Assembly: GCA_018648805.1 (NCBI GenBank) | Contig: JABGQM010000015.1 | Location: forward strand, 1-64,000 | DNA: 64,000 nucleotides | Direction: 5' to 3' | Source: Verrucomicrobiota bacterium | GTDB lineage: Bacteria; Verrucomicrobiota; Kiritimatiellia; UBA8416; JABMPJ01 | Shown here: positions 1 to 64,000 of the stretch, piece after piece | Layout: every line of letters begins with the position of its first letter | Position numbering within the stretch: the first letter of the stretch is position 1 | Notes under the pieces: model-generated | The model's database searches: none | What the model saw: the letters and a program-made list of their open reading frames with translations, nothing else | What the model was told of the DNA's origin: nothing | Position numbers and translations under genes: made by a program

Positions 1-1
1 T

Positions 2-280
2 CATCAGATCCAGCCACTGCAACCGGCACAGGTCGAGGCTTACCTGATACATCGGCTCAAGCAGGCCGGGTTGGATCGTCCCTGCTTCGAAGATGCCGCT
101 GTGGAGATGATCGCTTCGGCTTCGGACGGGGTGCCCCGCACGATCAACCTGATCTCACGCACAGCGTGGATCGAGGCGTCGCGTGAGCAGCAGAGCAAGA
201 TCACGCCAAAACATGTTGATGTGGCGTTACGCCTGGTCCCGGTCGCCCGCGACAAGATCGCCGTACCGGCGGCGATCTGA
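2..280 (+). CDS. ExeA/GspA-like AAA ATPase, C-terminal part
   Basis: The open frame enters from the left edge, so only the last 92 residues are visible. They read as the lid and C-terminal helical part of an ExeA/GspA-type AAA ATPase: a proline-leucine turn, then YLIHRLKQAG, then SDGVPRTINLISR, the arginine-containing sensor-2 segment of that family, then a helix with the KITPKHVDVAL ending. ExeA proteins are inner-membrane ATPases that help assemble secretin or type II secretion structures; close relatives serve some transposons. The Walker motifs lie outside the window, so the exact subtype cannot be decided. A GspL/GspM-like pair lies 20 kb away. Confidence 0.6.
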   Translation, partial: HQIQPLQPAQVEAYLIHRLKQAGLDRPCFEDAAVEMIASASDGVPRTINLISRTAWIEASREQQSKITPKHVDVALRLVPVARDKIAVPAAI

Positions 281-286
281 AACCCC

Positions 287-322
287 GTGGCGGGTCCGGA
301 GACTCCGTGCCGGGCTCGCCAC
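287..322 (+). terminator. Possible terminator hairpin after the ExeA-like gene
   Basis: GTGGCG at 287-292 pairs with CGCCAC at 317-322, and CGGAG with CTCCG inside. The hairpin begins 7 bases after the stop codon, but only three T follow, so intrinsic termination would be weak. The remaining gap to 456 shows no other structure. Confidence 0.35.
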
Positions 323-456
323 TTTCGGCCGTGGCCCACGAAACAGTCAGACAATACCGGCCACGTTCCCACGATCTAAACAGAAACTAGCCCCACGGCA
401 GAGCGTGGCGCGCCACACTACACCCGCCCTCATTCAGTAAAGCAAATAGCCCTCTA

Positions 457-837
457 TCAAAACTGACTCAGACGAGAGCCGAAGACGCTCATCAGCTTCA
501 CTGGGAATGGGTTCCATAGCTGTGAAACGATCCAAGGCAAAATGAGCGATAAGATCAGAGCGACGAGCAGGTCTCCACTTCGGTTCTGGTTCCAGATGGG
601 TACTGCGAGAGGAGTACCAGGCTCAAGCTCCCCCTCCTCAAGCTTGTCCTCCCACGGTGGCGGTACCATTGCATCGGGAGGAAATTGCACAGCAGGTCGG
701 TAAGCCCAGATGCCCGGGGGCCTCGGTATTCTTGAGATCGCGTATTCCACCAAGGTCGTGGTAGACATCAGGAGGAACAGCGATATCAGAGGGAGAATCA
801 CAGCGGCATCAATTGTGGATCTCACCAATCCTGTCAT
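457..837 (-). CDS. Small two-helix membrane protein, unknown function
   Basis: 126 residues with a hydrophobic segment at about 10-33, a proline- and acid-rich soluble stretch of roughly 50 residues, and a second hydrophobic segment at about 88-108. It is probably an inner-membrane protein with a short loop domain. The start is supported by AGGAAG a few bases before the ATG. It lies 12 bases downstream of the stop of the small secreted peptide gene at 850-990 on the same strand, so the two are probably co-transcribed. I recognise no family and no catalytic motif. Confidence 0.55.
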   Translation of the reverse strand: MTGLVRSTIDAAVILPLISLFLLMSTTTLVEYAISRIPRPPGIWAYRPAVQFPPDAMVPPPWEDKLEEGELEPGTPLAVPIWNQNRSGDLLVALILSLILPWIVSQLWNPFPVKLMSVFGSRLSQF

Positions 838-849
838 CAGCTTCCTGTC

Positions 850-990
850 TCAACGACAATTACACTTCCCCGGACACCCGATTGCAGCATCACCTTTCTG
901 GTCTACCGGGTTACCGTCTGCCGGGCAAGCGTTAACGGAGAGCGGTAATGCTACCGCAACAACTGCCAGTAGTGTGAGATACCTCTTCAT
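850..990 (-). CDS. Small secreted cysteine-rich peptide
   Basis: A 46-codon gene. It starts MKRYLTLLAVVAVALPL, a clear signal peptide with a basic start and hydrophobic core, and likely cleavage is near VNA. The mature part is about 26 residues and ends in a cysteine-rich tail, GCPGKCNCR, with four cysteines in all. AAGGTG lies 5 bases before the ATG. The short spacing to the membrane-protein gene at 457-837 suggests a pair. The role is unknown: a secreted structural peptide, a metal-binding peptide or a signal are possible. Coding status rests on the ribosome site, the signal peptide and the placement. Confidence 0.5.
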   Translation of the reverse strand: MKRYLTLLAVVAVALPLSVNACPADGNPVDQKGDAAIGCPGKCNCR

Positions 991-1193
991 TGTTCACCTT
1001 CGCTGCTGTCCCTGCTGCGGTCACGCTGCAGTGTCCGAGACTACATAGACATGAGTGGGCTGGCCAGACGATTTCAGCGACTCCATTTCTTCTTGAATCG
1101 TCGGTTGGTTCTGTCACTGTCTCTGCAAAGCTGGCAGCGCACTCGCTGTGCTGTTGTTGCTCGGTGTTAACCGCGTACGTTGCAAGGCGTCGG

Positions 1194-1685
1194 TTAGGTT
1201 TTCGCAGTGGTCAACTGTTGTTCTACAATCGCTATGATCTCTTCTCTCAACGTTTCAGTGACGACGGTCGCAGGCTGTCGATCCGCGAGATCAGACTCTA
1301 CCGATTCTCTGGCCAGACGATCACCGGCCTCAAAAGTGGATGTGCCAAGCGCAGGAAAAATTACCATGAGGGGCGTTGTCCTGTTCGGGGAATCTGCCAT
1401 GCGGATGATGTCAATGACCCTCAATGCCGTTTCCCAGTAGAGTATGTTTCTGTTCATGCTGACGACGGGAATCATAGCCGCCAGCTCCTTGAGGCTCGGA
1501 TCGCTGGGCTTGAGTCCTGGATAGACCTGCCAGTGGATCAGAATCAAGTCATACCGGGTGGCACCGAACATGCCCGCTGCCTTGGCGGCGGTGGGGTACT
1601 CGTCTGCTCTCCCGCCCTTTGCCTCGATGCTTCGCGCCAGTGCCGCCCTGGACTCTCTGTCATTGATGAGCAGTGCTACCTTCAT
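1194..1685 (-). CDS. Degenerate receiver-domain (pseudo-receiver) protein
   Basis: 163 residues. The first 120 look like a response-regulator receiver fold: MKVALLINDRESRAAL, then YDLILIHWQVYPG where a true receiver has the phospho-acceptor Asp after the third strand. Here that position is His, and the N-terminal acidic pair is reduced to N-D, so phosphorylation is unlikely. There is no recognisable output domain, and the C-terminal 40 residues are helical and charged. It lies between the small secreted peptide gene and the TPR gene on the same strand. The family assignment is by pattern only. Confidence 0.5.
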   Translation of the reverse strand: MKVALLINDRESRAALARSIEAKGGRADEYPTAAKAAGMFGATRYDLILIHWQVYPGLKPSDPSLKELAAMIPVVSMNRNILYWETALRVIDIIRMADSPNRTTPLMVIFPALGTSTFEAGDRLARESVESDLADRQPATVVTETLREEIIAIVEQQLTTAKT

Positions 1686-1795
1686 TCCTTCTCCTCCGTA
1701 ACTCAGGTTTCTGGATCGATCAGGTTGACGGTTCGCCTGGGGCCGCGCTCGAATCGGCTTCAGATGATAGCTGTCGATCCTCTGGTTGTGTGAAT

Positions 1796-2404
1796 TCAGT
1801 TGTCAGTTAGGTCTGCAAGCCGTCTGCCTTTGTGATCGATGGCACTGGGGTACAACGTACGCATTGCTTCAAAAAGCTCAGCGGCTTTCTTGTCGTCACC
1901 AGATTCCCTGTAATGATAAGCAAGGTAGTAGCGAGCATACGCCCCAACCTGAACGCCATCGCCATAGAAGCAGTCACTAAAATCCGCGATAGCTTGCTTG
2001 AGGTATTTCTCTCGTTCTTCGCCCTTGGTCATCTGTCCAAGGTAAAGCAATGCGCATCCTGTTCGATTGGCTTTGTCATACTTCTTTATCAGCTCCTTCA
2101 AGCTGTCTTTGCCTTCTTTGGAGTTCCATTGTCTATTGGCGACCTGGTAGAGGGTTTCTATCTCCCTGAGTTCGTCTCGGGTATAGAGTTGGGAATCTTT
2201 ACGCATTCTGGCTCTTGCGTTACTACGCTGTGTGGCAACAACCTGTTCCGCTTTCGTCTTTTCCACAAGTGGGGCGAGGGCGGCCTTGAGTTCTGCCACT
2301 TCCTTCTCCAGCTTCTGTACGCGTGTCTCAAGTGTCGGATCGGCCTGGGCAACAGAGGCGCACGTAACGGTGGCGACAACTATGGCTGCAACTATTTTTC
2401 TCAT
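1796..2404 (-). CDS. Secreted coiled-coil/TPR protein (YbgF-like layout)
   Basis: 202 residues from the chosen start. MRKIVAAIVVATVTCASVAQA is a signal peptide; a coiled coil follows (about 25-60, ETRVQKLEKEVAELKAAL), then helical repeats with a TPR-like YARYYLAYHYRESGDDKKAAELFEAM near the C-terminus. The order of signal peptide, coiled coil and TPR resembles periplasmic CpoB/YbgF, but it is shorter and no tol-pal genes are nearby. An upstream in-frame ATG would add 7 residues, but AAAGGGA sits at the right distance from the start used here. Function is inferred only as periplasmic protein-protein interaction. Confidence 0.6.
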   Translation of the reverse strand: MRKIVAAIVVATVTCASVAQADPTLETRVQKLEKEVAELKAALAPLVEKTKAEQVVATQRSNARARMRKDSQLYTRDELREIETLYQVANRQWNSKEGKDSLKELIKKYDKANRTGCALLYLGQMTKGEEREKYLKQAIADFSDCFYGDGVQVGAYARYYLAYHYRESGDDKKAAELFEAMRTLYPSAIDHKGRRLADLTDN

Positions 2405-2448
2405 GAACGTTCCCTTTCGGCACACAACGATCGTCTTGACGGGCGACC

Positions 2449-3069
2449 CTATCCGTCCACGTCGGTCGGTGCTGGTGAATACTGCTTGATGAGGGCGGCG
2501 GAGCCGGCGCCGCAGCTTATGATGGAGCGCATGGCGTCTTCAACCGGGATATCGACCGGGTGCACGTATTTGCCCGGGAGATGGTAGATGTTGCCGGAGG
2601 TCGGGTTGGGGCCCGTCGGCACAAAAACCGTGAAACTCCCATCATCGTGTTCGTCGGTGATGAAGGCGGAGGCCATGGTCTCGTTGCCGTAGAGCTGGGC
2701 CAGTGCCACAGAAGAGAAGGGCGACTTCTTGTTGCCGAGGAACTGGGCGACGGTCTCTTTGATTAGCGAGTAGCCGGGGGCTTTGAGCAGCACCTTCGCC
2801 TCCAGCACCGCATACATCCATTTCCCGAGTCGGGTCCGCACCGTCACCCCCACGGCGAAGCAGACGAGGAGCAACAGCACGATCACGGCGATGTCCACCA
2901 CCACGCCATGCAGAGGGGAGGTGCTCATCACCAGGGCGGTAATGGGGGCAATGCCCGCCCGCACGAGACCAAACACCCACTTGATGGCAAACAGGAAAAT
3001 GGCCAGGGGGAGGACGACCAACAGGCCACCAATGACGGCGCTCTTAAAAAACTCTTTGGCTTTGCTCAT
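2449..3069 (-). CDS. DUF502 family membrane protein
   Basis: 206 residues. Two transmembrane segments near the N-terminus (GGLLVVLPLAIFLFAIKWVF, and a second around 55-78) are followed by a soluble domain with the DUF502 pattern: a PGYSLIKETVAQFLG-type stretch, a FVPTGPNPTSGNIYHLP segment and a DIPVEDAMRSIISCGA ending. DUF502 proteins are inner-membrane proteins of unsettled function. GAGGAG precedes the ATG. It is the last gene of a probable operon with the CDF exporter, msrA and the anchored protein upstream, all on the minus strand with short gaps or overlaps. Confidence 0.8.
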   Translation of the reverse strand: MSKAKEFFKSAVIGGLLVVLPLAIFLFAIKWVFGLVRAGIAPITALVMSTSPLHGVVVDIAVIVLLLLVCFAVGVTVRTRLGKWMYAVLEAKVLLKAPGYSLIKETVAQFLGNKKSPFSSVALAQLYGNETMASAFITDEHDDGSFTVFVPTGPNPTSGNIYHLPGKYVHPVDIPVEDAMRSIISCGAGSAALIKQYSPAPTDVDG

Positions 3070-3081
3070 ATCTGACTCCTC

Positions 3082-3978
3082 TTATGTGCGTTTGGAGTGA
3101 TCGGGGTCGTAGGGTTCGATGTGAACGATGACGTCGATCACGTTGGGGGCCTTCTCAAAAAGGTGGTCACGCACGTGGTTGGCAATGTCATGACTGCGGA
3201 CGACGGTCATCTCGGCATCCACCAGAACATGCAGGTCGATCTGGAGATGCGCCGCGACGTAGCGGGTGCGGACGTTGTGCACCTCGTGTACGCCGGGTGT
3301 GGCCTCGGCGATGGCGGTGATCTTGCGGCAGATGCTTTCGGGCGCCGCCACATCGGTCAGTTCGCGCAGTCCGGGCCACATGATCCGCCACGCGGTGTGC
3401 AGAATGAAGAGGCAGACCAGCAAGGCCCCGATCGAATCCAGGAAGCTCAAGGCCGGGACAAAACGCGCGCCGGCCACGGCCAGGGCGGTAGGGATGGAGC
3501 TGAGGGCGTCGGAGCGGTGGTGTAGCGCGTTGGCTTCGAGTGCCATGCTGCCGATGTGCTTGCCGCGGTGCAGGGTCCAGCGGTAGAGCAGCTCCTTCGA
3601 GATCATGGAGATCATCGCTGCCGCGAAGGCGATCATGCCGGGGGGGTGCTCGACGGGCTCGCGGAAGGCGGTCAGGGCGGACCCGCCAAGGCCGAGACCG
3701 GCCGCGGCCAGCATGGCGCCGACGAAGAGGGCCACCATCGTTTCAAAGCGGCGGTGCCCGTAGGGATGTGAGCTGTCGGGGGGCTTGTTCCATACGAGCG
3801 AGCCGGCCAGGACGGCGATGTCGGTTGTCAGGTCGGAGAGACTGTGCACCGCATCGGCCACGACGGCGCGACTGTGCCCGAGCGTACCGGCGACAAACTT
3901 GATCGCACAGAGCGCCAGGTTGACCAGTAACCCGACCAGCGTGACCTGGCGTACCGTATGGTCATTCGCCTGACTCAT
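3082..3978 (-). CDS. Cation diffusion facilitator (CDF) metal exporter
   Basis: 298 residues with about six membrane helices and a C-terminal cytoplasmic domain. The two CDF metal sites are visible: [12 protein letters not shown] in helix 2 and HHRSDALSS in helix 5. The C-terminal domain (about 205-295) carries the His/Asp-rich [21 protein letters not shown] typical of CDF dimerisation domains. Family members export Zn, Fe, Mn, Co or Cd in exchange for protons; substrate cannot be read from sequence alone. Its ATG overlaps the stop of msrA by four bases (ATGA), so translation is probably coupled. Confidence 0.88.
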
Positions 3979-4622
3979 GGGGTGGCATCCAGCTTGAGCT
4001 TACGCAGCTTGGGCTTGATGACGAACGAGCAGTAGGGCGCCTCGGCGTTGTTCCTGAAGTAGTCCTGGTGGTAGTTCTCGGCCGGATAGAAGGTGACGGC
4101 GGGGGTGATCTCCGTCACGATCGGATCCCCCTTGGAGGTCTCCTTGGCCAGCGCCGCGCGTGAGGCCTCGGCTTCGACTTTCTGTTCCTCTGAATGGGTG
4201 AAGATAGCCGAACGATACTGCGTGCCGACATCCCCGCCCTGGCGGTTGAGTGTGGTGGGATCGTGCATGCGCCAGAAGAGGTCGAGCAGGTCGCCGTATG
4301 AAACCCGCTCGGGATCGAACGTGATCTGCGTGGCCTCGGCATGACCGGTCTCGCCGCTGCAGATCTGCTTGTAGGTCGGATCAACTGTCTGCCCGCCGAT
4401 GTAGCCGGAGGTCACGGCCGTGACACCGTCGATGGCCTCGAAGACGGCCTCGGTACACCAGAAGCATCCGGCGGCCAAGGTGGCGGTCTCTGTGTGCGTG
4501 GGGGAGTCGGGAGTGGGCATGGGATGCTCCTTCATACTGGGGGCCTGCGAGCACGACAGCGTCCCCAGGAGGAGGGCGGTGCCGGTCAGCAGCTTTAGGG
4601 GCGCGTGGCTCAGGGTTTTCAT
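3975..4622 (-). CDS. msrA: Peptide-methionine (S)-S-oxide reductase, lipoprotein form
   Basis: 215 residues. The N-terminus is a lipoprotein signal with lipobox LGTLSC (Cys24), so the enzyme is probably anchored outside the inner membrane. The catalytic motif [11 protein letters not shown] has the nucleophile Cys53 and a second Cys56; other MsrA signatures are [20 protein letters not shown] and NYHQDYF. MsrA reduces the S-epimer of methionine sulfoxide in proteins, here presumably in the periplasm. The gene lies 14 bases after the anchored protein and overlaps the CDF gene, suggesting an envelope-stress operon. Confidence 0.92.
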
Positions 4623-4636
4623 AGGGGAAGTATAGC

Positions 4637-5581
4637 CTACTTGGGGAGTGGCGTCAGTTGGAAGTCGAGGGCAATGTCGACCGGTACCCAGTGCGGGATC
4701 CGCTTCTTCATGAACTTCTTCTTACTCTTGCGTCGGTCGAGCGCTTTCTCGAGCGTCCGTTCCAGTTTCTCCGAGGCGGAGCTATCGAACCACTCCTGCA
4801 GGTTCTCGATGTTGATGCGCAGGTCGCGCATGTCAACGTCGTACCAGAAGCCGTAGCCGGTGTGATCGTAGAGTACGCGCACGTCGATGATGCCGTTGAG
4901 CCGGCTCACGCGGCCGTCGGTCGTGATGCGGACACGCTTGTCATCCAGCTTGATGCGCATGTTGCCGGTGGCGGAGAAGGAAAAGCGCCGGCGCGTTACC
5001 GGTTCGGGGACATAGTCCTCGACTGAACGCAGAGTGAAGGTGGTGAAGGTGGGGCGGTAGATGATGCGGTACTCCCCGAACATGTGTTCTTCTTCGCTGG
5101 CCAGGTCATCTTCGAGTTCCTCTTTGAAGATGGTGTTCATGACCGTTGCGGGGATGCGGCAGACCAGGTGCGGGCGGCGGCCTATATCGCATGAGACCGC
5201 GACAATCAGGGGGAGATCGGTTTCAACCGGCAGGTCCAGCGCGGCACGCTTGACGCTGCCATGCAGGATGACCCGGTCATGCGCAATGCCGGGCGGAAGC
5301 CAGCGGGTAGCCGGAATGGCCTGGTTGATCATCTCTTCGGCCCGCTCGGGGCTGATGATCAGAAGCACCCCGAAGTCGGGGCAGGGGGGTGGGGCACCCG
5401 AAGCGAGGCGGTCGAGCACCACAAAATCGGAAATCTCGATGGGAAGAAAGGGAGGCACCACCCAGCGGGTCAGCGCTTTGCCGATGTGGCCGCTGACCCA
5501 GAGGAGCGCGAGTGTACACAACAGGGCTATCGTTAACAGGCGCCAGCGCGGTTTCGATCCCTCTCTGTTGTCCACCGTCAC
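4637..5581 (-). CDS. Membrane-anchored envelope protein, unknown function
   Basis: 314 residues. A single N-terminal hydrophobic helix (about 15-32, [17 protein letters not shown]) looks like an uncleaved anchor, followed by a long soluble region rich in beta-strand pattern, with [18 protein letters not shown], a [17 protein letters not shown] segment and a basic [14 protein letters not shown] tail. The overall look recalls AsmA-like or lipid-binding periplasmic proteins, but I see no diagnostic motif and do not assign a family. It is the first gene of the probable operon continuing into msrA, the CDF exporter and DUF502. Confidence 0.65.
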
Positions 5582-5677
5582 ACTCCCCGGATCATGCCCT
5601 CCCGCGTGCTCGCCTGCTCAAGGCCAGCCCTGAGCAAGATCGACGTAAGTCGATCGCGTCGAAGCCCGTCGGCGAAT

Positions 5678-5698
5678 CGTTCACCTCCTTGGTGAACG
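5678..5698 (-). terminator. Hairpin just downstream of the YdiY-like gene
   Basis: CGTTCACC pairs perfectly with GGTGAACG around a 5-base loop, 8 bases beyond the stop codon of the upstream minus-strand gene. No T-run follows, so it may be a 3-prime end stabiliser or weak terminator. Confidence 0.35.
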
Positions 5699-5705
5699 GT
5701 TCGGG

Positions 5706-6467
5706 TTAGGGCTTATAGACGAGCGCGGCAATCAGCGCCAGATCGTTCTGGTCGAGTCCGGCCGGCGGATCGCTGTCGTAACGGTCCTGGGCGACCACGC
5801 GCAGGCTTAGTGTGCTGTTCAGCACGGTCTCGGTACCGATCTCGGCGTTGACCATGTAGACGGAAAAGTCGTCCAGGCTGGGCAGATATTCGACCGAGGC
5901 CCAGCATTTGGCGGTTTCGCTGAAGATATGGTCGTGACGCGCGGCCAGCCGCAAGTAGAGCCCGTCGTCATTGTCGCCCGACTCGAACTCTTCAACGATG
6001 TAGGCCAGGCCCGCTTCGAGGCCGAGTTTGTCCTTGTCCGTATCCATCGCGTAAGCACCGCCACCGGCACCGATGGTGACGCGGTAGTCAATGCCCGCAA
6101 TCTCGTCGTGCAACACGCTGTTGTCCGAGTAGATGTAGGGAACCCCCAGCTTACGTTTGACGTTGGCGTAGGCCTTGGCATTCTGGGTGTTCTTCTGCGT
6201 ATCTTCGCTGCCATCGGCGGCCGTCACGGTGGTCTCGCCGTAGTTGGCCTCGATCCCGAAGCGGTACGCCATGTCGTCGGTGTCACGCTCGGTGGTCAAT
6301 GCGGCATTGATCCCCACGTTGTCGGTATTGCCCTTGTTCAGGTTGGCGCCGACCGCTAGGGAGGTATCCCAGTCATCGGCGTTGGCCTCGTCGGCTGCCA
6401 TAGCGGTGACGGCCATGGCCGCCACCGCGATAAGTGTGAATAGAGTCATCTTGTTAAATAGTGTCAT
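5706..6467 (-). CDS. YdiY-like outer-membrane beta-barrel protein (DUF481)
   Basis: 253 residues with a signal peptide (cleavage near AMA-ADEANA) and alternating hydrophobic strands ending in ALVYKP, as in outer-membrane barrels. Pattern elements of the DUF481/YdiY family are present: WDTSLAVGANLNKGNTDNVGINAALT near the N-terminus, paired strands with many Asp, and a late VEYLPSLDDFSVYMVNAEIG. YdiY-type proteins are salt- or acid-induced outer-membrane proteins of unknown transport role. An internal ATG at residue 7 is possible but has no better ribosome site. Confidence 0.75.
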   Translation of the reverse strand: MTLFNKMTLFTLIAVAAMAVTAMAADEANADDWDTSLAVGANLNKGNTDNVGINAALTTERDTDDMAYRFGIEANYGETTVTAADGSEDTQKNTQNAKAYANVKRKLGVPYIYSDNSVLHDEIAGIDYRVTIGAGGGAYAMDTDKDKLGLEAGLAYIVEEFESGDNDDGLYLRLAARHDHIFSETAKCWASVEYLPSLDDFSVYMVNAEIGTETVLNSTLSLRVVAQDRYDSDPPAGLDQNDLALIAALVYKP

Positions 6468-6505
6468 CGTGTTTCTTTCTGTTACTTATATTTGTGGCAA
6501 CGCGA

Positions 6506-7321
6506 CTAGGCGTCACCATCCTTGATCAGGTGAACATCCCGCTGCGGGAACGGAATGCTGATGCCGTCGGTATCGAAACGCCGTTTCATGGCTTCATTAA
6601 TCGCGAAGAAGACATCCCAGTAATCGGCCGTCTTGCACCACGGGCGCACCGCGAAGTTCACGCTGCTATCGCCCAGTTCAGCCACGCCCACGGTCGGGGC
6701 CGGGTCTTCGAGCACACGCGCATCGGCACCGATAACGTCGTTGATGGCCGTCTTGACCTTGTCGAGATCGTCGCCGTAGCCTACGCCAAAGACCATGTCA
6801 ACCCGCCGGCAATCCTTGGCTGAGTAGTTGATGATGTTGCTGCCAGTCATGCCCGCATTCGGCACGATGACCTTCTTGTTGTCGGGGGTCTTGAGCTGCG
6901 TGGTGAAGATCTCGATCTCTTCCACAACGCCGGATGTTCCGCCACCTTCAATGTAGTCGCCTACCTTGAAAGGCTTGAAAATGAGCATCAACACGCCGGC
7001 CGCAAAGTTCGCCAGCGAGCCCTGCAATGCCAAGCCAACCGCCAAGCCGGCCGCACCGAGTACGGCGACAAACGAGGCTGTCTGGATGTTGAGTTTGCTG
7101 AGCGCGGCGATGATGATGAACGTCATCATGGCAATGTAGCTCAGGCTCCCCACGAAAGAGACCAGGGCCGGATCGACCTTGCTCTTCTCCATGAGTGAGC
7201 GGATGATTGTTCGCACCAGCTTTGCCACCAGGCGTCCGATGAGCAGAATGAGAATGGCGCCTACGAGCTTCATGCCGTATGTCGCCGCGAATTCCTGTAG
7301 TTTTGTAACAATAGTTTCCAT
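6506..7321 (-). CDS. mscS: Small-conductance mechanosensitive channel
   Basis: 271 residues, close to E. coli MscS in size. Three N-terminal membrane helices are followed by the MscS core: the pore-lining VAVLGAAGLAVGLALQGSLANFAAGVLML helix, then FKPFKVGDYIEGGGTSGVVEEIEIFTT and the beta domain with VPNAGMTGSNIINYS. The C-terminal vestibule ends near FPQRDVHL. It opens on membrane tension to release solutes during osmotic downshock. A strong AAAGGAGGAAG site precedes the start. It is separated from the FadL-like gene upstream by a hairpin. Confidence 0.9.
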   Translation of the reverse strand: METIVTKLQEFAATYGMKLVGAILILLIGRLVAKLVRTIIRSLMEKSKVDPALVSFVGSLSYIAMMTFIIIAALSKLNIQTASFVAVLGAAGLAVGLALQGSLANFAAGVLMLIFKPFKVGDYIEGGGTSGVVEEIEIFTTQLKTPDNKKVIVPNAGMTGSNIINYSAKDCRRVDMVFGVGYGDDLDKVKTAINDVIGADARVLEDPAPTVGVAELGDSSVNFAVRPWCKTADYWDVFFAINEAMKRRFDTDGISIPFPQRDVHLIKDGDA

Positions 7322-7389
7322 TGCTTCCTCCTTTTGATTGCGCTGAATATACGTGGATCACTCAGCTGTTCAAGCGCAAAGGACAGGGC

Positions 7390-7415
7390 ATCCGTAGGCC
7401 CTTGGCCCTACGGAT
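7390..7415 (-). terminator. Hairpin between FadL-like gene and mscS
   Basis: ATCCGTAGG at 7390-7398 pairs perfectly with CCTACGGAT at 7407-7415. It lies 17 bases after the stop of the FadL-like gene. A T-run is missing, so termination efficiency is uncertain. Confidence 0.4.
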
Positions 7416-7432
7416 ACTCCGTCTGTTCCCTG

Positions 7433-8668
7433 CTACATCGCCCACTTGAGCTGTAGGCTGACAATATCGACATCGCCCTCGTAGGTGCCGACCAGGGCCG
7501 CGCCCGCCGTGGGGTCATAGACGTCGATGACGTCTGAGTCGTTGAACCAGATGTGGACGTACCCGACATCAAGTGTCAACGCATCGGTCAGGTCGAGTCC
7601 GGCCCCAGCGGCCAGCCACGTGCGGTCGGCATCTGGGATGCGTGCCGTACGGTGCTCTGCATCTGGCACGGGTGACTGGTCGTGCGCCACGCCGGTGCGC
7701 AGCACGAGGCCGTCGTTGACCTGGTAGGTCAGGCCCACGGCGACGCGCCAGGTGTCTTCCCAACTTTCATCTTTCGTGCTCAGGATGCTGTCGTCATCCT
7801 TGACGACGGTCAGATCTTCGAACGAACTCCAGCCGGTCCATGCGGCATCGGCCTGGAGTGATAGGGTGTCGCACAGTGGGATATGCAGGCCGATTGCGGC
7901 GGTTTCCGGCAGTTCGAGGTCGGCCGTGCCGCCTTCGCTGGGCAGGGGGCCGATGCGGATGTCGCCATCAAGCTCATGATCAATCGCGGAACGGTAGCTC
8001 AGACCGACGCGGACTCCGCAGGGCAGTGTGCACATGGCGCCCAGGTTGTACCCGTAGGCCCAGTCATCGCCTTCGACGGTGGCCAGTCCATCCACACCGG
8101 GAGCCAGCGGCACGGCGCTGATCAGCGTGGCATCGGCGTGCTCGGCCGTGAAGCCGGCTCCGATCGAGAGGCTTTCACTCAACTTGATCGCGAGAGTCGG
8201 GTTGATATCGAGAGTGACTAGTTCGGTCTCCACGGCAGCGTAGCGGCCGATCCAGTCGGCGTCATACCTGGTCTTCAATCCGTAGGGCGCAAAGACGCCG
8301 ATACCGGCCGTGATCGTATCACTGATGCCCATTACCGCGTAGAAGTTGGGGACCCAGGCATCGACGCCCGCATCGCCACCGCTGCCGCCGCCAATCGGGG
8401 TCGAGCCCGTGTCCTTAAACGTGAAAGATGGCAGGATCGAATTGATCCCGACAATGACCTCAACGTTCGAGATGCTGGCAATGCCGGCTGGGTTCCAGTA
8501 AATGGCCCCCGCATCTTCGTTGTTGGCTGTGGCACCGGCGAATGCGGTGCCGATTCGGCTGGGACTCTGCTCAATGATGGCGAATCCGGATCCGCTTGCG
8601 ATGGGTACCATCGCGCACAGAACCAGAGCCGACAGCATGGCCCGGATCAATGTATGGTTCTTCAGCAT
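7433..8668 (-). CDS. OmpP1/FadL/TodX family outer-membrane transport protein
   Basis: 411 residues. After a signal peptide the mature N-terminus SGFAIIEQSPSRIGTAFAG is the classical FadL hatch segment, with NNEDAGAIYWNPAGIA next, a motif found in nearly all members. The rest is a 14-strand barrel pattern with HIPLCDTLSLQADAAWTGWSSFE and a terminal aromatic-rich strand. FadL proteins move long-chain fatty acids or other hydrophobic molecules across the outer membrane. AAGGGGAGAG precedes the start. Substrate is not determinable here and no fad genes are adjacent. Confidence 0.85.
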   Translation of the reverse strand: MLKNHTLIRAMLSALVLCAMVPIASGSGFAIIEQSPSRIGTAFAGATANNEDAGAIYWNPAGIASISNVEVIVGINSILPSFTFKDTGSTPIGGGSGGDAGVDAWVPNFYAVMGISDTITAGIGVFAPYGLKTRYDADWIGRYAAVETELVTLDINPTLAIKLSESLSIGAGFTAEHADATLISAVPLAPGVDGLATVEGDDWAYGYNLGAMCTLPCGVRVGLSYRSAIDHELDGDIRIGPLPSEGGTADLELPETAAIGLHIPLCDTLSLQADAAWTGWSSFEDLTVVKDDDSILSTKDESWEDTWRVAVGLTYQVNDGLVLRTGVAHDQSPVPDAEHRTARIPDADRTWLAAGAGLDLTDALTLDVGYVHIWFNDSDVIDVYDPTAGAALVGTYEGDVDIVSLQLKWAM

Positions 8669-8849
8669 ACTCTCCCCTTATGGTTGGTTGTATTGTATGG
8701 ACAGGACACGGGCTAACAACGTGTCCCGCTTTTTGGCACCGTAGCGAATGACCATGCCGTCGTCCAGCGTCCATCGCGACGTGTTTTATAATACGGCGGA
8801 GTGGCTTCCGGCTTGCTGATGCCCTCTGGTTAAGATAGAACGGTACGCC

Positions 8850-9950
8850 ATGCCCACCCCCGTCACACCAGATCCCGGCGCATCCCGGCGCAAGCCGCCG
8901 CCGGCTGACGCATCGCCGCGTAAGGTTCTCTCGCTCCCGAGCTGGGTGCTGCTGTTGAATGTGATTATCGCCGTGCTGGTGTTTCTGAGTACAGGACTGC
9001 TCTACGATGCGGGCCCTGACACACACGTACGATGTTGGCAGGTGGCGGGGTTACTCCTGTTGACGCTTGCGGTCGCGTCGGTTCTGGTCTATCGCATCGG
9101 GCACCACTGGCGCCAGACGCGCCAGACGGGGGAAATGCTGGCCGAACTCAATGTCACACTCGAAGACCGCGTGGAGATGCGTACCCGCGAGCTGGCTGAG
9201 GTCAATACCGATCTGGCGCGCAGCAAGGCGATTACAGACGAGCAGAACCGAAGCCGGCGTGAGTTGTTGCACGTGTTGTGCCACGACCTGGCCAATCCCC
9301 TCACCAGCATCCAGGAAGCGGTCCGTCAGATCCCGTTGGATGCCAAGCACTGGGATGCCCTCTTCCCGATTCTCTCTCTCTCAAGTCAGAACGCGGTGGA
9401 TGTGATCGCGCTGGTGCGCCAGATCCAGGTGATTGAGGATCGCCCGATGGACCTTCTTTCGGTGCAGCTGCAGCGTGCAGCTGATAACGCCGTAACGATG
9501 CTGCGCAGCCAGTTGGAGCGTAAGCACATCGCACTCAGCGTCACGATCGATGAGGCCGTGACCGTCATCGCTGAGCCCACCTCGCTCGTCACCTCCGTGC
9601 TCTCCAATATTCTGACCAACGCCATCAAGTTCAGTCCACAAGGCGGCACGGTTGACCTGCAGGCCACGGCGCGCGACGGGAAGGTCTTCCTGCGTTGTAC
9701 CGATCATGGTATCGGGATGTCGGAGGAGATCCGGCAGGGCCTGTTCGACCTGGGCAAGAACATCAGCCGCGCCGGCACCGACGGTGAGAAGGGCACAGGA
9801 TTCGGCATGCCCATGGTCAAGAAGTTTGTCACGGCCTATGGCGGCACCATCGAAGTGCAGTCCAGTGCGAATGCCAATGCCCCGTCGTGCGGCACGATGG
9901 TTTTGATCGTGCTGAAGGGTGCCCCGGCGGCATCCGATACGTCGGCGTAG
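8850..9950 (+). CDS. Membrane-bound sensor histidine kinase
   Basis: 366 residues. Two membrane helices (about 31-52 and 66-83) with only a short loop between them suggest intramembrane or cytoplasmic sensing. A coiled linker follows, then the HisKA domain with phospho-acceptor His145 in HVLCHDLANPLTSIQEA, and the HATPase domain with an N-box around NILTNAIKFS (253-262), a G1 box DHGIGM (285-290) and a G2 box GEKGTGFGM (312-320). No response regulator gene is adjacent; the partner may be one of the receivers elsewhere in the window. The region 8669-8849, shared with the divergent FadL-like gene, should hold both promoters. Confidence 0.85.
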   Translation: MPTPVTPDPGASRRKPPPADASPRKVLSLPSWVLLLNVIIAVLVFLSTGLLYDAGPDTHVRCWQVAGLLLLTLAVASVLVYRIGHHWRQTRQTGEMLAELNVTLEDRVEMRTRELAEVNTDLARSKAITDEQNRSRRELLHVLCHDLANPLTSIQEAVRQIPLDAKHWDALFPILSLSSQNAVDVIALVRQIQVIEDRPMDLLSVQLQRAADNAVTMLRSQLERKHIALSVTIDEAVTVIAEPTSLVTSVLSNILTNAIKFSPQGGTVDLQATARDGKVFLRCTDHGIGMSEEIRQGLFDLGKNISRAGTDGEKGTGFGMPMVKKFVTAYGGTIEVQSSANANAPSCGTMVLIVLKGAPAASDTSA

Positions 9951-9981
9951 CCTCATTTTCCCGATGTCGTCGGCTGAGGGG

Positions 9982-11538
9982 TTAGCTGACGGAGAGCTCT
10001 CGGAAGGCCGGGGGCAGTGCCTCCACCACGTCACTCGCCTTGAGGCTGGCCTGTGCCCCTTGCCAGGCGGCTCGGTCCGCGGCGCGCCCATGCAGGTAGA
10101 CGGCCGCCTGGGCGGCTTCAAAAGGCGGCAGGCCCTGGGCCAGCAGGCCGGTCAGCAGGCCGGCCAGCACGTCCCCCATGCCACCGCAGGCCATGCCGGG
10201 ATTGCCCGTGGCGTTGATGAATGCCGTTCCGTCAGGCTGCGCCACCACCGTGCCACACCCCTTGAGAATGACCGTCGCCCCGGTCTGGGCCGCGACGTCG
10301 CGCGCGGTCTGACGGCGGTTGGACTGCACGGTGGCCACATCACAGCCCCGCAGGCGCGCCATCTCGCCGGGATGTGGGGTCAGCACCAGGGGCCCCGCCG
10401 CCTGTTTCAGGATGTCAATCTGCGCGGCGTCCGGCAGCGCGTCGGCATCCACCACGAGCGGCACCGGACAGGAGGTCAGGACCGACTGTGCCAGGCGCTG
10501 AGCCCCCTCAGTACGGGTCAGGCCGGGCCCTATCATCACCGCATCAAAATCGCTCAGCGGGTGCGACCACGCCTGCATGGCCGTGGCCGTCAGGGCCCCG
10601 TCGTCGCACGCGGGTGCCGGATAGACCATCGCCTCGGGCACGAGCGCGGTTACGCAAGCCGCTGTCGCCGCCGGGGTCAGCACGGTCACCAGTCCGGCGC
10701 CCGAGCGGACTGCGCTCATGGCGGCCATCGAGATCGCGCCGGAGTATTCACGGCTGCCGCCGATGAGTAACACATGGCCATAGGTCCCTTTGTGCGACAC
10801 GCGGGCGCGGCGGGGGAAAAGGGGGCGCAGGTCATCCGCGGTGATGAGTCCTGTGTCAGCGGGGAGTCCGGCCGTGTAATCGACTGGAATCCCGATATCG
10901 ATCACCTCAACAGTGCCCACCAGCTCTCTGGCCTGTGAGGCTACCAATCCGGTTTTGGGCAGCCCTATCGTGACCGTGACATCGGCCCGCACCACCGCTC
11001 CGGCTGCGGCCCCGCTGTCGCTGTTCAATCCGGAGGGCACGTCGACGGCCACGACCGGGCGCTGCGCGCCGAGCTGGTTGACCCGTCGGATAGCGGCTTC
11101 GGCATCCCCGCGTGGCGCCCCGCTGATGCCGGTCCCGAGAATGCCCTCGACCACCAGTTCACGAGTGGCCTCAATGTCTCGCGGCGGCAGGCCGCCGATC
11201 TGGTCAAACGTTACCGGCTCCACACCGGCCTCCAGCATGCGTTCGAAATGGAGCCGGGCATCGCCTCGCAATTCGCCCGCTTCGCCTGCCAGGGCCAGCT
11301 CAACCGGCCAGCCCATTTCATGCAGGCAGCGTGCCGCGACGAAGACATCGCCGCCGTTGTTGCCCCTGCCGGCCACACAGCGGACACAGCCCAGCCGGCC
11401 GGTCAGTTCGCCCAGTTGTGCCACGACCAGTGCCACGCCCTGTCCGGCCCGCTCCATGAGCAGGGCGCCGGGGGTGCCGAATTCCTCGATCGTGCGCTGG
11501 TCCAGCGCGCGCATCTGTTCAGACGTTACCAGTTTCAT
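9982..11538 (-). CDS. nnr: Bifunctional NAD(P)H-hydrate repair enzyme (epimerase + dehydratase)
   Basis: 518 residues. The N-terminal YjeF_N epimerase domain (about 1-215) has CVAGRGNNGGDVFVAARCL; the C-terminal ribokinase-like dehydratase domain (about 225-510) has GSREYSGAISMAAMSAVRSG, LTPHPGEMARL and the catalytic loop GMACGGMGDVLAG. Together they convert damaged NAD(P)H hydrates back to NAD(P)H. The fused form is the usual bacterial one. It follows acpS after 5 bases, in the order pdxJ-acpS-nnr, an arrangement seen in many bacteria. Confidence 0.95.
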   Translation of the reverse strand: MKLVTSEQMRALDQRTIEEFGTPGALLMERAGQGVALVVAQLGELTGRLGCVRCVAGRGNNGGDVFVAARCLHEMGWPVELALAGEAGELRGDARLHFERMLEAGVEPVTFDQIGGLPPRDIEATRELVVEGILGTGISGAPRGDAEAAIRRVNQLGAQRPVVAVDVPSGLNSDSGAAAGAVVRADVTVTIGLPKTGLVASQARELVGTVEVIDIGIPVDYTAGLPADTGLITADDLRPLFPRRARVSHKGTYGHVLLIGGSREYSGAISMAAMSAVRSGAGLVTVLTPAATAACVTALVPEAMVYPAPACDDGALTATAMQAWSHPLSDFDAVMIGPGLTRTEGAQRLAQSVLTSCPVPLVVDADALPDAAQIDILKQAAGPLVLTPHPGEMARLRGCDVATVQSNRRQTARDVAAQTGATVILKGCGTVVAQPDGTAFINATGNPGMACGGMGDVLAGLLTGLLAQGLPPFEAAQAAVYLHGRAADRAAWQGAQASLKASDVVEALPPAFRELSVS

Positions 11539-11543
11539 AAGCT

Positions 11544-11930
11544 CTAATTGCCTATCAAGAGGGCGTGTGCGACGGCGTAGTTGCGTGTGTGCGAGAGACT
11601 GACCAGGACCTCGTGGATGCGGCGATCCGAGATCATCTGTGCCACCTGCGGACCGAAGCGAACCGAGGGAGCGCCCGTCTCTGTGTTGCGGATCACCTCC
11701 ATATCGAGCCAGCTGATATGGGGACCGATGCCGGTGCCAATCGCCTTGGTCACGGCTTCCTTCACTGCAAAGCGGGCGGCGTAATGGCTGGCCGGATCGG
11801 CCTTGCCGTCGCAGTAGGCCTGCTCGGAGGGGTGGAAGACCCGGTTCTTGAAACGGTCCGCCCAGCGTGAGAGCGTCTCACGCATGCGGTCATTCTCAAC
11901 AAGATCGATTCCTGTGCCCAGCACCTGCAT
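11544..11930 (-). CDS. acpS: Holo-[acyl-carrier-protein] synthase
   Basis: 128 residues, normal length for AcpS. GTGIDLVENDRM carries the metal-binding Asp, and RFAVKEAVTKAIGTG carries the catalytic Glu and Lys region. The enzyme transfers 4-prime-phosphopantetheine from CoA to apo-ACP in the cytoplasm, activating fatty acid synthesis. It sits 2 bases downstream of pdxJ and 5 bases upstream of nnr, so all three are very probably one transcript. Confidence 0.95.
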   Translation of the reverse strand: MQVLGTGIDLVENDRMRETLSRWADRFKNRVFHPSEQAYCDGKADPASHYAARFAVKEAVTKAIGTGIGPHISWLDMEVIRNTETGAPSVRFGPQVAQMISDRRIHEVLVSLSHTRNYAVAHALLIGN

Positions 11931-11932
11931 GG

Positions 11933-12676
11933 CTAACCCCGTTCTCCTGTATAAGGAACCATGGCGTCCAGCATAGACGTGACGGCGGCCTCCATACCTA
12001 CCATGACCGCGTGCGATACGATGCTGTGTCCGATATTGAGCGTATGCATAAACGGTACATCGAAAATACCGGCCAGATTGTCCAGGTTGAGACCGTGGCC
12101 CGCATTGACCTGCAGTCCCAGCGCATGGGCCTGGCGCGCGCCGGCCACCAGGCGCTCCAGCTCGGGGCCACGTTGATCGGTCGGGAGGTCGCAGAAGGCA
12201 CCCGTGTGCAATTCGATGCAGGGCGCGCCGAGGGTGGCACTGGCCTGGATCTGTGCCGGATCCGGATCGATGAACATGCTGACCACAATGCCGGCCTCCC
12301 GCATGCGCCTTACCGGATCGAGTAGGGCGTTAAGGTTGCCCGCCACGTCGAGGCCGCCCTCCGTGGTCAGCTCCGCGCGCTTTTCGGGGACGAGGCATAC
12401 CTCGTCAGGCCTCACTTCGAGGGCAATCTCGACAATCGCGGGATGGTTGGCCATCTCCAGGTTTAGGCGGGTCTGGATCTGCTCGCGCACGGCGTAGACA
12501 TCGGCGTCCTGGATGTGACGACGGTCTTCGCGCAGGTGAATCGTGATGCCGTGTGCACCGGCCGCTTCGCAGGCCAGGGCCGCGTCCACCACGCTCGGAT
12601 AGTCCGTCCCACGCGCCTGGCGCAGCGTCGCCACGTGATCCACATTAACGCCCAGTTTCAGTTTTGGTTCAGTCAT
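11933..12676 (-). CDS. pdxJ: Pyridoxine 5-phosphate synthase
   Basis: 247 residues from the chosen start MTEPKLKLGVNVDHVATLRQ. The GVNVDHVATLRQARG signature, ITIHLREDRRHIQD and the later ELHTGAFCD and NAGHGLN segments identify PdxJ, which condenses 1-deoxyxylulose-5-phosphate with 3-amino-2-oxopropyl phosphate to make pyridoxine phosphate. The frame opens 10 codons earlier, but GGAAGGA at the right spacing before this ATG favours the shorter protein. It is first in the pdxJ-acpS-nnr operon. Confidence 0.95.
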   Translation of the reverse strand: MTEPKLKLGVNVDHVATLRQARGTDYPSVVDAALACEAAGAHGITIHLREDRRHIQDADVYAVREQIQTRLNLEMANHPAIVEIALEVRPDEVCLVPEKRAELTTEGGLDVAGNLNALLDPVRRMREAGIVVSMFIDPDPAQIQASATLGAPCIELHTGAFCDLPTDQRGPELERLVAGARQAHALGLQVNAGHGLNLDNLAGIFDVPFMHTLNIGHSIVSHAVMVGMEAAVTSMLDAMVPYTGERG

Positions 12677-12707
12677 AGCGTGATCCTTCCGGGTAAAGGG
12701 AGACAAT

Positions 12708-12833
12708 TAACCGCGAAAGAACGCAAGGAACGCAAAGAGAATGGTTGGATCATCTGCTGCAGGACCTGCTGATTGGTCTCCGTCCGACATGCATCCTTCT
12801 TTTGTGATCTCTGTGGTCTTTCGTGGTAGATCA
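12708..12833. repeat. Intergenic palindromic element, AAGAACGCAAGG word family
   Basis: Left arm carries AACCGCGAAAGAACGCAAGG and then ACGCAAAGA; the right arm ends TCTGTGGTCTTTCGTGGT. The outer 10 bases (CCGCGAAAGA / TCTTTCGTGG) pair with one mismatch. It fills most of the gap between pdxJ and the methyltransferase gene. Same design as the other word-built palindromes in this window, with a different word. Confidence 0.6.
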
Positions 12834-12846
12834 ATTCCTTCTACCT

Positions 12847-13965
12847 CTACTTGATGTCGTACACAAGAAAAACGCAGTCCAGGTCGCCGTTCTTGATGGG
12901 GCGCCTGAATTGCGGCGCGGTCGAGAGGTCGCGTTCGTAGTCGGGCGTCCCCGCCAGCAGGCAGACGCGCCAGCCGTGCAGCCGGCTGAACGTGGATGTG
13001 ACCTCGCGGCAGAAGAGTGGCGATTTCTCAAGCCGCACCCCGTAGGGTGGATTCGTTACGACGGTGTGGGCGGCCTGATCGCCCTGCATCTCGCGCACGT
13101 CGCGCTCTTTGAAGGCGAGCTTAACGCCGGCGGCACGCGCATTCGAGCGGGCCATGTCCAGTACATCCGGATCGTTGTCGGCCGCCATGATGCGTGGCGA
13201 CTGGCTGGAGGCGGCGGCGCGCAATTCGCCGCGCATGGTGCGCAGGCGCTCCGCCTCGTCGGGGTCGAATGAGGCCCAGCGCTCGAAACCAAACTGCGGG
13301 CGCGAGAGTCCCGGCGCTATGTTGCGCGCCCATAGGGCCGCTTCGATGGCAATTGTTCCCGATCCACACATCGGATCCACCAGCGGCGAGGTACGGTCCC
13401 AACGCGACATTCTCAGTATGGCCGCCGCGAGGGTCTCCCGCAACGGGGCCTCGCCAGCGTCCTTGCGGTAGCCGCGGCGGTGCAGCGGCTCGCCCGAGAG
13501 GTCGAGGTAGATCGCCGCCTTGTCATTGGCCAGATAGAGAAAAATCCGTACATCGGGGTCCTGGCGTTCGACCGAGGGACGCCGCCCGGAGCGGGCGCGG
13601 ATCTGGTCCACGATCGCATCCTTCACCTTGAGCGCCGCGAAGCCGCTGTGCGTAATGCTGCTGGCCGTGCAGACCGCACTGACCGATAGGGTATGTTCCG
13701 GCGAGAGATAGGGTGACCAATCGATCGCCGCCACACCATCGAAGAGCGCTTGCTCGGAGGGGCAGGGGAACCGGCCCAGCAGAAGCTGGATGCGCTGGGC
13801 AATACGACTCGTGAGGCAGGCCCGCCAGCCCTCCGAGGGTTCGCCGCGAAACGGAATGCCGCCGCGGTTAAGGCGTACACTCGCAAATCCCAGCTCGTGC
13901 ATCTCGTCGCATAGCGCCGTTTCCGTGCCCGGAATCGCCGCCGCATAGAACTCCAACATACTCAT
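12847..13965 (-). CDS. THUMP-domain RNA guanine-N2 methyltransferase (RlmL/K N-terminal type)
   Basis: 372 residues. The N-terminal 150 residues have the ferredoxin-like/THUMP pattern of RlmL and YpsC (FYAAAIPGTETALCDEM). The C-terminal class I SAM methyltransferase has DPMCGSGTIAIEAALWARNIAPG as the AdoMet site and the catalytic TNPPYGVRLE. Family members modify guanine-N2 in 23S rRNA (G2445 in E. coli) or tRNA; which one cannot be settled here. The C-terminal RlmK half of the E. coli fusion is absent. A second ATG two codons later is also possible. Confidence 0.85.
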   Translation of the reverse strand: MSMLEFYAAAIPGTETALCDEMHELGFASVRLNRGGIPFRGEPSEGWRACLTSRIAQRIQLLLGRFPCPSEQALFDGVAAIDWSPYLSPEHTLSVSAVCTASSITHSGFAALKVKDAIVDQIRARSGRRPSVERQDPDVRIFLYLANDKAAIYLDLSGEPLHRRGYRKDAGEAPLRETLAAAILRMSRWDRTSPLVDPMCGSGTIAIEAALWARNIAPGLSRPQFGFERWASFDPDEAERLRTMRGELRAAASSQSPRIMAADNDPDVLDMARSNARAAGVKLAFKERDVREMQGDQAAHTVVTNPPYGVRLEKSPLFCREVTSTFSRLHGWRVCLLAGTPDYERDLSTAPQFRRPIKNGDLDCVFLVYDIK

Positions 13966-14085
13966 AGTGCCCGCACTCTAGCACGCCATCCTGATGACGT
14001 CGATAATGCAGACTTGATTCAGAGCCCGTAAACGGGTTCAATGGTGCACCTTTTGCATTAGTGAAAACAGGAAGCGGGTATAGAG

Positions 14086-14832
14086 ATGGAACCGACACAG
14101 GAAGAACTCCCCGAAGGCGGGATCGAAGAACTCGAGCAGCTGAAGCATTTCTGGGCCGATCACGGCACCAAGATTACGATCGTGCTGGCCGTTGTGGCAG
14201 TCGCCGTGGCAGGCACCAATATGGTGAAGTCGCGTCGCCAGGGTCGCCTGGCAGATGCCTCGGCCCAGCTAGGCGCCGCGCGCAGCGCCCAGGATCTTGA
14301 GGCCATCGTGGCCGACTACGGCTCGACTCCCTCCGCCCCCCTGGCCCTGCTGCAGCTGGGCAAGACGGCCTATGATGGTGGCGATTTCAACGGGGCCATG
14401 ACCCATTACGAGACCTTTGCCCAGCGTTACAGAACCCATGACCTGGCGTCCGTGGCCGAGATGGGACTGATCCACTGCCGCGAAGCACGCGGTGAACTGG
14501 ATCAGGCCGAGGCGGCCTTCAAGGCGTTTGCCGCGGCAACCCCGGAACACTTCATGGCCGCCCAGGCCCTGCTCGGGCAGGCGCGCTGCCTCGAACAGCT
14601 CGGGCGGTTTGATGATGCCCGTGTGGTGCTTGAGGATCTTATTGCCGCGCGCGCTGATACGGCATGGGGCGATCGCGCCAGCGAAGAGCTTGAGACGCTG
14701 GAGGAGCGACGCGAGACCTATCTGAATCCGCCACCCGTGGCGGTCGCGCCCGTTAATCTGGAACCGGTCATCATCCCCAGTGCCGTCACGGCCCCGGTCG
14801 AGCCGATCGTGACTCCTGCTGCGGGGGAGTAG
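14086..14832 (+). CDS. Membrane-anchored TPR protein (YfgM-like)
   Basis: 248 residues. A cytoplasmic N-terminus of about 25 acidic residues, one membrane helix (about 28-48, ITIVLAVVAVAVAGTNMV), then TPR-like helices from about 60 to 215 (APLALLQLGKTAYDGGDFNGAM is one repeat) and a proline/valine-rich tail. This layout matches YfgM/TPR_21 proteins, which sit at the SecYEG translocon with the periplasmic TPR domain facing chaperones. Assignment is by topology and repeat pattern. A tract of heptamer-like repeats begins 12 bases after the stop. Confidence 0.6.
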   Translation: MEPTQEELPEGGIEELEQLKHFWADHGTKITIVLAVVAVAVAGTNMVKSRRQGRLADASAQLGAARSAQDLEAIVADYGSTPSAPLALLQLGKTAYDGGDFNGAMTHYETFAQRYRTHDLASVAEMGLIHCREARGELDQAEAAFKAFAAATPEHFMAAQALLGQARCLEQLGRFDDARVVLEDLIAARADTAWGDRASEELETLEERRETYLNPPPVAVAPVNLEPVIIPSAVTAPVEPIVTPAAGE

Positions 14833-14843
14833 GGCGCGGGGAA

Positions 14844-14890
14844 GTGAGCAGTGGGCAGTAAGCAGTAAGCAGTGAGCAGTGGGCAGTAAG
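14844..14890. repeat. Degenerate heptamer tract (CAGTGAG/CAGTAAG words)
   Basis: About seven tandem 7-nt units such as GTGAGCA, GTGGGCA and GTAAGCA. Related tracts occur at 33602-33652 and 37400-37435. It lies between the convergent YfgM-like and tatA genes. Confidence 0.7.
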
Positions 14891-14900
14891 CCGTGGCGTG

Positions 14901-15116
14901 TTACGCCTTGTCGCTGCTGCTCTTCTCTTCATCGCTCGATAGCGCGTCGTCCAGTTCCCGCTTTCCGTCCTCTTTGCCCTTCTTGAACTCGGTCAGGCTA
15001 CGCCCCAGTGAGCGGGCCAGGTCGGGCAGGCGCTTGGCGCCGAAGAGTAGTAGGATTACGGCCAGGACCAGTAGGATCTCAAGCGGTCCGGGCGCTCCTG
15101 AGAAAAAAGCCATCAT
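14901..15116 (-). CDS. tatA: Twin-arginine translocase subunit TatA
   Basis: 71 residues. One N-terminal helix (about 11-27, [21 protein letters not shown]) followed by the [23 protein letters not shown] amphipathic helix, which is the TatA/E signature, and a short charged tail. TatA oligomers form the pore through which folded proteins are exported. No tatB or tatC is in the window, so they are elsewhere. It follows smpB after 81 bases on the same strand. Confidence 0.92.
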
Positions 15117-15197
15117 ATTGCCATCTCCTTTGGGTTCTCACGCTGTCGCGTACGACAGGAACATACTGTCATCATTCGGGGGGCGAGGCAAGGGCGC

Positions 15198-15650
15198 TTA
15201 ACGGCGGTCGCGTATGGCGCGTGCGGCGTCACGATCGGCCATGCGCCGCTTGATCGTCTCGCGCTTGTCGTGGGTCTGTTTGCCCCGGCAGACGCCGATC
15301 TCGACCTTGACCCGACCTTTACGGAACTGCATCGACAGTGGAACCAGGGCCAGCCCCTTCTGCTCGGCCTGGGCCTGCAGCTTGCGGATCTCATACTTGT
15401 GGAGCAGGAGCCGGCGCGGCCGCTCCGGATCGTGGTTGAACTGGTTGCCGTGATCGTACGGCAAGATGTTGAGGCCTAGGAGAAAGGCCTCATCTTTGTC
15501 AATACGTGCGAAGGCACCGACCATGCTGATATGACCGAGGCGAATAGATTTCACCTCGGTGCCGCGCAATTCAATGCCGGCCTCAACGCGGTCCAGTACA
15601 TGGTAGTCCCGCAAGGCCCGTCGATTGACGGTGATTTGACGGGACGACAC
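15198..15650 (-). CDS. smpB: SsrA-binding protein SmpB
   Basis: 150 residues, typical size. Signature segments are NRRALRDYHVLDRVEAGIELRGTEVKSIR, then a long HKYEIRKLQAQAEQKGLALVPL and KGRVKVEIGVCRGKQTHDKRETIKRR with a basic tail. SmpB binds tmRNA and carries it to stalled ribosomes for trans-translation. The ssrA gene itself is not visible in this window. It starts 3 bases after the stop of rpoZ, so the two share a transcript. Confidence 0.95.
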   Translation of the reverse strand: MSSRQITVNRRALRDYHVLDRVEAGIELRGTEVKSIRLGHISMVGAFARIDKDEAFLLGLNILPYDHGNQFNHDPERPRRLLLHKYEIRKLQAQAEQKGLALVPLSMQFRKGRVKVEIGVCRGKQTHDKRETIKRRMADRDAARAIRDRR

Positions 15651-15653
15651 GGC

Positions 15654-15866
15654 CTAGTCCTCTGCAGAGAAATCGAGCTCGGCAATAATCTTGCCCTGTG
15701 CGATCTCGCGCAAAGCGGTATCGACCCGATCCTCGTTAGGATCCTCGGGTTTCACGTAGGGACGGAAGCCAGCGTTCAGCTGCCGTACACGTTTCGACAC
15801 CATATTAATCAGAACCGGGACACTCGTTACCCGGTCTTTTGCCTGTTCAAGGAGTTCTACGTTCAA
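15654..15866 (-). CDS. rpoZ: RNA polymerase omega subunit
   Basis: 70 residues from a TTG start: NVELLEQAKDRVTSVPVLINMVSKRVRQLN carries the omega signature, followed by a short acidic tail. Omega stabilises assembly of the beta-prime subunit. The frame is open for 20 more codons upstream, but those include the perfect groEL terminator stem. GGAGG lies at the proper distance before the TTG at 15866, which decides the start. The gene immediately precedes smpB. Confidence 0.85.
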   Translation of the reverse strand: MNVELLEQAKDRVTSVPVLINMVSKRVRQLNAGFRPYVKPEDPNEDRVDTALREIAQGKIIAELDFSAED

Positions 15867-15885
15867 AAAGCTACCCTCCATTGAG

Positions 15886-15923
15886 AAAAAAACGAACGGG
15901 GCGCATGGTATACGCCCCGTTCG
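15886..15923 (-). terminator. Rho-independent terminator of the groESL transcript
   Basis: An 11-bp perfect stem, CGAACGGGGCG with CGCCCCGTTCG, a 9-base loop and seven T on the minus strand immediately after. It begins 25 bases beyond the groEL stop and ends before the rpoZ ribosome site, separating the chaperone and rpoZ-smpB transcripts. Confidence 0.92.
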
Positions 15924-15947
15924 CATAGGTCAAACGGCAAACACGAC

Positions 15948-17603
15948 TTACATCATGCCGCCCATGCCACCCATACCGCCCATGCCGCCCATGCCACCCA
16001 TGTCAGGGGCACCGCCGGCCGGCTTGGCTTCTTCCGGAATGTCCGAGACCATGCACTCGGTCGTGAGGAGCAGGCCCGAGATGCTTGCCGCGTTCTGCAG
16101 AGCAGAGCGGGTCACCTTGGCCGGATCCAGCACGCCGGCTGCGATCATATCGGTGTACTCACCGGTGGCAACGTTGAAGCCCTTCACGCCCTTGGCCTTC
16201 TTGACTTCCTGGACCACGATGGCACCTTCCATGCCGGCGTTGGCCACGAGCTGACGCAGCGGGGCTTCCATCGCGGCACGCACGATCTCAACACCCACAG
16301 CCTCGTCACCGGTCGCCTCAACCTTGTCGAGAGACTTCTGGGCACGCAGCAGTGCAACACCGCCACCCGCCACAACGCCTTCTTCGACAGCGGCACGCGT
16401 GGCGTGCAGCGCATCTTCGACGCGAGCCTTCTTCTCTTTCATCTCGGTCTCGGTCGCCGCGCCCACGTTGATCACAGCCACGCCGCCGGCCAACTTGGCG
16501 AGACGCTCCTGGAGCTTCTCACGGTCGTAGTCGGAGGTGGTGTCTTCGATCTGACGCTTGATCTGCGTGACGCGACCCTGGATGTCCGAGGTCTTGCCGG
16601 CGCCTTCAACGATCGTCGTGTTTTCCTTGTCGATCGTGATGCGCTTGGCGCTGCCCAGGTCTTCCAACGTGACGTTCTCGAGCTTGATGCCGAGATCCTC
16701 GGTCAGGCAACGCCCACCGGTCAGGACCGCGATATCTTCGAGCATCGCCTTGCGACGGTCGCCAAAGCCAGGCGCCTTGACGGCGCAGCACTGCAGTGTA
16801 CCGCGCAGGCGGTTCACGACGAGTGTGGCCAGGGCTTCGCCCTCGACGTCTTCAGCGATGATCATGAGCGGCTTGCCACTCTTGGCCACCGTCTGGAGCA
16901 GCGGGAGCAGGTCCTGAAGGTTCGAGATCTTCTTCTCGTTGATCAGGATCAGTGCGTCTTCGAGGATCGCGTCCATGCTGTCGGCGTTGGTCACGAAGTA
17001 GGGGGAGAGGTAGCCCTTATCGAACTGCATACCCTCGACCACGTCCAGCGTCGTTTCGATCGTCTTGGCCTCTTCGACCGTGATCGTACCGTCTTTGCCC
17101 ACCTTGTCCATCGCGTCGGCAATGATGTCACCAATCATGGTGTCGCCGTTGGCGGAGATCGTTGCCACCTGGGCAATCTCGGTGTGCGCCTTGACCTTCT
17201 TGGCCTGCTTGGCGATCGCGGCAACAACCGTAGCGGTTGCCGTGTCGATGCCGCGCTTGAGGCTCATGGGGTTGGCACCTGCGACGACGTTTTTCAGCCC
17301 TTCGCGGTAGATCGCCTCGGCCAGGAGTGTCGCGGTCGTGGTGCCGTCACCAGCGATGTCGCTGGTCTTGCTGGCCACTTCGCGCACCATCTGGGCGCCC
17401 ATGTTTTCGAACTGATCGGGAAGGTCGATTTCCTTCGCAACCGTTACACCGTCTTTGGTGATGGTCGGGGAGCCGAAGCTCTTGTCGAGGATCACGTTGC
17501 GGCCGCAGGGACCGAGCGTGGTCTTGACCGCTTTGCTCAACTTCTCAACGCCGGTCAGAATTGCCAACCGCGCGTCACTATCATATTTCATTTGCTTAGC
17601 CAT
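15948..17603 (-). CDS. groEL: Chaperonin GroEL, 60 kDa
   Basis: 551 residues, full length. It has the GroEL hallmarks: [31 protein letters not shown], the ATP-site [34 protein letters not shown], and a C-terminal repeat of GGM ending in methionine. With GroES it forms the folding chamber for cytosolic proteins. It is transcribed with groES 30 bases upstream and ends at a strong terminator. The methionine-glycine tail is normal for the family. Confidence 0.98.
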
Positions 17604-17633
17604 TACACAAACTCCTGTGTTTATAAACCGACG

Positions 17634-17921
17634 TTAGCCAATCACGGCGAGGATGTCGTCCTCACGCACGATCTGATACGTCTTGTCATTAAGTTTCACT
17701 TCCGTGCCGCCATACTTCGGCATGAGCACGATATCGCCCTTCTTCACGTTGAACGGGATGACCTTGCCATCTTCATCCAACTTGCCGGTGCCGACCGCAA
17801 TGATTTTGCCCTCTTGGGGCTTTTCCTTGGCCGTATCAGGGATAATGATGCCGCCCTTTGCGACCTCAGTCTCCTCGACGGGCTCCACGAGAACGCGATC
17901 TCCCAACGGTTTGATCTTCAT
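17634..17921 (-). CDS. groES: Co-chaperonin GroES, 10 kDa
   Basis: 95 residues, normal length. [35 protein letters not shown] includes the mobile loop that contacts Gro[29 protein letters not shown] is the standard ending. It caps the GroEL ring. It lies directly before groEL and 63 bases after dnaK; no CIRCE inverted repeat is seen before it, so expression probably depends on the dnaK promoter or on an unrecognised internal one. Confidence 0.98.
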
Positions 17922-17960
17922 ACTACTCTCACTCCTCTGTCTGTTGTTGTGAACAGTTCT

Positions 17961-17980
17961 GACCCCGCGGGAGCGGGGTC
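17961..17980 (-). promoter_or_regulatory. Intercistronic hairpin between dnaK and groES
   Basis: GACCCCGC pairs perfectly with GCGGGGTC around a 4-base loop, 4 bases beyond the dnaK stop. There is no T-run, so it may tune relative dnaK and groESL mRNA levels (processing or partial termination) rather than end the transcript. Confidence 0.45.
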
Positions 17981-17984
17981 CCTC

Positions 17985-19919
17985 TTACTTCTTGTCGTCG
18001 TCAACCATTTCGAAGTCGGCGTCAATCACGTCGCCTTCCTCTTCCTTTGTCTCCTCGGCCGGGGCCTCGGGGCCGCCCGCATCGCCTTCGGGGGCAGGAG
18101 CGCCTTCGGCGCCTGGGGCACCTTCGGGTGCCTGCGCATAGAGATCAGCCGAGATGGCCTGCATCTCGGTGTTGAGGACCTCCATCTTGGCCTTGATCTC
18201 GTCGGTGTTATCCGCCTTGATCGCCGTCTTGAGCTCCTCGATTGCCGCCTCGACGCCACTCTTCTTGTCGTCCGGCACCTTGTCGCCCTGCTCCTTGAGC
18301 AGCTTCTCGGTCTGGTACACGGCGTTCTCGGCCATGTTGTGGGTCTCTACCGATTCACGCTTCTTGGCGTCTTCCTCGGCGTGTGCCTCGGCATCCTTGA
18401 CCATCTTCTCAATGTCGCCGTCGTCCAGGCCGCTCGTCGCCGTGATCGTGATCTTTTGCTCTTTGCCGGTGCCCAGGTCCTTGGCGGAGACGTGCAGGAT
18501 GCCGTTGGCATCGATGTCGAAGGTTACTTCGACCTGCGGTACGCCACGCGCGGCCGGCGGGATGCCGTCCAAATGGAACTTGCCGATCGATTTGTTGTCG
18601 CCCGCCATCTTGCGCTCGCCCTGCAGCACGTGAATCTCCACGGTCGGCTGGTTGTCGGCGGCCGTGCTGAAGATTTCACTCTTCTTCGTGGGAATCGTCG
18701 TGTTGCGCTCGATCAGGCAGGTGAACACGCCGCCGAGGGTCTCGATGCCCAGCGAAAGCGGGGTCACATCCAGAAGCAGCACGTCTTTGACTTCGCCTTT
18801 CAGGATGCCGCCCTGGATACCGGCGCCGATCGCCACGACCTCGTCCGGGTTGACGCCCTTGTGCGGCTCCTTGCCGAAGATGTCCTGTGCAATCTCCTGT
18901 ACCTTGGGCATACGCGTCATGCCACCCACGAGGATCACCTCGTCGACCGCACTGATTTCGGCATCGCGCAGGCAGTTCACCGAGGGACCGCGTGTCCGCT
19001 CAAGGAGCGACTCGGTCAGCTGTTCCAGCTTGGCGCGTGACAGGTTCAGGGTCAAATGCTTCGGGCCGGAGGCATCCGCCGTGATGAACGGCAGGTTGAT
19101 GTCGGTCTGCTGTGAGCTGGAGAGTTCGCACTTGGCCTTCTCGGCGGCTTCCTTCAGGCGCTGCAAGGCCATCGGATCCAGTGCGAGGTCGACCTCGCAG
19201 TCCTTCTTGAACTCCTCGATCAGCCAGTCGATGATGGCCTGGTCGAAATCATCGCCGCCCAGGTGCGTATCGCCGTTGGTGGCTTTCACCTCGAACACGC
19301 CGTCGCCGATGTCCAGGGCCGACACGTCGAACGTACCACCACCCAGATCGTAGACCACGATCTTCTCGTCCTTCTTCTTGTCCAGCCCGTAAGCCAGAGA
19401 TGCCGCCGTCGGCTCGTTGATGATGCGCAGCACTTCCAGCCCCGCAATCTTGCCCGCATCCTTGGTGGCCTGGCGCTGTGAATCGTTGAAGTAGGCCGGC
19501 ACTGTCACGACCGCCTGGGTGATCGTCTCGCCGAGATAGGCTTCCGCATCGGCCTTCATCTTCTGAAGAATCATCGAGGAGATTTCGGGGGGCGAATACA
19601 GCTTGTCGTCAATCTTAACGTGGGCATCGCCGTTGGAAGCCTTCACGGTCTCGTACGGCACCAGCGTGATCTCGTGGGCCACCTCGTCATACTTGCGGCC
19701 CATGAAACGCTTGATCGAGAAAACCGTGTGTTTCGGGTTCGTGACCGCCTGGCGTTTGGCCGCCTGGCCCACCAGCCGCTCACCACTCTTGGTAAAGGCT
19801 ACAATAGAAGGCGTGGTCCGCTGCCCCTCGGCGTTCGGCACCACCACCGGCTCTCCACCCTCCATGACCGCCATGCAGGAGTTGGTCGTTCCCAGATCGA
19901 TTCCCAGTACTTTTGACAT
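17985..19919 (-). CDS. dnaK: Hsp70 chaperone DnaK
   Basis: 644 residues. [21 protein letters not shown] opens the ATPase domain; [39 protein letters not shown] and [14 protein letters not shown] follow; the substrate-binding domain carries [17 protein letters not shown] and the C-terminus ends [15 protein letters not shown], as usual. DnaK binds exposed hydrophobic segments and cycles with DnaJ and GrpE, neither of which is in this window. AAGGA precedes the start by 5 bases. A sigma-54-like promoter motif lies about 40-57 bases upstream of the ATG. Confidence 0.98.
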
Positions 19920-19958
19920 GATATTCCTTTCTAGCTCTCAAAATTTCTCCTAAATACA

Positions 19959-19976
19959 ATGCAATGCCCGTGCCAA
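19959..19976 (-). promoter_or_regulatory. Sigma-54-type (-24/-12) promoter motif upstream of dnaK
   Basis: On the minus strand the sequence reads TTGGCACGGGCATTGCAT, an exact fit to the sigma-54 pattern TTGGCACG-N4-TTGCA. Transcription would begin near 19948, giving a leader of about 29 bases that contains the AAGGA ribosome site. No activator-binding site is recognised. A 10-bp perfect inverted repeat, GACATGCGCC at 20061-20070 with GGCGCATGTC at 20127-20136, lies further upstream and could be one. Confidence 0.55.
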
Positions 19977-20169
19977 CCTTCATGCGTAATGTGATACAGC
20001 TCTGTAAAACCTTTATACACAACCAGATATAACTTTCACATATCACTGACGGTGAATCTGGGACATGCGCCCACTGCGCCACAATGTCCCACTATCACCG
20101 CAGCGGATCGAGAGTGGGCCATAATGGCGCATGTCAGATCCCGTAAATCACTGGGCACATGGGCTTCTT

Positions 20170-20303
20170 CAATATCCAATAGCCAACAAGGAATGTCCAA
20201 TGACCAAGTGCGTGCGACTGGCGAATGTCCTGTCCAACGGCACCCCATTCGCTGCGAACGCTCACTTGGTCATTGGACATTCCTTGTTGGGCGTTGGATA
20301 TTG
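20170..20303. repeat. Intergenic palindromic element, AATATCCAA word family, copy 1
   Basis: The left arm runs CAATATCCAATAGCCAACAA, then GGAATGTCCAATGACC and AAGTG; the right arm is its near-perfect inverse, CACTTGGTCATTGGACATTCC onward to GGATATTG. The centre also pairs (GCGAATG / CATTCGC). Copies 2 and 3 lie at 31104-31245 and 32024-32149. It fills the gap between dnaK and the GspL-like gene. Confidence 0.8.
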
Positions 20304-20337
20304 AATCTTGAGTCCTTCTTCGGCTATGCTCTCCCCC

Positions 20338-21681
20338 ATGACGAGTGGACCCAACAGGTCAGAGGCGGTGCTCTCAGGATGGCGCGGCTGTTATGGCATC
20401 GACCTTCAGGGCGAGCGCTGTGTGGCCGTGCGTGCCGAGCGGGTGCACGGCCGCGTGGTCTGTTCGCCCGTCGATGGCGGGGCGATCGAGCGTCTCGGAG
20501 CCGAGGGGCTCCCGGTTGTGAGCCTGATGGGTGAGCGCGAGAGCTTTACGCGCTGGGTCGAAGCCCCCTACGGGTCGATCCGGAAAGCGCGCAAGGTCTT
20601 CCCCACGCTGCTCGACATTCAGCTCCCATTCGCGCTGGATGACTGTCTGTATTCCTTTATAGAGGTCGCGCGTACACCCGCGGGCCACTCTCGCGGACTG
20701 GCCGCCGCCGCACGCCGCACGCATGTCAGCGCGAAACTGGCCGCCTGCGAGGCGCGTGGATTCGACCCCATGGTGCTCGATCAGGCCGGACCGGCCCTCT
20801 GGACCCAGGCCCTGCTTGAGGCACCGCCGGCCGCCCCGCAGCGCGCGCGCATTGTGGCCTGGCTCGACGAGACGCATGCCACGCTTGTCAAAGGCTGTGG
20901 CAGCGCGTTCGAGAGCGCCCACACCTTGCGCGTGGATGACGCGGACCGTATGCGCCTGCTGGCCGTGCCGGCCGAAGCGGGCAGCGATGCGCCGCCCGAA
21001 TGGATTCTGTGTGGTCCCGCCGCGACGCCCGAACGGGTCGCCGCCCTCTGGAGCGCCCTGGGCGAGCCCGGCGAACAACAGGTCTTGGCGGAGCCTGGCG
21101 CGTTTCTGGCGCGCGCCATCGCCACGCGTGCCCTCCTCTCCGGCCCCTACCGCTGTAATCTGCGCCGCGATGACCTGGCGCACGCCGCCCTGCAGCGTCG
21201 TGATCGTAACCGCGGTCGACGCAGCGTGATTCTGGCCCTTGCCGCCGCCCTGATCCTCGGCGCCGCCGATGCCGTGGCCCTCTGGATGTTGAAGGGCCGC
21301 AGCCGCATGGTCGAGCGCTCCGTCGCCGCCGAGATCGACGCCCTGGCCGGCTATCACGTCACCGCCCGCGGCCGCGACGCCCTGCGCTCGGTGCAGGACG
21401 CCGTGCAGGAGCGCAAGGCCGAGCTGGCCCCCTTCGTGGAGGCACTGCAGCCCGGCCGGATCCCCCAGGTGGTGGCGGTGCTGGAAGCCGCACGCACGAA
21501 TGACCTCCAGCTCGACGCCGTCCTGCTGAGCCCCGAACGGATCGAGGTCAGCGGGACCTCGCCCGACTGGACGCGCTGCGAAGTCCTCGCCACGCTGCTG
21601 GATTGCCCCCCGCCTAAACGCGGGGAGGCGCTCGCCAGTGAGCGAATCCCATTTAGCGTCATGAAAGGGGGTACACCATGA
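20338..21681 (+). CDS. GspL/PilM-PilN-like secretion or pilus platform protein
   Basis: 447 residues. An N-terminal actin-like region of about 290 residues (GCYGIDLQGERCVAVRAERV at the start) is followed by a CNLRRDDLAHAAL segment like that preceding the membrane helix in GspL, a single helix (about 300-320, SVILALAAALILGAADAVALW), a coiled stretch and a small ferredoxin-like domain. This order matches GspL, or fused PilM-PilN, the inner-membrane platform of type II secretion and type IV pili. The assignment rests on layout, not on strong motifs. It overlaps the next gene by four bases. Confidence 0.6.
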   Translation: MTSGPNRSEAVLSGWRGCYGIDLQGERCVAVRAERVHGRVVCSPVDGGAIERLGAEGLPVVSLMGERESFTRWVEAPYGSIRKARKVFPTLLDIQLPFALDDCLYSFIEVARTPAGHSRGLAAAARRTHVSAKLAACEARGFDPMVLDQAGPALWTQALLEAPPAAPQRARIVAWLDETHATLVKGCGSAFESAHTLRVDDADRMRLLAVPAEAGSDAPPEWILCGPAATPERVAALWSALGEPGEQQVLAEPGAFLARAIATRALLSGPYRCNLRRDDLAHAALQRRDRNRGRRSVILALAAALILGAADAVALWMLKGRSRMVERSVAAEIDALAGYHVTARGRDALRSVQDAVQERKAELAPFVEALQPGRIPQVVAVLEAARTNDLQLDAVLLSPERIEVSGTSPDWTRCEVLATLLDCPPPKRGEALASERIPFSVMKGGTP

Positions 21682-22202
21682 GCCCCGTCTGGAGACAACG
21701 TCTCGTGCTGTTTGTCGTACTCCTGGCCCTGACCGCGGCGGGCGGCCTGACCCTCTATACGTTCGATCAGGCACGTGTCTATGCCGAAACCATGACCCGG
21801 CGCAGCGCCGATCTGGATGCCCTGGCCGGGGTGCGCGCCGAAGTGGCCGCCTACGAGGCCGCCCGCACCCTTTTCGAAACCTGCCAAGCCGAGCCACCAC
21901 TCCTGCTGCCGCTGGTGGCCAAATGCCTCCCCGGCGCCACGGCCCCGGAGCTGCGCGATCTCTCCGAAGCGGGAGCGGGCGCCTGGCAGCGCCGCCGGCA
22001 TGAACTCTCCTTCGACCCCATCGCGGCCGCCGACGCGTTTGCCCTCGCCGTGGCCGCCGGCCAGCCGTTGCGCGATGCCGCCGGCAATGAGCGACCCGGC
22101 TGGCGCCTCTCATCCTGCGTGATTCGCCCGGCCCCCGGCCAGCCGGGCAGCGGCCGCGTGGTCTTGACGCTGGACGCGCTGGTTCGCAACGGTAACCGTT
22201 AG
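21678..22202 (+). CDS. GspM/PilO-like inner-membrane protein
   Basis: 174 residues: one N-terminal membrane helix (about 9-27, LVLFVVLLALTAAGGLTLY), a short coiled segment and a compact C-terminal domain with a final strand RVVLTLDALVRNG. Size, topology and its ATGA overlap with the GspL-like gene suggest the GspM or PilO partner of a secretion or pilus platform. No other gsp or pil genes are adjacent, so this is an orphan pair. The family assignment is inferred from context. Confidence 0.5.
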   Translation: MSPVWRQRLVLFVVLLALTAAGGLTLYTFDQARVYAETMTRRSADLDALAGVRAEVAAYEAARTLFETCQAEPPLLLPLVAKCLPGATAPELRDLSEAGAGAWQRRRHELSFDPIAAADAFALAVAAGQPLRDAAGNERPGWRLSSCVIRPAPGQPGSGRVVLTLDALVRNGNR

Positions 22203-22240
22203 GCAGATCTGTTTATCGCACAGGATGGAGTCGTTTTCTG

Positions 22241-22328
22241 ACCACGGATGACACGGATAGGACGGATGGCGCCGGCTCTGCCGGCGGGTGGCGAAGCCAC
22301 CATCAGTGACATCCGTGTCATCCGTGGT
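22241..22328. repeat. Palindromic element, ACCACGGATGACACGG word family, copy 1
   Basis: 88 bp: ACCACGGATGACACGGATAG on the left, ATCCGTGTCATCCGTGGT on the right, with an inner GCCGGCTCTGCCGGC hairpin and GGTGGCGAAGCCACC. An 88-bp near-identical copy lies at 24114-24201; the two bracket the YgiQ-type gene. Confidence 0.85.
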
Positions 22329-22378
22329 TATCCCCACAAGGTGCAACTTGTTCGTGAACCGTCCAGGATAGAGAGTCC

Positions 22379-24061
22379 ATGTTTTTACCCACCACCAGCC
22401 AGGAAGCCGCCGCCGCCGGAAAGGCCCCTTTCGATATCATTCTCGTCACGGGGGACACCTATATTGATTCGCCCTTCGTTGGCGTGGCCGTGATCGGCAA
22501 GGTCCTGGCCGCGGCCGGCTACCGGGTCGGGATCATCGCGCAGCCCGCGCTGGATGGCCCCGACGACATCACCCGCCTCGGTGAGCCGGCCCTTTTCTGG
22601 GGCGTCACGGCCGGCTGCATCGATTCGATGGTGGCCAACCGCACCGCCTCCGGACGTCGCCGCCAACGCGACGACTATACCCCCGGCGGCGTCAACGACC
22701 GCCGTCCCGACCGCGCCACGATCGCCTACAGCAATCTGATCCGCCACCACTTCAAAGACACGCGCCCGATCGTGCTGGGCGGCATTGAGGCCAGCCTGCG
22801 CCGCGTGGCCCACTACGACTACTGGAGCGATAAGATCCGCAAGTCGGTGCTGTTCGATGCCAAGGCCGACTACCTGGTCTACGGCATGGCCGAACGGTGC
22901 GTGGTTGAGCTGGCCGCCGCGCTCAAGGCCGATCGCGACCCGACCACCATTCGCGGGCTCTGCTACATCGCGCGCGAGAAACCCGAAGCCGCCCTTGAGT
23001 TGCCGCCCTTCGACCGTGTCAAAGAGGACCCCAAGGCCTTCACCGAGATGTTCCACAGCTTCTATCGCAACAACGATCCCGTCACCGCGCAGCCCATCGC
23101 GCAGCGCCAGGACAGCCGCTACCTTGTTCAGAATCCCCCGGCGCTCTACCTCTCGCAGGGCGAACTGGATGCGGTGTATGACCTTGAGTATGAACGCGAT
23201 GTACACCCCTTCTACCGTGCCGACGGGCCCGTGCGCGCCCTCGATACGATCCGCTTCTCCATTGCCTCACACCGGGGTTGCTACGGTGAGTGCAACTTCT
23301 GCGCTATCGCCGTGCACCAGGGCCGCACCGTGCGCTGGCGCAGTGAACGCTCGATCCTGGCCGAGGCGCGCGCGATTGCCGCCCTCCCTCAGTTCAAGGG
23401 CACCATCCAGGATGTGGGCGGACCCACGGCCAACATGTACGGCTTCGAATGCGCGCGCAAAGACAAGAAAGGCAGCTGCTCGCATAAGCGCTGCCTCTAT
23501 CCCGAAGTCTGCGGCGGTCTCGGCGTCGATCACGACCCCCAGCTTCAGCTCCTGCGCAAACTGCGCGACGTGCCCGGTATCAAACGGGTCATCGTTGCCT
23601 CCGGCATCCGGCACGATATGGTCATGGCCGATCAGAAAGCCGGCCGCGCCTATCTCAAGCAGCTGGTCGGTCACCATGTCTCGGGCCAGATGAAGCTCGC
23701 CCCCGAACACTCCGAAGACCACGTGCTGGACAGCATGGGCAAGCCCGGCACGGCCTCACTGCTCAAGTTCCGCGACCGTTTCTATGAGCTGACCCGCCAG
23801 ATAGGGAAGAAACAGTTCCTGACCTACTATCTCATTGCCGGCCACCCCGGCTGCGAAGCGAAAGATATGCAGAACCTGCGCCGCTTCTGCGCGGAGGAGC
23901 TCAAAGTAAGACCCGAACAAGTGCAGCTTTTCACGCCCACCCCCTCCACCTACTCCACCCTCATGTACTGGACCGGCGCGGATCCCTTCACCGGGAAGCG
24001 CTGCTTTGTTGAGAAGAACGTCCGCGCCCGTGAAACGCAAAAGAAGATCCTGCGTGCCTAG
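22379..24061 (+). CDS. ygiQ: YgiQ family radical SAM protein
   Basis: 560 residues. The N-terminal cobalamin-binding-like region (VAVIGKVLAAAGYRVGIIAQP) and the family-typical GGIEASLRRVAHYDYWSDK precede the radical SAM core with SHRGCYGECNFCAIAVHQGR, whose three cysteines bind the 4Fe-4S cluster. GGPTANMYGFEC and the later KLAPEHSEDHVLDSMGKP are YgiQ hallmarks. The reaction of YgiQ (UPF0313) proteins is not established. The usual extended C-terminus is shorter than in E. coli. Both sides are bounded by copies of the same palindromic repeat. Confidence 0.9.
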   Translation: MFLPTTSQEAAAAGKAPFDIILVTGDTYIDSPFVGVAVIGKVLAAAGYRVGIIAQPALDGPDDITRLGEPALFWGVTAGCIDSMVANRTASGRRRQRDDYTPGGVNDRRPDRATIAYSNLIRHHFKDTRPIVLGGIEASLRRVAHYDYWSDKIRKSVLFDAKADYLVYGMAERCVVELAAALKADRDPTTIRGLCYIAREKPEAALELPPFDRVKEDPKAFTEMFHSFYRNNDPVTAQPIAQRQDSRYLVQNPPALYLSQGELDAVYDLEYERDVHPFYRADGPVRALDTIRFSIASHRGCYGECNFCAIAVHQGRTVRWRSERSILAEARAIAALPQFKGTIQDVGGPTANMYGFECARKDKKGSCSHKRCLYPEVCGGLGVDHDPQLQLLRKLRDVPGIKRVIVASGIRHDMVMADQKAGRAYLKQLVGHHVSGQMKLAPEHSEDHVLDSMGKPGTASLLKFRDRFYELTRQIGKKQFLTYYLIAGHPGCEAKDMQNLRRFCAEELKVRPEQVQLFTPTPSTYSTLMYWTGADPFTGKRCFVEKNVRARETQKKILRA

Positions 24062-24113
24062 CCTGGTTTATTCATCAACTCTAGACCGCTGGGTAGCACT
24101 CGAAGGGATATTG

Positions 24114-24201
24114 ACCACGGATGACACGGATAGCACGGATAGCGCCGGCTTCGCCGGCGGGTGGCGAAGCCACCATCAGTGATATCCGCGTCATCCGTGG
24201 T
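24114..24201. repeat. Palindromic element, ACCACGGATGACACGG word family, copy 2
   Basis: 88 bp, same orientation and almost the same sequence as 22241-22328, with a GCCGGCTTCGCCGGC inner hairpin. It ends about 55 bases before the candidate CRP-like site of the hyd operon. Confidence 0.85.
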
Positions 24202-24254
24202 TGTACCCCTAAGGCTTTGCTTGTTGATGTGTCGGCCGAAAGCAGAAGCTATCT

Positions 24255-24274
24255 TGTGTGAAAAAAATCACACA
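24255..24274. promoter_or_regulatory. CRP/FNR-family-like palindrome upstream of the hyd operon
   Basis: TGTGTGAAAAAAATCACACA is a perfect 7+6+7 palindrome and contains TGTGA-N6-TCACA, the CRP consensus. It lies just upstream of a TTGACC box, at about -51 relative to the likely start. An activator of the CRP/FNR family is the natural candidate; none is encoded in the window. Confidence 0.5.
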
Positions 24275-24280
24275 TAGGGG

Positions 24281-24310
24281 TTGACCTTTGTCCGCCGAGC
24301 GTGATAGCTT
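24281..24310 (+). promoter_or_regulatory. Candidate sigma-70-type promoter of the kinase-hyd operon
   Basis: TTGACC at 24281-24286 and TAGCTT at 24305-24310, 18 bases apart. The -35 box is good and the -10 box weak, as expected for an activated promoter. Transcription would begin near 24317, inside the GTGAA-N4-TTCAC palindrome. Confidence 0.4.
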
Positions 24311-24315
24311 CACCC

Positions 24316-24329
24316 GTGAATCATTTCAC
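24316..24329. promoter_or_regulatory. Rex-like operator palindrome at the hyd operon start
   Basis: GTGAATCATTTCAC is a perfect palindrome matching the core of the Rex consensus (TTGTGAA-N4-TTCACAA). It overlaps the predicted transcription start, a repressor position. Rex senses NADH/NAD and controls fermentation and hydrogenase genes in many anaerobes; its use here is inference. Confidence 0.4.
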
Positions 24330-24356
24330 AGGACTATTTTTCCGGGGAATCCACAC

Positions 24357-25511
24357 ATGGAACCGCTGCAGGTATTGATTGTTGATGACGAACGCGGGAT
24401 GCGCGAGGGGATCAAGCGCACGCTGCGGGGCTTTCAGATCACGGTGCCCGATATTGAGGGCGCCATTGGATTTGAGCTGCGTGAGGCGGAGACCGGTGAG
24501 GCCGCCATCGAAATGATCCAGGCTCTACCGGCCGACATTCTGTTGGTTGACCACAAGCTGCCGGGTATGACCGGGCTCGACCTGCTGGCGCGCACGGCCG
24601 ATGAGGCCGGTGATCGGGTGGCGATCATGATTGCGGCCTCGGCTTCGACCGATACCGCCGTGGCGGCCACCAAGCAGGGCGCCTACGACTTTCTGCCCAA
24701 ACCGTTCAGCGCGGCCGATCTGCGCCATGCCTTGCGCCATGCGGCCACCGGCCTGGTGCTGGCGCGGCGCGCGCGTGAGCTGGAAGCGGAGAAGAAGCAG
24801 GTACGCTTCGAATTCATCCGCGTGCTGGGTCATGAACTGAAGGCGCCGATCAGCGCGGTCATGGGCTACCTCTATCTTCTGCGCGACCGGTCGCTGGGTG
24901 ATGAGTTGCCGGCTTACGATGAACTGGTCGGCCGCAGTGTGCTGCGTCTCGACCAGATGACCAAAATGATCCGCGATCTGCTCGACATGACCCGCATGGA
25001 GTCGGGCCGGCTGCATCGCAGCCTGGAGGATGTTGATCTGGTGGGTTGCATTCGGGATGCATTGGATGTGGGCAAAGAGGAGGCCGGTCGCCGCGGCATC
25101 ACCGTTGAGCTGCATGCGCCATCGACCATGCCCATGCGGGCGGATCGTGGCGAGATCGACATGGTGCTCAATAACCTGATCTCGAACGCGGTGAAATACA
25201 ATCGCGACGAGGGGCGCGTCGACATCACCGTCACCCGTGCTGAAGAGACGATCACGCTGGCCGTCGCCGATACCGGCGTCGGCATGACACCCAAAGAGCG
25301 CGACCGTCTCTTTGGCGAGTTTGTGCGCATCAAGAACGCCAAGACGCGCAACACGCTTGGCAGCGGACTGGGCCTTTCCATTTTGAAACGCGTGGTGGAA
25401 CTGTATGAGGGCACCATCACGGTCGAAAGCGAAGCGGATGTGGGCTCGACCTTCACCGTAACCCTCAAGGATGCCGTAGACGAACCCGTCGAAGAAGAGG
25501 ACGCCACATGA
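24357..25511 (+). CDS. Receiver-histidine kinase hybrid
   Basis: 384 residues from MEPLQVLIVDDERGM. The N-terminal receiver (about 4-130) has the acidic pair D10-D11, phospho-acceptor Asp65 in LLVDHKLPG, and KPFS. The HisKA domain has His159 in RVLGHELKAPISAVMGY, and the ATPase domain has VLNNLISNAVKYN, ADTGVGM and GSGLGLSI. No membrane helix, so it is cytoplasmic and is driven by phosphorylation of its receiver. GGGGA precedes the start; an in-frame ATG 23 codons earlier lies within the operator region. It overlaps hydG by four bases. Confidence 0.88.
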   Translation: MEPLQVLIVDDERGMREGIKRTLRGFQITVPDIEGAIGFELREAETGEAAIEMIQALPADILLVDHKLPGMTGLDLLARTADEAGDRVAIMIAASASTDTAVAATKQGAYDFLPKPFSAADLRHALRHAATGLVLARRARELEAEKKQVRFEFIRVLGHELKAPISAVMGYLYLLRDRSLGDELPAYDELVGRSVLRLDQMTKMIRDLLDMTRMESGRLHRSLEDVDLVGCIRDALDVGKEEAGRRGITVELHAPSTMPMRADRGEIDMVLNNLISNAVKYNRDEGRVDITVTRAEETITLAVADTGVGMTPKERDRLFGEFVRIKNAKTRNTLGSGLGLSILKRVVELYEGTITVESEADVGSTFTVTLKDAVDEPVEEEDAT

Positions 25512-26920
25512 CCCCCCGCACCCTATCGAAAGGCGCCGTCGATTTCATTGATGATGCCGCCCTGACCTCCCTGATCACCGATCGCCCCGAAGATCCCATG
25601 CGCGTGCGTGACATCATCGCCAAGAGCATGCAGAAAGAACCTCTCACGGTGGAAGAGGTCGCCGACCTGCTGGCGGCCGATTCGGAGGACTCCACCGAGG
25701 CGCTCTTCGCCGCCGCCCGTCAGCTCAAGCAGGAGGTCTACGGCAACCGCATCGTAATCTTTGCCCCGCTCTATATCGGCAACCACTGCATCAACGACTG
25801 CCATTACTGCGCTTTCCGGCGCAGTCTGCGCACCACCGTGCGCAAGACCCTCACCGAGCAGGAGCTCGATCAGCAGGTGTTGGCCCTGGAACAGGCCGGT
25901 CACAAGCGCCTGATCCTGGTCTTTGGTGAGCACCCGAACTACACGCCCGAGTACATGGCGCGCACGGTCGAACAGGTCTACAGCATTAAGGATGGCCACG
26001 GGGAGATCCGTCGCGTCAACATCAACGCGGCCCCGCTCGACCACGAGGGCTTCAAGACGATCAAGGCGGCCGGCATCGGCACCTACCAGATCTTCCAGGA
26101 GACCTACCATCACGACACCTACAGCCAGGTGCATCCCGCCCAGACCCATAAGGGCGACTACGCCTACCGACTGGACGGTCTGACCCGTGCCTACGAAGCC
26201 GGTTGCGATGACGTCGGCATTGGCGCGCTCTTTGGACTCTACGACTGGCGCTTCGAGGTGCTCGGTCTGGTCGCGCATTCGCGCTACCTGGTCGATCGCT
26301 TTGGCTGCGGCCCGCACACAATCAGCTTTCCGCGCATCCGCCCCGCCCACGGGGTCGAGATGGATGAGCAGCATATGGTGAGCGACCGCGACTTCAAACG
26401 GCTCGTCGCGATCCTGCGTCTGGCTGTGCCCTACACCGGCATGATCCTGACCGCGCGTGAGCCGGCCGAAATACGGCGCGAGGTGATGGAGTTCGGGGTC
26501 TCGCAGATTGATGCCGGCACGCGCATCGAGCTGGCCGGCTACACCAAGCATGGCGAGCAGGAGCTCAACCGCGAGCAGTTTCAGATCGGCGATATGCGCT
26601 CCCTCGATGAGATCATGCAGGACCTCATGCAGCATAACTACATCCCCAGTTTCTGCACCTCGTGCTACCGCCAGGGCCGCACCGGTGAGCAGTTCATGGA
26701 GTTCGCGGTGCCCGGCTTCATTGAGAACTTCTGCACCCCCAACGCCATCCTGACCCTGGCCGAGTATCTTGAGGATTACGGATCAGCCGACACGAAAGCG
26801 GCCGGCATCGCCATCATCGAGAAGGAGATGGCTGGCATCGATGACGCCACGATGCGCGCCCAGGTCGCCGAACGCGTCGGCGCCATCCGGGCCAACACCG
26901 TGAGAGACGTTTATTACTGA
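25508..26920 (+). CDS. hydG: [FeFe]-hydrogenase H-cluster maturase HydG
   Basis: 470 residues. The radical SAM cluster motif is CINDCHYCAFRR (CX3CX2C), and the C-terminal CTSCYRQGRTG with a third Cys 22 residues later (FCTPNA) is the CX2CX22C auxiliary-cluster motif special to HydG. The enzyme cleaves tyrosine to provide CO and cyanide ligands for the H-cluster. It is translationally coupled to the upstream hybrid kinase and followed by hydE and hydF, so the full maturation set is in one operon. No hydrogenase structural gene is in the window. Confidence 0.95.
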   Translation: MTPRTLSKGAVDFIDDAALTSLITDRPEDPMRVRDIIAKSMQKEPLTVEEVADLLAADSEDSTEALFAAARQLKQEVYGNRIVIFAPLYIGNHCINDCHYCAFRRSLRTTVRKTLTEQELDQQVLALEQAGHKRLILVFGEHPNYTPEYMARTVEQVYSIKDGHGEIRRVNINAAPLDHEGFKTIKAAGIGTYQIFQETYHHDTYSQVHPAQTHKGDYAYRLDGLTRAYEAGCDDVGIGALFGLYDWRFEVLGLVAHSRYLVDRFGCGPHTISFPRIRPAHGVEMDEQHMVSDRDFKRLVAILRLAVPYTGMILTAREPAEIRREVMEFGVSQIDAGTRIELAGYTKHGEQELNREQFQIGDMRSLDEIMQDLMQHNYIPSFCTSCYRQGRTGEQFMEFAVPGFIENFCTPNAILTLAEYLEDYGSADTKAAGIAIIEKEMAGIDDATMRAQVAERVGAIRANTVRDVYY

Positions 26921-26929
26921 TTGGGGAAT

Positions 26930-27016
26930 CACCATGAAGGACATGAAGGACATGAAGGCAAGAGGTATGAAACGCTGCCTCCCATACACTTCATTCCCTT
27001 CATGTTTTTCATGGTG
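26930..27016. repeat. Palindromic element, CATGAAGGA word family
   Basis: Left arm: CACCATGAAGGACATGAAGG, then ACATGAAGG. Right arm: CTTCATTCCCTTCATG and TTTTTCATGGTG. It occupies the whole hydG-hydE gap and ends 7 bases before the hydE start codon, so the ribosome site region of hydE is directly beside a strong hairpin. Confidence 0.8.
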
Positions 27017-27023
27017 AGCAATT

Positions 27024-28151
27024 ATGCAGGCGATACTAAAGAAACTGACAGCAGGCGAGGGGACCTCACCCGCAGAGTGGCAGGCACTCCTGGAGTGCTC
27101 GCAGCCCGCGGAGCGCCAGGCGCTCTACAAAGCGGCCTATGCGGTCAAGCTGCAGACCGTCGGACCGACCGTCTATTTCCGCGGCATCGTTGAGCTGAGC
27201 AACATCTGCAGCAAGGATTGTTACTACTGCGGTATCCGCCGCAGCAACGCCAACGTCGAACGATACCAGATGGGCGAAGACGAGATCGTGCGGGATGCCC
27301 TCTGGGCGCATGAGCATCGCTACGGTTCGATCGTTCTGCAGGCCGGCGAACGGCAGGATGCGGCCTTTGTCGATCAGATTGAACGCATCCTGAAGCGGAT
27401 CAAAGCGGAGTCGGACGGCGAGCTGGGCATCACGCTCTCGCTGGGCGAGCAGAGTGCGGAGGTATACCGGGCCTGGTTCGAGGCCGGTGCGCACCGTTAT
27501 CTGCTGCGGGTCGAAACCACGAACCCGGATCTCTACCGTCAGCTGCATCCCGCGACGCACGACTTCGACACCCGCGTGGCCTGTCTCGATACGCTGCGCG
27601 ACGTCGGCTACCAGGTGGGCACCGGGGTCATGATCGGTCTGCCCAATCAGACCACCGCCGACCTGGCGCAGGACATCCGCTTCTTCCGCGATCACGATAT
27701 CGACATGATCGGCATGGGCCCCTACGTCCTGCATAGCGAGACGCCGCTGGCGCAGCGCGTCGACGCAATCAATCCGGTCACCCAGCTCGAACTGGGTCTC
27801 AAGATGATTGCCGTCACGCGCCTCGTGCTGCGCGACGTCAATATTGCCGCCACCACGGCCCTGCAGGCGCTGCATCCCACCGGCCGTGAGATGGGGCTGC
27901 AGGCCGGCGCCAACATCATCATGCCCAACCTGACCGATACCCCCTACCGCAAAGACTACCAGCTCTACGAGGGCAAGCCCTGTATAGATGAGGACTCCAC
28001 GATGTGTCGCGGCTGCCTGCAGAAGCGGGTCGCCGGCATCGGCGAGACGATCGGGCTGGGGCAGTGGGGCGATTCACCGCACTATCTCAGACGGGCAGGC
28101 GGACGGTCACTCGTGGAGGGCACGGGCGCGGACACAGGAACAGGAGTATAG
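27024..28151 (+). CDS. hydE: [FeFe]-hydrogenase H-cluster maturase HydE
   Basis: 375 residues. Radical SAM motif CSKDCYYCGIRRSN follows VYFRGIVELSNI, as in HydE and the related biotin-synthase fold; GTGVMIGLPNQTTADLAQDI and the C-terminal TMCRGCLQKRVAGIG are typical. HydE works on the HydG product to build the azadithiolate-bearing cluster. The start is at the edge of a palindromic repeat and lacks a strong ribosome site. It is followed by hydF after 6 bases. Confidence 0.93.
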   Translation: MQAILKKLTAGEGTSPAEWQALLECSQPAERQALYKAAYAVKLQTVGPTVYFRGIVELSNICSKDCYYCGIRRSNANVERYQMGEDEIVRDALWAHEHRYGSIVLQAGERQDAAFVDQIERILKRIKAESDGELGITLSLGEQSAEVYRAWFEAGAHRYLLRVETTNPDLYRQLHPATHDFDTRVACLDTLRDVGYQVGTGVMIGLPNQTTADLAQDIRFFRDHDIDMIGMGPYVLHSETPLAQRVDAINPVTQLELGLKMIAVTRLVLRDVNIAATTALQALHPTGREMGLQAGANIIMPNLTDTPYRKDYQLYEGKPCIDEDSTMCRGCLQKRVAGIGETIGLGQWGDSPHYLRRAGGRSLVEGTGADTGTGV

Positions 28152-28157
28152 GATACC

Positions 28158-29378
28158 ATGCAGAGCGCACCCAAAGGGTTACGCCTACACATCGGTCTCT
28201 ATGGCCGACGGAATGTGGGCAAGTCATCGCTGCTGAATGCGGTGACAGGGCAGGACGTAGCGATCGTATCCGACGTAGCGGGGACGACGACCGACCCCGT
28301 TGAGAAGGCGATGGAGCTGCTCCCTATTGGCCCGGTCCTGTTTATTGATACCGCCGGTGTTGACGATGTCGGCGCCTTGGGCCAACAGCGTATTGATAAA
28401 ACCCATCGCGCCATTGCGCGTACAGAGGTGGCCGTGCTTGTGGCGGAGGCGGGCACATGGGGAAACTTCGAGGACGACCTGTTGGCGGCATTCGACGCGG
28501 CATCGCTACCGACTATCGTCGTGTTCAACAAAGTGGACCTGGGCCGCCCCGAGGCGCAGCAGGTCGAGGCGCTACGTGCGGCCGGTCGACAGGTCCTTGA
28601 GATGGAGGCGCGCGCGGGGGAGGGCGCCTCCGTGTTCAAGCAAGCACTCCTGGCCGTCATCCCGGAGAGTTTCCTGGACGCGCCGCCGATCGTGGGGGAT
28701 CTTGTGAAGCCCGCCGAACTGGTGGTGCTTGTGGTACCCGTCGATCTGGAGGCGCCCAAAGGGCGGCTGATCCTGCCGCAGGTTCAGACCATTCGCGACC
28801 TGCTTGACAGCGATGCCTGCTGTGCGGTGGTGAAAGATCAGGAATTGCCTGTTCTGCTCGATAACCTGAAGCGGCCACCCGCACTGATTGTTACCGATTC
28901 ACAGGCGTTTGACGAGGTAGGGCGCATGACCCCAGATGGCGTACCTCTGACCTCGTTCTCCATCCTCTTTGCGCGCCTCAAGGGCGATCTGCCTTCGTTC
29001 GCCGAGGGCGCGGCGTCGATCGATCGGCTTCAGTCTGGCGATCGCATCCTGGTAGCTGAGGCCTGCACGCATCATCCCATTGGCGGGGACATCGGCCGCG
29101 AGAAAATACCGGACTGGCTCAATACGTATATCGGTGGCGAGCTGGCCTTCGACGTGGTCAGCGGACAGGATTTTCCGGATGATCTCACGCCATACAAGCT
29201 GGTCGTCCACTGCGGCTCGTGCACCTTTAACCGCCGCCACCTCCTCTCCCGCATCGTGCAGTGCCGTCAGGCCGGCGTGCCGATTACAAATTATGGTGTC
29301 GCAATTGCCTTCTCTTTAGGTATGCTGCAGCGGGCTTTGGGTCCGTTCCCGGAGGCCTTGGCGCGGTTGGATGGATAG
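28158..29378 (+). CDS. hydF: [FeFe]-hydrogenase H-cluster scaffold GTPase HydF
   Basis: 406 residues. The N-terminal GTPase has the P-loop GRRNVGKSSLLNAV, a switch region DVAGTTTDPVEK, DTAGVDD and FNKVDL. The C-terminal cluster domain carries CTHHPIGGD and HCGSCTFNRR, the Cys-His/His-Cys-Cys ligands of the 4Fe-4S scaffold. HydF assembles the diiron subcluster and delivers it to HydA. It completes the hydG-hydE-hydF set. Confidence 0.95.
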   Translation: MQSAPKGLRLHIGLYGRRNVGKSSLLNAVTGQDVAIVSDVAGTTTDPVEKAMELLPIGPVLFIDTAGVDDVGALGQQRIDKTHRAIARTEVAVLVAEAGTWGNFEDDLLAAFDAASLPTIVVFNKVDLGRPEAQQVEALRAAGRQVLEMEARAGEGASVFKQALLAVIPESFLDAPPIVGDLVKPAELVVLVVPVDLEAPKGRLILPQVQTIRDLLDSDACCAVVKDQELPVLLDNLKRPPALIVTDSQAFDEVGRMTPDGVPLTSFSILFARLKGDLPSFAEGAASIDRLQSGDRILVAEACTHHPIGGDIGREKIPDWLNTYIGGELAFDVVSGQDFPDDLTPYKLVVHCGSCTFNRRHLLSRIVQCRQAGVPITNYGVAIAFSLGMLQRALGPFPEALARLDG

Positions 29379-29433
29379 CGAGAAGTTGAAGAGAAGTCGG
29401 TTTACAGAACCTAACAACCAAGGAGGATGGAGT

Positions 29434-29823
29434 ATGAAAATCTATATGGTCGATGATGATATCGATCTGGTCATGGCGCTGACGGCCGCCCTTCAGGCGA
29501 AGGGTTACGAAGTGGCTTCGCAGAATGACGAGCGCGAGGTGGATGACAAGATCCGCCAGTTCAATCCGGACCTGATCATCCTGGATGTCATGCTTCCCGA
29601 GGACGACATGGCCGGGTTCAAGATTGCGCGCAGCATTCGCCATCACGACACGATCAAGAACAAGCCCGTGATCATGCTCTCGGGTATCAACACCGAGGGC
29701 AACCTGCCCGGTAAGATCACCAACCGCGATATCGATGATATCTATCTGCCGATCACCCGCTTCCTCGACAAGCCGGTCGATCCGCGCAAGCTCATCGAGA
29801 CGATCGAAGAGCTGACGGCTTAG
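29434..29823 (+). CDS. Single-domain response regulator
   Basis: 129 residues, a receiver domain alone: acidic cluster VDDDID (7-11), phospho-acceptor Asp51 in LIILDVMLPEDD, MLSG and FLDKPVDP. No DNA-binding output, so it acts by protein contact or as a phosphate relay. AAGGAGG lies 7 bases before the ATG and decides the start over an earlier in-frame ATG. It lies 55 bases after hydF and is followed by a terminator, so it probably belongs to the same transcript as the hybrid kinase, its likely partner. Confidence 0.88.
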   Translation: MKIYMVDDDIDLVMALTAALQAKGYEVASQNDEREVDDKIRQFNPDLIILDVMLPEDDMAGFKIARSIRHHDTIKNKPVIMLSGINTEGNLPGKITNRDIDDIYLPITRFLDKPVDPRKLIETIEELTA

Positions 29824-29844
29824 CCTTTCGGTGCGCATAGCTTG

Positions 29845-29880
29845 GGCGGTACGGTCGTAGCGACCGTATCGCCTTTTTTT
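29845..29880 (+). terminator. Rho-independent terminator after the hyd/two-component operon
   Basis: GGCGGTACGGTCG at 29845-29857 pairs with CGACCGTATCGCC at 29861-29873 (one mismatch), loop TAG, then seven T. It begins 22 bases after the response-regulator stop. Confidence 0.9.
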
Positions 29881-29995
29881 ATGCCTACCGGTCTCCGGGT
29901 CGCCATTTCGCGTTTGATTCTTCTCTGCCCTGTGTCACACTATTGGCAGGACATCACAGGGCACCCCGCCTGCTACATGTTCGTCAGGGATACGT

Positions 29996-30457
29996 ATGGA
30001 CGACAAGATTGATTTTGAAGCAGAGGTGCGGGCCAGCTCATTCATTCCGCACCTTCAGAGCGACACCAAGGAGGCCATCATCGCGGAGCTGATCGATGCG
30101 CTTGCCCGCGACGGCAAGTTGCCCGATCGCGACGAGGCCTTCCGGGCCGTGATGGACCGCGAAGCCACCATGTCGACTGGGCTCGAGAGCGGTGTGGCCC
30201 TGCCGCACGGCAAGAGCACGACCGTTCCCGGGCTGCGGGCCGCCTTTGGACTCAAGCCCGAGGGGGTGGATTTCAAGGCCCTCGACGGCAATCCCTCCAC
30301 CCTTTTTATACTGGTCGTATCCGCCGTTAATCAGGCCACGCCGCATATGCAGTTTCTGGGTGAACTGGGTCGGGCCCTGATGTGTCCGGCCGTACGCGAG
30401 AAACTGTTGCAGGCCGAGACGATCGGTGGCGTGGCAGATGTACTGACCGAGCAATGA
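29996..30457 (+). CDS. PTS EIIA domain protein (fructose/nitrogen type)
   Basis: 153 residues. The PTS EIIA-2 fold is shown by ELIDALARDGKL, the REATMSTGLESGVALPHGKS stretch with the phosphorylated His71, and ILVVSAVNQATPHMQFLGELGRAL. It could be PtsN (EIIA-Ntr), a regulator, since no EIIB or EIIC transport genes are nearby. It is 10 bases upstream of the nuclease-domain gene and probably co-transcribed with it. Confidence 0.85.
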   Translation: MDDKIDFEAEVRASSFIPHLQSDTKEAIIAELIDALARDGKLPDRDEAFRAVMDREATMSTGLESGVALPHGKSTTVPGLRAAFGLKPEGVDFKALDGNPSTLFILVVSAVNQATPHMQFLGELGRALMCPAVREKLLQAETIGGVADVLTEQ

Positions 30458-30467
30458 GGCCCCCGCT

Positions 30468-31040
30468 ATGATTCCTGTGTCAGTCGACCAGCTGTTTCTC
30501 TCCAATCTGGGGTTCGTTGTATTGCTCAAAAGCACGGCCGACGGGCGGACGCTTCCCATCTTCATTGGTGCCGCCGAAGCGCAGTCGATCGCGCTGCATG
30601 TCAACGAAGTCAAGGTGCCGCGCCCTCTCACACACGACCTGCTCAAGAACCTGCTCGATTTCATGGAGTGCCGTCTTCACCGCGTCGAGATCGTGCGGAT
30701 CGAAGAGGGGACCTTCTATGCCGCCCTTGTTTTGGAGCGCGACGCGGGTGAAGTACGGCTCGACTGCCGTCCCAGTGATGCCATCTCGTTGGCCCTGCGT
30801 GCCGGCGCCCCCCTCTTTGTCGACGATGCCGTGATGGCTGAGGCCGGTCGCGTACCCGAGGCCACTCCGGATGCGCAGGAGCAGGAGGGCGGCAGCAGCC
30901 ACAAGATTCGGCCCCGCCTGACCCCGCGCGAATTGCTTGAGGTCCAGCTCAAGAAGGCGATCAAGTCCGAGCGCTACGAGGATGCGGCACGTCTGCGCGA
31001 CGAGATCAAGCATCTTGAAGATACCCACACCACCAACTGA
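30468..31040 (+). CDS. Bifunctional-nuclease (BFN/DUF151) domain protein with UVR motif
   Basis: 190 residues. The N-terminal BFN/DUF151 domain (about 1-125) has LPIFIGAAEAQSIALHVN, RPLTHDLLKNLLD and CRPSDAISLALRAGAPLFV, all family hallmarks. The C-terminal 40 residues form a UvrB/UvrC interaction motif: LEVQLKKAIKSERYEDAARLRDEI. This BFN+UVR combination is common in several phyla. Catalytic function in bacteria is not firmly known. Confidence 0.88.
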   Translation: MIPVSVDQLFLSNLGFVVLLKSTADGRTLPIFIGAAEAQSIALHVNEVKVPRPLTHDLLKNLLDFMECRLHRVEIVRIEEGTFYAALVLERDAGEVRLDCRPSDAISLALRAGAPLFVDDAVMAEAGRVPEATPDAQEQEGGSSHKIRPRLTPRELLEVQLKKAIKSERYEDAARLRDEIKHLEDTHTTN

Positions 31041-31058
31041 TCTCACTAGACTAAACCC

Positions 31059-31278
31059 CATCCGAAAAGGGTCCGGGATACAGAAACAGATAGAAAAGGG
31101 GAAAATATCCAATATCCAACAAGGAATATCCAACATCCAAGGAAAGACCTCGAGCGGTACACACAGGGATTACTGAAGGTTGTGTGAAGTCTGGCAGAGG
31201 ATTCCTCCTTGGACATTGGATTTGAGTGTTGGCTGTTGGATATTGAGATCTTAATGAGCGCAGATACCTTTTCGGATG
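31059..31278. repeat. Nested palindromic element, AATATCCAA family, copy 2
   Basis: Inner arms at 31104-31245 have CAATATCCAACAAGGAATAT on the left and the inverse ending GGATATTG on the right. Outside them, CATCCGAAAAGG at 31059-31070 and CCTTTTCGGATG at 31267-31278 form a separate 12-bp perfect inverted repeat. The whole unit fills the gap between the BFN gene and thiE. Confidence 0.8.
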
Positions 31279-31318
31279 CGATCTAACTAACCATGAAGAC
31301 TACGATGGGATTCCCAGC

Positions 31319-31969
31319 ATGAGCATTCACGATGAACGTATGGCCCGTTTCACAGAGGCCGGACTCTACCTCGTGACCTCGCAGTCGCGCTCAGGCGGCC
31401 GGCCGACCCTGGCCATTCTCGAAGCGGCGCTGCGTGGCGGCGTGCGCCTGGTGCAGCTGCGCGAGAAGGAGATGCCCCTGCGCGAGCTGTATGCCATCGC
31501 GATTGAGGCGCGCCGTATGACCGCCGAGGCCGGGGCCCTGCTCATCATCAACGATCGCATTGATGTGGCCCTGGCCGTGGGGGCGGATGGGGTGCACCTG
31601 GGGCAGGACGACCTACCCATCGCGGCCGGTCGGGCCCTGGCCCCCGACCTGATCATTGGCGCGTCCAGCCATTCGATCGCCGAAGCAGATGAGGCCGCCG
31701 CTGATGGCGCCTCCTACGTCAATATTGGACCGGTCTTTCCCACCGACACCAAGGTCTGTGCCACGGGGTTTCTTGGCTTGGATGGGCTGCGCGAGGTGGC
31801 CGCGACCGTCAGCGTGCCCTTCACCGTCATGGGCGGCATCAAGCGCGCTCATATTCCCGATTTGCACATGGCCGGTGCGACTATCATTGCGCTCGTAACG
31901 GCGGTTACCGAAGCAACGGATCCCGAAGCCGCGACACGCGACCTGCTGGCCGCCATCAAGGCCAGGTAG
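31319..31969 (+). CDS. thiE: Thiamine-phosphate synthase
   Basis: 216 residues. GLYLVTS, VRLVQLREKEMPLREL, LLIINDRIDVALAVGADGVHLGQDDLP, GASSHS and YVNIGPVFPTDTK are the standard ThiE motifs for the phosphate and pyrophosphate sites. The enzyme joins HMP-PP and thiazole phosphate to make thiamine phosphate. No TPP riboswitch is seen upstream. thiL lies nearby but on the opposite strand, so the two thiamine genes are not co-transcribed. Confidence 0.93.
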   Translation: MSIHDERMARFTEAGLYLVTSQSRSGGRPTLAILEAALRGGVRLVQLREKEMPLRELYAIAIEARRMTAEAGALLIINDRIDVALAVGADGVHLGQDDLPIAAGRALAPDLIIGASSHSIAEADEAAADGASYVNIGPVFPTDTKVCATGFLGLDGLREVAATVSVPFTVMGGIKRAHIPDLHMAGATIIALVTAVTEATDPEAATRDLLAAIKAR

Positions 31970-31983
31970 GGCCCGCGCTTAAT

Positions 31984-32191
31984 GGCACTAGCTTAAGGTC
32001 TTTCATCAGGGAAATGGAACACCCAATATCCAACACTCAAATCCAAGATCCAAGTGCGTGCGACTAGCGAATGGTCAGTCCCAAGGCCTCCCATTCACTG
32101 TGCACGCTCACTTGGACATTGGATATTCCTTGTTGGCTGTTGGATATTGAAGATGCCGCAGAGCCGTGACGGAACAGCTTAAGCTAGTGCC
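31984..32191. repeat. Nested palindromic element, AATATCCAA family, copy 3
   Basis: 208 bp. Outer arms GGCACTAGCTTAAG (31984-31997) and CTTAAGCTAGTGCC (32178-32191) are a 14-bp perfect inverted repeat. Inside, at 32024-32149, is the conserved CAATATCCAA element with the same GTGCGTGCGACT-type centre as copy 1. It lies between the convergent thiE and tsaE genes. Confidence 0.85.
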
Positions 32192-32233
32192 TTACGGGCT
32201 CGACCTTCCGCCGCCGCCACAGGTTATGGTGGC

Positions 32234-32653
32234 TCAGCCCTGTGTTATCGAAATCACCCGCGTCGTGCCATCCTCGGGCGTCTTGAATCGCAGGTGCAGC
32301 GTCTCAGCCGGCAGCAGCTCTTCGGCCCGCTCGGCCCACTCCACCGCGGTAATGCCGTCTGATTCGACCAACTCTTCAAACCCCATCGCCAGTGCTTCGT
32401 CCGGATCCGACAGACGGTAGAGATCCACATGCGTCAGGGCGCGTGTCCCCATGTATTCATTGACCAGTGTGAAGGTGGGGCTCGTCACGGGCTCGGTCAC
32501 ACCCAGCGCCTCGGCCAGTCCCTGCACGAAACAGGTCTTGCCGCTGCCCAGGTCGCCGTGCAGCGCAATGACGGCGCGCGCGGGAAGGGACTTCAGAAGC
32601 TCCGCCGCGAGGGCGTGGGTCTCTTCCGGACTGTGTGATATGAACTCCCTCAT
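32234..32653 (-). CDS. tsaE: tRNA threonylcarbamoyladenosine biosynthesis ATPase TsaE
   Basis: 139 residues. Walker A GDLGSGKTCFVQGLAEALG, then VTSPTFTLVNEY, HVDLYRL and a late AVEWAER are the TsaE signature. With TsaB and TsaD it makes the t6A37 modification of ANN-reading tRNAs. Its start overlaps the stop of thiL by four bases, so the two are translationally coupled. Confidence 0.93.
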   Translation of the reverse strand: MREFISHSPEETHALAAELLKSLPARAVIALHGDLGSGKTCFVQGLAEALGVTEPVTSPTFTLVNEYMGTRALTHVDLYRLSDPDEALAMGFEELVESDGITAVEWAERAEELLPAETLHLRFKTPEDGTTRVISITQG

Positions 32654-33591
32654 GAACCGTTCTCTTCCTTGCCGAAATGGTCGTAGCCGGTCGCGTCGAG
32701 CGGGCTGCAGCTCTCGTGAGCGCCAATGCCCATCACGCCGCGGTCAATGGTGACCGTCCCGATCCGTGTGCAGGCCGCCATGGCGTTGCCCTGCCACGCG
32801 GCCTCAACGTCCGCGAGATGTTCCGGCGCCACTGTAAAGAGCAGTTCAAAGTCTTCGCCGTCGCAGAGCGCGTGGGTGAGGGGATCCGGCGTCGACCGAG
32901 CCGCGGGCGAACAGGGCACCGAGGCCAGTCTGATGGCCATTCCCACGCCGCTCGCCGCTGCAAGGTGATGCAGGTCGGTTGAGAGTCCATCGCTGATGTC
33001 GCACATGGCCGTGGCCCACCCGCTTTCGCGCAGCCAGCGCCCCTCGCGCAAGCGCGGCGTGAACGAGAGGTGATGCCCTTCCAGGCGGCTGCCGCCCAGT
33101 GCGCCGGTTACGTAGATGCCATCGCCCGCTGCGGCTCCCGAGCGTAGAATGGCGCTGCCCTGCGGCAGACTGCCCACCGCAAAAACATGCAGTTCGATGA
33201 CCGGACCCGCCGCCACATCGCCGCCCACAATCGCGATGCCGTGTTCGTCGGCCGTGGCGGAAAGCCCCGCGTAGATTCCGTCCAGCCGCTCGGCCGGTGT
33301 GTCGCCCGGTGCGACCAGGTCGACCAGGGCCCAGCGCGGGGTGCCGCCCATGGCGGCGATATCGCTCAGTGAGCGGGCGAGGGCCTTGTGTCCGATCTGT
33401 TGGGGGGTGGCCGCGCTGTCGAAATGGACACCTTCAATCACGGGATCAGACGTCAGGAGCCACTCTTCATCCGCGGTGCGCACTACGGCGCAGTCATCAC
33501 CGGGGCCCACCACCACATCGCGTGCGGTCCCGAGTCGTCGCGTCAGGCGCTCGATCAGCCCGGCTTCACCCATGTCTTTGAGTGTGTTCAT
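32650..33591 (-). CDS. thiL: Thiamine-monophosphate kinase
   Basis: 313 residues from MNTLKDMGEAGLIERL. GPGDDCAVV, ALARSLSDIAAMGGTPRWALV, GIAIVGGDVAAGPVI, AMCDISDGLSTDLHHLA and the DGEDFELLFTV ending are diagnostic. The enzyme phosphorylates thiamine monophosphate to thiamine diphosphate. An upstream in-frame ATG would add 11 residues, but alignment to the family favours the one used here. A heptamer repeat tract lies just upstream. Confidence 0.95.
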   Translation of the reverse strand: MNTLKDMGEAGLIERLTRRLGTARDVVVGPGDDCAVVRTADEEWLLTSDPVIEGVHFDSAATPQQIGHKALARSLSDIAAMGGTPRWALVDLVAPGDTPAERLDGIYAGLSATADEHGIAIVGGDVAAGPVIELHVFAVGSLPQGSAILRSGAAAGDGIYVTGALGGSRLEGHHLSFTPRLREGRWLRESGWATAMCDISDGLSTDLHHLAAASGVGMAIRLASVPCSPAARSTPDPLTHALCDGEDFELLFTVAPEHLADVEAAWQGNAMAACTRIGTVTIDRGVMGIGAHESCSPLDATGYDHFGKEENGS

Positions 33592-33601
33592 GTCCCCGGC
33601 C

Positions 33602-33652
33602 CTGCTCACTATCCCACTGCCCACTGCCCACTGCCTACTATCCTACTGTCCC
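33602..33652. repeat. Degenerate heptamer tract (CACTGCC words)
   Basis: Tandem units ATCCCACTGCCCACTGCCCA and CTGCCTACTATCCTACTGTCC between thiL and the glycosyltransferase gene. The same words in the opposite sense form the tract at 14844-14890. Confidence 0.7.
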
Positions 33653-33655
33653 AGC

Positions 33656-34756
33656 TCATCCCGCCAGGAAGGGTTGAAGATGCCGGCGCAACTCGGATTC
33701 AAGATCGCGCTGGCGGTAGCGCGCCAGCCGTTCCTGCTGGCCGCGGATGATGGCGGCGCGCAGTGCGTCGTCGGAGGCGACACGCCCTATCGTTTCGGCC
33801 ACGAGGCCGAAGTCTTTGCCGTGGAAGAGCACCCCGGCCCCGTCGAGGGTTTCAGGGACGGCAGCCGCGGCGTGCGCCACGACCGGCACATCGTGGACCA
33901 TCGCCTCGATCAGCGGAATGCAGAAGCCCTCGTGTTCGCTCATGCTCAGGAAGATGTCGGCCAGCCCGTAGTAGGCGTTCAGCTGGGACTGTGTGACCGA
34001 GCCCACGAAGTGGACCTCGTCGATCCCCAGCTCGCGGCAGCGGGCCAGCAGAAAGGCGTAGTAGGGTTCACTGCCCGCATGCGAGCCCACGTGGATCAGG
34101 CGTGCGTCGCGATCGACCGTTTGGGTATAGACCGCCAGGGCGGCGAGCAGATCCTCGATGCACTTGTTGGCCACGCAGCGGCCCACAAAGAGGATGTTGG
34201 TCTTGCCATCCTTGAAGCGGCGCGTCACGCGGCGATCCGGCGAGGAAACCAGCTTGTCGAGATCGAGCACCAGGGGCAGCACATGAACATCGCTATAGCC
34301 AAAGGCCTCCAGCTCCTCCGCATTGTAGCGGCTGTCGGCCATGTTGATCTGCGCCACGTCGGCCAGGGCTTTGACCTGTTCGCGGCCACGCGTGAGCTGG
34401 TCGGCCGTCTGTGGATTGATGACGCGGTAATACGCAGGCGGGGTGACGTTGTGATAGAGCAGGGCCTTGCGGCAGGGCAGCGTGCGAAAGACTTCGTTCA
34501 GCGGTGACCCAATCGAGAGGTGCAGCAGCACGACGTCGGAGGGGGCCGGGGTGTAGCTGCTGACATCGTGGGCGTCTTTGCGCAGCTCCGGAAGAATGCG
34601 CTTGGTCTCGCAGAAGATCTCGGAGGCGAATCCCCAGCGGCGAAAGCAGTCGCGCAGTACGCGTGCTTCATTGCTGATGGCATCGCCGTTGCTGAAGCCG
34701 GCCACGAACTGGTGAATCGCGGCGGGACGGCCTGTTGCTGCTTCTACATTACTCAC
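33656..34756 (-). CDS. GT4-family glycosyltransferase
   Basis: 366 residues, GT-B fold. The N-terminal domain has HQFVAGFSNGDAISNEARVLRD; the C-terminal domain has TNILFVGRCVANKCIEDLLAAL, HVGS, VHFVGSVTQSQLNAYY and the donor-site E-X7-E in EHEGFCIPLIEAM. Family members transfer sugars from nucleotide donors to polysaccharide, lipid or other acceptors; the acceptor is unknown. Its start overlaps the TPR lipoprotein stop by 8 bases, suggesting joint work in envelope polysaccharide. Confidence 0.85.
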   Translation of the reverse strand: MSNVEAATGRPAAIHQFVAGFSNGDAISNEARVLRDCFRRWGFASEIFCETKRILPELRKDAHDVSSYTPAPSDVVLLHLSIGSPLNEVFRTLPCRKALLYHNVTPPAYYRVINPQTADQLTRGREQVKALADVAQINMADSRYNAEELEAFGYSDVHVLPLVLDLDKLVSSPDRRVTRRFKDGKTNILFVGRCVANKCIEDLLAALAVYTQTVDRDARLIHVGSHAGSEPYYAFLLARCRELGIDEVHFVGSVTQSQLNAYYGLADIFLSMSEHEGFCIPLIEAMVHDVPVVAHAAAAVPETLDGAGVLFHGKDFGLVAETIGRVASDDALRAAIIRGQQERLARYRQRDLESELRRHLQPFLAG

Positions 34757-36233
34757 CGCTGCGCTCCCTTTGCTTCAGCGCCTGACGGGCCTCGCGCACG
34801 ATGCGATCGGCGTCGGCGCCAATCGCGTCCAGTTTCCAGACCGCCGAGCGGTTGTCCGGATCGTGCATCACGCTTTGGGTCCAATAGTGCTGCGCCTGGT
34901 CGCGTTGGTCCAGCGCATCATACGTATCGCCCATGTGTTCATTCAGGATGGGGTCATCCGGCATGGTGGCCAGAGCGCGCTTCATGTCAGCCAGTGCGGC
35001 CGCGTAGTCGCCCTTGCGGTAGTGCACCCAGGCGCGTGTGTCGAGGTAGGCCGGGCTCTCGGGCTTGATCACCAGGGCGCGCTCAATATAGACCATGGCC
35101 TGCTCCAGGTGCTGGTCGCTCTCGGCCCACATGTAGGCCAGGTAGTTGAGGGCCGAGTCGGCCTTCGGGTCGGCCTCGATGCAGGTGTCGAAGATCGCTT
35201 CGGCCCGGAGGGTCTGTCCTGCACGCTCGCAGGCGGCGCCATAGGTTACATAGTACTCGGTCGAGAGCGTGCTGCCGGGGGTCGTTCGGGCCAGCCGCTC
35301 AATCTCGGCAAAGGTGTCGACCGCGTCCCGTGCACGGTTGGCCGTGCTGTAGGCCAGGCCCAGACTGAAGAGCAGGCGCGTGTTGCGCGGATGTTGCGCG
35401 TGGCCTTCTTCCATGCGGGCGACCGCTTCCGCGTGGCGTTCCAGGAACATCAGCGTGGCGCCCAGCTTGGTGAACGTCTCGGCCGGCGGGTCGTCGCACC
35501 GGCTGGCGTCCTCGAAGGAGCGAACGGCGTCTTCGAGCTGGGTCAGCTCGAGGTGAATCTGGCCCGCGAGGTTGTGCAGCACCGGCGTGACCGTGTCGCC
35601 GCCCGCCTCGATGAGTAGTTTGAAATAGAGCAGGGCCTGATCGAGCTTCTTCTTGCCGATCAGTTGCCGGCCGCGCGTTGAGAGCATCTGCCGCAGGACC
35701 GGCTCGTCACTCGCGTGGATGCCGCGGCGGAGCGCAGCCCGGGCGGCGTCATCGTCGTCACGATGGATATGGATCTTGGCGACCGAGGCATACAGGGCGC
35801 CCTGTTCCGGGGAGAGCTCAATCGCCTTCTCGAAGTTGGTTACGGCCAGATCGAGCTGGCCGGCCAGCTGACAGGTGATGGCCAGGTCCACGCGCGGCTG
35901 CAGGGCGTCCGGATTGTGCTGGCAGGAGGTCTCCAGAGCGGCGATGGCCTTGGAGGGCTGCCGCCCCATGAGGTAGCCTACCGCGATCTTGGAGTGGATG
36001 CGGTGGCGGGTGGGATCGTATTGCGAGGCCAGCTCGAATTCCTGGATGGCCTCCGGAGAGTGCGGGCCGTCGCTCTGCTCGTAGAACGAGCCCAGGGCAA
36101 AATGGGCCATGGCCGCCGCGAGGTCGTGCTCATCGCGCGTGAGCGTGAGCGAGACCTCGTGCGTAGAGGTGCGCGGGGTACGGCATCCGCCAGCCAGTAT
36201 GAGCGCGCCAAAAAGTACAATGCGAGCCCGCAT
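34749..36233 (-). CDS. TPR-repeat lipoprotein
   Basis: 494 residues. A lipoprotein signal with lipobox LAGGC (Cys17) is followed by about a dozen TPR units across the protein, such as HFALGSFYEQSDGPHSPEAI, NLAGQIHLELTQLEDAVRSF and DTRAWVHYRKGDYAAALADM. It is probably an envelope scaffold. It overlaps and precedes the GT4 gene; TPR lipoproteins often partner polysaccharide export. Substrate or partner is not visible in the sequence. Confidence 0.8.
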   Translation of the reverse strand: MRARIVLFGALILAGGCRTPRTSTHEVSLTLTRDEHDLAAAMAHFALGSFYEQSDGPHSPEAIQEFELASQYDPTRHRIHSKIAVGYLMGRQPSKAIAALETSCQHNPDALQPRVDLAITCQLAGQLDLAVTNFEKAIELSPEQGALYASVAKIHIHRDDDDAARAALRRGIHASDEPVLRQMLSTRGRQLIGKKKLDQALLYFKLLIEAGGDTVTPVLHNLAGQIHLELTQLEDAVRSFEDASRCDDPPAETFTKLGATLMFLERHAEAVARMEEGHAQHPRNTRLLFSLGLAYSTANRARDAVDTFAEIERLARTTPGSTLSTEYYVTYGAACERAGQTLRAEAIFDTCIEADPKADSALNYLAYMWAESDQHLEQAMVYIERALVIKPESPAYLDTRAWVHYRKGDYAAALADMKRALATMPDDPILNEHMGDTYDALDQRDQAQHYWTQSVMHDPDNRSAVWKLDAIGADADRIVREARQALKQRERSGE

Positions 36234-36309
36234 AGCGCCATGCCTTTACACCGGGGCGGGACGCTACATGAGCGTCCGCCTGCGGCGGTAGTTACGGCAA
36301 GAGAGAAGC

Positions 36310-36399
36310 CTACTTGTTCTTGTGACGATCAGCACGCTTACGCTTACGGTACTTGTGCTTCGTCATTTTCTTGAGGCGCTTTTTCTTAATTGAACCCAC
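36310..36399 (-). CDS. COX24/AURKAIP1-domain very small basic protein
   Basis: 29 residues from a GTG start, almost all basic: GSIKKKRLKKMTKHKYRKRK, then RADRHKNK. This matches the tiny bacterial proteins carrying the COX24/AURKAIP1 C-terminal domain, a ribosome-associated motif reported in Bacteroidota and the PVC group. AGGGAG sits at the right distance before the GTG. It follows hisG after 27 bases. Probably a small ribosomal protein. Confidence 0.8.
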   Translation of the reverse strand: MGSIKKKRLKKMTKHKYRKRKRADRHKNK

Positions 36400-36426
36400 G
36401 TTGCTCTCCCTTACCTGCCCTGGCAG

Positions 36427-37311
36427 CTAGGCGATGACCTTATTCAGCGGCAGCTCAATGATGCCTTCCGCCCCTGCCTTCTTCAGTTGCGGGATGATCT
36501 CCCGCACGACTTTCTCTTCCACAACCGTTTCGATCGCCACCCACTCGCTGTCCTGCAAGTGGTTGACGGTCGGTGCATGCAGTGAGGGGAGGATGCCACT
36601 CAGCATCTCCACATCACCAGCTTTGGCATTCATCTTCAGCAATACCTTGCTCTCGGCGGCGAGGGCGCCGGTCAGGAGCAGGGCCAACTGTTCAACCTTG
36701 GCACGTTTCCAGGGATCTTCCCAGGCGGTGCGGTTCACGATGAAGCGGGTTGTGGACTCAAGAACGGTTTCGACGATGCGAAGATTGTTGGCGCGCAGGG
36801 ACGAACCGGTCTCGGTCAGCTCCACGATCGCATCCACCAGCTCGGGGCATTTCACCTCGGTGGCGCCCCATGAGAACTCGACCTCGGCGGTCACGCCGTT
36901 CTTGGCCAGGTAGCGTTCGGTCAGGCCCACGGCTTCGGTTGCAATGCGTTTGCCTTCAAGATCTTTGACCGACTGGATGTCGGAGGCCTCGGGCACGGCC
37001 ACGACCCACTGTACCGGACGAAAGCCCTGCTTGGCATACAGGAGGGCGCATACCTCGACCACGTCAGAGGCGTTCTCCACGATCCAGTCATGGCCCGTGA
37101 TGCCCGCATCCAGTACGCCGTGTTCTACATAGCGGCTGATTTCCTGGGCGCGGATCAGGCGGGAATCGAGGTCCGGGTCATCGATAGTAGGCAGATAGGA
37201 TCGTGAGCTGGTATGGATATTGAAACCGGCCTTGCGGAAGATGGTGAAGGTCGCTTCCTGGAGGCTGCCCTTCGGCAGACCCAGTACCAATTGCTTTTCA
37301 GTCGTAGTCAT
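36427..37311 (-). CDS. hisG: ATP phosphoribosyltransferase, long form
   Basis: 294 residues, the HisG-long type with its own C-terminal regulatory domain. [58 protein letters not shown] and [20 protein letters not shown] are the catalytic-domain motifs; the last 75 residues are the ACT-like histidine-feedback domain. It catalyses the first step of histidine synthesis. No other his genes are adjacent. Confidence 0.95.
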
Positions 37312-37399
37312 TCAGTTGCTCTTGTGGCTCAAAAATTGAGAAACGGGGGATACTAGGCGAATTGCGGCCCCACGTCCACCCTCTAAATCAGGAAAAAGC

Positions 37400-37435
37400 C
37401 AACTGCCCACTGCTCACTGCCCACTGCTCACTTCC
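37400..37435. repeat. Degenerate heptamer tract overlapping the purN stop
   Basis: Units CACTGCC and CACTGCT in tandem (AACTGCCCACTGCTCACTGC onward). The tract runs into the purN reading frame and supplies its last codons and its TGA stop. Confidence 0.7.
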
Positions 37436-38055
37436 CCTTCCCGAACTTCAACGCGCCGTCCAACAACGTTGAGCCGCCCGGCGGCCAGCAGGCGCAAGGC
37501 CTCGGGATAGGCCAGGTGCTCCTCGATCTGGATGCGCGCGTGTAGTGTTTCGGGCGTATCGCCCGGCTCGACCGGTACGCAGCGTTGCACGATGATCGGA
37601 CCGGTATCGGTGCCCTCATCCACAAAATGGACCGTGCAGCCAGCCACGCGCGTGCCGTACTCAAGGGCCTGCTTCCAGGAGGCCATGCCCGGAAAGGCCG
37701 GCAGGAGGGCGGGGTGAATATTGAGGACGCGCTGCGGAAAGGCCTTCAGCATGGCGGGTTTGACGATGCGCATGAAGCCGGCCAGCACCACGCAGGTGGC
37801 GCCATGCGCCTGCAGCACGCGGATATACTCCGTCTCCGCCGCGCCATCCAGCTTCGTCTTGAATGGCGCGGCGCTGATGAAGCGGCCCGGAATCCCGTGT
37901 GTGGCGGCCCGCTCAAGGATGCGTGCATCCTCTACGTCGGTCAGCACACACACCACCTCGGCATCCAGCGCACCCGCCTCAATCGCATCGATGATCGACT
38001 GCGCATTGCTGCCGCTACCCGACCCCAGAACCCCGATCTTCAGCTTCTCGCCCAT
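37414..38055 (-). CDS. purN: Phosphoribosylglycinamide formyltransferase
   Basis: 213 residues from MGEKLKIGVLGSGSGSNAQS. Motifs: GSGSGSNAQSIIDAI, LAGFMRIVKPAMLKAFPQRVLNIHPALLPAFPG with the catalytic Asn-Ile-His, and GCTVHFVDEGTDTGPIIVQ with the catalytic Asp. It formylates GAR in purine synthesis using 10-formyl-THF. The open frame starts 29 codons earlier, but this start has GGAG before it and fits the family. The final residues EVSSGQ are encoded by the heptamer tract. Confidence 0.94.
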   Translation of the reverse strand: MGEKLKIGVLGSGSGSNAQSIIDAIEAGALDAEVVCVLTDVEDARILERAATHGIPGRFISAAPFKTKLDGAAETEYIRVLQAHGATCVVLAGFMRIVKPAMLKAFPQRVLNIHPALLPAFPGMASWKQALEYGTRVAGCTVHFVDEGTDTGPIIVQRCVPVEPGDTPETLHARIQIEEHLAYPEALRLLAAGRLNVVGRRVEVREGEVSSGQ

Positions 38056-38165
38056 GTTGTGTCTCCAAGTAGACCCGGAAATTATCACGCCCCCCAATCC
38101 GCACCAAGTAGAATCCGGACTTGAAGCCCGTTCCCGAGTCATCTACCATGCCCCTCCTTCATCAA

Positions 38166-38242
38166 GGGCGATTAGCTCAGTTGGCTAGAGCGCCTGGTTT
38201 ACACCCAGGTTGTCACAGGTTCGAGTCCTGTATCGCCCACCA
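38166..38242 (+). tRNA. tRNA-Val (anticodon TAC)
   Basis: A complete cloverleaf: acceptor GGGCGAT pairs with ATCGCCC, D-arm TTAGCTCAGTTGGCTAGAGC, anticodon stem CCTGG/CCAGG with loop TTTACAC giving TAC, T-arm ACAGGTTCGAGTCCTGT, and an encoded CCA. No intron or mismatch of note. A set of hairpin repeats begins at the CCA itself. Confidence 0.97.
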
Positions 38243-38317
38243 TACTCCGCTCGGAGCGGCAGCGGAGAGCGGAGTATGCCCTTCGTAGCTCAAGCGAAGC
38301 GCAGAGCGAAGTAGGGC
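38241..38317. repeat. Two hairpin repeats abutting the tRNA-Val 3-prime end
   Basis: CATACTCCGCTC (38241-38252) pairs with GAGCGGAGTATG (38267-38278). GCCCTTCGTAGCTC (38278-38291) pairs with GAGCGAAGTAGGGC (38304-38317) with one mismatch. The first may act as tRNA terminator, although no T-run follows. The first arm includes the CA of the encoded CCA. Confidence 0.65.
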
Positions 38318-38351
38318 ATTTGCAAGCCAACCTGACGAAGGAAACCATATT

Positions 38352-39791
38352 ATGTCGACTCTACACAAACCAAACATACTCATCTTCATGTCCGACGATC
38401 AGGGGCCCTGGGCGATGAACTGCGCCGGAACCCCGGAGCTGCGCACGCCGAACCTTAACCGGCTGGCCGAGGAGGGGATCCGCTTTGAGAACTTCTTCTG
38501 CGCCAGCCCGGTCTGCTCACCGGCGCGGGCTAGTTTTCTGACCGGTCGTATTCCCTCTCAGCATGGTGTGCACGATTGGATCTGTCATGGCAACATCGTT
38601 GACCCCGAGAACCGCACCGGTGGGGGTCCGGATACGCGGATTGAATACCTTGAGGGGCTGACCGCCTTCACCGACGTTCTTGCCGGCAACGGCTACTCCT
38701 GCGGGCTCTCCGGCAAATGGCATCTTGGGGCGAGTGATGTTCCTCAGAAGAGCCATGAGTTCTGGTGTGTCCACTCCCGCGGCGGTGACAACTATACGAA
38801 CTACTGGGTTTATGACAACAGCACGGAGGTCGTTAACAAGACGCAGTACGTTACCGACTTCTTTACCGACCGTGCCATCGATTATCTCGACAGCCGTAAG
38901 GGCAACGCGCAGCCTTTCTGTCTGAGCGTGCACTACACCGCGCCGCACGCCCCGTGGAAGCAGGAGGAGCAACCGGCCGATATATGGGACTCCTATGCCG
39001 ACACTGAGTTTTCTCTGCCGGTGGAGCCGCCTCATCCGTGGCGGGGCTGGGACCCGACGCCTGAAGCACGGCACAGGACCATCCAGGGCTACTACACTAC
39101 GATTACGGCCATGGATCGGGCTATCGGACGCGTTCTTGATAAGTTGGATGCTCTGGGAATGGCTGAAGATACCATCGTGATCTTCACCAGTGACAACGGT
39201 TACAGCGTAGGGCATCACGGTATTCTCCATAAGGGCAACGGTACCTTTCCGCTCAACCTGCTCGAAGCGTCGGTCAAGGTGCCCTTCATCGCCCGGTTCC
39301 CGGGGCACTTCGAGGCCGGCACCGTCAACAGCGATCTGGTGAGCCACTATGATTTCATGCCCACGCTGTTAGACTATCTCGGGTTCGAGAATCCTGAAGC
39401 CGATAAGCTGCCCGGTCGAAGCTTCGCCAAGGTTCTGCGCGGCGAAGCACTCAACTGGGAGGATGAGGGCATCGTTATCTGTGACGAGTATGGGCCCAAC
39501 CGAATGTTCCGCACCAAGGAGTGGAAGTACAACCACCGCTATCCTGATGGCCCGCACGAGCTCTATCATCTGGCTGAGGACCCGAAGGAACGTGTGAACC
39601 TCCTTGATGACCCGGCGCATGCCGATGTGCAGGATGCCATGTGTTCACGACTCGACCAGTGGTTTGAGAAGTATGTCACCCCGGAACGTGATGGCGCCGC
39701 TCTCTACGCTTGTAAGGGGCGAGGACAACGGGACCTCGTCGGCAAGGGAGCGAGTGGGGTGACCGTGTTTGAACCCAGGGACGATGTCTGA
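38352..39791 (+). CDS. Sulfatase (S1 family, arylsulfatase-like), no signal peptide
   Basis: 479 residues. Metal-binding SDDQGPW near the start, and the sulfatase signature CSPARASFLTGR whose Cys55 is the formylglycine site (C-x-P-x-R form). GLSGKWHLG, HYTAPHAPW and TSDNGYSVGHHG are further active-site segments. It hydrolyses sulfate esters, probably from a sugar. There is no signal peptide or Tat motif, so it would act in the cytoplasm on imported oligosaccharide. Its stop overlaps the start of the next gene by one base. Confidence 0.92.
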   Translation: MSTLHKPNILIFMSDDQGPWAMNCAGTPELRTPNLNRLAEEGIRFENFFCASPVCSPARASFLTGRIPSQHGVHDWICHGNIVDPENRTGGGPDTRIEYLEGLTAFTDVLAGNGYSCGLSGKWHLGASDVPQKSHEFWCVHSRGGDNYTNYWVYDNSTEVVNKTQYVTDFFTDRAIDYLDSRKGNAQPFCLSVHYTAPHAPWKQEEQPADIWDSYADTEFSLPVEPPHPWRGWDPTPEARHRTIQGYYTTITAMDRAIGRVLDKLDALGMAEDTIVIFTSDNGYSVGHHGILHKGNGTFPLNLLEASVKVPFIARFPGHFEAGTVNSDLVSHYDFMPTLLDYLGFENPEADKLPGRSFAKVLRGEALNWEDEGIVICDEYGPNRMFRTKEWKYNHRYPDGPHELYHLAEDPKERVNLLDDPAHADVQDAMCSRLDQWFEKYVTPERDGAALYACKGRGQRDLVGKGASGVTVFEPRDDV

Positions 39792-40588
39792 TGGGAGTGG
39801 CGAGCGCAGAGCGGGAAATGACCGAATCCGATTGGCATGGTTATACCAAGCAGGCGTTCAAGCTGGATGAGCACCCATGCTTTGTTGTGGCGCCCACTAT
39901 CGCCGCTCCGGGCAAGCCGTGGGTCTGGCGCACATCGTTTCCCGAGTTCCATTCGGAGATCGACCGGGAGCTGCTGCGTCTCGGCTGGCATGTGGGCTTC
40001 ATCGGTGTGGTTGATATGCTGGGATGCGATGCGGCACTGGATCTCATGGACCGCTTCTATGACGTACTGCTCAGCGAGTGGGGTCTGGCCCATCGGCCGG
40101 CATTGGAAGCGGTGAGTCGAGGCGGCTTGCATGCTTACCGCTATGCCGCTCGCCGCCCCGGACGCGTGGCCTGTATTTACGCGGATACTCCGGTCATGGA
40201 CCTCAAGAGCTGGCCGGTCAAATGCCATGATGGAGAGGCGCAGGTAGAGGACGCGATCAAGCACTATGGCTTCGAAGACCACGCGGCCCTGACGGCCTAT
40301 CGGGAAAATCCGATGGATCTCCTCGCTGTCATTGCCGAGGCCGGGATTCCATTGCGCCATCTTGTGTCCCTGAACGATGAAGTCGTGCCGCCGCAGGAGA
40401 ACACGCTTGAGGCTCAGCGCCGCCTCCAGGCGATGGGGCACGATATGGAGGTCGTCACCGTTGCCACCGGTACTCCCGAGAGCAAGGGGCACCACTTTCC
40501 CCTGGCGTACGTATTTGAATCCGCCCGGTTCATCGCCCGCCACTCCTATGTGCTGCCCGAGGCGAAAGAGTACTACGCCTTGCGCTAA
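39791..40588 (+). CDS. Alpha/beta hydrolase-like protein, partner of the sulfatase
   Basis: 265 residues. The likely nucleophile is Ser109 in EAVSRGGLHAYRYAARRP, where the elbow reads V-S-R-G-G rather than the classical G-x-S-x-G. The acid may be Asp in SLNDEVVPP and the base His in SKGHHFPL. No signal peptide. Its start overlaps the sulfatase stop, so both should be made together. An esterase or deacetylase for sugar substrates is likely, but this is inference from context. Confidence 0.65.
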   Translation: MGVASAEREMTESDWHGYTKQAFKLDEHPCFVVAPTIAAPGKPWVWRTSFPEFHSEIDRELLRLGWHVGFIGVVDMLGCDAALDLMDRFYDVLLSEWGLAHRPALEAVSRGGLHAYRYAARRPGRVACIYADTPVMDLKSWPVKCHDGEAQVEDAIKHYGFEDHAALTAYRENPMDLLAVIAEAGIPLRHLVSLNDEVVPPQENTLEAQRRLQAMGHDMEVVTVATGTPESKGHHFPLAYVFESARFIARHSYVLPEAKEYYALR

Positions 40589-40599
40589 GGTGTCGCTAA

Positions 40600-40818
40600 T
40601 GCGATGTCGGCATCATGGAGGTCAGCGTGGATGGCGGTGAAGCAATACGACTGGATGGGTTCACAATCCACAGTCCCGGTCTGCACTTGCCAACCGTGAT
40701 GATGCTGGCCGATGAGCTCGATCACGGGGCACACACCGTGCGTGTGCGCATTGCCGATGATCATCACTCTAAAAGCGTGGGCCATGCCATTCGAATCACG
40801 CATGTATTGCTGAACTAA
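40600..40818 (+). pseudogene. Remnant of an SGNH-hydrolase-type C-terminal beta domain
   Basis: An in-frame stretch of 72 codons ending in a stop, opened by a stop codon at 40597 and lacking a good ribosome site. EVSVDGGEAIRLDGFT, then SPGLHLPTVMMLADELDHG, HTVRVRIADDH and GHAIRITHVLLN recall the C-terminal beta-sandwich that accompanies SGNH/GDSL esterases in PVC bacteria. The catalytic domain is missing, so this is probably a decayed gene end left beside the hydrolase. An ATG at 40615 could still allow a 67-residue product. Confidence 0.5.
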
Positions 40819-40824
40819 CGCAGT

Positions 40825-41421
40825 CTACAGCGTGTATCGAATGCCAACGGTATAGGGGCGATCGTTCTGCCAGGTTGTTCCCGTGGCGTAAGCTCCGTAG
40901 CCCGCGGCCGTGTTCTCGTAGGTGACGTCCCAGTTCCACTCGATATCGGCGGTGATGCCGTTGAGCGTTGTCGTCGCCTTACCGCTGTAGAGTTCGCCGC
41001 CTGAGATGCTGGCGTCGGCCCCGATGGTATAGCCCCCGTCCATCGTATAATCACCTGTGCCGGCAATGTCGCCATAGCAGGCAGCGAGAGCTTGCACATC
41101 GAGGTTGAAAGCCACCGCTCTCGTTCCTCCGCTGAACAGCGTCGTGGTGCCAAGCGATCCTTCCACTCTCCCGCCGCACGTTCCGCTGATTCCGAAAGCA
41201 GTCACCTGGAGGTCCAGAAGGTCGGGGTCGTTGGCCTGTGGCGACCGAAGAACTCTCGGGAAGCTGTCCTGATGTGCCGCGATGAGAAAGCCCTGGATGT
41301 CGGGTGGTGATAGCGTCGGGTCGCGTCCTGTCGTCCCGCCACTCTCGCTACAACCTGCAACGAGTAGCGCCACGGCACCGGTCATTGCCAAGCTGAATAC
41401 CAGACGTTTGAGTCCTCGCAT
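40825..41421 (-). CDS. Lipoprotein of unknown function
   Basis: 198 residues from the ATG that lies 6 bases after AAGGAG; an earlier ATG overlaps this ribosome site. Lipoprotein signal with lipobox LVAGC (Cys24), then SESGG. The mature part is rich in Gly, Thr and beta-strand patterns, with two further cysteines (GTCGGR, AACYGD) that could form a disulfide. It ends WQNDRPYTVGIRYTL. No family recognised. It stands alone between the esterase remnant and MarC. Confidence 0.65.
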   Translation of the reverse strand: MRGLKRLVFSLAMTGAVALLVAGCSESGGTTGRDPTLSPPDIQGFLIAAHQDSFPRVLRSPQANDPDLLDLQVTAFGISGTCGGRVEGSLGTTTLFSGGTRAVAFNLDVQALAACYGDIAGTGDYTMDGGYTIGADASISGGELYSGKATTTLNGITADIEWNWDVTYENTAAGYGAYATGTTWQNDRPYTVGIRYTL

Positions 41422-41649
41422 CTGCATCTCCTTCTTCTAGGGTGATCTGTTTGGAGCTATATAGATGCAGATTACGTGCCATGAGGGCTGTTCGGCTTCC
41501 AGAAGTCGAGAAAGTGCTATTTGGCCGGATAATGCGGCTGTGCAGCACAAAGAGGTGCCTCATCTGTCTCGGTACCTATGTCCCTCCGTTGCGAATGAGA
41601 CACGCGCAGCAGATGGTATGCCGTGTTGCTTAGGGACGGGCCATGATCA

Positions 41650-42258
41650 TCAGGGCTGCACGGTCATGAAGTTCCGGATACCGGTGAAGATCATCTGAGA
41701 GGACATCGCCGCGAGGATCAGGCCGGTGACCTTGCTGATAATCCGTAGCTGAGCCTTGCCCACGATTCTTTCGACCTGTGTGGCGACGAGCAGCAGACAT
41801 CCGAGCAAACTGATCGAAAGGGCGATGGCGACAGTGCCTGCCACCCTCTGACCCACACTGGCCGTATCCGCACCAAGCACAAGCAGTACGCCGATGACAG
41901 CAGGGCCTACAATGATCGGCATCGCGAAGGGCACGACCGCGGAGTCGCTCTCGCCTGTCGGTGTTGCCGGGGCTTTTCCCTGAACCAGATTGATCGCATT
42001 CAGAAAGAGCAGCGCCCCGGCACCAATGCGAAAGGCATCCAGTGTGATGCCAAAGAGTGAGAAGATCGCCGAACCGAAAAAGTAGACCGCAAAGCAGATG
42101 ACCGCCACAGCCGCCGTCGCACGCAAGGCAAAGGCCCGCCGTCGGGTGGCGTCATATTCATTCGTGATTCCCAGAAAAATCGACAAGATCAAGAAAGGCG
42201 TGAAGATAAAGAGAATCTTCAGCGAGGTCTCCATCACAAAGACAATCAGCTCATTCAT
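41650..42258 (-). CDS. MarC-family integral membrane protein
   Basis: 202 residues with six membrane helices. FTPFLILSIFLGITNEYDATRRRAFALRATA resembles the N-terminus of MarC (UPF0056), followed by FGITLDAFRIGAGALLFLNAINLVQG and FAMPIIVGPAVIG, the family hallmark around the middle. MarC proteins were once linked to multiple antibiotic resistance, but their transport role remains unclear. Monocistronic. Confidence 0.9.
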   Translation of the reverse strand: MNELIVFVMETSLKILFIFTPFLILSIFLGITNEYDATRRRAFALRATAAVAVICFAVYFFGSAIFSLFGITLDAFRIGAGALLFLNAINLVQGKAPATPTGESDSAVVPFAMPIIVGPAVIGVLLVLGADTASVGQRVAGTVAIALSISLLGCLLLVATQVERIVGKAQLRIISKVTGLILAAMSSQMIFTGIRNFMTVQP

Positions 42259-42332
42259 AGCCGGGATCCTACATCACGTTGTTCTCCTTTAGCCATCTGA
42301 AACCGTGTGAGGCAGCAGCGGCGAGCCGCTGC

Positions 42333-42366
42333 AGTGGCGAGTGGCGAGGGGCAGGTGGCGAGGGAA
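42333..42366. repeat. Short GTGGCGA heptamer tract
   Basis: AGTGGCGAGTGGCGAGGGGC followed by AGGTGGCGAGGG, the same style of degenerate 7-nt tract as at 14844, 33602 and 37400 but with a different word. Confidence 0.55.
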
Positions 42367-42409
42367 GAGGTGCGAGTTCAGGATATAGCTAGACGTTGTC
42401 AGAAAAGGG

Positions 42410-42547
42410 AAGGTAGGGCCCGCACTCCGTGCGGGCCGGGCCTAAGGCATGTGCAAGATCAGAGACAGGGAGGTGATCCTCGCTTCTTCTGCCACTTCGT
42501 TACGCATCTCCTGCTCGCGGCCCGCGGCGGAGCGCGGGCCCTACCTT
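42410..42547. repeat. Inverted repeat element, AAGGTAGGGCCCGC arms
   Basis: AAGGTAGGGCCCGC (42410-42423) and GCGGGCCCTACCTT (42534-42547) are perfect inverses 110 bp apart; short GC-rich hairpins (CCCGCACTCCGTGCGGG) lie inside. No reading frame is convincing here. With 42333-42366 and the TGCGCA element it accounts for the 455-bp gap between MarC and yjbQ. Confidence 0.65.
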
Positions 42548-42588
42548 CTGTTCGTAGGCCCGGGCCACCGATCAAGGTGAACCCGGCG

Positions 42589-42629
42589 TGCGCAAACAGG
42601 ACAATCTCTGTGCGCGGAAACGGGTAGTC
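42589..42629 (+). promoter_or_regulatory. TGCGCA-22-TGCGCA element, copy 1 (yjbQ)
   Basis: TGCGCAAACAGG at 42589, then a second core TGCGCG at 42611, exactly 22 bp later, then CGGGTAGTC. The second core has one change from TGCGCA. It ends about 85 bases before the yjbQ start. Same architecture as copies at 50329, 59783 and 63710. Confidence 0.65.
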
Positions 42630-42713
42630 CCCTGCTCGGCTTTGTCATAGAGTATGGGTGCGATAGACGATCTGATTCTAACAGGAAGACAAACAGGAGA
42701 AGGGAAACCGCTC

Positions 42714-43214
42714 ATGAGTGTACATATTGGCAAAATCGAAGTGCAGTCGAAGGATCACATGCCACATTTTCACGAGATCACCGACGCGGTGAAGAAGATT
42801 GTGGCCGAATCCGGCATCCAGAACGGGCTGGTCACGGTCTATTCCCACCACACCACTTGCTCGGTCATTACCCAGGAGTGTTCACACGACCTGAACTTCT
42901 TTGGTCGCGAATACCTGCAGGTGGACCTGATCGAAACCATGGAGAAGCTGATTCCCACCTGCCGCACTGAGGGGCAGTATCACCATCCGGGCCCCAAGCA
43001 CATCGAGTTCGCGCTCACCTTCCCCGACGAGGAGCCCAAGGGCAGTCTGAACACCGACGCGCACCTTCGCTCCTGTTTCTTCGGCCGCTCCGAAAGCATC
43101 GTGCTTGAAAAGGGCAAACTCTCGCTGGGCGATTTCGGGTTCATCTATTTCATCGACTGGGACCAGGTCCGCGAACGCAAACGCGTCACAGAAGTGCTGA
43201 TCATGGGCGAATAG
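42714..43214 (+). CDS. YjbQ/UPF0047 family protein
   Basis: 166 residues from MSVHIGKIEVQS. SGIQNGLVTVYSHHTTCSVI is the UPF0047 signature, followed by GQYHHPGPKHIEF; the fold end is LSLGDFGFIYFIDWDQVRERKRV. E. coli YjbQ has weak thiamine-phosphate synthase activity, but the true role is unknown. AGGAGAAGGG precedes this ATG; the frame is open 20 codons further up. A TGCGCA element lies upstream. Confidence 0.85.
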   Translation: MSVHIGKIEVQSKDHMPHFHEITDAVKKIVAESGIQNGLVTVYSHHTTCSVITQECSHDLNFFGREYLQVDLIETMEKLIPTCRTEGQYHHPGPKHIEFALTFPDEEPKGSLNTDAHLRSCFFGRSESIVLEKGKLSLGDFGFIYFIDWDQVRERKRVTEVLIMGE

Positions 43215-43284
43215 ATCACGTAGTGGGTTGCTGTAGCGGAAGGGAAACAGCTCTTACGGTGACAGGTAAGGATGTGTGTGCATC

Positions 43285-44319
43285 ATGAGTGATGATCTTC
43301 AAGCGAGAGACAGGCAGATTTACGAGCGCGAGCTGCGTGGGTTTCTGCCCGCCCGGATCTTCGACGCCCACGTCCACTTTTTTGACGGGTCCTGCTTTGT
43401 TGCCGGCACATCGTTTCCTGCCAATCATCCCTACAGCAAAGTCGGCTCTACGTTTGGTCCTTCCGACTACCTCGCGTGGGCCGCGGACGCTCTGCCGGGC
43501 GTGGAGATCCATACGAATAGCTTCGGCCATCCGGGACCGGAGAGCGATCGCGACGCGTCAGCGGTCTACACCGGCAGCACTGCAGACAACCGGCGCTCTT
43601 ACGGACTGGCATTGGTTGCGCCCGCAGATTCGGCTGCGTGTGTGCGACGGCGAGTAGAACAGAACCAGCTTGTGGGCTTTAAGCCCTATCCAGATTTCGT
43701 TACCGGCAAGCCGGTGGGTGAGGTCACCGTGCACGACATGCTGCCGGCGGAACAGATGGCCGTGGCCGATGAGCTGGGGCTGGTTATCATGCTGCACATT
43801 CCGCGGCCCGGCCGACTCGCCGATCCGCTTAACCAGGTGCAGATGGTGGAGTTGTGCGAACGCTATCCCAACGCACGCATCATCTTTGCGCACATTGGAC
43901 GGGCCTATTTCCTCAGCAACGTGGTCGGTTTCCTCGATGGCATCGCCGCCTGTCCCAACGCCTACATCGACACCGCTATGATCAACCACGAAGGTGTCCT
44001 CGAGTACGCCTTCCGGAACTTCCCGCGCGACCGCATCCTCTTCGGCGCCGATGCCCCCTATGCGCTGGTGCGCGGCAAGTCCGTGGAGATCAACAACCAG
44101 TACGCCTACTTGGTGGGCGAAGACTACACTATGGGCACGGGCATCTATGACGCGGAGCATGCGGTGAGCTTCACGACCTTCTATTACGAACAGCTCCGGG
44201 GGATCAAGCTGGCCGCCGAACGTGCCGGCTTGGAGCGATGCGAGATCGAGGATTTCTTCTTCAACAATGCCGACCGGCTGTTCGGGTCGGTCGTGAGGGC
44301 GGCACGGCATGATATGTAA
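43285..44319 (+). CDS. Amidohydrolase-2 family metal-dependent hydrolase
   Basis: 344 residues. Metal-site residues of the TIM-barrel amidohydrolase-2 family are visible: FDAHVHFFDG near the start, MLHIPRPGR, IIFAHIGRAY and LFGADAPY. The family includes decarboxylases and lactonases acting on aromatic or sugar-derived acids. Adjacency to an isomerase-like and a Gfo/Idh gene suggests a sugar lactonase or related role. Its 3-prime end overlaps the next gene by 11 bases. Confidence 0.82.
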   Translation: MSDDLQARDRQIYERELRGFLPARIFDAHVHFFDGSCFVAGTSFPANHPYSKVGSTFGPSDYLAWAADALPGVEIHTNSFGHPGPESDRDASAVYTGSTADNRRSYGLALVAPADSAACVRRRVEQNQLVGFKPYPDFVTGKPVGEVTVHDMLPAEQMAVADELGLVIMLHIPRPGRLADPLNQVQMVELCERYPNARIIFAHIGRAYFLSNVVGFLDGIAACPNAYIDTAMINHEGVLEYAFRNFPRDRILFGADAPYALVRGKSVEINNQYAYLVGEDYTMGTGIYDAEHAVSFTTFYYEQLRGIKLAAERAGLERCEIEDFFFNNADRLFGSVVRAARHDM

Positions 44320-45772
44320 TGGCAATCCAACCATCGGCCTGTTGCCGCTTTACCTGGCGCTATACGACAAAGTGGCACCGGATTTGCGGTCGGAGTTTAA
44401 CGGTTTCATGGGCGACATTGTGGCCGGCCTCGAGGCACACGGAATCGCCGTGGGGATGACCGCGCCGATCTGTTGCGTTGCGGACGAGGTCGCGGCCGCC
44501 GTGCGGCAGTTCGAAGCCGATGGCATTGATGCCATCGTCACGCTGCATCTGGCCTACTCACCTTCCCTGGAGGCCGTGGATGCGCTGTGCGGCACGTCGC
44601 TGCCGATCGTCATGCTCGACACCACCATGGACGCGGCGTACGGCCTTGATGTTTCGCCTGACCGACTCATGGTGAACCACGGTATCCATGGTGTCATGGA
44701 TCTTGCCTGCATGCTGCGTCGGCGCGAGAAGCCCTTCGAGATTGTTGCCGGTCACTACAGTGACCCGGCCGTCCTGGAAAGAGCAGCGGATACGGTCCGC
44801 GCAAGCGCGGACCGTGAACTGACCCTACCGGGGACCACAGCGCATGCGGCCGCCGCTGCACCCGCCGAAGGTCCGCTGCGCAAGAATCGCGTCCTGCGCA
44901 TCGGCGATGCCTTTGCAGGCATGGGCGATTTTGCCGTCGAGCCGGACCTTCTGCGTGAGCGGTTCGGGATCGAGGTCGAACAGGTCGGACTGGAAGCTCT
45001 TGATGCAGCGGTCGAGGCCGTAGACGAAGCGGCCCTTGCCGCGGAGCTTGCGGCTGACACCGAGCGGTTCGATTGCGAACTGGACGAGGTCGTGCACCGT
45101 CAGTCCATCCGCGTGGGACTTGGATTGCGGCACTTGCTGGATGTCGGCGGCTATCACGGTTTCAGCGTCAACTTCCAGGCGTTCGACCGAACCGACCGGG
45201 CAGCGGACAGCATGCCGTTTCTTGAGATCTCGAAGGCCATGGCGCGGGGCATCGGGTACGCTGGCGAAGGGGATGTCCTGACCGCTGCACTGGTGGGCGC
45301 CCTGGCACGGGAGTTCGAGGCTGTGACGTTCACGGAAATCTTCTGTCCGGACTGGACCGGCAACAGCCTGTTCCTTTCGCACATGGGCGAGATCAGTCCC
45401 TCCGTCGCCGGCGATCGGCCCAGGATCTCTACCAAGCCGGCCTTCGACGGCAAGTCGGCAGCGACGGCTGTGCTGACCTGTGCGGTAAAGCCTGGTCCGG
45501 CGGTGTACGTCAATCTCGCGCCCGGGCCGAACGACAGCTTTTCCCTGATCATCGCCCCGGTCGAGGTATTGGCTGAGAACGGCGACCTCGATCCGGCCAT
45601 GCGCGACACGGTTCGCGCCTGGGTGCGGCCCACGTGCAAGGTGAGCGAATTCCTCGAAGCCTACTGCCAAGCCGGCGGCACACATCACAGCGCGCTGGTA
45701 CTGGGGGGTTGTGCTGACGCGGTGGTGGCGTTTGGGCGGAGGCTGGGGGTGGCCGTGTGTGTGATTGGGTAG
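44309..45772 (+). CDS. L-fucose/L-arabinose isomerase-like protein
   Basis: 487 residues. The start, PTIGLLPLYLALYDKVAPDLR, and the pattern GIDAIVTLHLAYSPS, then RIGDAFAGMGDFAV, SVNFQAFD and FTEIFCPDWTGNSLFLSHMGE resemble the fucose/arabinose isomerase fold, in which Glu, Asp and His bind Mn. The match is to the broad superfamily, not to true FucI or AraA, so the substrate is uncertain. It overlaps the amidohydrolase gene. Confidence 0.72.
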   Translation: MICNGNPTIGLLPLYLALYDKVAPDLRSEFNGFMGDIVAGLEAHGIAVGMTAPICCVADEVAAAVRQFEADGIDAIVTLHLAYSPSLEAVDALCGTSLPIVMLDTTMDAAYGLDVSPDRLMVNHGIHGVMDLACMLRRREKPFEIVAGHYSDPAVLERAADTVRASADRELTLPGTTAHAAAAAPAEGPLRKNRVLRIGDAFAGMGDFAVEPDLLRERFGIEVEQVGLEALDAAVEAVDEAALAAELAADTERFDCELDEVVHRQSIRVGLGLRHLLDVGGYHGFSVNFQAFDRTDRAADSMPFLEISKAMARGIGYAGEGDVLTAALVGALAREFEAVTFTEIFCPDWTGNSLFLSHMGEISPSVAGDRPRISTKPAFDGKSAATAVLTCAVKPGPAVYVNLAPGPNDSFSLIIAPVEVLAENGDLDPAMRDTVRAWVRPTCKVSEFLEAYCQAGGTHHSALVLGGCADAVVAFGRRLGVAVCVIG

Positions 45773-45812
45773 AGGAAGACAAGGGTAAAGATTACGGTAA
45801 AGACGAGGGAGC
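45773..45812. repeat. Single arm of the GGTAAAGATTAC word family
   Basis: GAAGACAAGGGTAAAGATTA followed by CGGTAAAGACGAGGG, between the isomerase-like and Gfo/Idh genes, only one arm present. Complete palindromes of this family are at 51633-51712 and 62035-62118. Confidence 0.6.
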
Positions 45813-45819
45813 ACAAGAA

Positions 45820-46950
45820 ATGACAACCACTGACCCCATCAAACTAGGCATTGTCGGCGCGGGCGGCCGCGGCGGCTATTTTAAGAAGACCTGCGATGCC
45901 ATTGATAGTGTCTCGATCCATGCCATCTGTGACATCAACGAAGAGGGGCTTGCGACCGCCAAGGAGGCATTGGGAGCCAAGGAGGCCTACCTCGACTATG
46001 AGGAGATGCTTGATACCTCCGATCTGGACGCGGTGCTGGTGGGGACCCCCATGCAGTTTCATGTGCCGCAGTCGATCGCGGCGCTGGAGCGGAATATCCA
46101 TGTGCTGTGCGAGGTGACTGCGGGTGTCTCGGTAGAGGAGTGCAAGGAGCTGGTGCAGGCCTGCAAGCGTAGCAAGGCCATCTATATGATGGCCGAGAAC
46201 TACGTCTATATGAAGCCCAACCAGATCGTGAAGGAGCTGGCCCGGCAGGGGCTCTTCGGTACGCCCTACTATGCAGAAGGCGAGTACATTCACGACGTGA
46301 AGGAGTATGCCCTCACTACCCCATGGCGCCGGCATTGGCAGATGGGGATCGACGGTCTCACCTATTGCACCCACAGCCTGGGCCCGATCCTGCAATGGAT
46401 GCCGGGTGACCGGGTCACACGGGTCTGTTGTGAAGCCGCCGGTGTACGCCAGCAGGACAGTGAGGGCAAGCCCTACTGCCAGGCCGGTAGCACCATGCTC
46501 TGCAAGACCGAGAAGGACGCGCTGATCAAGATCCGGGTCGACCTGGTCTCCGACCGCCCCCACGCCGGGACCAACTACCAGTTGCAGGGCACGGATGGTT
46601 GTTACGAATCAAGCCGTGGTGGCCCCTGGGACAAGGACAAGGTGTGGCTGCGCAGCCGGGATGAAAACTACCGCTGGCGCGATCTCGCGCTCTTCAGCGA
46701 GGTGCCCGAGCTGGCCGAAAAATATCTTCCCGAAAACTGGCGCAATGCGTCCGAGGTGGCCAAGCGTGCGGGGCATGGCGGCGGCGACTACTTTGAGATC
46801 GTGGATTTCGTCAATGCGGTTCAGGGCAAATGCCCGAACCCGATCGATATCCATGCCGCGATGGATATGACCCTACCCGGCCTGATCAGTCAGCAATCCA
46901 TCGCCGAGGACGGTCGCTGGATCGAGGTGCCCGATTCGCGGGGGTGGTGA
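45820..46950 (+). CDS. Gfo/Idh/MocA family oxidoreductase
   Basis: 376 residues from MTTTDPIKLGIVGAGGRGGY. The Rossmann motif GIVGAGGRGGYF, then DLDAVLVGTPMQFHVPQSIAAL, HVLCEVTAGVS and the C-terminal alpha/beta domain with a conserved HDVKEYALTTPWR identify the family. The enzyme would oxidise or reduce a sugar with NAD(P). The first in-frame ATG (45757) lies inside the isomerase gene; the start used here follows the repeat arm. A palindromic element follows the stop. Confidence 0.88.
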   Translation: MTTTDPIKLGIVGAGGRGGYFKKTCDAIDSVSIHAICDINEEGLATAKEALGAKEAYLDYEEMLDTSDLDAVLVGTPMQFHVPQSIAALERNIHVLCEVTAGVSVEECKELVQACKRSKAIYMMAENYVYMKPNQIVKELARQGLFGTPYYAEGEYIHDVKEYALTTPWRRHWQMGIDGLTYCTHSLGPILQWMPGDRVTRVCCEAAGVRQQDSEGKPYCQAGSTMLCKTEKDALIKIRVDLVSDRPHAGTNYQLQGTDGCYESSRGGPWDKDKVWLRSRDENYRWRDLALFSEVPELAEKYLPENWRNASEVAKRAGHGGGDYFEIVDFVNAVQGKCPNPIDIHAAMDMTLPGLISQQSIAEDGRWIEVPDSRGW

Positions 46951-46964
46951 TGGGGTAGGGGGCA

Positions 46965-47050
46965 GAGATTAAGGCGAAAGATTAGGGCAAAAGATTAAGG
47001 TTGCCTGCTATTCGCCCCTAATCTTTCGCCTTAATCTTTCGCCCTAATCT
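46965..47050. repeat. Palindromic element, AAAGATTAGGGC word family
   Basis: Left arm AGATTAAGGCGAAAGATTAG then GGCAAAAGATTAAGG; right arm CCTAATCTTTCGCCTTAATC then TTTCGCCCTAATCT, near-perfect inverses around a short loop. It occupies the gap between the Gfo/Idh and URO-D-like genes. Confidence 0.8.
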
Positions 47051-47108
47051 CCGGTCGTTGGACACGTGGCCGGTCAGGAGTATAGAGGGTGAGACAAAGG
47101 CATCAGGT

Positions 47109-48242
47109 ATGAGATCCGCCAACGCACAACTAGCCTGGGATACGATCCGGCGGGAGCCGCGGAAGGGGATCCCCATTTGGCTGATCAACCCCATGGAATG
47201 GACCATGATCGATCGGCTGGCCGGCATGCCGGGGGGCAGTTATGAGGCCGATCCGATCCCTACTTATCGCCGCATGCTCGAGAACAGCTCCTGCTCCATG
47301 GTGGATCAATGGATTCCCGAGAACCCCCTGACCATCGGTGCGCACGGGTACGAGCCCGGTGCCGAGCACGGGGCGACCACGGGCGCGGAGCAGATTGTGG
47401 TGGACGGGCAAACCATAGCCGAACCGGAGGATGTGGTCGCGCACATGGAGTCGAACATCTTCCCGGAACTGTTGCGGGCCATCGAAGCGGAGCGTGTGGC
47501 GGACGGGAATGCGGCCGTGGCCGGGATCATCCAGCGTGAGCGCGAGGCCCAGGAGGAGATTGGTCCGTCGATCCTCAAGGTGCCCTACAGCGCGCCGTTC
47601 CCCTGCTTCGCTTACGGGACATACGGCTACGTGAACTACTTCATGGCTTATGCGCTCTATCCCGAGCTTATGGAGCAGCATTTCAAGCTGCAGGCAGATC
47701 TCGCGGCGCTACAGAACCGGAACCTGGCGCGGGCCATGGACGATGGCGGGCTGCCGAAGTACCTGCGGCTCGATCACGACATGGCTGACAGTCGAAGTAC
47801 GCTCGCGGATATCGACAGCCTCGACCGAATCTGGTTTCCGCATTTCGCGCGCAGCATTCAGCCGCTGCTCGACGCCGATGTCACGATGATCTGGCACTGC
47901 GACGGCAACCTGATGGCGATGGTGCCGCGACTGCTTGAATGCGGTCTGCGCGGCTTCCAGGGGTTTCAGTACGAAGACGGCATGGACTATCAGAAGATCT
48001 GCGCCATGAAAGATCGCGACGGCCGCGAGCTGCTGATCATTGCCGGAGTCTCCGTCACCCGCACGTTGCCCCACGGCACGCCCGATGATGTCCGCGACGA
48101 GATGCGGTTCCTCGTCGAACACGGCCCGAAACAGGGCCTGTTCCTCGGCGGTTCAAGCAGCATCGCCCCCGGTGTTCCGTGGGAAAACCTGAAGGCGCTC
48201 GTCGACGGGTTCGCGCACTACCGGCGGTGTGGGCGGGGGTGA
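47109..48242 (+). CDS. Uroporphyrinogen-decarboxylase (URO-D) family protein
   Basis: 377 residues. The fold is suggested by AYALYPELMEQHFKLQADLA, TMIWHCDGNLMAMVPRLLECG, GFQGFQYEDGMDYQKI and the late GLFLGGSSSIAPGVPWENLKAL, as in URO-D/MtaA-like proteins that often act with corrinoid methyl transfer or sugar catabolism in PVC and Lentisphaerota genomes. Uroporphyrinogen decarboxylase activity itself is unlikely in this context. The start has AAAGG about 10 bases upstream. Confidence 0.7.
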   Translation: MRSANAQLAWDTIRREPRKGIPIWLINPMEWTMIDRLAGMPGGSYEADPIPTYRRMLENSSCSMVDQWIPENPLTIGAHGYEPGAEHGATTGAEQIVVDGQTIAEPEDVVAHMESNIFPELLRAIEAERVADGNAAVAGIIQREREAQEEIGPSILKVPYSAPFPCFAYGTYGYVNYFMAYALYPELMEQHFKLQADLAALQNRNLARAMDDGGLPKYLRLDHDMADSRSTLADIDSLDRIWFPHFARSIQPLLDADVTMIWHCDGNLMAMVPRLLECGLRGFQGFQYEDGMDYQKICAMKDRDGRELLIIAGVSVTRTLPHGTPDDVRDEMRFLVEHGPKQGLFLGGSSSIAPGVPWENLKALVDGFAHYRRCGRG

Positions 48243-48263
48243 GTCTCGGCAGCCGGTGCGCAG

Positions 48264-48467
48264 CTAGTCTCCCGTGGGGGGCAATGGGCGGATCCTGGGC
48301 CAGGCACCGCACACCGATCCCTCGTGGAACAGGAGCTGGTTCTTGTCCAGCGCGTCCTTCAGGTCGGCGGGTGAGCCGTCGAACAGGTCGCCGCCGTGGA
48401 TGAGGACGCAGTGTCCAAGGTGATCTTCAGGAAGAAGGTCGATGATCTCGCCGGCATCTTCTAGCAT
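48264..48467 (-). CDS. Short reading frame, doubtful
   Basis: 67 codons, MLEDAGEIIDLLPEDHLGHC then VLIHGGDLFDGSPADLKDAL. The composition is protein-like and acidic with ordinary codon use, and it fills the 315-bp gap after the URO-D-like gene, but there is no clear ribosome site and no recognised family. It could be a gene remnant. Confidence 0.3.
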   Translation of the reverse strand: MLEDAGEIIDLLPEDHLGHCVLIHGGDLFDGSPADLKDALDKNQLLFHEGSVCGAWPRIRPLPPTGD

Positions 48468-48557
48468 ACTTCGCCAGGTTCGGCCGAGTTCGCCTATGGC
48501 CGGGGGGCTGACGGGGCTGTCCCCTCGAGTTGGTCCCCTCGAGTTGTAGCCCTGAAA

Positions 48558-49805
48558 CTACCAGGTGAAATCCGGGAGGGGGAATTCCCATGCGTCGCGG
48601 ATTTCGATCATGCGCTGCTCGTGGATTCCCAGGCCTGCGCAGATGGATTCCCATGTGATGGCGGCGGTATGAACCGCCTGGAGAATGTTGTCGAGCTCCC
48701 GCCGGTTGATGCCGAAGGTGTCCGCTAGCGGCTCCAGGTCGGCTCGCCCAATCTGTTCGCGCTTGCCGCGTAGCGGCATCTGCCGATACAACCCGTTGCC
48801 GATCCCCGGTCGCGAAAACATCACATCGTAGGCCGGCGAGAGGGTCCAGTTCCCAGCCTTGTCCATGGTGAATGCGTGATTCTTGCTGTGGTCATCGCGC
48901 ACACCAAACGAGATGTTAAAAACCATACGGAGGAAGGCCTCGTACACACAGCGCTGATCCCGCGTGACCCTCAGTACGGCGCGCAGAAACTCCTCGTAGT
49001 CCGTATTGCCGGCATGTGAATCGCGATTGAGCATGCCGGCCAGTGTGTGACAGTGCAGTCGTTCGCTGGGCAGCCAGTCGAACCGCTTCACCGCGAAGTG
49101 CCGGACCGCATCGGGTCCGGCGCTGACGAGGCGCGATTCCGGCACGTCCATACCCACGCTTTCGGCCAGCAGGTAATAGGCCTTTTCAACCGGACCATAC
49201 TGGCGGAGGGGGTCAGTTTCGATCTTCAGGATCCAAGGCTCATAACCCGGTGGGGGAAGCGTCTTGCCGTACCACACTCGCTCGGGATCATCGGGCGCTA
49301 TCGCGATGCGCTGCTTCGGTCTGGCACCGCCGGTAGATGCGCCTGATTCGATGACCTCGGGAAGAATGTCCCCCATGTGACCCTCAACCGCAGCGCGGGC
49401 TGAACGCTCCGCCTCAACCAGATCCATCTGCTCGAGCTTCTGCATGTCAGTGTCGGATTGATCCGGGCCGTAGGTCAGGGCTCCCCACCCGCGACGGCCG
49501 ACATAGCACAGACGCTCAAGTACACCGACTGTTTCAGGGTTCATTCCGGCACGCCGGAAACGCTCATCCATGAGCATTTGGCCCCACGAGTCAGGCAAAC
49601 TATCTGCGAAGACCCCGAACAGGCCGGAAAACGGCCGGCTCTCACGGTTCCATTGGACTTCGGGGTCCCATGTCATTTGCAGCGGGGATACAGGGCAGCC
49701 GGTTGCCAACCATGCCGGGTCGAACTGGAACGCAATTCCAGGTACGCCGGCATCGTCGGCCAGGAGCCCGACGCGCTGGTCCCAAAGATAGACTTCTGTT
49801 CTCAT
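48558..49805 (-). CDS. HipA-family Ser/Thr kinase toxin
   Basis: 415 residues. The HipA N-terminal domain (VYLWDQRVGLLADD, FQFDPAWLATGCPVSPLQM, FGVFADSLPDSWG) and C-terminal kinase domain (AVKRFDWLPSERLHCHTLAGML, then NISFGVRDDHSKNHAFTMDK with the catalytic Asp, and SPAYDVMFSRPG) are complete. HipA phosphorylates glutamyl-tRNA synthetase or other targets, giving persistence. It overlaps the antitoxin gene by four bases, in the usual order. Confidence 0.92.
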   Translation of the reverse strand: MRTEVYLWDQRVGLLADDAGVPGIAFQFDPAWLATGCPVSPLQMTWDPEVQWNRESRPFSGLFGVFADSLPDSWGQMLMDERFRRAGMNPETVGVLERLCYVGRRGWGALTYGPDQSDTDMQKLEQMDLVEAERSARAAVEGHMGDILPEVIESGASTGGARPKQRIAIAPDDPERVWYGKTLPPPGYEPWILKIETDPLRQYGPVEKAYYLLAESVGMDVPESRLVSAGPDAVRHFAVKRFDWLPSERLHCHTLAGMLNRDSHAGNTDYEEFLRAVLRVTRDQRCVYEAFLRMVFNISFGVRDDHSKNHAFTMDKAGNWTLSPAYDVMFSRPGIGNGLYRQMPLRGKREQIGRADLEPLADTFGINRRELDNILQAVHTAAITWESICAGLGIHEQRMIEIRDAWEFPLPDFTW

Positions 49806-50101
49806 GGACGTCGCTCACGTACGCGCTGTGGGGGCGGTCCCGGTACAGGGCTGTACAGATCTCGAGGGGGGGCGACGGTGAGGAGACTCTCCAGCCCTGA
49901 TCGCTCGCCGAGGGCGCGAAGCACGGCGATAAACGAACTCAGCCTGACCTCTCCCGTCCGCTCAAGCGTCCGCAGTGTATTGACGTGAATACCGGCCTTC
50001 GCGGCCAGCGTCTTCTGCGCCATTCGCTTCTCGATACGGGTTCTCCTGACCCGGGCGCCCAGTTCTTGAGCCAATTCGCGATCTGTCTCGAACAACAACA
50101 T
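49802..50101 (-). CDS. HipB-like XRE-family antitoxin
   Basis: 99 residues from MLLFETDRELAQELGARVRRTR. The helix-turn-helix is RMAQKTLAAKAGIHVNTLRTLERTGEVRLSSFIAVLRAL. It should bind HipA and repress its own operon. The frame is open 44 codons further up, but the shorter start fits the family and the promoter below. If that promoter is right, the mRNA is leaderless. Confidence 0.85.
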   Translation of the reverse strand: MLLFETDRELAQELGARVRRTRIEKRMAQKTLAAKAGIHVNTLRTLERTGEVRLSSFIAVLRALGERSGLESLLTVAPPRDLYSPVPGPPPQRVRERRP

Positions 50102-50108
50102 ACTAGTG

Positions 50109-50136
50109 GTTATAGCAGATATGACATTGTAAGCAA
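50109..50136 (-). promoter_or_regulatory. Promoter of the hipBA module
   Basis: On the minus strand TTGCTT (50131-50136) and TATAAC (50109-50114) are 16 bases apart. Transcription would begin near 50101-50102, at the hipB start codon. The A/T-rich stretch here contrasts with the GC-rich surroundings. Confidence 0.5.
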
Positions 50137-50328
50137 CATTAAAATATGGATTACGAGAGAGAAATGAATATGTCTCGCATTCGTAGCCCCTGCACTTGTT
50201 CCGCTCTGGCGAAGGCGGATCCATCGTCCCCAAATTCGGTCTCTGGGCATTTCGGATTTCACTGGGTATATTCCGCCACAGGTATTGCCATATGGCGGGT
50301 CAACATGTTTCTTCTCCTCTCCCTCCCG

Positions 50329-50380
50329 TGCGCAAACAGGACAAAACCTGTGCGCAATCATGGGTATCTTTCGCTTGCCG
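50329..50380 (+). promoter_or_regulatory. TGCGCA-22-TGCGCA element, copy 2 (SGNH hydrolase)
   Basis: TGCGCA at 50329 and 50351, the central part reading AACAGGACAAAACCTG, then TGGGTATCTTTCGCTTGCCG. The 32 bp at 50307-50338 leading into the first core are repeated exactly at 51832-51863. It lies about 90 bases before the SGNH gene and, with weak hairpins near 50197-50225, is the main content of the 340-bp gap after hipB. Confidence 0.7.
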
Positions 50381-50441
50381 GATTCGGGACAATCGAGGCC
50401 ACGAATTAAGGAAGCGGTCTGGCCCTTTGGTCTGATATATC

Positions 50442-51617
50442 ATGAGAAGACATCTGACTTTATTGTTGCTGGCGATCACTGTGCTGTTGTGCGGAAACGT
50501 GTCAGCCGACGAGCTGCCGCGCGTGCTTCTGCTGGGAGACTCCATCTCGCTTGGCTACACCCAGCCAACGATTGACCTTCTTGACGGCATGGCGAGCGTG
50601 TCTCACCCCCCGGAAAACTGCCAATCCACCGAGTACGCACTGGTGAGGATCGAGGCATGGCTGGGTAGCACGCCCTGGGATGTTATTCATTTCAACTGGG
50701 GCATCTGGGACGCGCATCACTTCAGCTCGGATGACTCGTTCAGGACCACTCATGCGGAGTATGAACAGAACCTGAGGACACTGGTGGCCCGACTCAAGAC
50801 CACCGGTGCCCAACTGATCTGGGCCAGCACGACACCGTTGCAGGGACGAATTGATGTGGCCGGTATATGGGTAGAAGAAGCGGAGATACCCATCCGCAAT
50901 GCCATCGCCTACCAGGTGATGGTGGATAACGGCATTGCCATCAATGATCTCTACGCGGAGATGCTCCCGCACCTGGCGCAGCTCCAAAGTGCCGACAATG
51001 TACATTTCACACCCGCGGGCTATGAGTTTCTTGCGCAACGCGTGGCAGATAGCATCACGTCTGGCGAGCCTGTACCGGATTATGTTGGCATGACCCGGAC
51101 CAACGCAGAAGCAGCCGTCGTGGCAGCCGGATTTACCCTCGGCATCATCACCACATCGCCGTCGAACGCGGCCGTGACGGTCACCCAGGTGGGGGCCACA
51201 ACCCAGTGGGATATCAATGTCGACCCCATCACATTCACCGCGAATGCCAATGCCGGAGATTTCGAGTGGCTGGTCTTCGAAGACTTCTTTTCTGCCAACT
51301 CGACCGTTGCAGGCACTTACATTTCCGGGACCCTATCGGTATCGGTAAACGGGGGGGCTGCCAGCAGTATTACACCGGCCTTTGCCAATGGGACGTTTAA
51401 CACGCCCTTCGGCGGGCTCGACCCAAACGATCTACTCATCAACATTTTCGGCGCCGGGTTCAGCCCCAGTGAAGGCGACAAGGTGACGGTGTCCGGGTCG
51501 GTACGGTTTTCCTCCACCGATGTTCCGGCACCTGCCGCAGGGCCGATCAATGCGGCTTTCTGGAGTTCCTCTCCAGATCTCATCCAGACGGATGAAGTTT
51601 CCGTGTCGGTGCTTTAG
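50442..51617 (+). CDS. Secreted SGNH/GDSL hydrolase with PASTA-like and beta-rich C-terminal region
   Basis: 391 residues. Signal peptide MRRHLTLLLLAITVLLCGNVSA, then VLLLGDSISLGY with the nucleophile Ser in GDSI, FNWGIWD, and NVHFTPAGYEFLAQ carrying the Asp/His pair, giving the SGNH set. After residue about 205 comes VPDYVGMTRTNAEAAVVAAGF, a PASTA-like unit, and a beta-rich domain to the end. Probably an extracellular esterase on sugars or peptidoglycan-like material; the substrate is unknown. Confidence 0.85.
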   Translation: MRRHLTLLLLAITVLLCGNVSADELPRVLLLGDSISLGYTQPTIDLLDGMASVSHPPENCQSTEYALVRIEAWLGSTPWDVIHFNWGIWDAHHFSSDDSFRTTHAEYEQNLRTLVARLKTTGAQLIWASTTPLQGRIDVAGIWVEEAEIPIRNAIAYQVMVDNGIAINDLYAEMLPHLAQLQSADNVHFTPAGYEFLAQRVADSITSGEPVPDYVGMTRTNAEAAVVAAGFTLGIITTSPSNAAVTVTQVGATTQWDINVDPITFTANANAGDFEWLVFEDFFSANSTVAGTYISGTLSVSVNGGAASSITPAFANGTFNTPFGGLDPNDLLINIFGAGFSPSEGDKVTVSGSVRFSSTDVPAPAAGPINAAFWSSSPDLIQTDEVSVSVL

Positions 51618-51632
51618 AAGGAACGATACTCT

Positions 51633-51712
51633 GTCTTCTTTGTCTTTACCATTGTCTTCACCCTCGTCTCTCTCCGCACAGATTAAGGTAAAGACAATGG
51701 CAAAGACGAAGG
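51633..51712. repeat. Palindromic element, GGTAAAGACAATGG word family, copy 1
   Basis: Left arm GTCTTCTTTGTCTTTACCAT then TGTCTTCACCCTCGTC; right arm AGATTAAGGTAAAGACAATG then GCAAAGACGAAGG, inverse with a few mismatches. It lies right after the SGNH hydrolase gene. Confidence 0.75.
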
Positions 51713-51772
51713 GCTTGACGGGCCTGTTCCGCCTTGGCGAAGGCGGATCCCGCTGACCTGATCGGATCTGGT

Positions 51773-51833
51773 TCTTGGGTACTTTGGTATTGGGGACTTC
51801 ATTGGGTCCTTGGGTATTTGGGTCCTTGGGTGT
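51773..51833. repeat. Degenerate CTTGGGTA word tract
   Basis: Units such as CTTGGGTACTTTGGTATTGG, ATTGGGTCCTTGGG and TATTTGGGTCCTTGGG, one arm only, with no inverse partner found nearby. It is another word of the same style as the heptamer tracts. Confidence 0.55.
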
Positions 51834-51853
51834 TTCTTCTCCTCTCCCTCCCG

Positions 51854-51885
51854 TGCGCAAACATGGGTAGTCTTTGGCTTGCCGG
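51854..51885 (+). promoter_or_regulatory. TGCGCA element with one core only (giant surface protein)
   Basis: TGCGCAAACATGGGTAGTCT then TTGGCTTGCCGG: one core is present and the 22-bp unit between cores is missing, as if deleted between the direct repeats. The tail after the core matches the other copies. It lies about 105 bases upstream of the giant gene. Confidence 0.6.
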
Positions 51886-51972
51886 ATTTGGGAAAATGGA
51901 TGCAACGATTAAGGAAGATGTCTGTTGTTTGGCCTGTTTGGGCCAAGAAACGCTGCAGTAGGAGCATAATCG

Positions 51973-54900
51973 ATGAAGAAGACAATGAGCTATCTGATGA
52001 CATTTCTGGTACTGGCGGCTGCGAGCACTTCGTTCGCCTCGACGGTCAACCTGGGCACGCTGACGTCGTTCACGGGCGGCGATGCTGGCGAGGGCATTGA
52101 CCTGACCGGGAACATCGTCTACGCCTTCAACCTGGGGCCAGGATCGGCCGAGACGGTACAGGGGGTGACCTTCGCCGCCGCGCCCAATACAGCTCCGCCT
52201 GCAGGGCTCACCACCACTGCTGGATACCAGATCTACTATCCGGACGCACAAGGTGGATTGACCGGTGCCAATTACGGTTCCACTGCCAACGACGATGCCC
52301 TGGAAGCGATTATTAACAACATCTGGTACGACCTTACCGCTGGCTGCACGTTCGACCTGGCCGTCGTGTCGGGCACCCAGTACAAGCTGCAGCTCATTTT
52401 GCAAGAGGCCTATAGGCCCAGCCAGGGAACAGCGGGTCGCAATTTTGATGTTTCGGTTGAGACCGCCTCGCCCTCGACGCTGAGCCTGGCCGTCGACGAT
52501 CTGGTGCTCTCGATGGAAACGAACGGCGACGCGGAGGCCGGACCTGACCAGGGCCTGGTCTACAGCTACACCTTCACGGCCGCCGACACCTCCTTCCGGG
52601 TGGGGTTGGTAGGTGTGGGTGGCAGCCTGGTGATCATCGGTGGCGTGACGCTGGAGGAATTGCCTGCCCCCGCCTCTCCGGCTGTCACGCTGGATGGCAG
52701 CGAGACGGGCGGCAGCGTTGCCAGTACCGCTCCATTGGCCACGCAGGTTGGGGTCTTGAGCATGGTCAACACCAATCCCGTTGGCTTTGCCTATTCGCTG
52801 CACGCGAGCGGTGACATGACGCACTTCGATATTCCTGTCGGCACAAGTAACCTGGTCACTGCCGCGGCCCTCACTGCCAGTTCGTACGACATCGTCGTGT
52901 TGGCGACCAACGCAAGCGACGGTTTCTGGACGACCAACAGCTTGACGATTGACGTCGATTTTCCTGACGTGGCCACGGGCGGCAATTCAACGAATGATAT
53001 CGGCGGCTACCGGATCCACACCTTCACGAGTAGCGGAAGCTTTAATGTCTTGGCTGGCGGCAATGTCGAGGTGCTGGTCGTCGCTGGCGGCGGCGGCGGT
53101 GGCGCTTATTACTACGCTGGCGGCGGTGGCGCTGGCGGCTTTGTGACGAACAATGCCTACTCTGTTCTTGTGAACAACTACACGGTCACGGTCGGCGCGG
53201 GCGGCCCCGGCGCGGCGGCGGGAAGCGGCTCCAGTGGCGGCGACTCAATCTTCGATACGATCACCGCATACGGCGGCGGCGGCGGTGGCGGTGCCACAAC
53301 CGGGTATACCGGGACGCCCCCCGGTTCCGGCGGTTCCGGTGGCGGGGCAAGCCACATGTTGGGTTCATCCGGCGGAACGGCAACTCCGGCCGGCCAGGGC
53401 AATGACGGAGGGGCCAGCAATCCCGCCGACGGCGGCGGCGGTGGTGGCGGCGCCGGCGCTCCAGGCGAGGTCGCAAATGCGGCAGGTACTCAAAACGGCG
53501 GCGATGGTGGCGCGGGACTGTCTAGCTCGATTTCGGGCTCCCCGCAGGACTACGCGGGTGGCGGCGGCGGCGGCGCCATGGGGTTCCCGTCAGTCGGCAC
53601 ACCCGGTGCCGGCGGCAGCAATGTCGGCGGTACTGGCGGTTTCGGTTCGACGGTCCCGACGGCGGGGACCGCGAACACCGGCGGCGGTGGAGGCGGTGCC
53701 AGCGGGTATCCGGCCCCCACCCACGGCGGGGCTTCCGGCGGATCAGGCATCGTGATCGTGCGCTATGTCTTTCCACCTGTGCCGGCTGGCCCCGCTGACC
53801 CCGCCGTGACATTGGACGGCAGCGAGACGGCTGACAGCATTGCCACCAACGCGTCCGTGGGCACGCTGGTTGGGGTGTTGAGTATGGCCGACACCAATTC
53901 CGCCGGTTTTGCCTATGCGTTGGACGCGGGCGACACGAGTTACTTCGACATCGTCAACACGAGCAACCTGGTGACCAAGCTGGCACTCGATGCCGCATCG
54001 TATTCGCTCGACATCGAGGGCACCAAGGGCGGCTTCTCGGTCACCAACAGCTTCACGATCACGGTCACGGACCCCGTCACCGTTCTCCTGTCCAGCGCCA
54101 CGGTGCTCGCCGGTGAGCCGGCGGACACGACGGTAGGGGCCTTGAGCATGTCCAACGCCGTCACGGGCGACTTCGTGTTTTCGCTGCACTCGAGCGGCGA
54201 CACGAACACGTTCAAGATTTCAGACGGCACCAACCTGACTACGAAGGTGCAGATGCCCGCCTCCGCGGGCAGCTACGACATCGTCGTCCTGGCGACCAAT
54301 GCCACCGACGGGTTCTGGGTCACCAACGGCCTGACGATTGACGTGCTCGGCCTTGTCACGGCCACGGGTGGCGACACGACCCAGGATATTGACGGCTACC
54401 GAATCCACACCTTCACGAACGGCGGGACGCTTACGGTCACGGCCGGCGGCGAGGTCGAGATGCTGATCGTCGGTGGCGGCGGCGCAGGCGGAACGAGCGG
54501 CGGTGCGGGCGGTGGCGCGGGTGGCATGGTTACCGGAACAACGATTGTCGCCGTCTCTGGCCACGCGGTGGTTGTGGGTGGCGGCGGCGCCGCCGTCGGC
54601 AACAACGGCACCAATAGCAGTTTCGCAGGCTTCACCGGAATCGGTGGTGGTGGCGGCGGCAGTGGCTCGGGTGACGGGGGCGACGGTGGCTGTGGCGGCG
54701 GCGGCGGTGGCCTTGGTGTCTCGAGTGGCGGTATTGGGAGTCAGGGCTTCAATGGCGGCATGGGCGTGAGCTTCGGCGCTGGCGGCGGCGGTGGCGCGTC
54801 GGAACCGGGAGTGAATGGCACGGGCGGGAATGTCTCGGGTCGTGGCGGCGATGGCCTGGCGTCGGCACTCTCTGGAACGTCGACCTATTACGCCCAGGGC

Positions 54901-55404
54901 GGGGCCGGATATTTCGCGGCGAACCCTCCCAATAAAGGCGGCGGCGGGGATTCCATCAACGGGGGAGTCGGCGAGCCGGGTGACCCGAACACCGGTGGCG
55001 GTGGCGGCGCGGACGGCGGCGGCGGCTTCTGGCTCCGGTGGATCTGGCATCGTGATCGTGCGCTATGCCTTGCCGTCCCCACCGGAAATGAACGTCACGG
55101 GCAACGGAGTGAGCATTGCCGACGGCGAAACCGCAACGGCCACATCAAATCACACCGATTTCGCGACTGCCATTGTGGGTGTCAGCACGGTGGTGCGCAC
55201 CTTTACGATCGAAAATACCGACGACGGTACGCTGTCGCTGACCGGTACGCCGGTGGTCGCGATCTCGGGTACCCATTCGAACGACTTCACGGTGACGGTC
55301 AATCCGACCAATTCGATTGCGGGCATGACCTCGACGACCTTCCAGGTGACCTTCGATCCGCTGGCTGCGGGAGCGCGCACGGCTATGGTGAGCATCGCCA
55401 ATGA
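51973..55404 (+). CDS. Giant modular secreted protein, 5-prime part (frameshifted)
   Basis: The open frame has 1143 codons, but only the first ~1017 belong to the protein; beyond about 55024 the translation is a shifted shadow. Signal peptide at 1-24; a malectin-like domain to about 235; cadherin-like units beginning PAVTLDGSETGG (235) and PAVTLDGSETADS (610), with a further one near 700; glycine-rich domains at about 333-600 and 793 onward, each opening DIGGYRIHTFT or similar and closing GIVIVRY. The second glycine-rich domain is cut in its GGC tract at 55015-55026, and its GIVIVRY ending appears in the other frame. A surface-exposed adhesin or matrix protein is likely. Confidence 0.7.
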   Translation: MKKTMSYLMTFLVLAAASTSFASTVNLGTLTSFTGGDAGEGIDLTGNIVYAFNLGPGSAETVQGVTFAAAPNTAPPAGLTTTAGYQIYYPDAQGGLTGANYGSTANDDALEAIINNIWYDLTAGCTFDLAVVSGTQYKLQLILQEAYRPSQGTAGRNFDVSVETASPSTLSLAVDDLVLSMETNGDAEAGPDQGLVYSYTFTAADTSFRVGLVGVGGSLVIIGGVTLEELPAPASPAVTLDGSETGGSVASTAPLATQVGVLSMVNTNPVGFAYSLHASGDMTHFDIPVGTSNLVTAAALTASSYDIVVLATNASDGFWTTNSLTIDVDFPDVATGGNSTNDIGGYRIHTFTSSGSFNVLAGGNVEVLVVAGGGGGGAYYYAGGGGAGGFVTNNAYSVLVNNYTVTVGAGGPGAAAGSGSSGGDSIFDTITAYGGGGGGGATTGYTGTPPGSGGSGGGASHMLGSSGGTATPAGQGNDGGASNPADGGGGGGGAGAPGEVANAAGTQNGGDGGAGLSSSISGSPQDYAGGGGGGAMGFPSVGTPGAGGSNVGGTGGFGSTVPTAGTANTGGGGGGASGYPAPTHGGASGGSGIVIVRYVFPPVPAGPADPAVTLDGSETADSIATNASVGTLVGVLSMADTNSAGFAYALDAGDTSYFDIVNTSNLVTKLALDAASYSLDIEGTKGGFSVTNSFTITVTDPVTVLLSSATVLAGEPADTTVGALSMSNAVTGDFVFSLHSSGDTNTFKISDGTNLTTKVQMPASAGSYDIVVLATNATDGFWVTNGLTIDVLGLVTATGGDTTQDIDGYRIHTFTNGGTLTVTAGGEVEMLIVGGGGAGGTSGGAGGGAGGMVTGTTIVAVSGHAVVVGGGGAAVGNNGTNSSFAGFTGIGGGGGGSGSGDGGDGGCGGGGGGLGVSSGGIGSQGFNGGMGVSFGAGGGGGASEPGVNGTGGNVSGRGGDGLASALSGTSTYYAQGGAGYFAANPPNKGGGGDSINGGVGEPGDPNTGGGGGADGGGGFWLRWIWHRDRALCLAVPTGNERHGQRSEHCRRRNRNGHIKSHRFRDCHCGCQHGGAHLYDRKYRRRYAVADRYAGGRDLGYPFERLHGDGQSDQFDCGHDLDDLPGDLRSAGCGSAHGYGEHRQ

Positions 55405-58400
55405 CGACGCCGACGAGGATCCCTACAACTTCACGATTGAAGGCCTCGGCCTGGCTGCGGTTGCGGAAATCAATGTCACGGGCGACGGGGTGGATATCCC
55501 CGACGATGACACGACGCCGGACTCGGCCGATCATACCGATTTCGGTGGTACGCCTGAGGCTGGCGGGCAGCTGGTGCGGACGTTCACGGTTGAAAACAGC
55601 GGAACCGTGGCCCTGTCGCTGACCGGCACACCGGTCGTTGCGGTCTCGGGTACCCATTCGAACGACTTCACGGTGACGCTGGCTCCCACCAATTCGGTTG
55701 CATCGGGCACGTCGACGACCTTCCAGGTGACCTTCGATCCCTCGGCCCTGGGGCTGCGTACGGCGACGCTGAGCATCGCCAATGACGATCCGAACGAGGA
55801 TCCCTATGACTTCGCGATTCAGGGAACGGGGCATGATTTGGTTGTGGCCACGGGCGGCGACACGACGCAGGACATTGGCGGCTACCGGATCCACACCTTC
55901 CTGAGTGGCGGAACGCTAGATATCACAGCCGGTGGCGTTGTCGACGTGCTGGTCGTGGCTGGCGGTGGTGGTGGCGGCGGAACCATTGGTGGTGGCGGTG
56001 GCGCCGGTGGCTTCATCTCCCACAATGCGTACCTTGTTGTCAGCAACGGCTACACGGTGACGGTCGGCACCGGCGGCGGCGGCGGCGCCGCCGCCAGCAG
56101 CCTGCAAGGGACGAGTGGAACGAATTCGTCATTCGGTGCGTTGATCGCTTATGGTGGCGGCGGTGGTGGTGGATGGGCTGCGAATCCCGGGATCAGCGGC
56201 GGCTCCGGCGGTGGGTCTGCTAACTCAGCCCCAGTAGGATCGGCAACAAACGGCCAGGGCAATGTCGCCGGAATCGGGGACGGTAATGGCGGTGGTGGCG
56301 GCGGCGGTGCCGGCAGCGATGGGAGCGCGGGGACAAACGCACCGGTGAGCCTTGCTGGCCAAGGCGGTGCAGGGCTGGCGAGTGATCTATCTGGATCGAC
56401 CGTCTATTATGCGGGCGGAGGCGGTGGCGGCGCACGAAACCCAAATAGTGACGCTGGGGCGGGCGGCATAGGGGGCGGAGGCAGTGGATCCGACACAACG
56501 TTCGGTGGAGCCGCGGATCCAAACACTGGTGGCGGTGGTGGTGGTGGCGCCTATAATGCCGGTAATCAAGCTGGCGGCGCCGGCGGCTCCGGCATCGTGA
56601 TCGTGCGCTATCTTCGGTTACCCGTACCGGAAATAAACGTCACGGGCAACGAACTGGATATTCCCGACGGCGAAACGGCAACGGCCACATCTAATGACAC
56701 CGATTTCGGGACTGCTATTGTGGGTATCAGCACGGTGGTGCACACCTTTACGATCGAAAACACCGACAACGGCACGCTGTCGCTGACCGGTACGCCGGTG
56801 GTCGCGATCTCGGGTACCCATTCGAACGACTTCACGGTGACGGTCAATCCGACCAATTCGATTGCGGGCATGACCTCGACGACCTTCCAGGTGACCTTTG
56901 ATCCGTTGGCTGCGGGAGCGCGGACGGGGACGGTGAGCATCGCCAATAACGATGCCGATGAGAATCCCTACGACTTCATGATTGAAGGCCTGGGCGTGCC
57001 CCCGGAACCTGAGATGAATCTCACAGGCAATGGCGAGGATATTGCCGACAGTGACAGCTCACCGACCCCGGCCGATCACACTGATTTTGAGTCGGCTGTC
57101 GTGACCTCCGGCACGGTGGTGCGGACGTTCACCATCGAAAACACGGGCGACGGCACGCTGTCGCTCACAGGTGCACCGGTGGTCGTGGTGTCGGGGACGC
57201 ATTCGAACGATTTCACGGTGTCGCAGGTTCCGACCAATTCGATTGCCGCAGGCACGTCGACCACCTTCCAGGTGACCTTCGATCCGTCGGACACCGGAAC
57301 GCGCACGGCGACGCTCAGTATCGCTAACGATGACAGCGACGAGGATCCCTACGACTTTGCGATCGAGGGGCTTGGCACGGCGGGCGCGGTACCGGAGATC
57401 AGTGTGTCGGGCAATGGGCAGGGGATCGCCGACGGCGACACCACGCCGACCTCGGATGATCATACCTACTTCGGCGTTGCGGCGGTGAGTGGGGACACGG
57501 TGGCGCGGACCTACACGATCGAGAACATCGGTCTCGGTGCGCTGTCGCTGACCGGTACGTCGCTCGTGGTGGTCTCGGGTACGCATTCGGGCGACTTCAC
57601 GGTGTCGCAGGATCCGGCCAACTCGGTTGCGGCGAGTGGCTCGACCACCTTCGAGGTGACATTCGATCCGTTGGCCGCGGGAACACGCACGGCCACCCTC
57701 AGCATCGCCAATAACGATGCCGACGAGGATCCCTACAACTTCGCGATTCAGGGATATGGCGACGCCGGGGTCCTCACCTCCTATGACCCATTCCCGTCGG
57801 ATCCCAATATCGCGGGCGCCTGGACGGAGTACGTTTACTGGACCGCAGACCAATTCACGCCCACCTGGAACAGCATTGACAAGGATCTGGACCTGTCGTT
57901 AACGGCAGGTGGTATAGGCGGGGCGAGCGGACTGTACCGCAGCGGCACCTCGCGCCTGCCCACCGATACCGTGACACTGACGGTCACATCACTTGGCAGG
58001 ACCAGTGGTGCCTGGGGGTTTGTGGGGGCAATGATCTCCGCCGTCGCTCAGCCGGGCTATACAACCACGGCCGACGATACATACTCGTTGCTGATGATAC
58101 CCGAAAGCGCCACGCATTTTCATTACGAGGTGCGTAAGACGTATCTAGACGGTACCCCCCCGGGCTACGCGGACTTCGTCCTGACCAACGGCCCCACCAC
58201 GGCGTTCACCGGTCCGTACACGAACGAGATCTCACGTGTCGGCGACCACTACGAGTTCAGAGCCAATGGCGCTTTGCTCTACACAACGGCCACCCCGGCG
58301 GTGGGCGACTTCTATGACCTCGCGGCCAGGGACTCCATGGCCTACTACCAGATCGTGATGGGTGCGAACGGCTCCACGACCGCGACGGTGGACGACTTCG

Positions 58401-59704
58401 GTGTGCCCGTCCCGATTGTCCCGGCCGTCACATTGGACGGTAGTGCCTCCCTGGACAGCATCGCGGGCAATGCGCCCGTGGGCACGTTGGTTGGGCCGTT
58501 GAGCATGATCAACACCAACCCCGCCGGGTTCGCCTATTCGCTGGATGCGGGCGACACGACGTACTTCGACATTCCCGGCGGAACCAGCAACCTGCTGGTC
58601 AAGGCGGCGCTCGGCGCTGGTCCGTACGCCCTCAAGATCGTGGGGACGAAGGGCGGTTTCTCGGTGACCAACGACTTCGTGATCACGGTTGCGGCGGATA
58701 TCAGCGTCGACCTGTCACACACCAACATGACGGCCAATGCTTCTGTGAGCACGCAGGTCGGGATCTTGAGCATGGTGGACGCTGTGTCGCCCGAGCAGTT
58801 CGCGTTCTCGCTGCATGCAAGCGGCGATACGACGCACTTCGACATTCCAGTCGGCACGAACACGCTGGTCACGGATGCGCCTCTCTCCATTGGCACCTAC
58901 GACATCGTCATCCTGGCGACCAACGCCACCGACGGGTTCTGGGTCACGAACGCCTTCACGATCGCCGTGGCGGGGACAGATCCGTTGCCGGCCGCGGTGC
59001 AGTACTGGCGCTTCGATGCTGGCAGCGGCAGTATCGCCTTCAATAGCGTCCCCGGTGGCAACACAGGCACATTGGTGTACTCACCCACCTGGATCAACAC
59101 CGGCCTTGAGCCGAAGCTGACCACACGCGACGCGCTGAATGGGCCGTCGACGGCCGCGCTGGATCTTGACCCGGGAGGCACGGCTGACTACGTCGATGGC
59201 GGCAACATCAGTTTGACCTCCACCGGCGGTGGTGGCGAGGTGACCGTCTCGATGTGGCTCAATCCCGATTCACTCGCCAGCGAGGCGCGGCTATTCACCC
59301 AGTCTACCGTCAGTGGCGCGACGAGTCAGCAAGGAACGACTGACGTGCTGGTCGATGGTCGTATCGCTGTCTGGAATGGCGGCGGCTACGTGTATCCTGC
59401 GCCGGTGGGCTCAGTGATTGTGGGCGTCTGGCAGCATCTTGCCTTTGTGTGGGATAGCGGACAGGTAACAGCTTACGTCGACGGTGTGCAGAAGTCGACC
59501 GCGACGGCGAACTTCGAGTTCGGCGCGGCAAACGGCGATTTCGGAATTGCCGCCGACCTGATCGGCCAGTATGGCGCCGGCATTGATGGCAAGATCGACG
59601 ACGTTGCCATCTTCGACGTCGCCCTGAACCAGAGCCAGGTCGTCGCATTGGCCAATGGTGAAGCACCGCCTGTGCCACAGGGAACCCTGTTTTTGTTCAG
59701 GTAG
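55025..59704 (+). CDS. Giant modular secreted protein, 3-prime part (other frame)
   Basis: About 1559 residues in the +1 frame, directly continuing the gene at 51973; together about 2576 residues. Domains in order: end of a glycine-rich domain (GSGGSGIVIVRYALP); two choice-of-anchor-D (ASPM/SPD-2/Hydin-like) repeats of about 125 residues with the SLTGTPVVAVSGTHSNDF core; a third glycine-rich domain (about 55845-56620); three more anchor-D repeats; a jelly-roll-like domain shared with the 59927 protein (57775-58420); two cadherin-like units; a LamG domain (about 58990-59660); and a terminal PQGTLFLFR. The frame has an earlier ATG at 54815, but homology begins only at 55025. Confidence 0.7.
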   Translation, partial: ASGSGGSGIVIVRYALPSPPEMNVTGNGVSIADGETATATSNHTDFATAIVGVSTVVRTFTIENTDDGTLSLTGTPVVAISGTHSNDFTVTVNPTNSIAGMTSTTFQVTFDPLAAGARTAMVSIANDDADEDPYNFTIEGLGLAAVAEINVTGDGVDIPDDDTTPDSADHTDFGGTPEAGGQLVRTFTVENSGTVALSLTGTPVVAVSGTHSNDFTVTLAPTNSVASGTSTTFQVTFDPSALGLRTATLSIANDDPNEDPYDFAIQGTGHDLVVATGGDTTQDIGGYRIHTFLSGGTLDITAGGVVDVLVVAGGGGGGGTIGGGGGAGGFISHNAYLVVSNGYTVTVGTGGGGGAAASSLQGTSGTNSSFGALIAYGGGGGGGWAANPGISGGSGGGSANSAPVGSATNGQGNVAGIGDGNGGGGGGGAGSDGSAGTNAPVSLAGQGGAGLASDLSGSTVYYAGGGGGGARNPNSDAGAGGIGGGGSGSDTTFGGAADPNTGGGGGGGAYNAGNQAGGAGGSGIVIVRYLRLPVPEINVTGNELDIPDGETATATSNDTDFGTAIVGISTVVHTFTIENTDNGTLSLTGTPVVAISGTHSNDFTVTVNPTNSIAGMTSTTFQVTFDPLAAGARTGTVSIANNDADENPYDFMIEGLGVPPEPEMNLTGNGEDIADSDSSPTPADHTDFESAVVTSGTVVRTFTIENTGDGTLSLTGAPVVVVSGTHSNDFTVSQVPTNSIAAGTSTTFQVTFDPSDTGTRTATLSIANDDSDEDPYDFAIEGLGTAGAVPEISVSGNGQGIADGDTTPTSDDHTYFGVAAVSGDTVARTYTIENIGLGALSLTGTSLVVVSGTHSGDFTVSQDPANSVAASGSTTFEVTFDPLAAGTRTATLSIANNDADEDPYNFAIQGYGDAGVLTSYDPFPSDPNIAGAWTEYVYWTADQFTPTWNSIDKDLDLSLTAGGIGGASGLYRSGTSRLPTDTVTLTVTSLGRTSGAWGFVGAMISAVAQPGYTTTADDTYSLLMIPESATHFHYEVRKTYLDGTPPGYADFVLTNGPTTAFTGPYTNEISRVGDHYEFRANGALLYTTATPAVGDFYDLAARDSMAYYQIVMGANGSTTATVDDFGVPVPIVPAVTLDGSASLDSIAGNAPVGTLVGPLSMINTNPAGFAYSLDAGDTTYFDIPGGTSNLLVKAALGAGPYALKIVGTKGGFSVTNDFVITVAADISVDLSHTNMTANASVSTQVGILSMVDAVSPEQFAFSLHASGDTTHFDIPVGTNTLVTDAPLSIGTYDIVILATNATDGFWVTNAFTIAVAGTDPLPAAVQYWRFDAGSGSIAFNSVPGGNTGTLVYSPTWINTGLEPKLTTRDALNGPSTAALDLDPGGTADYVDGGNISLTSTGGGGEVTVSMWLNPDSLASEARLFTQSTVSGATSQQGTTDVLVDGRIAVWNGGGYVYPAPVGSVIVGVWQHLAFVWDSGQVTAYVDGVQKSTATANFEFGAANGDFGIAADLIGQYGAGIDGKIDDVAIFDVALNQSQVVALANGEAPPVPQGTLFLFR

Positions 59705-59782
59705 GCAGTAATCACTGGCATAGCTGGATGGCGTGATCAGCGGCCACCACCGTGCTTGCCCCGGGGGGCTATAGTGGTCCCC

Positions 59783-59834
59783 TGCGCAAACAGGAAAAAG
59801 TTTGTGCGCAAAAGTGGGTAGTCTGCCGCTTGCC
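59783..59834 (+). promoter_or_regulatory. TGCGCA-22-TGCGCA element, copy 3 (second modular protein)
   Basis: TGCGCA at 59783 and at 59805, with CAGGAAAAAG in between, then AAGTGGGTAGTCTGCCGC and TTGCC. It ends about 92 bases before the start at 59927. Nothing else is recognised in the 222-bp gap. Confidence 0.7.
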
Positions 59835-59926
59835 ATCCTTCGCATAATGGGCGGCACGGTTGGGAAGGAACACTTGAGCGAAGAGCGGTGACATGATGAT
59901 GTCCTGCAAAATGCGGAGATGAGAAG

Positions 59927-61984
59927 ATGAAAAATCACACAATGATCAGAAGATTAGTCAACGTCGTGGCCATCGCTGTTATGGCGACTGCAAACGTGTC
60001 GATCGCGCAAGTCATCAATGTCGACATCCAGGGGACACAGTATGGCAATGTCGCTCCAGGTATTGCAGACTACACGGGAGCCAGTGCGAATGGCCCGATT
60101 GTGTCGGGTACGACATGGAACTACTTCAATGTAGGTGGCACTGTACCAAACGGACAGTCCCTATTGAATCTGAATGACGACAGCGGGGCGACGACCACGG
60201 TGGACGTCGCGTTCGGCACTGGCTGGCTCGGATCGTTCGCAGACGGCGCACCCAATAACCTGCAGGGGGATCGAACATTCATCAATACTGGAGTCACCGG
60301 AACTTTCACGATCAGCGGGCTTGACATCAGCAAGGACTACAACCTCGCATTGATTACCGGGGTCAGCAGCGGCTTCGGAACGGACTTTACCGCGGGCGGG
60401 ACGACGAAGACTGCAACCGCTGTCGCCGGCGCTGGCGCTAACGCCAACGGGCCGCTGCTCACGTTTACCAACGGAGTGTCGCATGTGCTGTTCAGCGGAC
60501 TCGACGGCAGCACCGGCAGCATCACGTTTTCAGTGACCGATTCGGCTGTCGGCGTTAACGGCGTCTTGGCCGGACTGCAAATTGAGGTGGCGGGGGCCGA
60601 CCTGGACGATCCGGTCATCACCACCCTCGATCCGGCCAATGGCGCTACGGTCGGTGTAGCACTGGATGCGAATCTCGTGGTGACCTTCGACGAGTCCGTC
60701 GCCTTTGGCACCGGCGACATCACGCTGCGGACGAGCGGCGGCGGTCTGGTGGAGGCCTTTGATGTGACCAGCTCGCCCAATCTTTCGCTGGCCGGCACGA
60801 CGGTTACGATCGATCCCACCAACAACCTCGTCGGGGGCAACAGTTACTACGTGGAGATTGCCGCGACCGCGATTGACGATCTCTCTGGTAACAGCTTTGC
60901 GGGAATCAGCGGCTCCACGACCTGGAGCTTCAGCCCCGACACCACAGCACCCTCCATCGACACCCTCGTCCCTGCCAATGGTGCGCCTGACGCCTCATAC
61001 CTCAGCAGCCTCGTCATCACCTTCGATGAAAATGTGCAGAAGGGAACCGGCAACATCGTGATCAGGCAAGTCAGCGGTGGGACGGTGGTAGATACCATCG
61101 ATGTGATCAGCGGCAATGTGACGGTGAGTGGAGCCCAGGTGACGATCACGTCTGGAGCAGGCCTTCCTCAGCTAACCTCCTTGTATGTCGAAATCGATGC
61201 CACCGCCATCGATGATCTCGCCGGCAACAGCTTCGCGGGGATCAGTGGCTCCGGAACATGGAGTTTCACGACAGCAGGAATTGTACGCTTTCACGACTTC
61301 AACACGGACCCCGGCCTCTCGACGGGTTGGGATGCCTATAAGTACTATCTCAAAAACAGCCCGGACACTCTCACAGAGTATGCGACGTGGAGTGGTAGCG
61401 ACCTCAGTTTCACCTCTCCTGACAGCGGGGCAACCCCAGCTACCGACTGGGCCGAGGGGATCTCTCTCGTGGAGGCCACGCGGACCCCGACCGAGCCAGT
61501 GACCCTGACGGTTAAGGCTCTTGCTGGGACCAGCGGCAGCTGGGGGTTTGTGGGGCTGATGATCTCCGTGGTCGCCGAAGCGAGTTATGTCGTCTCTGGC
61601 GACGACACCTACTCGCTTGTTCTTATACCCGAGAGCGCCACGCATTTTCATTACGAGGTGCGCAAGGCCTATCTGGACGGCACCGCCCCCTCCTACGTGG
61701 ACTTCGTACTGACCAACGGCCCCTCCACTGAGTTTACCGGTCCCTATGTAATAGATATCGTGCGCAACGGTGATGGGAACTATGAGTTCCTGGCCGACGG
61801 GGATCTGCTCTACACGTCGGGTGACGTTGCAGCCGATACCTATGATGCTTCCGTCAAAGACTCGATGGTCTACTACCAGATCCTGTTTGGCGCTCAAAGA
61901 GCCCAGACCGCCACGGTCGACGATTTTGGCGTGCCGTATGTAGCGCCCCCGCAGCCCTCCCGGACGCTGTTCATAATCCGGTGA
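59927..61984 (+). CDS. Secreted modular protein with SbsA Ig-like domains
   Basis: 685 residues. Signal peptide (about 1-27); an N-terminal beta-rich domain to about 220; two Big_5/SbsA Ig-like domains beginning PVITTLDPANGATVGVALDA and APSIDTLVPANGAPDASYLS, each with an ATAIDDLSGNSFAGISGS- or ATAIDDLAGNSFAGISGS-type end; a ~215-residue jelly-roll-like domain nearly matching that of the giant protein (shared IPESATHFHYEVRK, DFVLTNGP and TATVDDFGVP); and a C-terminus PSRTLFIIR. No catalytic motif is visible. Likely a surface or matrix protein made together with, or alternately to, the giant one. Confidence 0.75.
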   Translation: MKNHTMIRRLVNVVAIAVMATANVSIAQVINVDIQGTQYGNVAPGIADYTGASANGPIVSGTTWNYFNVGGTVPNGQSLLNLNDDSGATTTVDVAFGTGWLGSFADGAPNNLQGDRTFINTGVTGTFTISGLDISKDYNLALITGVSSGFGTDFTAGGTTKTATAVAGAGANANGPLLTFTNGVSHVLFSGLDGSTGSITFSVTDSAVGVNGVLAGLQIEVAGADLDDPVITTLDPANGATVGVALDANLVVTFDESVAFGTGDITLRTSGGGLVEAFDVTSSPNLSLAGTTVTIDPTNNLVGGNSYYVEIAATAIDDLSGNSFAGISGSTTWSFSPDTTAPSIDTLVPANGAPDASYLSSLVITFDENVQKGTGNIVIRQVSGGTVVDTIDVISGNVTVSGAQVTITSGAGLPQLTSLYVEIDATAIDDLAGNSFAGISGSGTWSFTTAGIVRFHDFNTDPGLSTGWDAYKYYLKNSPDTLTEYATWSGSDLSFTSPDSGATPATDWAEGISLVEATRTPTEPVTLTVKALAGTSGSWGFVGLMISVVAEASYVVSGDDTYSLVLIPESATHFHYEVRKAYLDGTAPSYVDFVLTNGPSTEFTGPYVIDIVRNGDGNYEFLADGDLLYTSGDVAADTYDASVKDSMVYYQILFGAQRAQTATVDDFGVPYVAPPQPSRTLFIIR

Positions 61985-62034
61985 AAGGCGAGAGGGACGG
62001 CAGGCGATAGGCGTAATGCATAGCGCCGCCACAT

Positions 62035-62118
62035 CACCCTCGTCTTTGCCGTAATCTTTACCCTTGTCTTCTCAGACGCAGGGGAAGACAACGGTAAAGA
62101 TTAGGGTAAAGATGAAGG
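62035..62118. repeat. Palindromic element, GGTAAAGATTAGGG word family, copy 2
   Basis: Left arm CACCCTCGTCTTTGCCGTAA then TCTTTACCCTTGTCTTC; right arm GAAGACAACGGTAAAGATTA then GGGTAAAGATGAAGG. It lies between the modular protein and the convergent ATPase gene. Confidence 0.8.
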
Positions 62119-62190
62119 AGGGGCGCACTGCAACTCGCTGGTTCAGGGCGAATACGCGGAGGCGGTGGAGGCGTTTGGGCGTACGCTTGG

Positions 62191-63504
62191 CTATGCCTCC
62201 AACAGCCACTCCATAACATTGATAACATCAATGCCTGCGACGGCCCTCGGGCGCTGGGTCAGAACCAGTCGTCGTGTCTGTGCGAATGCAGGTTCCGTCA
62301 GGTTCGCGAGAGACCTGATCTCACGTGCCAGGGTGATCTCGTCATCCATCTGACACGTGACTTGAATCGCAAGCTCTGGCTCTTCGAAGGTTCTGTAGGC
62401 GATGAAGTCGACTTCATAGTCGGTCCTGGGATGCCTGTGGTAGCGCACCTGGTAGCCACGTCGCTTTAGTTCCCAGTAAACAACCGCCTCCAATGCTCTC
62501 TGAGGCTGGAACTGCGTAGGAAAGGCAACTGCATTGGCTAGAGCCCAGTCTGCGCAATAGACCTTCCGCGGGTTCTGGTTCATCTTTGCCTGCGAAGCCG
62601 CATAGATGGGAAGGAAGTCGAAGAGATAGTTCTCCTCGGCCAGATGCGCCAGGGCATAGAGCTGTCTTTTATCGGTCGCCACCTGCATGCCCGCCAAGGC
62701 ATCCAGCATCCTCTTGTGCGTGTAGGGTCCCGTATTGTTCTGTAGAAGCCGGAAGATATAGTGCTTCAGAAGAACGGGATCCACCCCCTTGCTTTTCTCG
62801 AGGAAGTCGCTGGCCACAATCGTTGAACAATAGGTCTTGAGCAGCAGTTCCCGCTCCCGGTTGGTCGTGGTGTTATGTAGCCCCGGGAAGGCTCCCCACC
62901 GCAAGTAGAGCTCAAACAACTGCTCAACAATGGCCCTGCCTTTGGGTGACCATTTTGCAGAATGGGTATCGGCCCCGTGCCACCGGCAGAACTCCGTGAA
63001 TGACAAGGGATAGATATGCTCGGCAACCGACTTGCCTCGAAGCTGTCTATCGACTTTCTCCGGCTCGAGATCGGCACTGGACCCGGTAACCAATATGCGA
63101 CTGTTCCGTTTTCGCAGCAACCGCAGTACATAACCTTCCCAGCCTTCGATCTTATGAATCTCATCGAACACATAGAGAATCGGTTTCGCATGTATGTCCG
63201 GGGCAATCTGTAGCAGAGCTTCATCGATCTGCGAGAGATGATGGACCGCGAACGTCATGAGGCTTTCATCGTCAAAGTGCAGGTAGCAGACCTGATCAAG
63301 ACTGCTCAACCTGCCGGACTGCAATTCCTGATCGATCACCTGATAGGTGGCATAGGTCTTCCCCGCTTTGCGCACTCCGACGAGTGTTGTGACCATGTCT
63401 TCGTAGAAGTTGGCGTCAAGAATGCGTTCACGGTAAGAGGGAATGCCATCCTCCCTGAACTCCTGGAGCCTCGACCGTAGTAGCGTATGAAAGCTCTCAC
63501 TCAT
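62191..63504 (-). CDS. AAA ATPase with DUF4143 (archaeal-type ATPase family)
   Basis: 437 residues from MSESFHTLLRSRLQEF. Walker A reads GVRKAGKTYATYQ; Walker B and sensor are ILYVFDEIHKIEGW and ILVTGSSADL. The DUF4143 C-terminal part has PLSFTEFCRWHG, YLRWGAFPGLHN and, near the end, DYEVDFIA, a nuclease-like strand. Family members occur widely in bacteria and archaea with no settled function. GAGGAG precedes this ATG; the frame is open 78 codons upstream without support. Confidence 0.88.
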   Translation of the reverse strand: MSESFHTLLRSRLQEFREDGIPSYRERILDANFYEDMVTTLVGVRKAGKTYATYQVIDQELQSGRLSSLDQVCYLHFDDESLMTFAVHHLSQIDEALLQIAPDIHAKPILYVFDEIHKIEGWEGYVLRLLRKRNSRILVTGSSADLEPEKVDRQLRGKSVAEHIYPLSFTEFCRWHGADTHSAKWSPKGRAIVEQLFELYLRWGAFPGLHNTTTNRERELLLKTYCSTIVASDFLEKSKGVDPVLLKHYIFRLLQNNTGPYTHKRMLDALAGMQVATDKRQLYALAHLAEENYLFDFLPIYAASQAKMNQNPRKVYCADWALANAVAFPTQFQPQRALEAVVYWELKRRGYQVRYHRHPRTDYEVDFIAYRTFEEPELAIQVTCQMDDEITLAREIRSLANLTEPAFAQTRRLVLTQRPRAVAGIDVINVMEWLLEA

Positions 63505-63709
63505 AAGAATCACTCCTCTGGATGCTTCTATTAGATCACACATGAGGTGGAATTCAAGATCTATTATCCGCAAATAGGAGCGCGACAAGTACCTATTGTA
63601 GCAGTGGCGACCCAACCTGGCCCGCGGTGAAAAGCCTGTGCCTCCTCCCCAGCGGACAGCCCGGACGTCACGTCCGGCATCCGCTGAGACTGACCTCCGC
63701 CGCTCCCCG

Positions 63710-63758
63710 TGCGCAAACAGGACAAAACCTGTGCGCAAATGGTGGTAGGCTGTTTGCC
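63710..63758 (+). promoter_or_regulatory. TGCGCA-22-TGCGCA element, copy 4 (last gene)
   Basis: TGCGCA at 63710 and 63732, with AACAGGACAAAACCTG between, then ATGGTGGTAGGCTGTTTGCC. It ends about 72 bases before the start at 63831. A compact hairpin, CCGGACG with CGTCCGG, lies upstream at 63661-63677. These are the contents of the 326-bp gap after the ATPase gene. Confidence 0.7.
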
Positions 63759-63830
63759 CCGGAAAGGCTTAGGCTGTGTGGAGTATGGGGTGCGTTACGG
63801 TGGTCGTCACGCACAGGAAAGAGAAGCACA

Positions 63831-64000
63831 ATGACCGCATTCTTCACAGACGCATTCACTAACCTGCCGCCGGAGGAGCTGGAGGCGTATCATCGCACGG
63901 TCTTTATGCAGATGGAGTCGCCGCAGGCGGCCGAGCTGCGTCGGCAATACTACGCCGGCCTGTTGCGGCACATGGGGACGAATGTGCGTATCGGCTGCGG
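63831..64000 (+). CDS. Probable hexapeptide-repeat acyltransferase, N-terminal part
   Basis: The window ends after 56 codons, so only MTAFFTDAFTNLPPEELEAY and onward is visible. The last residues, LRHMGTNVRIGCG, look like the first left-handed beta-helix turn of a hexapeptide acyltransferase (G-x-N-V-x-I-G pattern), preceded by a helical region. Such enzymes acetylate sugars or other small molecules. AGGAAAGAG precedes the start. A TGCGCA element lies upstream. Confidence 0.45.
   Translation, partial: MTAFFTDAFTNLPPEELEAYHRTVFMQMESPQAAELRRQYYAGLLRHMGTNVRIGC

Follow-up and report, generated by a model that had tools for sequence, protein, structure and literature searches.

Dimeric activators of the AraC/XylS family standardly recognise two direct half-sites that are 21-22 bp apart and end at -35 (PMC4514859). 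Among them, XylS binds TGCA-N6-GGNTA-N6-TGCA-N6-GGNTA, and MtlR requires two blocks of 15 bp, one spanning -72 to -58 and the other -50 to -36, which puts them 22 bp apart (PMC4514859). We describe here an element of comparable design that recurs in a 64,000-nucleotide window (the whole stretch of DNA that was analysed, from one contig of a Kiritimatiellia genome) and that reads TGCGCAAACA(G)GA-N7-TG-TGCGCAAA-N5-GGTAG, with two direct-repeat half-sites 22 bp apart. The element resembles XylS/Pm and MtlR/PmtlE in that its TGCGCA half-sites would lie near -72 and -50 and GGTAG comes after the second, whereas the regulators of these systems differ in their N-terminal domain from the one linked to the element and are not known to be its orthologues; the I1-I2 sites of AraC at araBAD differ from the element in sequence. 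The best solved relative of the linked regulator is E. coli XylR (PDB 4FE4/4FE7; E about 1e-44), to which it aligns over nearly the whole chain, sensor and AraC DNA-binding domain included, and the likeness extends to linkage with sugar-use genes (FGGY kinase, isomerase-like and transport); the similarity between the proteins is only distant, and the comparison is one of proteins and gene linkage.

With a probability of about 0.9, we consider the element to be the operator of this XylR-like, AraC/XylS-type activator (gene at 76820..75624, minus strand, beyond the window on the same contig), forming one unit with a sigma70-type promoter. An earlier note on this DNA had known of no described motif of such form, a view superseded by the 21-22 bp half-site spacing that is standard for AraC/XylS proteins (PMC4514859). 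The architecture is already known from AraC, XylS and MtlR; the sequence, the regulon, the regulator family and the spread through the class appear undescribed. Literature searches combining Kiritimatiellota, AraC and transcriptional regulator returned nothing, and those combining the group with regulon hardly anything. Regulation in Kiritimatiellota being almost unstudied, the locus now provides a predicted pairing of regulator and operator, together with a defined regulon.

Copies of the element on the source contig

The window contains four full copies and one half copy, all on the plus strand. The full copies precede YjbQ (42589..42627, with the core of half-site 1 at 42589-42594, that of half-site 2 at 42611-42616 and GGTAG at 42623-42627; E 1.1e-10), a secreted GDSL-like protein starting at 50442 (50329..50367, cores at 50329 and 50351; E 5.1e-12), a secreted Ig-like-domain protein starting at 59927 (59783..59821, cores at 59783 and 59805; E 1.6e-13) and a hexapeptide-repeat acyltransferase starting at 63831 (63710..63748, cores at 63710 and 63732; E 2.6e-13). 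The half copy (51854..51870), upstream of a large glycine-rich secreted protein starting at 51973, consists of the promoter-proximal half-site alone. For YjbQ, a start at 42714 is more likely than one at the upstream ATG 42654, because the latter would precede the inferred transcription start. Past the window end, the same contig carries further full copies at 67965, before a GH43 protein, and at 70948, before a GFO/IDH/MocA oxidoreductase, as well as another half copy at 67131. In the two full copies, the distance between second core and start codon is 77 and 75 bp, respectively.

The earlier note had reported cores exactly 22 bp apart, start to start, in the four full window copies, with TGCGCG as the second core at 42611, a one-core form at 51854 and second cores 91-122 bp upstream of the start codon. 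These observations all stand: the measured distances are 103, 91, 122 and 99 bp for the copies at 42589, 50329, 59783 and 63710, and the 51854 copy corresponds to the 50329 copy minus 22 bp, with one core kept, an identical upstream flank CTTCTCCTCTCCCTCCCG and similar downstream sequence. Its argument that the arrangement is too regular for chance holds for the extended sequence, for which a 45-position profile gives the full copies E values of 1e-10 to 1e-14 per genome, but not for the bare pair: TGCGC-N17-TGCGC with one mismatch allowed occurs 14 times in the window versus 16.3 in shuffles, and is thus not enriched. The significance of the element resides in its extended sequence and not in the bare core pair. 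The conserved tail proved to be GGTAG in place of the proposed GGGTAGTCT, and the GCTTGCC-like sequence, originally counted as part of the unit, is confined to some promoters that resemble copies of one another.

In the 4.85-Mb genome, the full profile finds no match to the element outside its own contig. This confinement of every copy to one contig, together with the long flanks common to the 50329 and 51854 copies, and likewise to two copies at 16905 and 33024 in JASLPY, would fit a repeat that is carried by promoters and was dispersed through duplication, with no specific regulator behind it. However, most copies have only the operator and the -10 position in common, with differing intervening and surrounding sequence, and in different families they lie before corresponding genes, making such an origin very improbable.

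A -10 hexamer at fixed offset and the register of the half-sites

The element is followed at constant distance by a sigma70-type -10, which in nearly all copies is found 24-25 nt past GTA; the earlier note had not reported this hexamer. Its mean score over 11 non-redundant copies is 5.15, versus -0.06 +/- 0.46 in shuffles (0 of 2000 reach 5.15). The -10-like hexamers in the window, all on the plus strand, are TAGAGT (42648..42653) for the 42589 copy, GACAAT (50388..50393) for the 50329 copy, CATAAT (59843..59848) for the 59783 copy and TAGGCT (63770..63775) for the 63710 copy, as well as GAAAAT (51892..51897), which is weaker than the others and was located by applying that offset to the sequence, for the one-core copy at 51854. 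Because the -10 is fixed, GGTAG can be placed at about -38 to -34, the -35 position, and the half-site cores would fall near -72 and -50. The predicted promoter is of sigma70 type, with a -10 present and no good -35, and the proximal half-site would abut or overlap the -35 as positioned from this -10.

The same geometry bears on two readings that dispense with an operator. GGGTAG...GCTTGCC bears a superficial resemblance to two-block promoters and could be taken for the promoter of an alternative sigma factor (sigma54 or ECF), but the distance between its blocks is variable, many copies have no GCTTGCC, and what stays constant downstream is a TAnnnT block of sigma70 type; nor does the 20-copy profile contain a constant second block as in sigma54 GG/GC promoters with their constant -24/-12 spacing. 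We give this reading almost no weight, and no more to a 5'-leader RNA element such as an attenuator or hairpin, to which the partial inverted symmetry of two copies might point: the arms are unpaired in most copies of the alignment, and the fixed -10, about 60 bp further on than the first core, would place the element upstream of the transcript.

The half-sites have the same orientation and lie about two helical turns apart (21-22 bp), as in AraC/XylS-type operators, with a spacing of exactly 22 bp in 20 of 21 copies. In operators of that type, a half-site consists of two boxes separated by about one turn; here, half-site 2 combines TGCGCA with an invariant GTA about one turn away, and half-site 1 features TGCGCAAACA followed by GA, without GGTAG. 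TGCGCA being its own reverse complement, the operator could also be read as an inverted repeat in LacI/GalR style, bound by this or another regulator and serving mainly as a repressor site, a reading to which outer inverted-register matches in some copies (CAGG...CCTG in 50329 and 63710), the pair TTACGCAA...TTGCGTAA on contig G016:C1 and the affiliation of the regulator's sensor domain with the LacI-type periplasmic-binding-protein group lend support. Over 20 copies, however, the half-sites agree at -1, +6, +7 and +11 around the palindromic core in direct register, and in inverted register +7 alone of these positions matches. In distant homologues of the regulator, both halves show TGCGCAAA on one and the same strand, the linked regulator has a DNA-binding domain of AraC and not LacI type, and the half-sites, at -72 and -50 ahead of the -10 and with GGTAG over the -35, are positioned as those of activators. 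A LacI/GalR operator, a single palindrome for two inverted LacI-type HTH domains, was rejected on the type of the DNA-binding domain and the register of the flanks, and we consider the inverted-repeat reading unlikely.

The linked regulator and its homologues

The XylR-like regulator gene ends a cluster that carries pentose-type genes (AraA-like, XylB-like and KpsF/GutQ-like), and its product features a Peripla_BP_3 sensor followed by a C-terminal HTH_18 domain (AraC-type DNA-binding). The promoter of the regulator itself holds a related site (76887) that points away from the gene; the site has a degenerate second half (TTCTGT) and is weak when scored alone (E 0.045); its first 25 bases are identical to the site of the regulator's orthologue. 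This site suggests that the regulator may be autoregulated.

The indirect link to an AraC-family protein comprises this linked gene and the co-occurrence of half-site pairs with its homologues. With spacings of 12-33 allowed, 33 of 91 homologues have a TGCGCAAA pair ahead of their gene, versus 0.2 expected from dinucleotide shuffles and none in either reversed or coding sequence. The spacing of these pairs is 22 in 23 cases, 23 in eight and 24 in two, and their orientations are split 32:1. The -10 recurs in the 30 non-redundant homologue loci 37-38 nt after core 2, as in the window, with a score of 5.74 versus -0.21 +/- 0.24 (0 of 1000), so that the promoter layout is repeated across the class. 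Regulator genes with as little as about 40% identity still have the pair upstream, which further argues against a dispersed repeat; a strong pair is absent upstream in 58 of the 91 homologues, and no recognisable TGCGCA pair lies upstream of the regulators G003:C97, G018:C423 and G094:C292 (33-36% identity).

The earlier proposal that the element may be the operator-promoter of a regulon, recognised by a dimer pair or a tandem-site regulator, is supported in the form of a tandem-site dimer by the gene-oriented copies, the fixed -10, the regulator with its related site and the like site upstream of a third of the regulator's homologues. The random placement relative to genes that would have spoken against it is not seen, all copies on the source contig lying before genes and in gene orientation. 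As the operator of the XylR-like activator, the element would function as follows. The periplasmic-binding-protein-like sensor would bind a sugar, probably a pentose or similar, upon which a regulator dimer would occupy the two direct half-sites, with cores near -72 and -50, on the same face of the helix. GGTAG, the end of the proximal half-site, falls at about -38 to -34, so that the bound activator may substitute for -35 recognition and recruit RNA polymerase, switching on at least six promoters of the local cluster and with them the genes for the secreted proteins, YjbQ, the acyltransferase, the GH43 protein and the oxidoreductase. Binding, activation over repression and the nature of the inducer are what we infer from this arrangement.

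On a broader scale, we give even odds to a model where Kiritimatiellia possess a class-wide, strongly expanded family of XylR-like regulators (dozens of candidates in many genomes), every one of which connects with its own local sugar-gene island through a shared promoter layout (half-sites of TGCGCAAA spaced 22-24 bp, an activator in place of the -35 and a -10 at fixed offset), and where changes in the first recognition helix (SRR type versus others) set the half-site sequence. If true, a regulator-to-operator code for Kiritimatiellia polysaccharide use would be readable from genomes.

Occurrence in other genomes

The element is also found in four other Kiritimatiellia genomes, before related genes, with full copies in JASLPY010000008 (eight copies), JABGOW, JADHWE and JAPKCZ, and in none of the remaining species of the 84,980 scanned. 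A core-pattern match before a cupin-like gene (G006:C14, 17194) was left out of the counts because it is without GGTAG and its contig holds no regulator homologue. The regulator of JASLPY010000008 is 85% identical to that of the source genome; a search for the orthologue in JABGOW returned C-terminal fragments only, and JADHWE (71% complete) and JAPKCZ (83% complete) yielded no close orthologue. Several JASLPY copies are followed by no clear gene. Across the genomes, several downstream genes correspond, among them those for GFO/IDH/MocA oxidoreductase, FGGY kinase, GH43 and secreted proteins. The element offers a means of predicting, for uncultured polysaccharide degraders, which genes share a response to one sugar, and it places the large secreted proteins and YjbQ, the role of which is otherwise unclear, in a predicted sugar-use regulon.

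Copies, register and predicted promoter of the element

Reading of the sequence recovers every element described in the earlier note, with full copies at 42589, 50329, 59783 and 63710, each carrying two TGCGCA cores 22 bp apart (the second core at 42611 reads TGCGCG), and a one-core copy at 51854; every full copy lies on the plus strand ahead of plus-strand genes. The source genome comprises 4.85 Mb in 138 contigs, and its contig C46 (78,892 bases, of which the window covers the initial 64,000) features, beyond the window's end, further full copies at 67965 and 70948, a half copy at 67131 and, at 76887, a related site. The 67131 site (L006 7131), a shortened copy TGCGCAAACAGGACTGTGCACC found 834 bp ahead of the 67965 copy and before two small ORFs, is probably a decayed operator. 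A genome-wide search (TGCGCA-N15-17-TGCGCR) retrieves chance pairs elsewhere, and only the C46 pairs share a common inter-core sequence. The case for regularity beyond chance rests on the extended element, since bare core pairs are no less frequent in shuffled sequence. Full matches to a 45-position profile, built from 20 copies, are confined in this genome to C46 (E 1e-10 to 1e-14), with noise-level scores only on its other contigs.

The 20 copies come from five genomes and share, in this order, the invariant blocks TGCGCA-ACA-GA, TGTGCGC and GTA, with near-invariant A, A, G and G around them. As TGCGCA is itself palindromic, it is the flanks that decide the register: in direct orientation the two halves agree at -1 (G), +6 and +7 (A, A) and +11 (G), with similarities of 0.84, 0.80, 0.70 and 0.75, whereas in the inverted one they agree at +7 only, so that the element is a direct repeat. 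In nearly all copies a -10-type hexamer (TAnnnT, CATAAT, TATTAT or similar) begins 24-25 nt past GTA, with a mean score of 5.15 over 11 non-redundant copies versus -0.06 ± 0.46 at the shuffles' best offset (0/2000). With the hexamer's final base set to -7, core 1 falls near -72, core 2 near -50 and the conserved GGTAG tail at roughly -38 to -34, a position where no TTGACA-like -35 was seen on reading the sequence. At the sequence level, the layout, the fixed offsets and the restriction to the cluster are established. The inferred transcription starts lie 25-72 bp ahead of the start codons, and the YjbQ start is more likely 42714 than the ATG at 42654, as the latter would precede the inferred transcription start. 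The listed ORF of a gene resembling a DUF4143-type AAA ATPase (62191-63738, minus strand) overlaps the 63710 operator; its true start likely lies downstream of this operator.

The 51854 site corresponds to the 50329 copy minus 22 bp, or one repeat unit, with an identical upstream flank CTTCTCCTCTCCCTCCCG and similar downstream sequence, a form explained by recombination between direct repeats. In the relative JASLPY010000008 (JASLPY, genome G022) the second core before the counterpart gene is likewise damaged (37255, short by one base). Downstream of 51854, a single secreted protein of about 2,500 aa seems to have been divided into two overlapping plus-strand ORFs (51973-55404 and 54815-59704) by a frameshift near 55,050-55,100, within a glycine-rich repeat; past it the first frame gives unrelated sequence and the second keeps the domain pattern. 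As a comparable protein in the sequence stretch L081 reads through without interruption, the split may stem from misassembly or from a disrupted gene.

A XylR-like regulator and its predicted operator

At the end of the cluster, a minus-strand gene (75624-76820) encodes a Peripla_BP_3 protein with a C-terminal HTH_18/HTH_AraC module, whose best solved relatives are the E. coli XylR chains 4FE4 and 4FE7; site 76887 lies within its upstream region and points away from it. Judged by gene content, the neighbourhood is a sugar-use cluster of pentose type, with L-arabinose-isomerase-like, FGGY kinase (xylulokinase closest), triose-phosphate isomerase, KpsF/GutQ-like SIS, sodium:solute symporter and GH43 proteins, GFO/IDH/MocA oxidoreductases and two YjbQ proteins. 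On the opposite strand within it, a HipA-like kinase and an adjoining small helix-turn-helix-like protein (48558-50233, minus strand) have the appearance of a HipBA-type toxin-antitoxin pair. Short, similar C-terminal tails occur on secreted proteins of the regulon (GTLFLFR, RTLFIIR, GSMFLFK and GMLFFVR; window 59704 and 61984, L081 2065 and 5766), possibly a sorting signal; a single strict DNA pattern, TLFxxR followed by a TAA or TGA stop, matches genome-wide only the 61984 case.

We searched the 300 bp upstream of each of 91 regulator homologues (33-100% identity) for a TGCGCAAA-N-TGCGCAAA pair that scores at least 14.5 of 16, permitting spacings of 12 to 33. Such a pair precedes 33 of them, versus 0.2 expected from dinucleotide shuffles, with none in reversed sequences or coding stretches, and the spacings found are 22 (23 cases), 23 (8) and 24 (2) only. 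All but one of the 33 pairs are directed away from the regulator, and the best -10 offset over 30 non-redundant cases falls 37-38 nt past core 2, as it does in the window copies (mean score 5.74 versus -0.21 ± 0.24 in shuffles; 0/1000). The site is present before 32/70 homologues whose first recognition helix contains SRR, versus 1/21 of the others, a count that ignores shared ancestry. The 58/91 lacking a strong upstream pair may have either a differing half-site or a site elsewhere. Overall, these sequence comparisons argue strongly for a link between the element and this regulator family.

In the summary of dimeric AraC/XylS sites in PMC4514859, the XylS site reads TGCA-N6-GGNTA-N6-TGCA-N6-GGNTA and the MtlR blocks span -72 to -58 and -50 to -36. 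Because the element shares the geometry of these dimeric sites and its second half shows a TGC...GGTA likeness to the XylS site, it is by layout an AraC/XylS-type operator. On the best reading, a sugar-bound regulator dimer would occupy both direct half-sites, the proximal one, ending at the -35, bringing RNA polymerase to a promoter with a -10 only; we infer binding, activation, inducer and autoregulation. Novelty is modest; our literature search found no paper tying such a motif to Kiritimatiellota, and for TGCGCAAA gave unrelated titles only among the matches listed.

The element in related genomes

Scanning 84,980 species genomes, from which own-genome records may be omitted, for the motif plus GGTAG gave matches in four assemblies only (JASLPY010000008, JADHWE, JAPKCZ and JABGOW), three labelled Kiritimatiellia/Kiritimatiellae and one Verrucomicrobia. 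Full profile matches among 144 relatives fall in the own genome and in G004, G018, G022 and G024 only, the same four records. JASLPY features eight copies across 39 kb in a single orientation, with no clear gene after some of them, and an additional site upstream of a regulator 85% identical to that of the window cluster, where 25 bases are identical to 76887. Genes recurring behind the copies encode GFO/IDH/MocA oxidoreductases (four genomes), FGGY kinases (two), GH43 proteins (two) and secreted proteins (three). All genomes compared are metagenome assemblies or drafts; neither JADHWE (71% complete) nor JAPKCZ (83%) yielded a close regulator orthologue, and JABGOW has two C-terminal regulator fragments only, at contig ends. 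Conservation with target genes and association with the regulator family are, in terms of sequence, established.

In G022, contig C519 carries, 34 kb away from the full-length regulator gene, a second, truncated copy (9437-10171, L066; 82% identical, residues 154-398). Operators on this contig also lie at 3847, ahead of a sulfatase-like gene whose start at 4092 is 223 bp beyond core 2, and at 42413, ahead of a gene at 42549 whose start resembles a URO-D-type methyltransferase; these two gene types suggest that the G022 regulon takes in sulfated-polysaccharide use.

Follow-up and report, generated by a model that had tools for sequence, protein, structure and literature searches.

Two modular proteins encoded in the 64,000-nucleotide window (the whole stretch of DNA that was analysed) end in similar heptapeptides, GTLFLFR in an ORF of 1629 aa and RTLFIIR in an ORF of 685 aa, which raised the question of whether such a tail is a C-terminal sorting or anchoring signal. 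The sequence-only reading had given the ending as TLF[LI][FI]R. This form was seen in both window proteins, and the motif proved to be broader, the generalised tail being G-T-h-h-x-h-R-COOH (h = hydrophobic).

Organization of the two tailed proteins

The relevant features of the window, all on the forward strand, were as follows.

51973..55404, +, first frame of the giant protein, with a Sec signal peptide (MKKTMSYLMTFLVLAAASTSFAS..) and two Gly_rich_2 matches (ORF list, Pfam, DNA around the frame change)
55015..55026 (about), +, GGC repeat, site of the reading-frame change in the giant protein (three-frame translation)
54815..59704, +, second frame of the giant protein, 1629 aa, ending ..EAPPVPQGTLFLFR (ORF list, domain profile searches)
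57761..58423, +, shared domain, copy 1, internal, with no tail behind it (tblastn in own genome, alignment)
59177..59641, +, LamG (PF13385), complete, profile positions 2-150 of 151 (Pfam; coordinates from residues 1455-1609)
59642..59680, +, proline-bearing linker ..EAPPVPQ ahead of the tail (sequence)
59681..59701, +, C-terminal tag GTLFLFR, then stop TAG (sequence, pattern search)
59927..61984, +, 685-aa secreted protein ending ..YVAPPQPSRTLFIIR, with a signal peptide, two Big_5 Ig-like domains, the shared domain, linker and tail (ORF list, Pfam)
61271..61951, +, shared domain, copy 2, the last domain ahead of the tail (tblastn in own genome, alignment)
61961..61981, +, C-terminal tag RTLFIIR, then stop TGA (sequence)

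The giant protein recognised earlier is present, but it is split by a frameshift, and its signal peptide lies in the ORF at 51973-55404. This first frame goes out of frame near 55.02 kb; the change at the GGC repeat is either an assembly error or a real frameshift. The second frame comprised five choice-of-anchor D/HYDIN-like Ig domains, Gly_rich_2, the shared domain, LamG, the linker and the tail. Homology of the domain common to the two proteins is certain (56% identity with an E value of 1.6e-62 in the own genome, 55% in the alignment and 53% by tblastn), although at this level of identity its earlier description as nearly matching was too strong. Exactly two copies were present in the own genome, tblastn over 3.04 Mb revealing no additional one. 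The shared domain had no match in the plasmid collection, and a profile search of PDB sequences returned nothing significant. Its AlphaFold model was unusable (mean pLDDT 32.6), which leaves the jelly-roll fold suggested earlier a conjecture. The final domains of the two proteins do differ, as had been noted, with LamG ending the giant protein and the shared domain ending the 685-aa protein.

The tail is recurrent and conserved as amino acids

The tail recurred far beyond chance. The pattern GT[hydrophobic]4R-stop gave 11 matches in the own genome versus 0 for the backwards-pattern control, which bore out the expectation that other secreted proteins of the genome would share the ending. Ten of the 11 matches closed ORFs of more than 200 aa with otherwise different domains, the remaining one being an 85-aa ORF. 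The Pfam modules of ten further tagged proteins of the own genome differed, including Big_5, DUF642, Gly_rich_2, PATR, a weak F5/8-C and a lamin tail. In a relative (G049), where the tag was found on 16 of 277 ORFs in 398 kb, a motif-free count of residue pairs over the 277 ORFs ranked G-7/R-1, T-6/R-1 and G-7/T-6 as the top three (p 4e-12 to 8e-12), and arginine occupied position -1 in 52 ORFs versus 24.9 expected, with no motif chosen beforehand. The third codon positions of the tail varied, indicating selection on the protein rather than the DNA, so that a DNA-level repeat was ruled out.

The tagged set consisted of 143 distinct C-termini, 117 of which belonged to ORFs that were 150 aa or longer or ran off the contig; the 102 ORFs non-redundant upstream were used for composition and hydropathy counts. 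As the pattern search imposes G, T and R, a logo exaggerates the invariance of these residues, and variants such as RTLFIIR, PTLLILR, ATLLMLR, STVILVR, GGVIVIR and GSLISVR were present. The tail was often preceded by a proline linker, with proline at position -9 in 43 of the 102 C-termini. Signal-peptide-like N-termini were scored heuristically in 34 of 48 tagged and 64 of 207 untagged ORFs. Frameshift or truncation accounted for some, not all, of the 14 closed tagged ORFs (out of 48) without a recognisable signal peptide. Among the tagged ORFs of the own genome that were 150 aa or longer and closed at the 5' end, excluding the window protein, none of eight was scored as lacking a signal peptide by the same heuristic. 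As with C-terminal sorting tags in general, there were many otherwise unrelated carriers per genome, with Sec signal peptides. Choice-of-anchor domains (NF012200 D, NF041518 Q) also occurred in tagged proteins, either repeated or just ahead of the tail (Q immediately before it in 6 of 96 C-termini); they are cargo modules, as distinct from the tail, the putative signal.

The tail was confined to some families of the class. In a sample of the phylum, 77 Kiritimatiellia-type genomes gave 155 matches versus 30 for the control, and 153 genomes outside the class gave 48 versus 60. The strict GTLFxxR pattern was matched 72 times versus 9 for the control in 345 genomes of the class. The number of tags per genome was uneven; a 100-kb stretch sampled from each of two tag-positive genomes, G304 and G002, contained no tagged ORF. 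A literature search, judged by titles and abstract openings and covering few subscription journals, yielded no earlier description of a tail of this kind in these bacteria.

A candidate C-terminal sorting tag

It was through C-terminal sorting tags that the type IX system and the sortases, exosortases and rhombosortases came to light. We consider the tail to be probably a modular, post-Sec tag of this sort, read by a putative outer-membrane machine for export or anchoring. The earlier proposal of a sorting or anchoring signal stood up in two respects, the ending being shared by other secreted proteins and lying outside the last folded domain (see below), while the sorting itself is a step that we infer. 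A standard signal peptide would take tagged proteins across the inner membrane by Sec. Once in the periplasm, they would expose the tail, often behind a proline linker, to a single outer-membrane machine common to all of them, and this machine would recognise the tail and export the protein, anchor it to the surface, or both. Recognition may most likely proceed by strand addition, the hydrophobic residues pairing with an edge strand or groove; by analogy with the motif E last strand of type IX CTDs, the invariant final arginine and the free carboxylate could fix the register.

We suggest more tentatively, as a serious possibility, that part of Kiritimatiellia has its own undescribed outer-membrane export or surface-display system, for which the seven-residue strand G-T-h-h-x-h-R-COOH, with no helix or folded signal domain, would be the complete address, routing dozens of very large adhesin-like and glycan-binding proteins per rich genome. 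If so, outer-membrane bacteria would have no simpler address of this type, and the surface proteome of Kiritimatiellia, animal-associated ones included, could be listed from sequence alone. Because some families carry the tag while neighbouring ones show it at background level, whole-proteome phylogenetic profiling could find the machine directly. Profiles for SprA, PorV and exosortase, run on 42 genomes (22 tag-positive, 20 tag-negative), revealed no partner for the tail, nor the co-occurring dedicated processing protein that the sequence-only reading had envisaged.

Comparison with known signals and alternative readings

The likeness to PEP-CTERM and type IX tails drawn from the sequence held as an analogy only. 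Type B CTDs of type IX cargo end in G-x-h-x-h-x-R, and the tail might be a degenerate or very short CTD served by a distantly related type IX machine, which we regard as unlikely. Type IX CTDs resemble the tail as post-Sec C-terminal signals of many unrelated adhesin-like proteins with a conserved terminal basic residue, and the basic residue at the extreme C-terminus that marks type IX cargo was present in the tail; however, they span 40-80 residues versus 7 and are found in Bacteroidota rather than Kiritimatiellia-type genomes. SprA (TIGR04189) was above cut-off in 0 of 42 genomes (one 20-bit match), in a search whose sensitivity is unproven, with no positive among 14 control genomes. The PorV family was likewise above cut-off in 0 of 42; it matched weakly in 8 of the 22 genomes with the tag and in 11 of the 20 without it. 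Neither tracked the tag, and both were rejected as partners. The CTD models TIGR04183 (type A) and TIGR04131 (type B) matched none of the 96 C-termini, which at 40 aa each were shorter than the models, and type IX CTD models likewise gave no match in the whole proteins (ten tagged ones of the own genome, plus those of the window). In favour of this reading, one report on type IX cargo describes an absolutely conserved C-terminal Lys/Arg in motif E, short CTDs of 40-51 residues, with short CTDs described for Prevotella intermedia, and similar cargo, namely beta-helix, fn3 and choice-of-anchor proteins (PMC11969387).

A second reading, in which the exosortases of these genomes would act on the tail as a reduced form of the PEP-CTERM signal, is quite unlikely. 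The proline-rich stretch followed by G/S-T-L and arginine is reminiscent of PEP-CTERM starts, and PEP-CTERM signals are also short C-terminal homology regions in many copies per genome, on diverse signal-peptide carriers and with proline in front (PMC1569441). Unlike them, the tail has one arginine instead of a basic cluster and no membrane helix, as had been noted: only 2 of the 102 non-redundant tagged ORFs exceeded a maximum 19-residue hydropathy of 1.6 in the last 45 aa. Exosortase was found in 41 of 42 genomes, 22/22 tag-positive and 19/20 tag-negative; being equally common with and without the tag, it was rejected as the partner. The own genome (VPEPAEY.., L222) and G304 also encoded ordinary PEP-CTERM proteins, and this coexistence ruled out the tail as their replacement. 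When 96 C-termini were searched against NCBIfam at E values up to 1, no PEP-CTERM match and one weak srtB_target match (E 0.096) were obtained. No NCBIfam model was found for the tail itself. MYXO-CTERM/myxosortase (PMC11980579) and GlyGly-CTERM/rhombosortase (PMC3237569) likewise mark numerous proteins with a C-terminal sorting tag. Like the tail, MYXO-CTERM is restricted to a lineage, but it is described as tripartite, with an invariant-Cys motif, a membrane helix and an Arg-rich end (PMC11980579).

The remaining readings are less probable still. The hydrophobic pattern of the tail would suit a strand and many tagged proteins carry beta-rich modules, so the tail could merely be the last beta-strand of each final domain by structural coincidence. 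We find this very unlikely, because this one heptapeptide stands behind LamG, beta-helix, Gly-rich and Ig-like modules, among others, the LamG match is already complete at residue 1609 of 1629, 20 residues short of the C-terminus, and the shared domain is tail-less where it is internal in the giant protein. The tail is therefore not part of the last fold; its clade restriction also speaks against coincidence. Tail-specific proteases recognise hydrophobic C-termini, yet a periplasmic degron or quality-control tag is highly improbable, given that the tail is the encoded C-terminus of numerous full-length modular proteins, some longer than 1000 aa, for which constitutive degradation is implausible. 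A beta-barrel assembly (BAM) signal, which would likewise be a short hydrophobic C-terminal strand, is the least probable reading, since barrel-like ends in the same genome finish in Phe (..TRWF, ..YRWDF) rather than Arg and tagged proteins bear lectin, Ig and beta-helix modules, not barrels.

Exosortase-TPR fusions

Two exosortase-TPR fusions were present in the own genome, a further point on the side of an exosortase-handled tail. Among the matches listed, exosortase-matching frames of at least about 1340 aa occurred in 9 of the 22 genomes with the tag and in none of the 20 without it. Five of these giant frames were ORFs of 1345-1413 aa, and three were scanned for TPRs. As the tail machine, the giant fusion was rejected: 13 of 22 tag-positive genomes are without it, and one fusion adjoins a true PEP-CTERM protein. 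On these two grounds we take the fusion to be a PEP-CTERM matter. Another fusion adjoins an outer-membrane protein weakly resembling the PEP-CTERM-associated TIGR03016.

Two adjoining genes of the window encode modular proteins with a common C-terminal tail

The tail comprises seven residues, G-T-h-h-x-h-R-COOH (h, hydrophobic), and closes two proteins of the window (as GTLFLFR and RTLFIIR) whose genes adjoin each other. The frames below were taken from the ORF list and, for the first of them, also from the DNA around the frame change.

51973-55404, other frame: giant protein, first frame, with a clear Sec signal peptide
54815-59704, +: giant protein, second frame, 1629 aa
59927-61984, +: 685-aa protein, large and modular

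The reading frame of the giant Gly-rich protein changes in a GGC repeat at approximately 55015-55026, which splits the protein and reflects either an assembly error or real slippage. Pfam and NCBIfam searches assigned five choice-of-anchor D/HYDIN-like Ig stretches, Gly_rich_2 and LamG to the giant protein, and two Big_5 domains to the 685-aa protein. The two proteins share a homologous domain of approximately 225 residues (53-56% identity), with no third copy in the window's genome. No Pfam or NCBIfam family had its best stretch in this domain among the matches listed for both proteins, a profile search against PDB sequences returned nothing significant, and its predicted structure had a pLDDT of 32.6.

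The tail is located outside the last fold. LamG of the giant protein was matched to position 150 of 151 of the Pfam profile, leaving 20 residues between its end and the C-terminus. In the giant protein, the shared domain lies in the interior and VPIVPAVT.. follows it; in the 685-aa protein, it comes last and is followed by YVAPPQPSRTLFIIR. Thus, one copy of this domain precedes the tail and the other lacks it. Since LamG is the last domain of the giant protein, the tail is carried by two different last domains. Both the completeness of LamG and the tail-less internal copy are in line with the sequence-only reading of the tag as a sorting or anchoring signal.

Distribution of the tail in the genome and the class

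The tail is a motif of the whole genome and clade. In the window's genome, GT[hydrophobic]4R-stop gave 11 matches versus 0 for the control (the pattern read backwards), and 17 versus 1 when position 5 was freed to any residue. The ORF context was inspected for the 11 of these wider 17; all were located at ORF ends (ten ORFs >200 aa and one 85-aa frame), confirming the earlier expectation that other proteins of this genome carry the tail. Across 345 genomes of the class, strict GTLFxxR gave 72 matches versus 9. A 16-genome set, partly picked for having matches, gave 197 versus 6. In a less biased phylum sample of 230 genomes, 155 matches versus 30 were found in the 77 genomes of the class, 13 of which had at least four; the 153 genomes outside the class gave 48 versus 60, and none had at least four. 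Tail-carrying families in this sample were f1, f5, f18, f29, f35, f40, f47, f48 and f49, to which the 16-genome set added f4, f7, f15 and f43; the in-class families f17, f20, f25, f31, f39 and f41 were at background. The 22 tag-positive genomes gave 416 versus 45 and the 20 tag-negative genomes 9 versus 19, a split picked on the tail itself that shows contrast only. The counts rest on mostly incomplete genomes, with G, T and R imposed by the search pattern.

A test without an assumed motif compared the count of each residue pair across the 12 C-terminal positions with that expected from composition, in all 277 ORFs (398 kb) of genome G049. The top three pairs were G-7/R-1 (19 seen versus 2.3 expected), T-6/R-1 (15 versus 1.3) and G-7/T-6 (15 versus 1.3), with p values of 4e-12 to 8e-12. 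A 464-kb sample of the window's genome held five tags in 362 ORFs, too few for the pair count, and yielded only a weak P-9/R-1 pair, which the same count did not find in two tag-negative samples. Position 5 may be polar in G049 (GTVIQIR, GTLIQIR, GTVMTIR), and the motif is therefore written G-T-h-h-x-h-R. Variants such as RTLFIIR, PTLLILR, GGVIVIR, ATLLMLR, STVILVR and GSLISVR were also seen; neither tail nor variant endings occurred among the 608 ORFs of six tag-negative samples, each of 100-200 kb.

Proteins carrying the tail

Among 143 distinct matching C-termini, 117 belonged to ORFs that either reach 150 aa or run off the contig edge, while 24 were closed frames of <100 aa, probably chance matches or fragments. 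In a non-redundant set of 102, defined by the 33 residues upstream of the tail, P was present at -9 in 43 and PP preceded the tail in 31. Sufficient hydrophobicity for a membrane helix was found in only two of the 102, consistent with the helix-free tag initially described. Synonymous positions of the tail codons vary freely. A simple rule assigned a signal peptide to 34 of the 48 tagged ORFs that are closed, versus 64 of the 207 untagged ones from G049; among the 14 tagged ORFs without one, the second frame of the giant protein is explained by the frameshift, and some others look truncated. Ten further tagged proteins of the window's genome contained Big_5, DUF642, Gly_rich_2, PATR, lamin tail and weak F5/8-C and fn3 modules, two of the ten having no domain match. 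Choice-of-anchor Q directly preceded the tail in 6 of 96 C-termini (profile search). NCBI uses the name 'choice-of-anchor' for modules that precede one or another type of anchoring signal; the tail thus occupies the place expected for an anchor.

Known sorting systems and a probable mechanism

None of the Pfam and NCBIfam sorting models accounts for the tails. Ordinary PEP-CTERM proteins are present in addition to the tail in the window's genome and in genome G304, which makes the tail a separate class. Exosortase was rejected as its partner, being found in 41 of 42 genomes, tag-positive and tag-negative alike. In searches run without a clear positive control, neither SprA nor the PorV family exceeded the cut-off in any of the 42 genomes, the weak PorV matches falling in both groups. 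A barrel end was also rejected, as the barrel-like protein ends in the window's genome finish in F. The suggested likeness to PEP-CTERM or type IX signals is thus one of analogy only, given the missing helix, the non-discriminating exosortase and the lack of SprA and PorV matches above the cut-off.

Among published systems, the closest working analogue is the final strand of the type IX C-terminal domain (CTD). One account (PMC11969387) describes an absolutely conserved Lys/Arg in motif E of these domains and short CTDs of 40-51 residues that sustain both cleavage and glycosylation. In the same account, GFP was secreted and attached with an absolute requirement for only the final 22 residues of Hbp35. 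From this analogy, we infer that Sec would export the tagged protein first and that the free G-T-h-h-x-h-R strand would then be recognised by a putative outer-membrane receptor, leading to export or anchoring. Such strand capture would be of the same kind as that of the type IX CTD, with all other parts dispensed with.

Matches in named genomes

Scanning named genomes for PPxGT[IVM]4R returned 14 loci, eight with convincing protein ends. Six of these (L123, L125, L126, L128, L132 and L133) come from records titled Kiritimatiellae or Lentisphaerae MAGs and one (L127) from an uncultured bacterium; the L123 end is identical to that on G003:C97, from a genome of the same genus as the window. The eighth, L121, in a MAG titled Akkermansia muciniphila, is a 1120-aa Gly-rich protein ending in PPPKGTVIMMR, attributable to contamination, mislabelling or transfer. 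L129, from an uncultured bacterium, sits at the edge of a contig and is fragmentary, a Chloroflexi ORF ending in DPPSGTVVVVR (L130) is probably a coincidence, and the remaining four loci are short frames.

Exosortase-TPR fusions and their neighbours

Exosortases fused to approximately 1000 further residues (1345-1413 aa) were observed at five loci (L231, L232 and L233 in addition to the two listed below). TPR repeats were present wherever scanned, and the Cys, Arg and His columns were retained. Two fusions occur in the window's genome; among the exosortase frames listed, those of fusion size were found in 9 of 22 tag-positive versus 0 of 20 tag-negative genomes. A barrel-like protein of 500-570 aa lies directly upstream in three genomes, one of the three weakly matching TIGR03016 (PEP-CTERM-associated outer-membrane protein). 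In two genomes, the fusions adjoin PEP-CTERM proteins that resemble each other and carry ..MVPEPAEY.. close to their ends.

L221:2947-6981, -: exosortase-TPR fusion
L222:1750-5850, -: exosortase-TPR fusion
L221:6974-8482, -: barrel-like protein
L231:5419-7038, -: barrel-like protein
L232:4584-6290, -: barrel-like protein
L222:947-1687, +: PEP-CTERM protein
L233:5509-6228, -: PEP-CTERM protein

The PEP-CTERM protein of L222 is the ordinary one that stands beside a fusion in the window's genome; it and the one of L233 form candidate dedicated pairs with their adjoining fusions.
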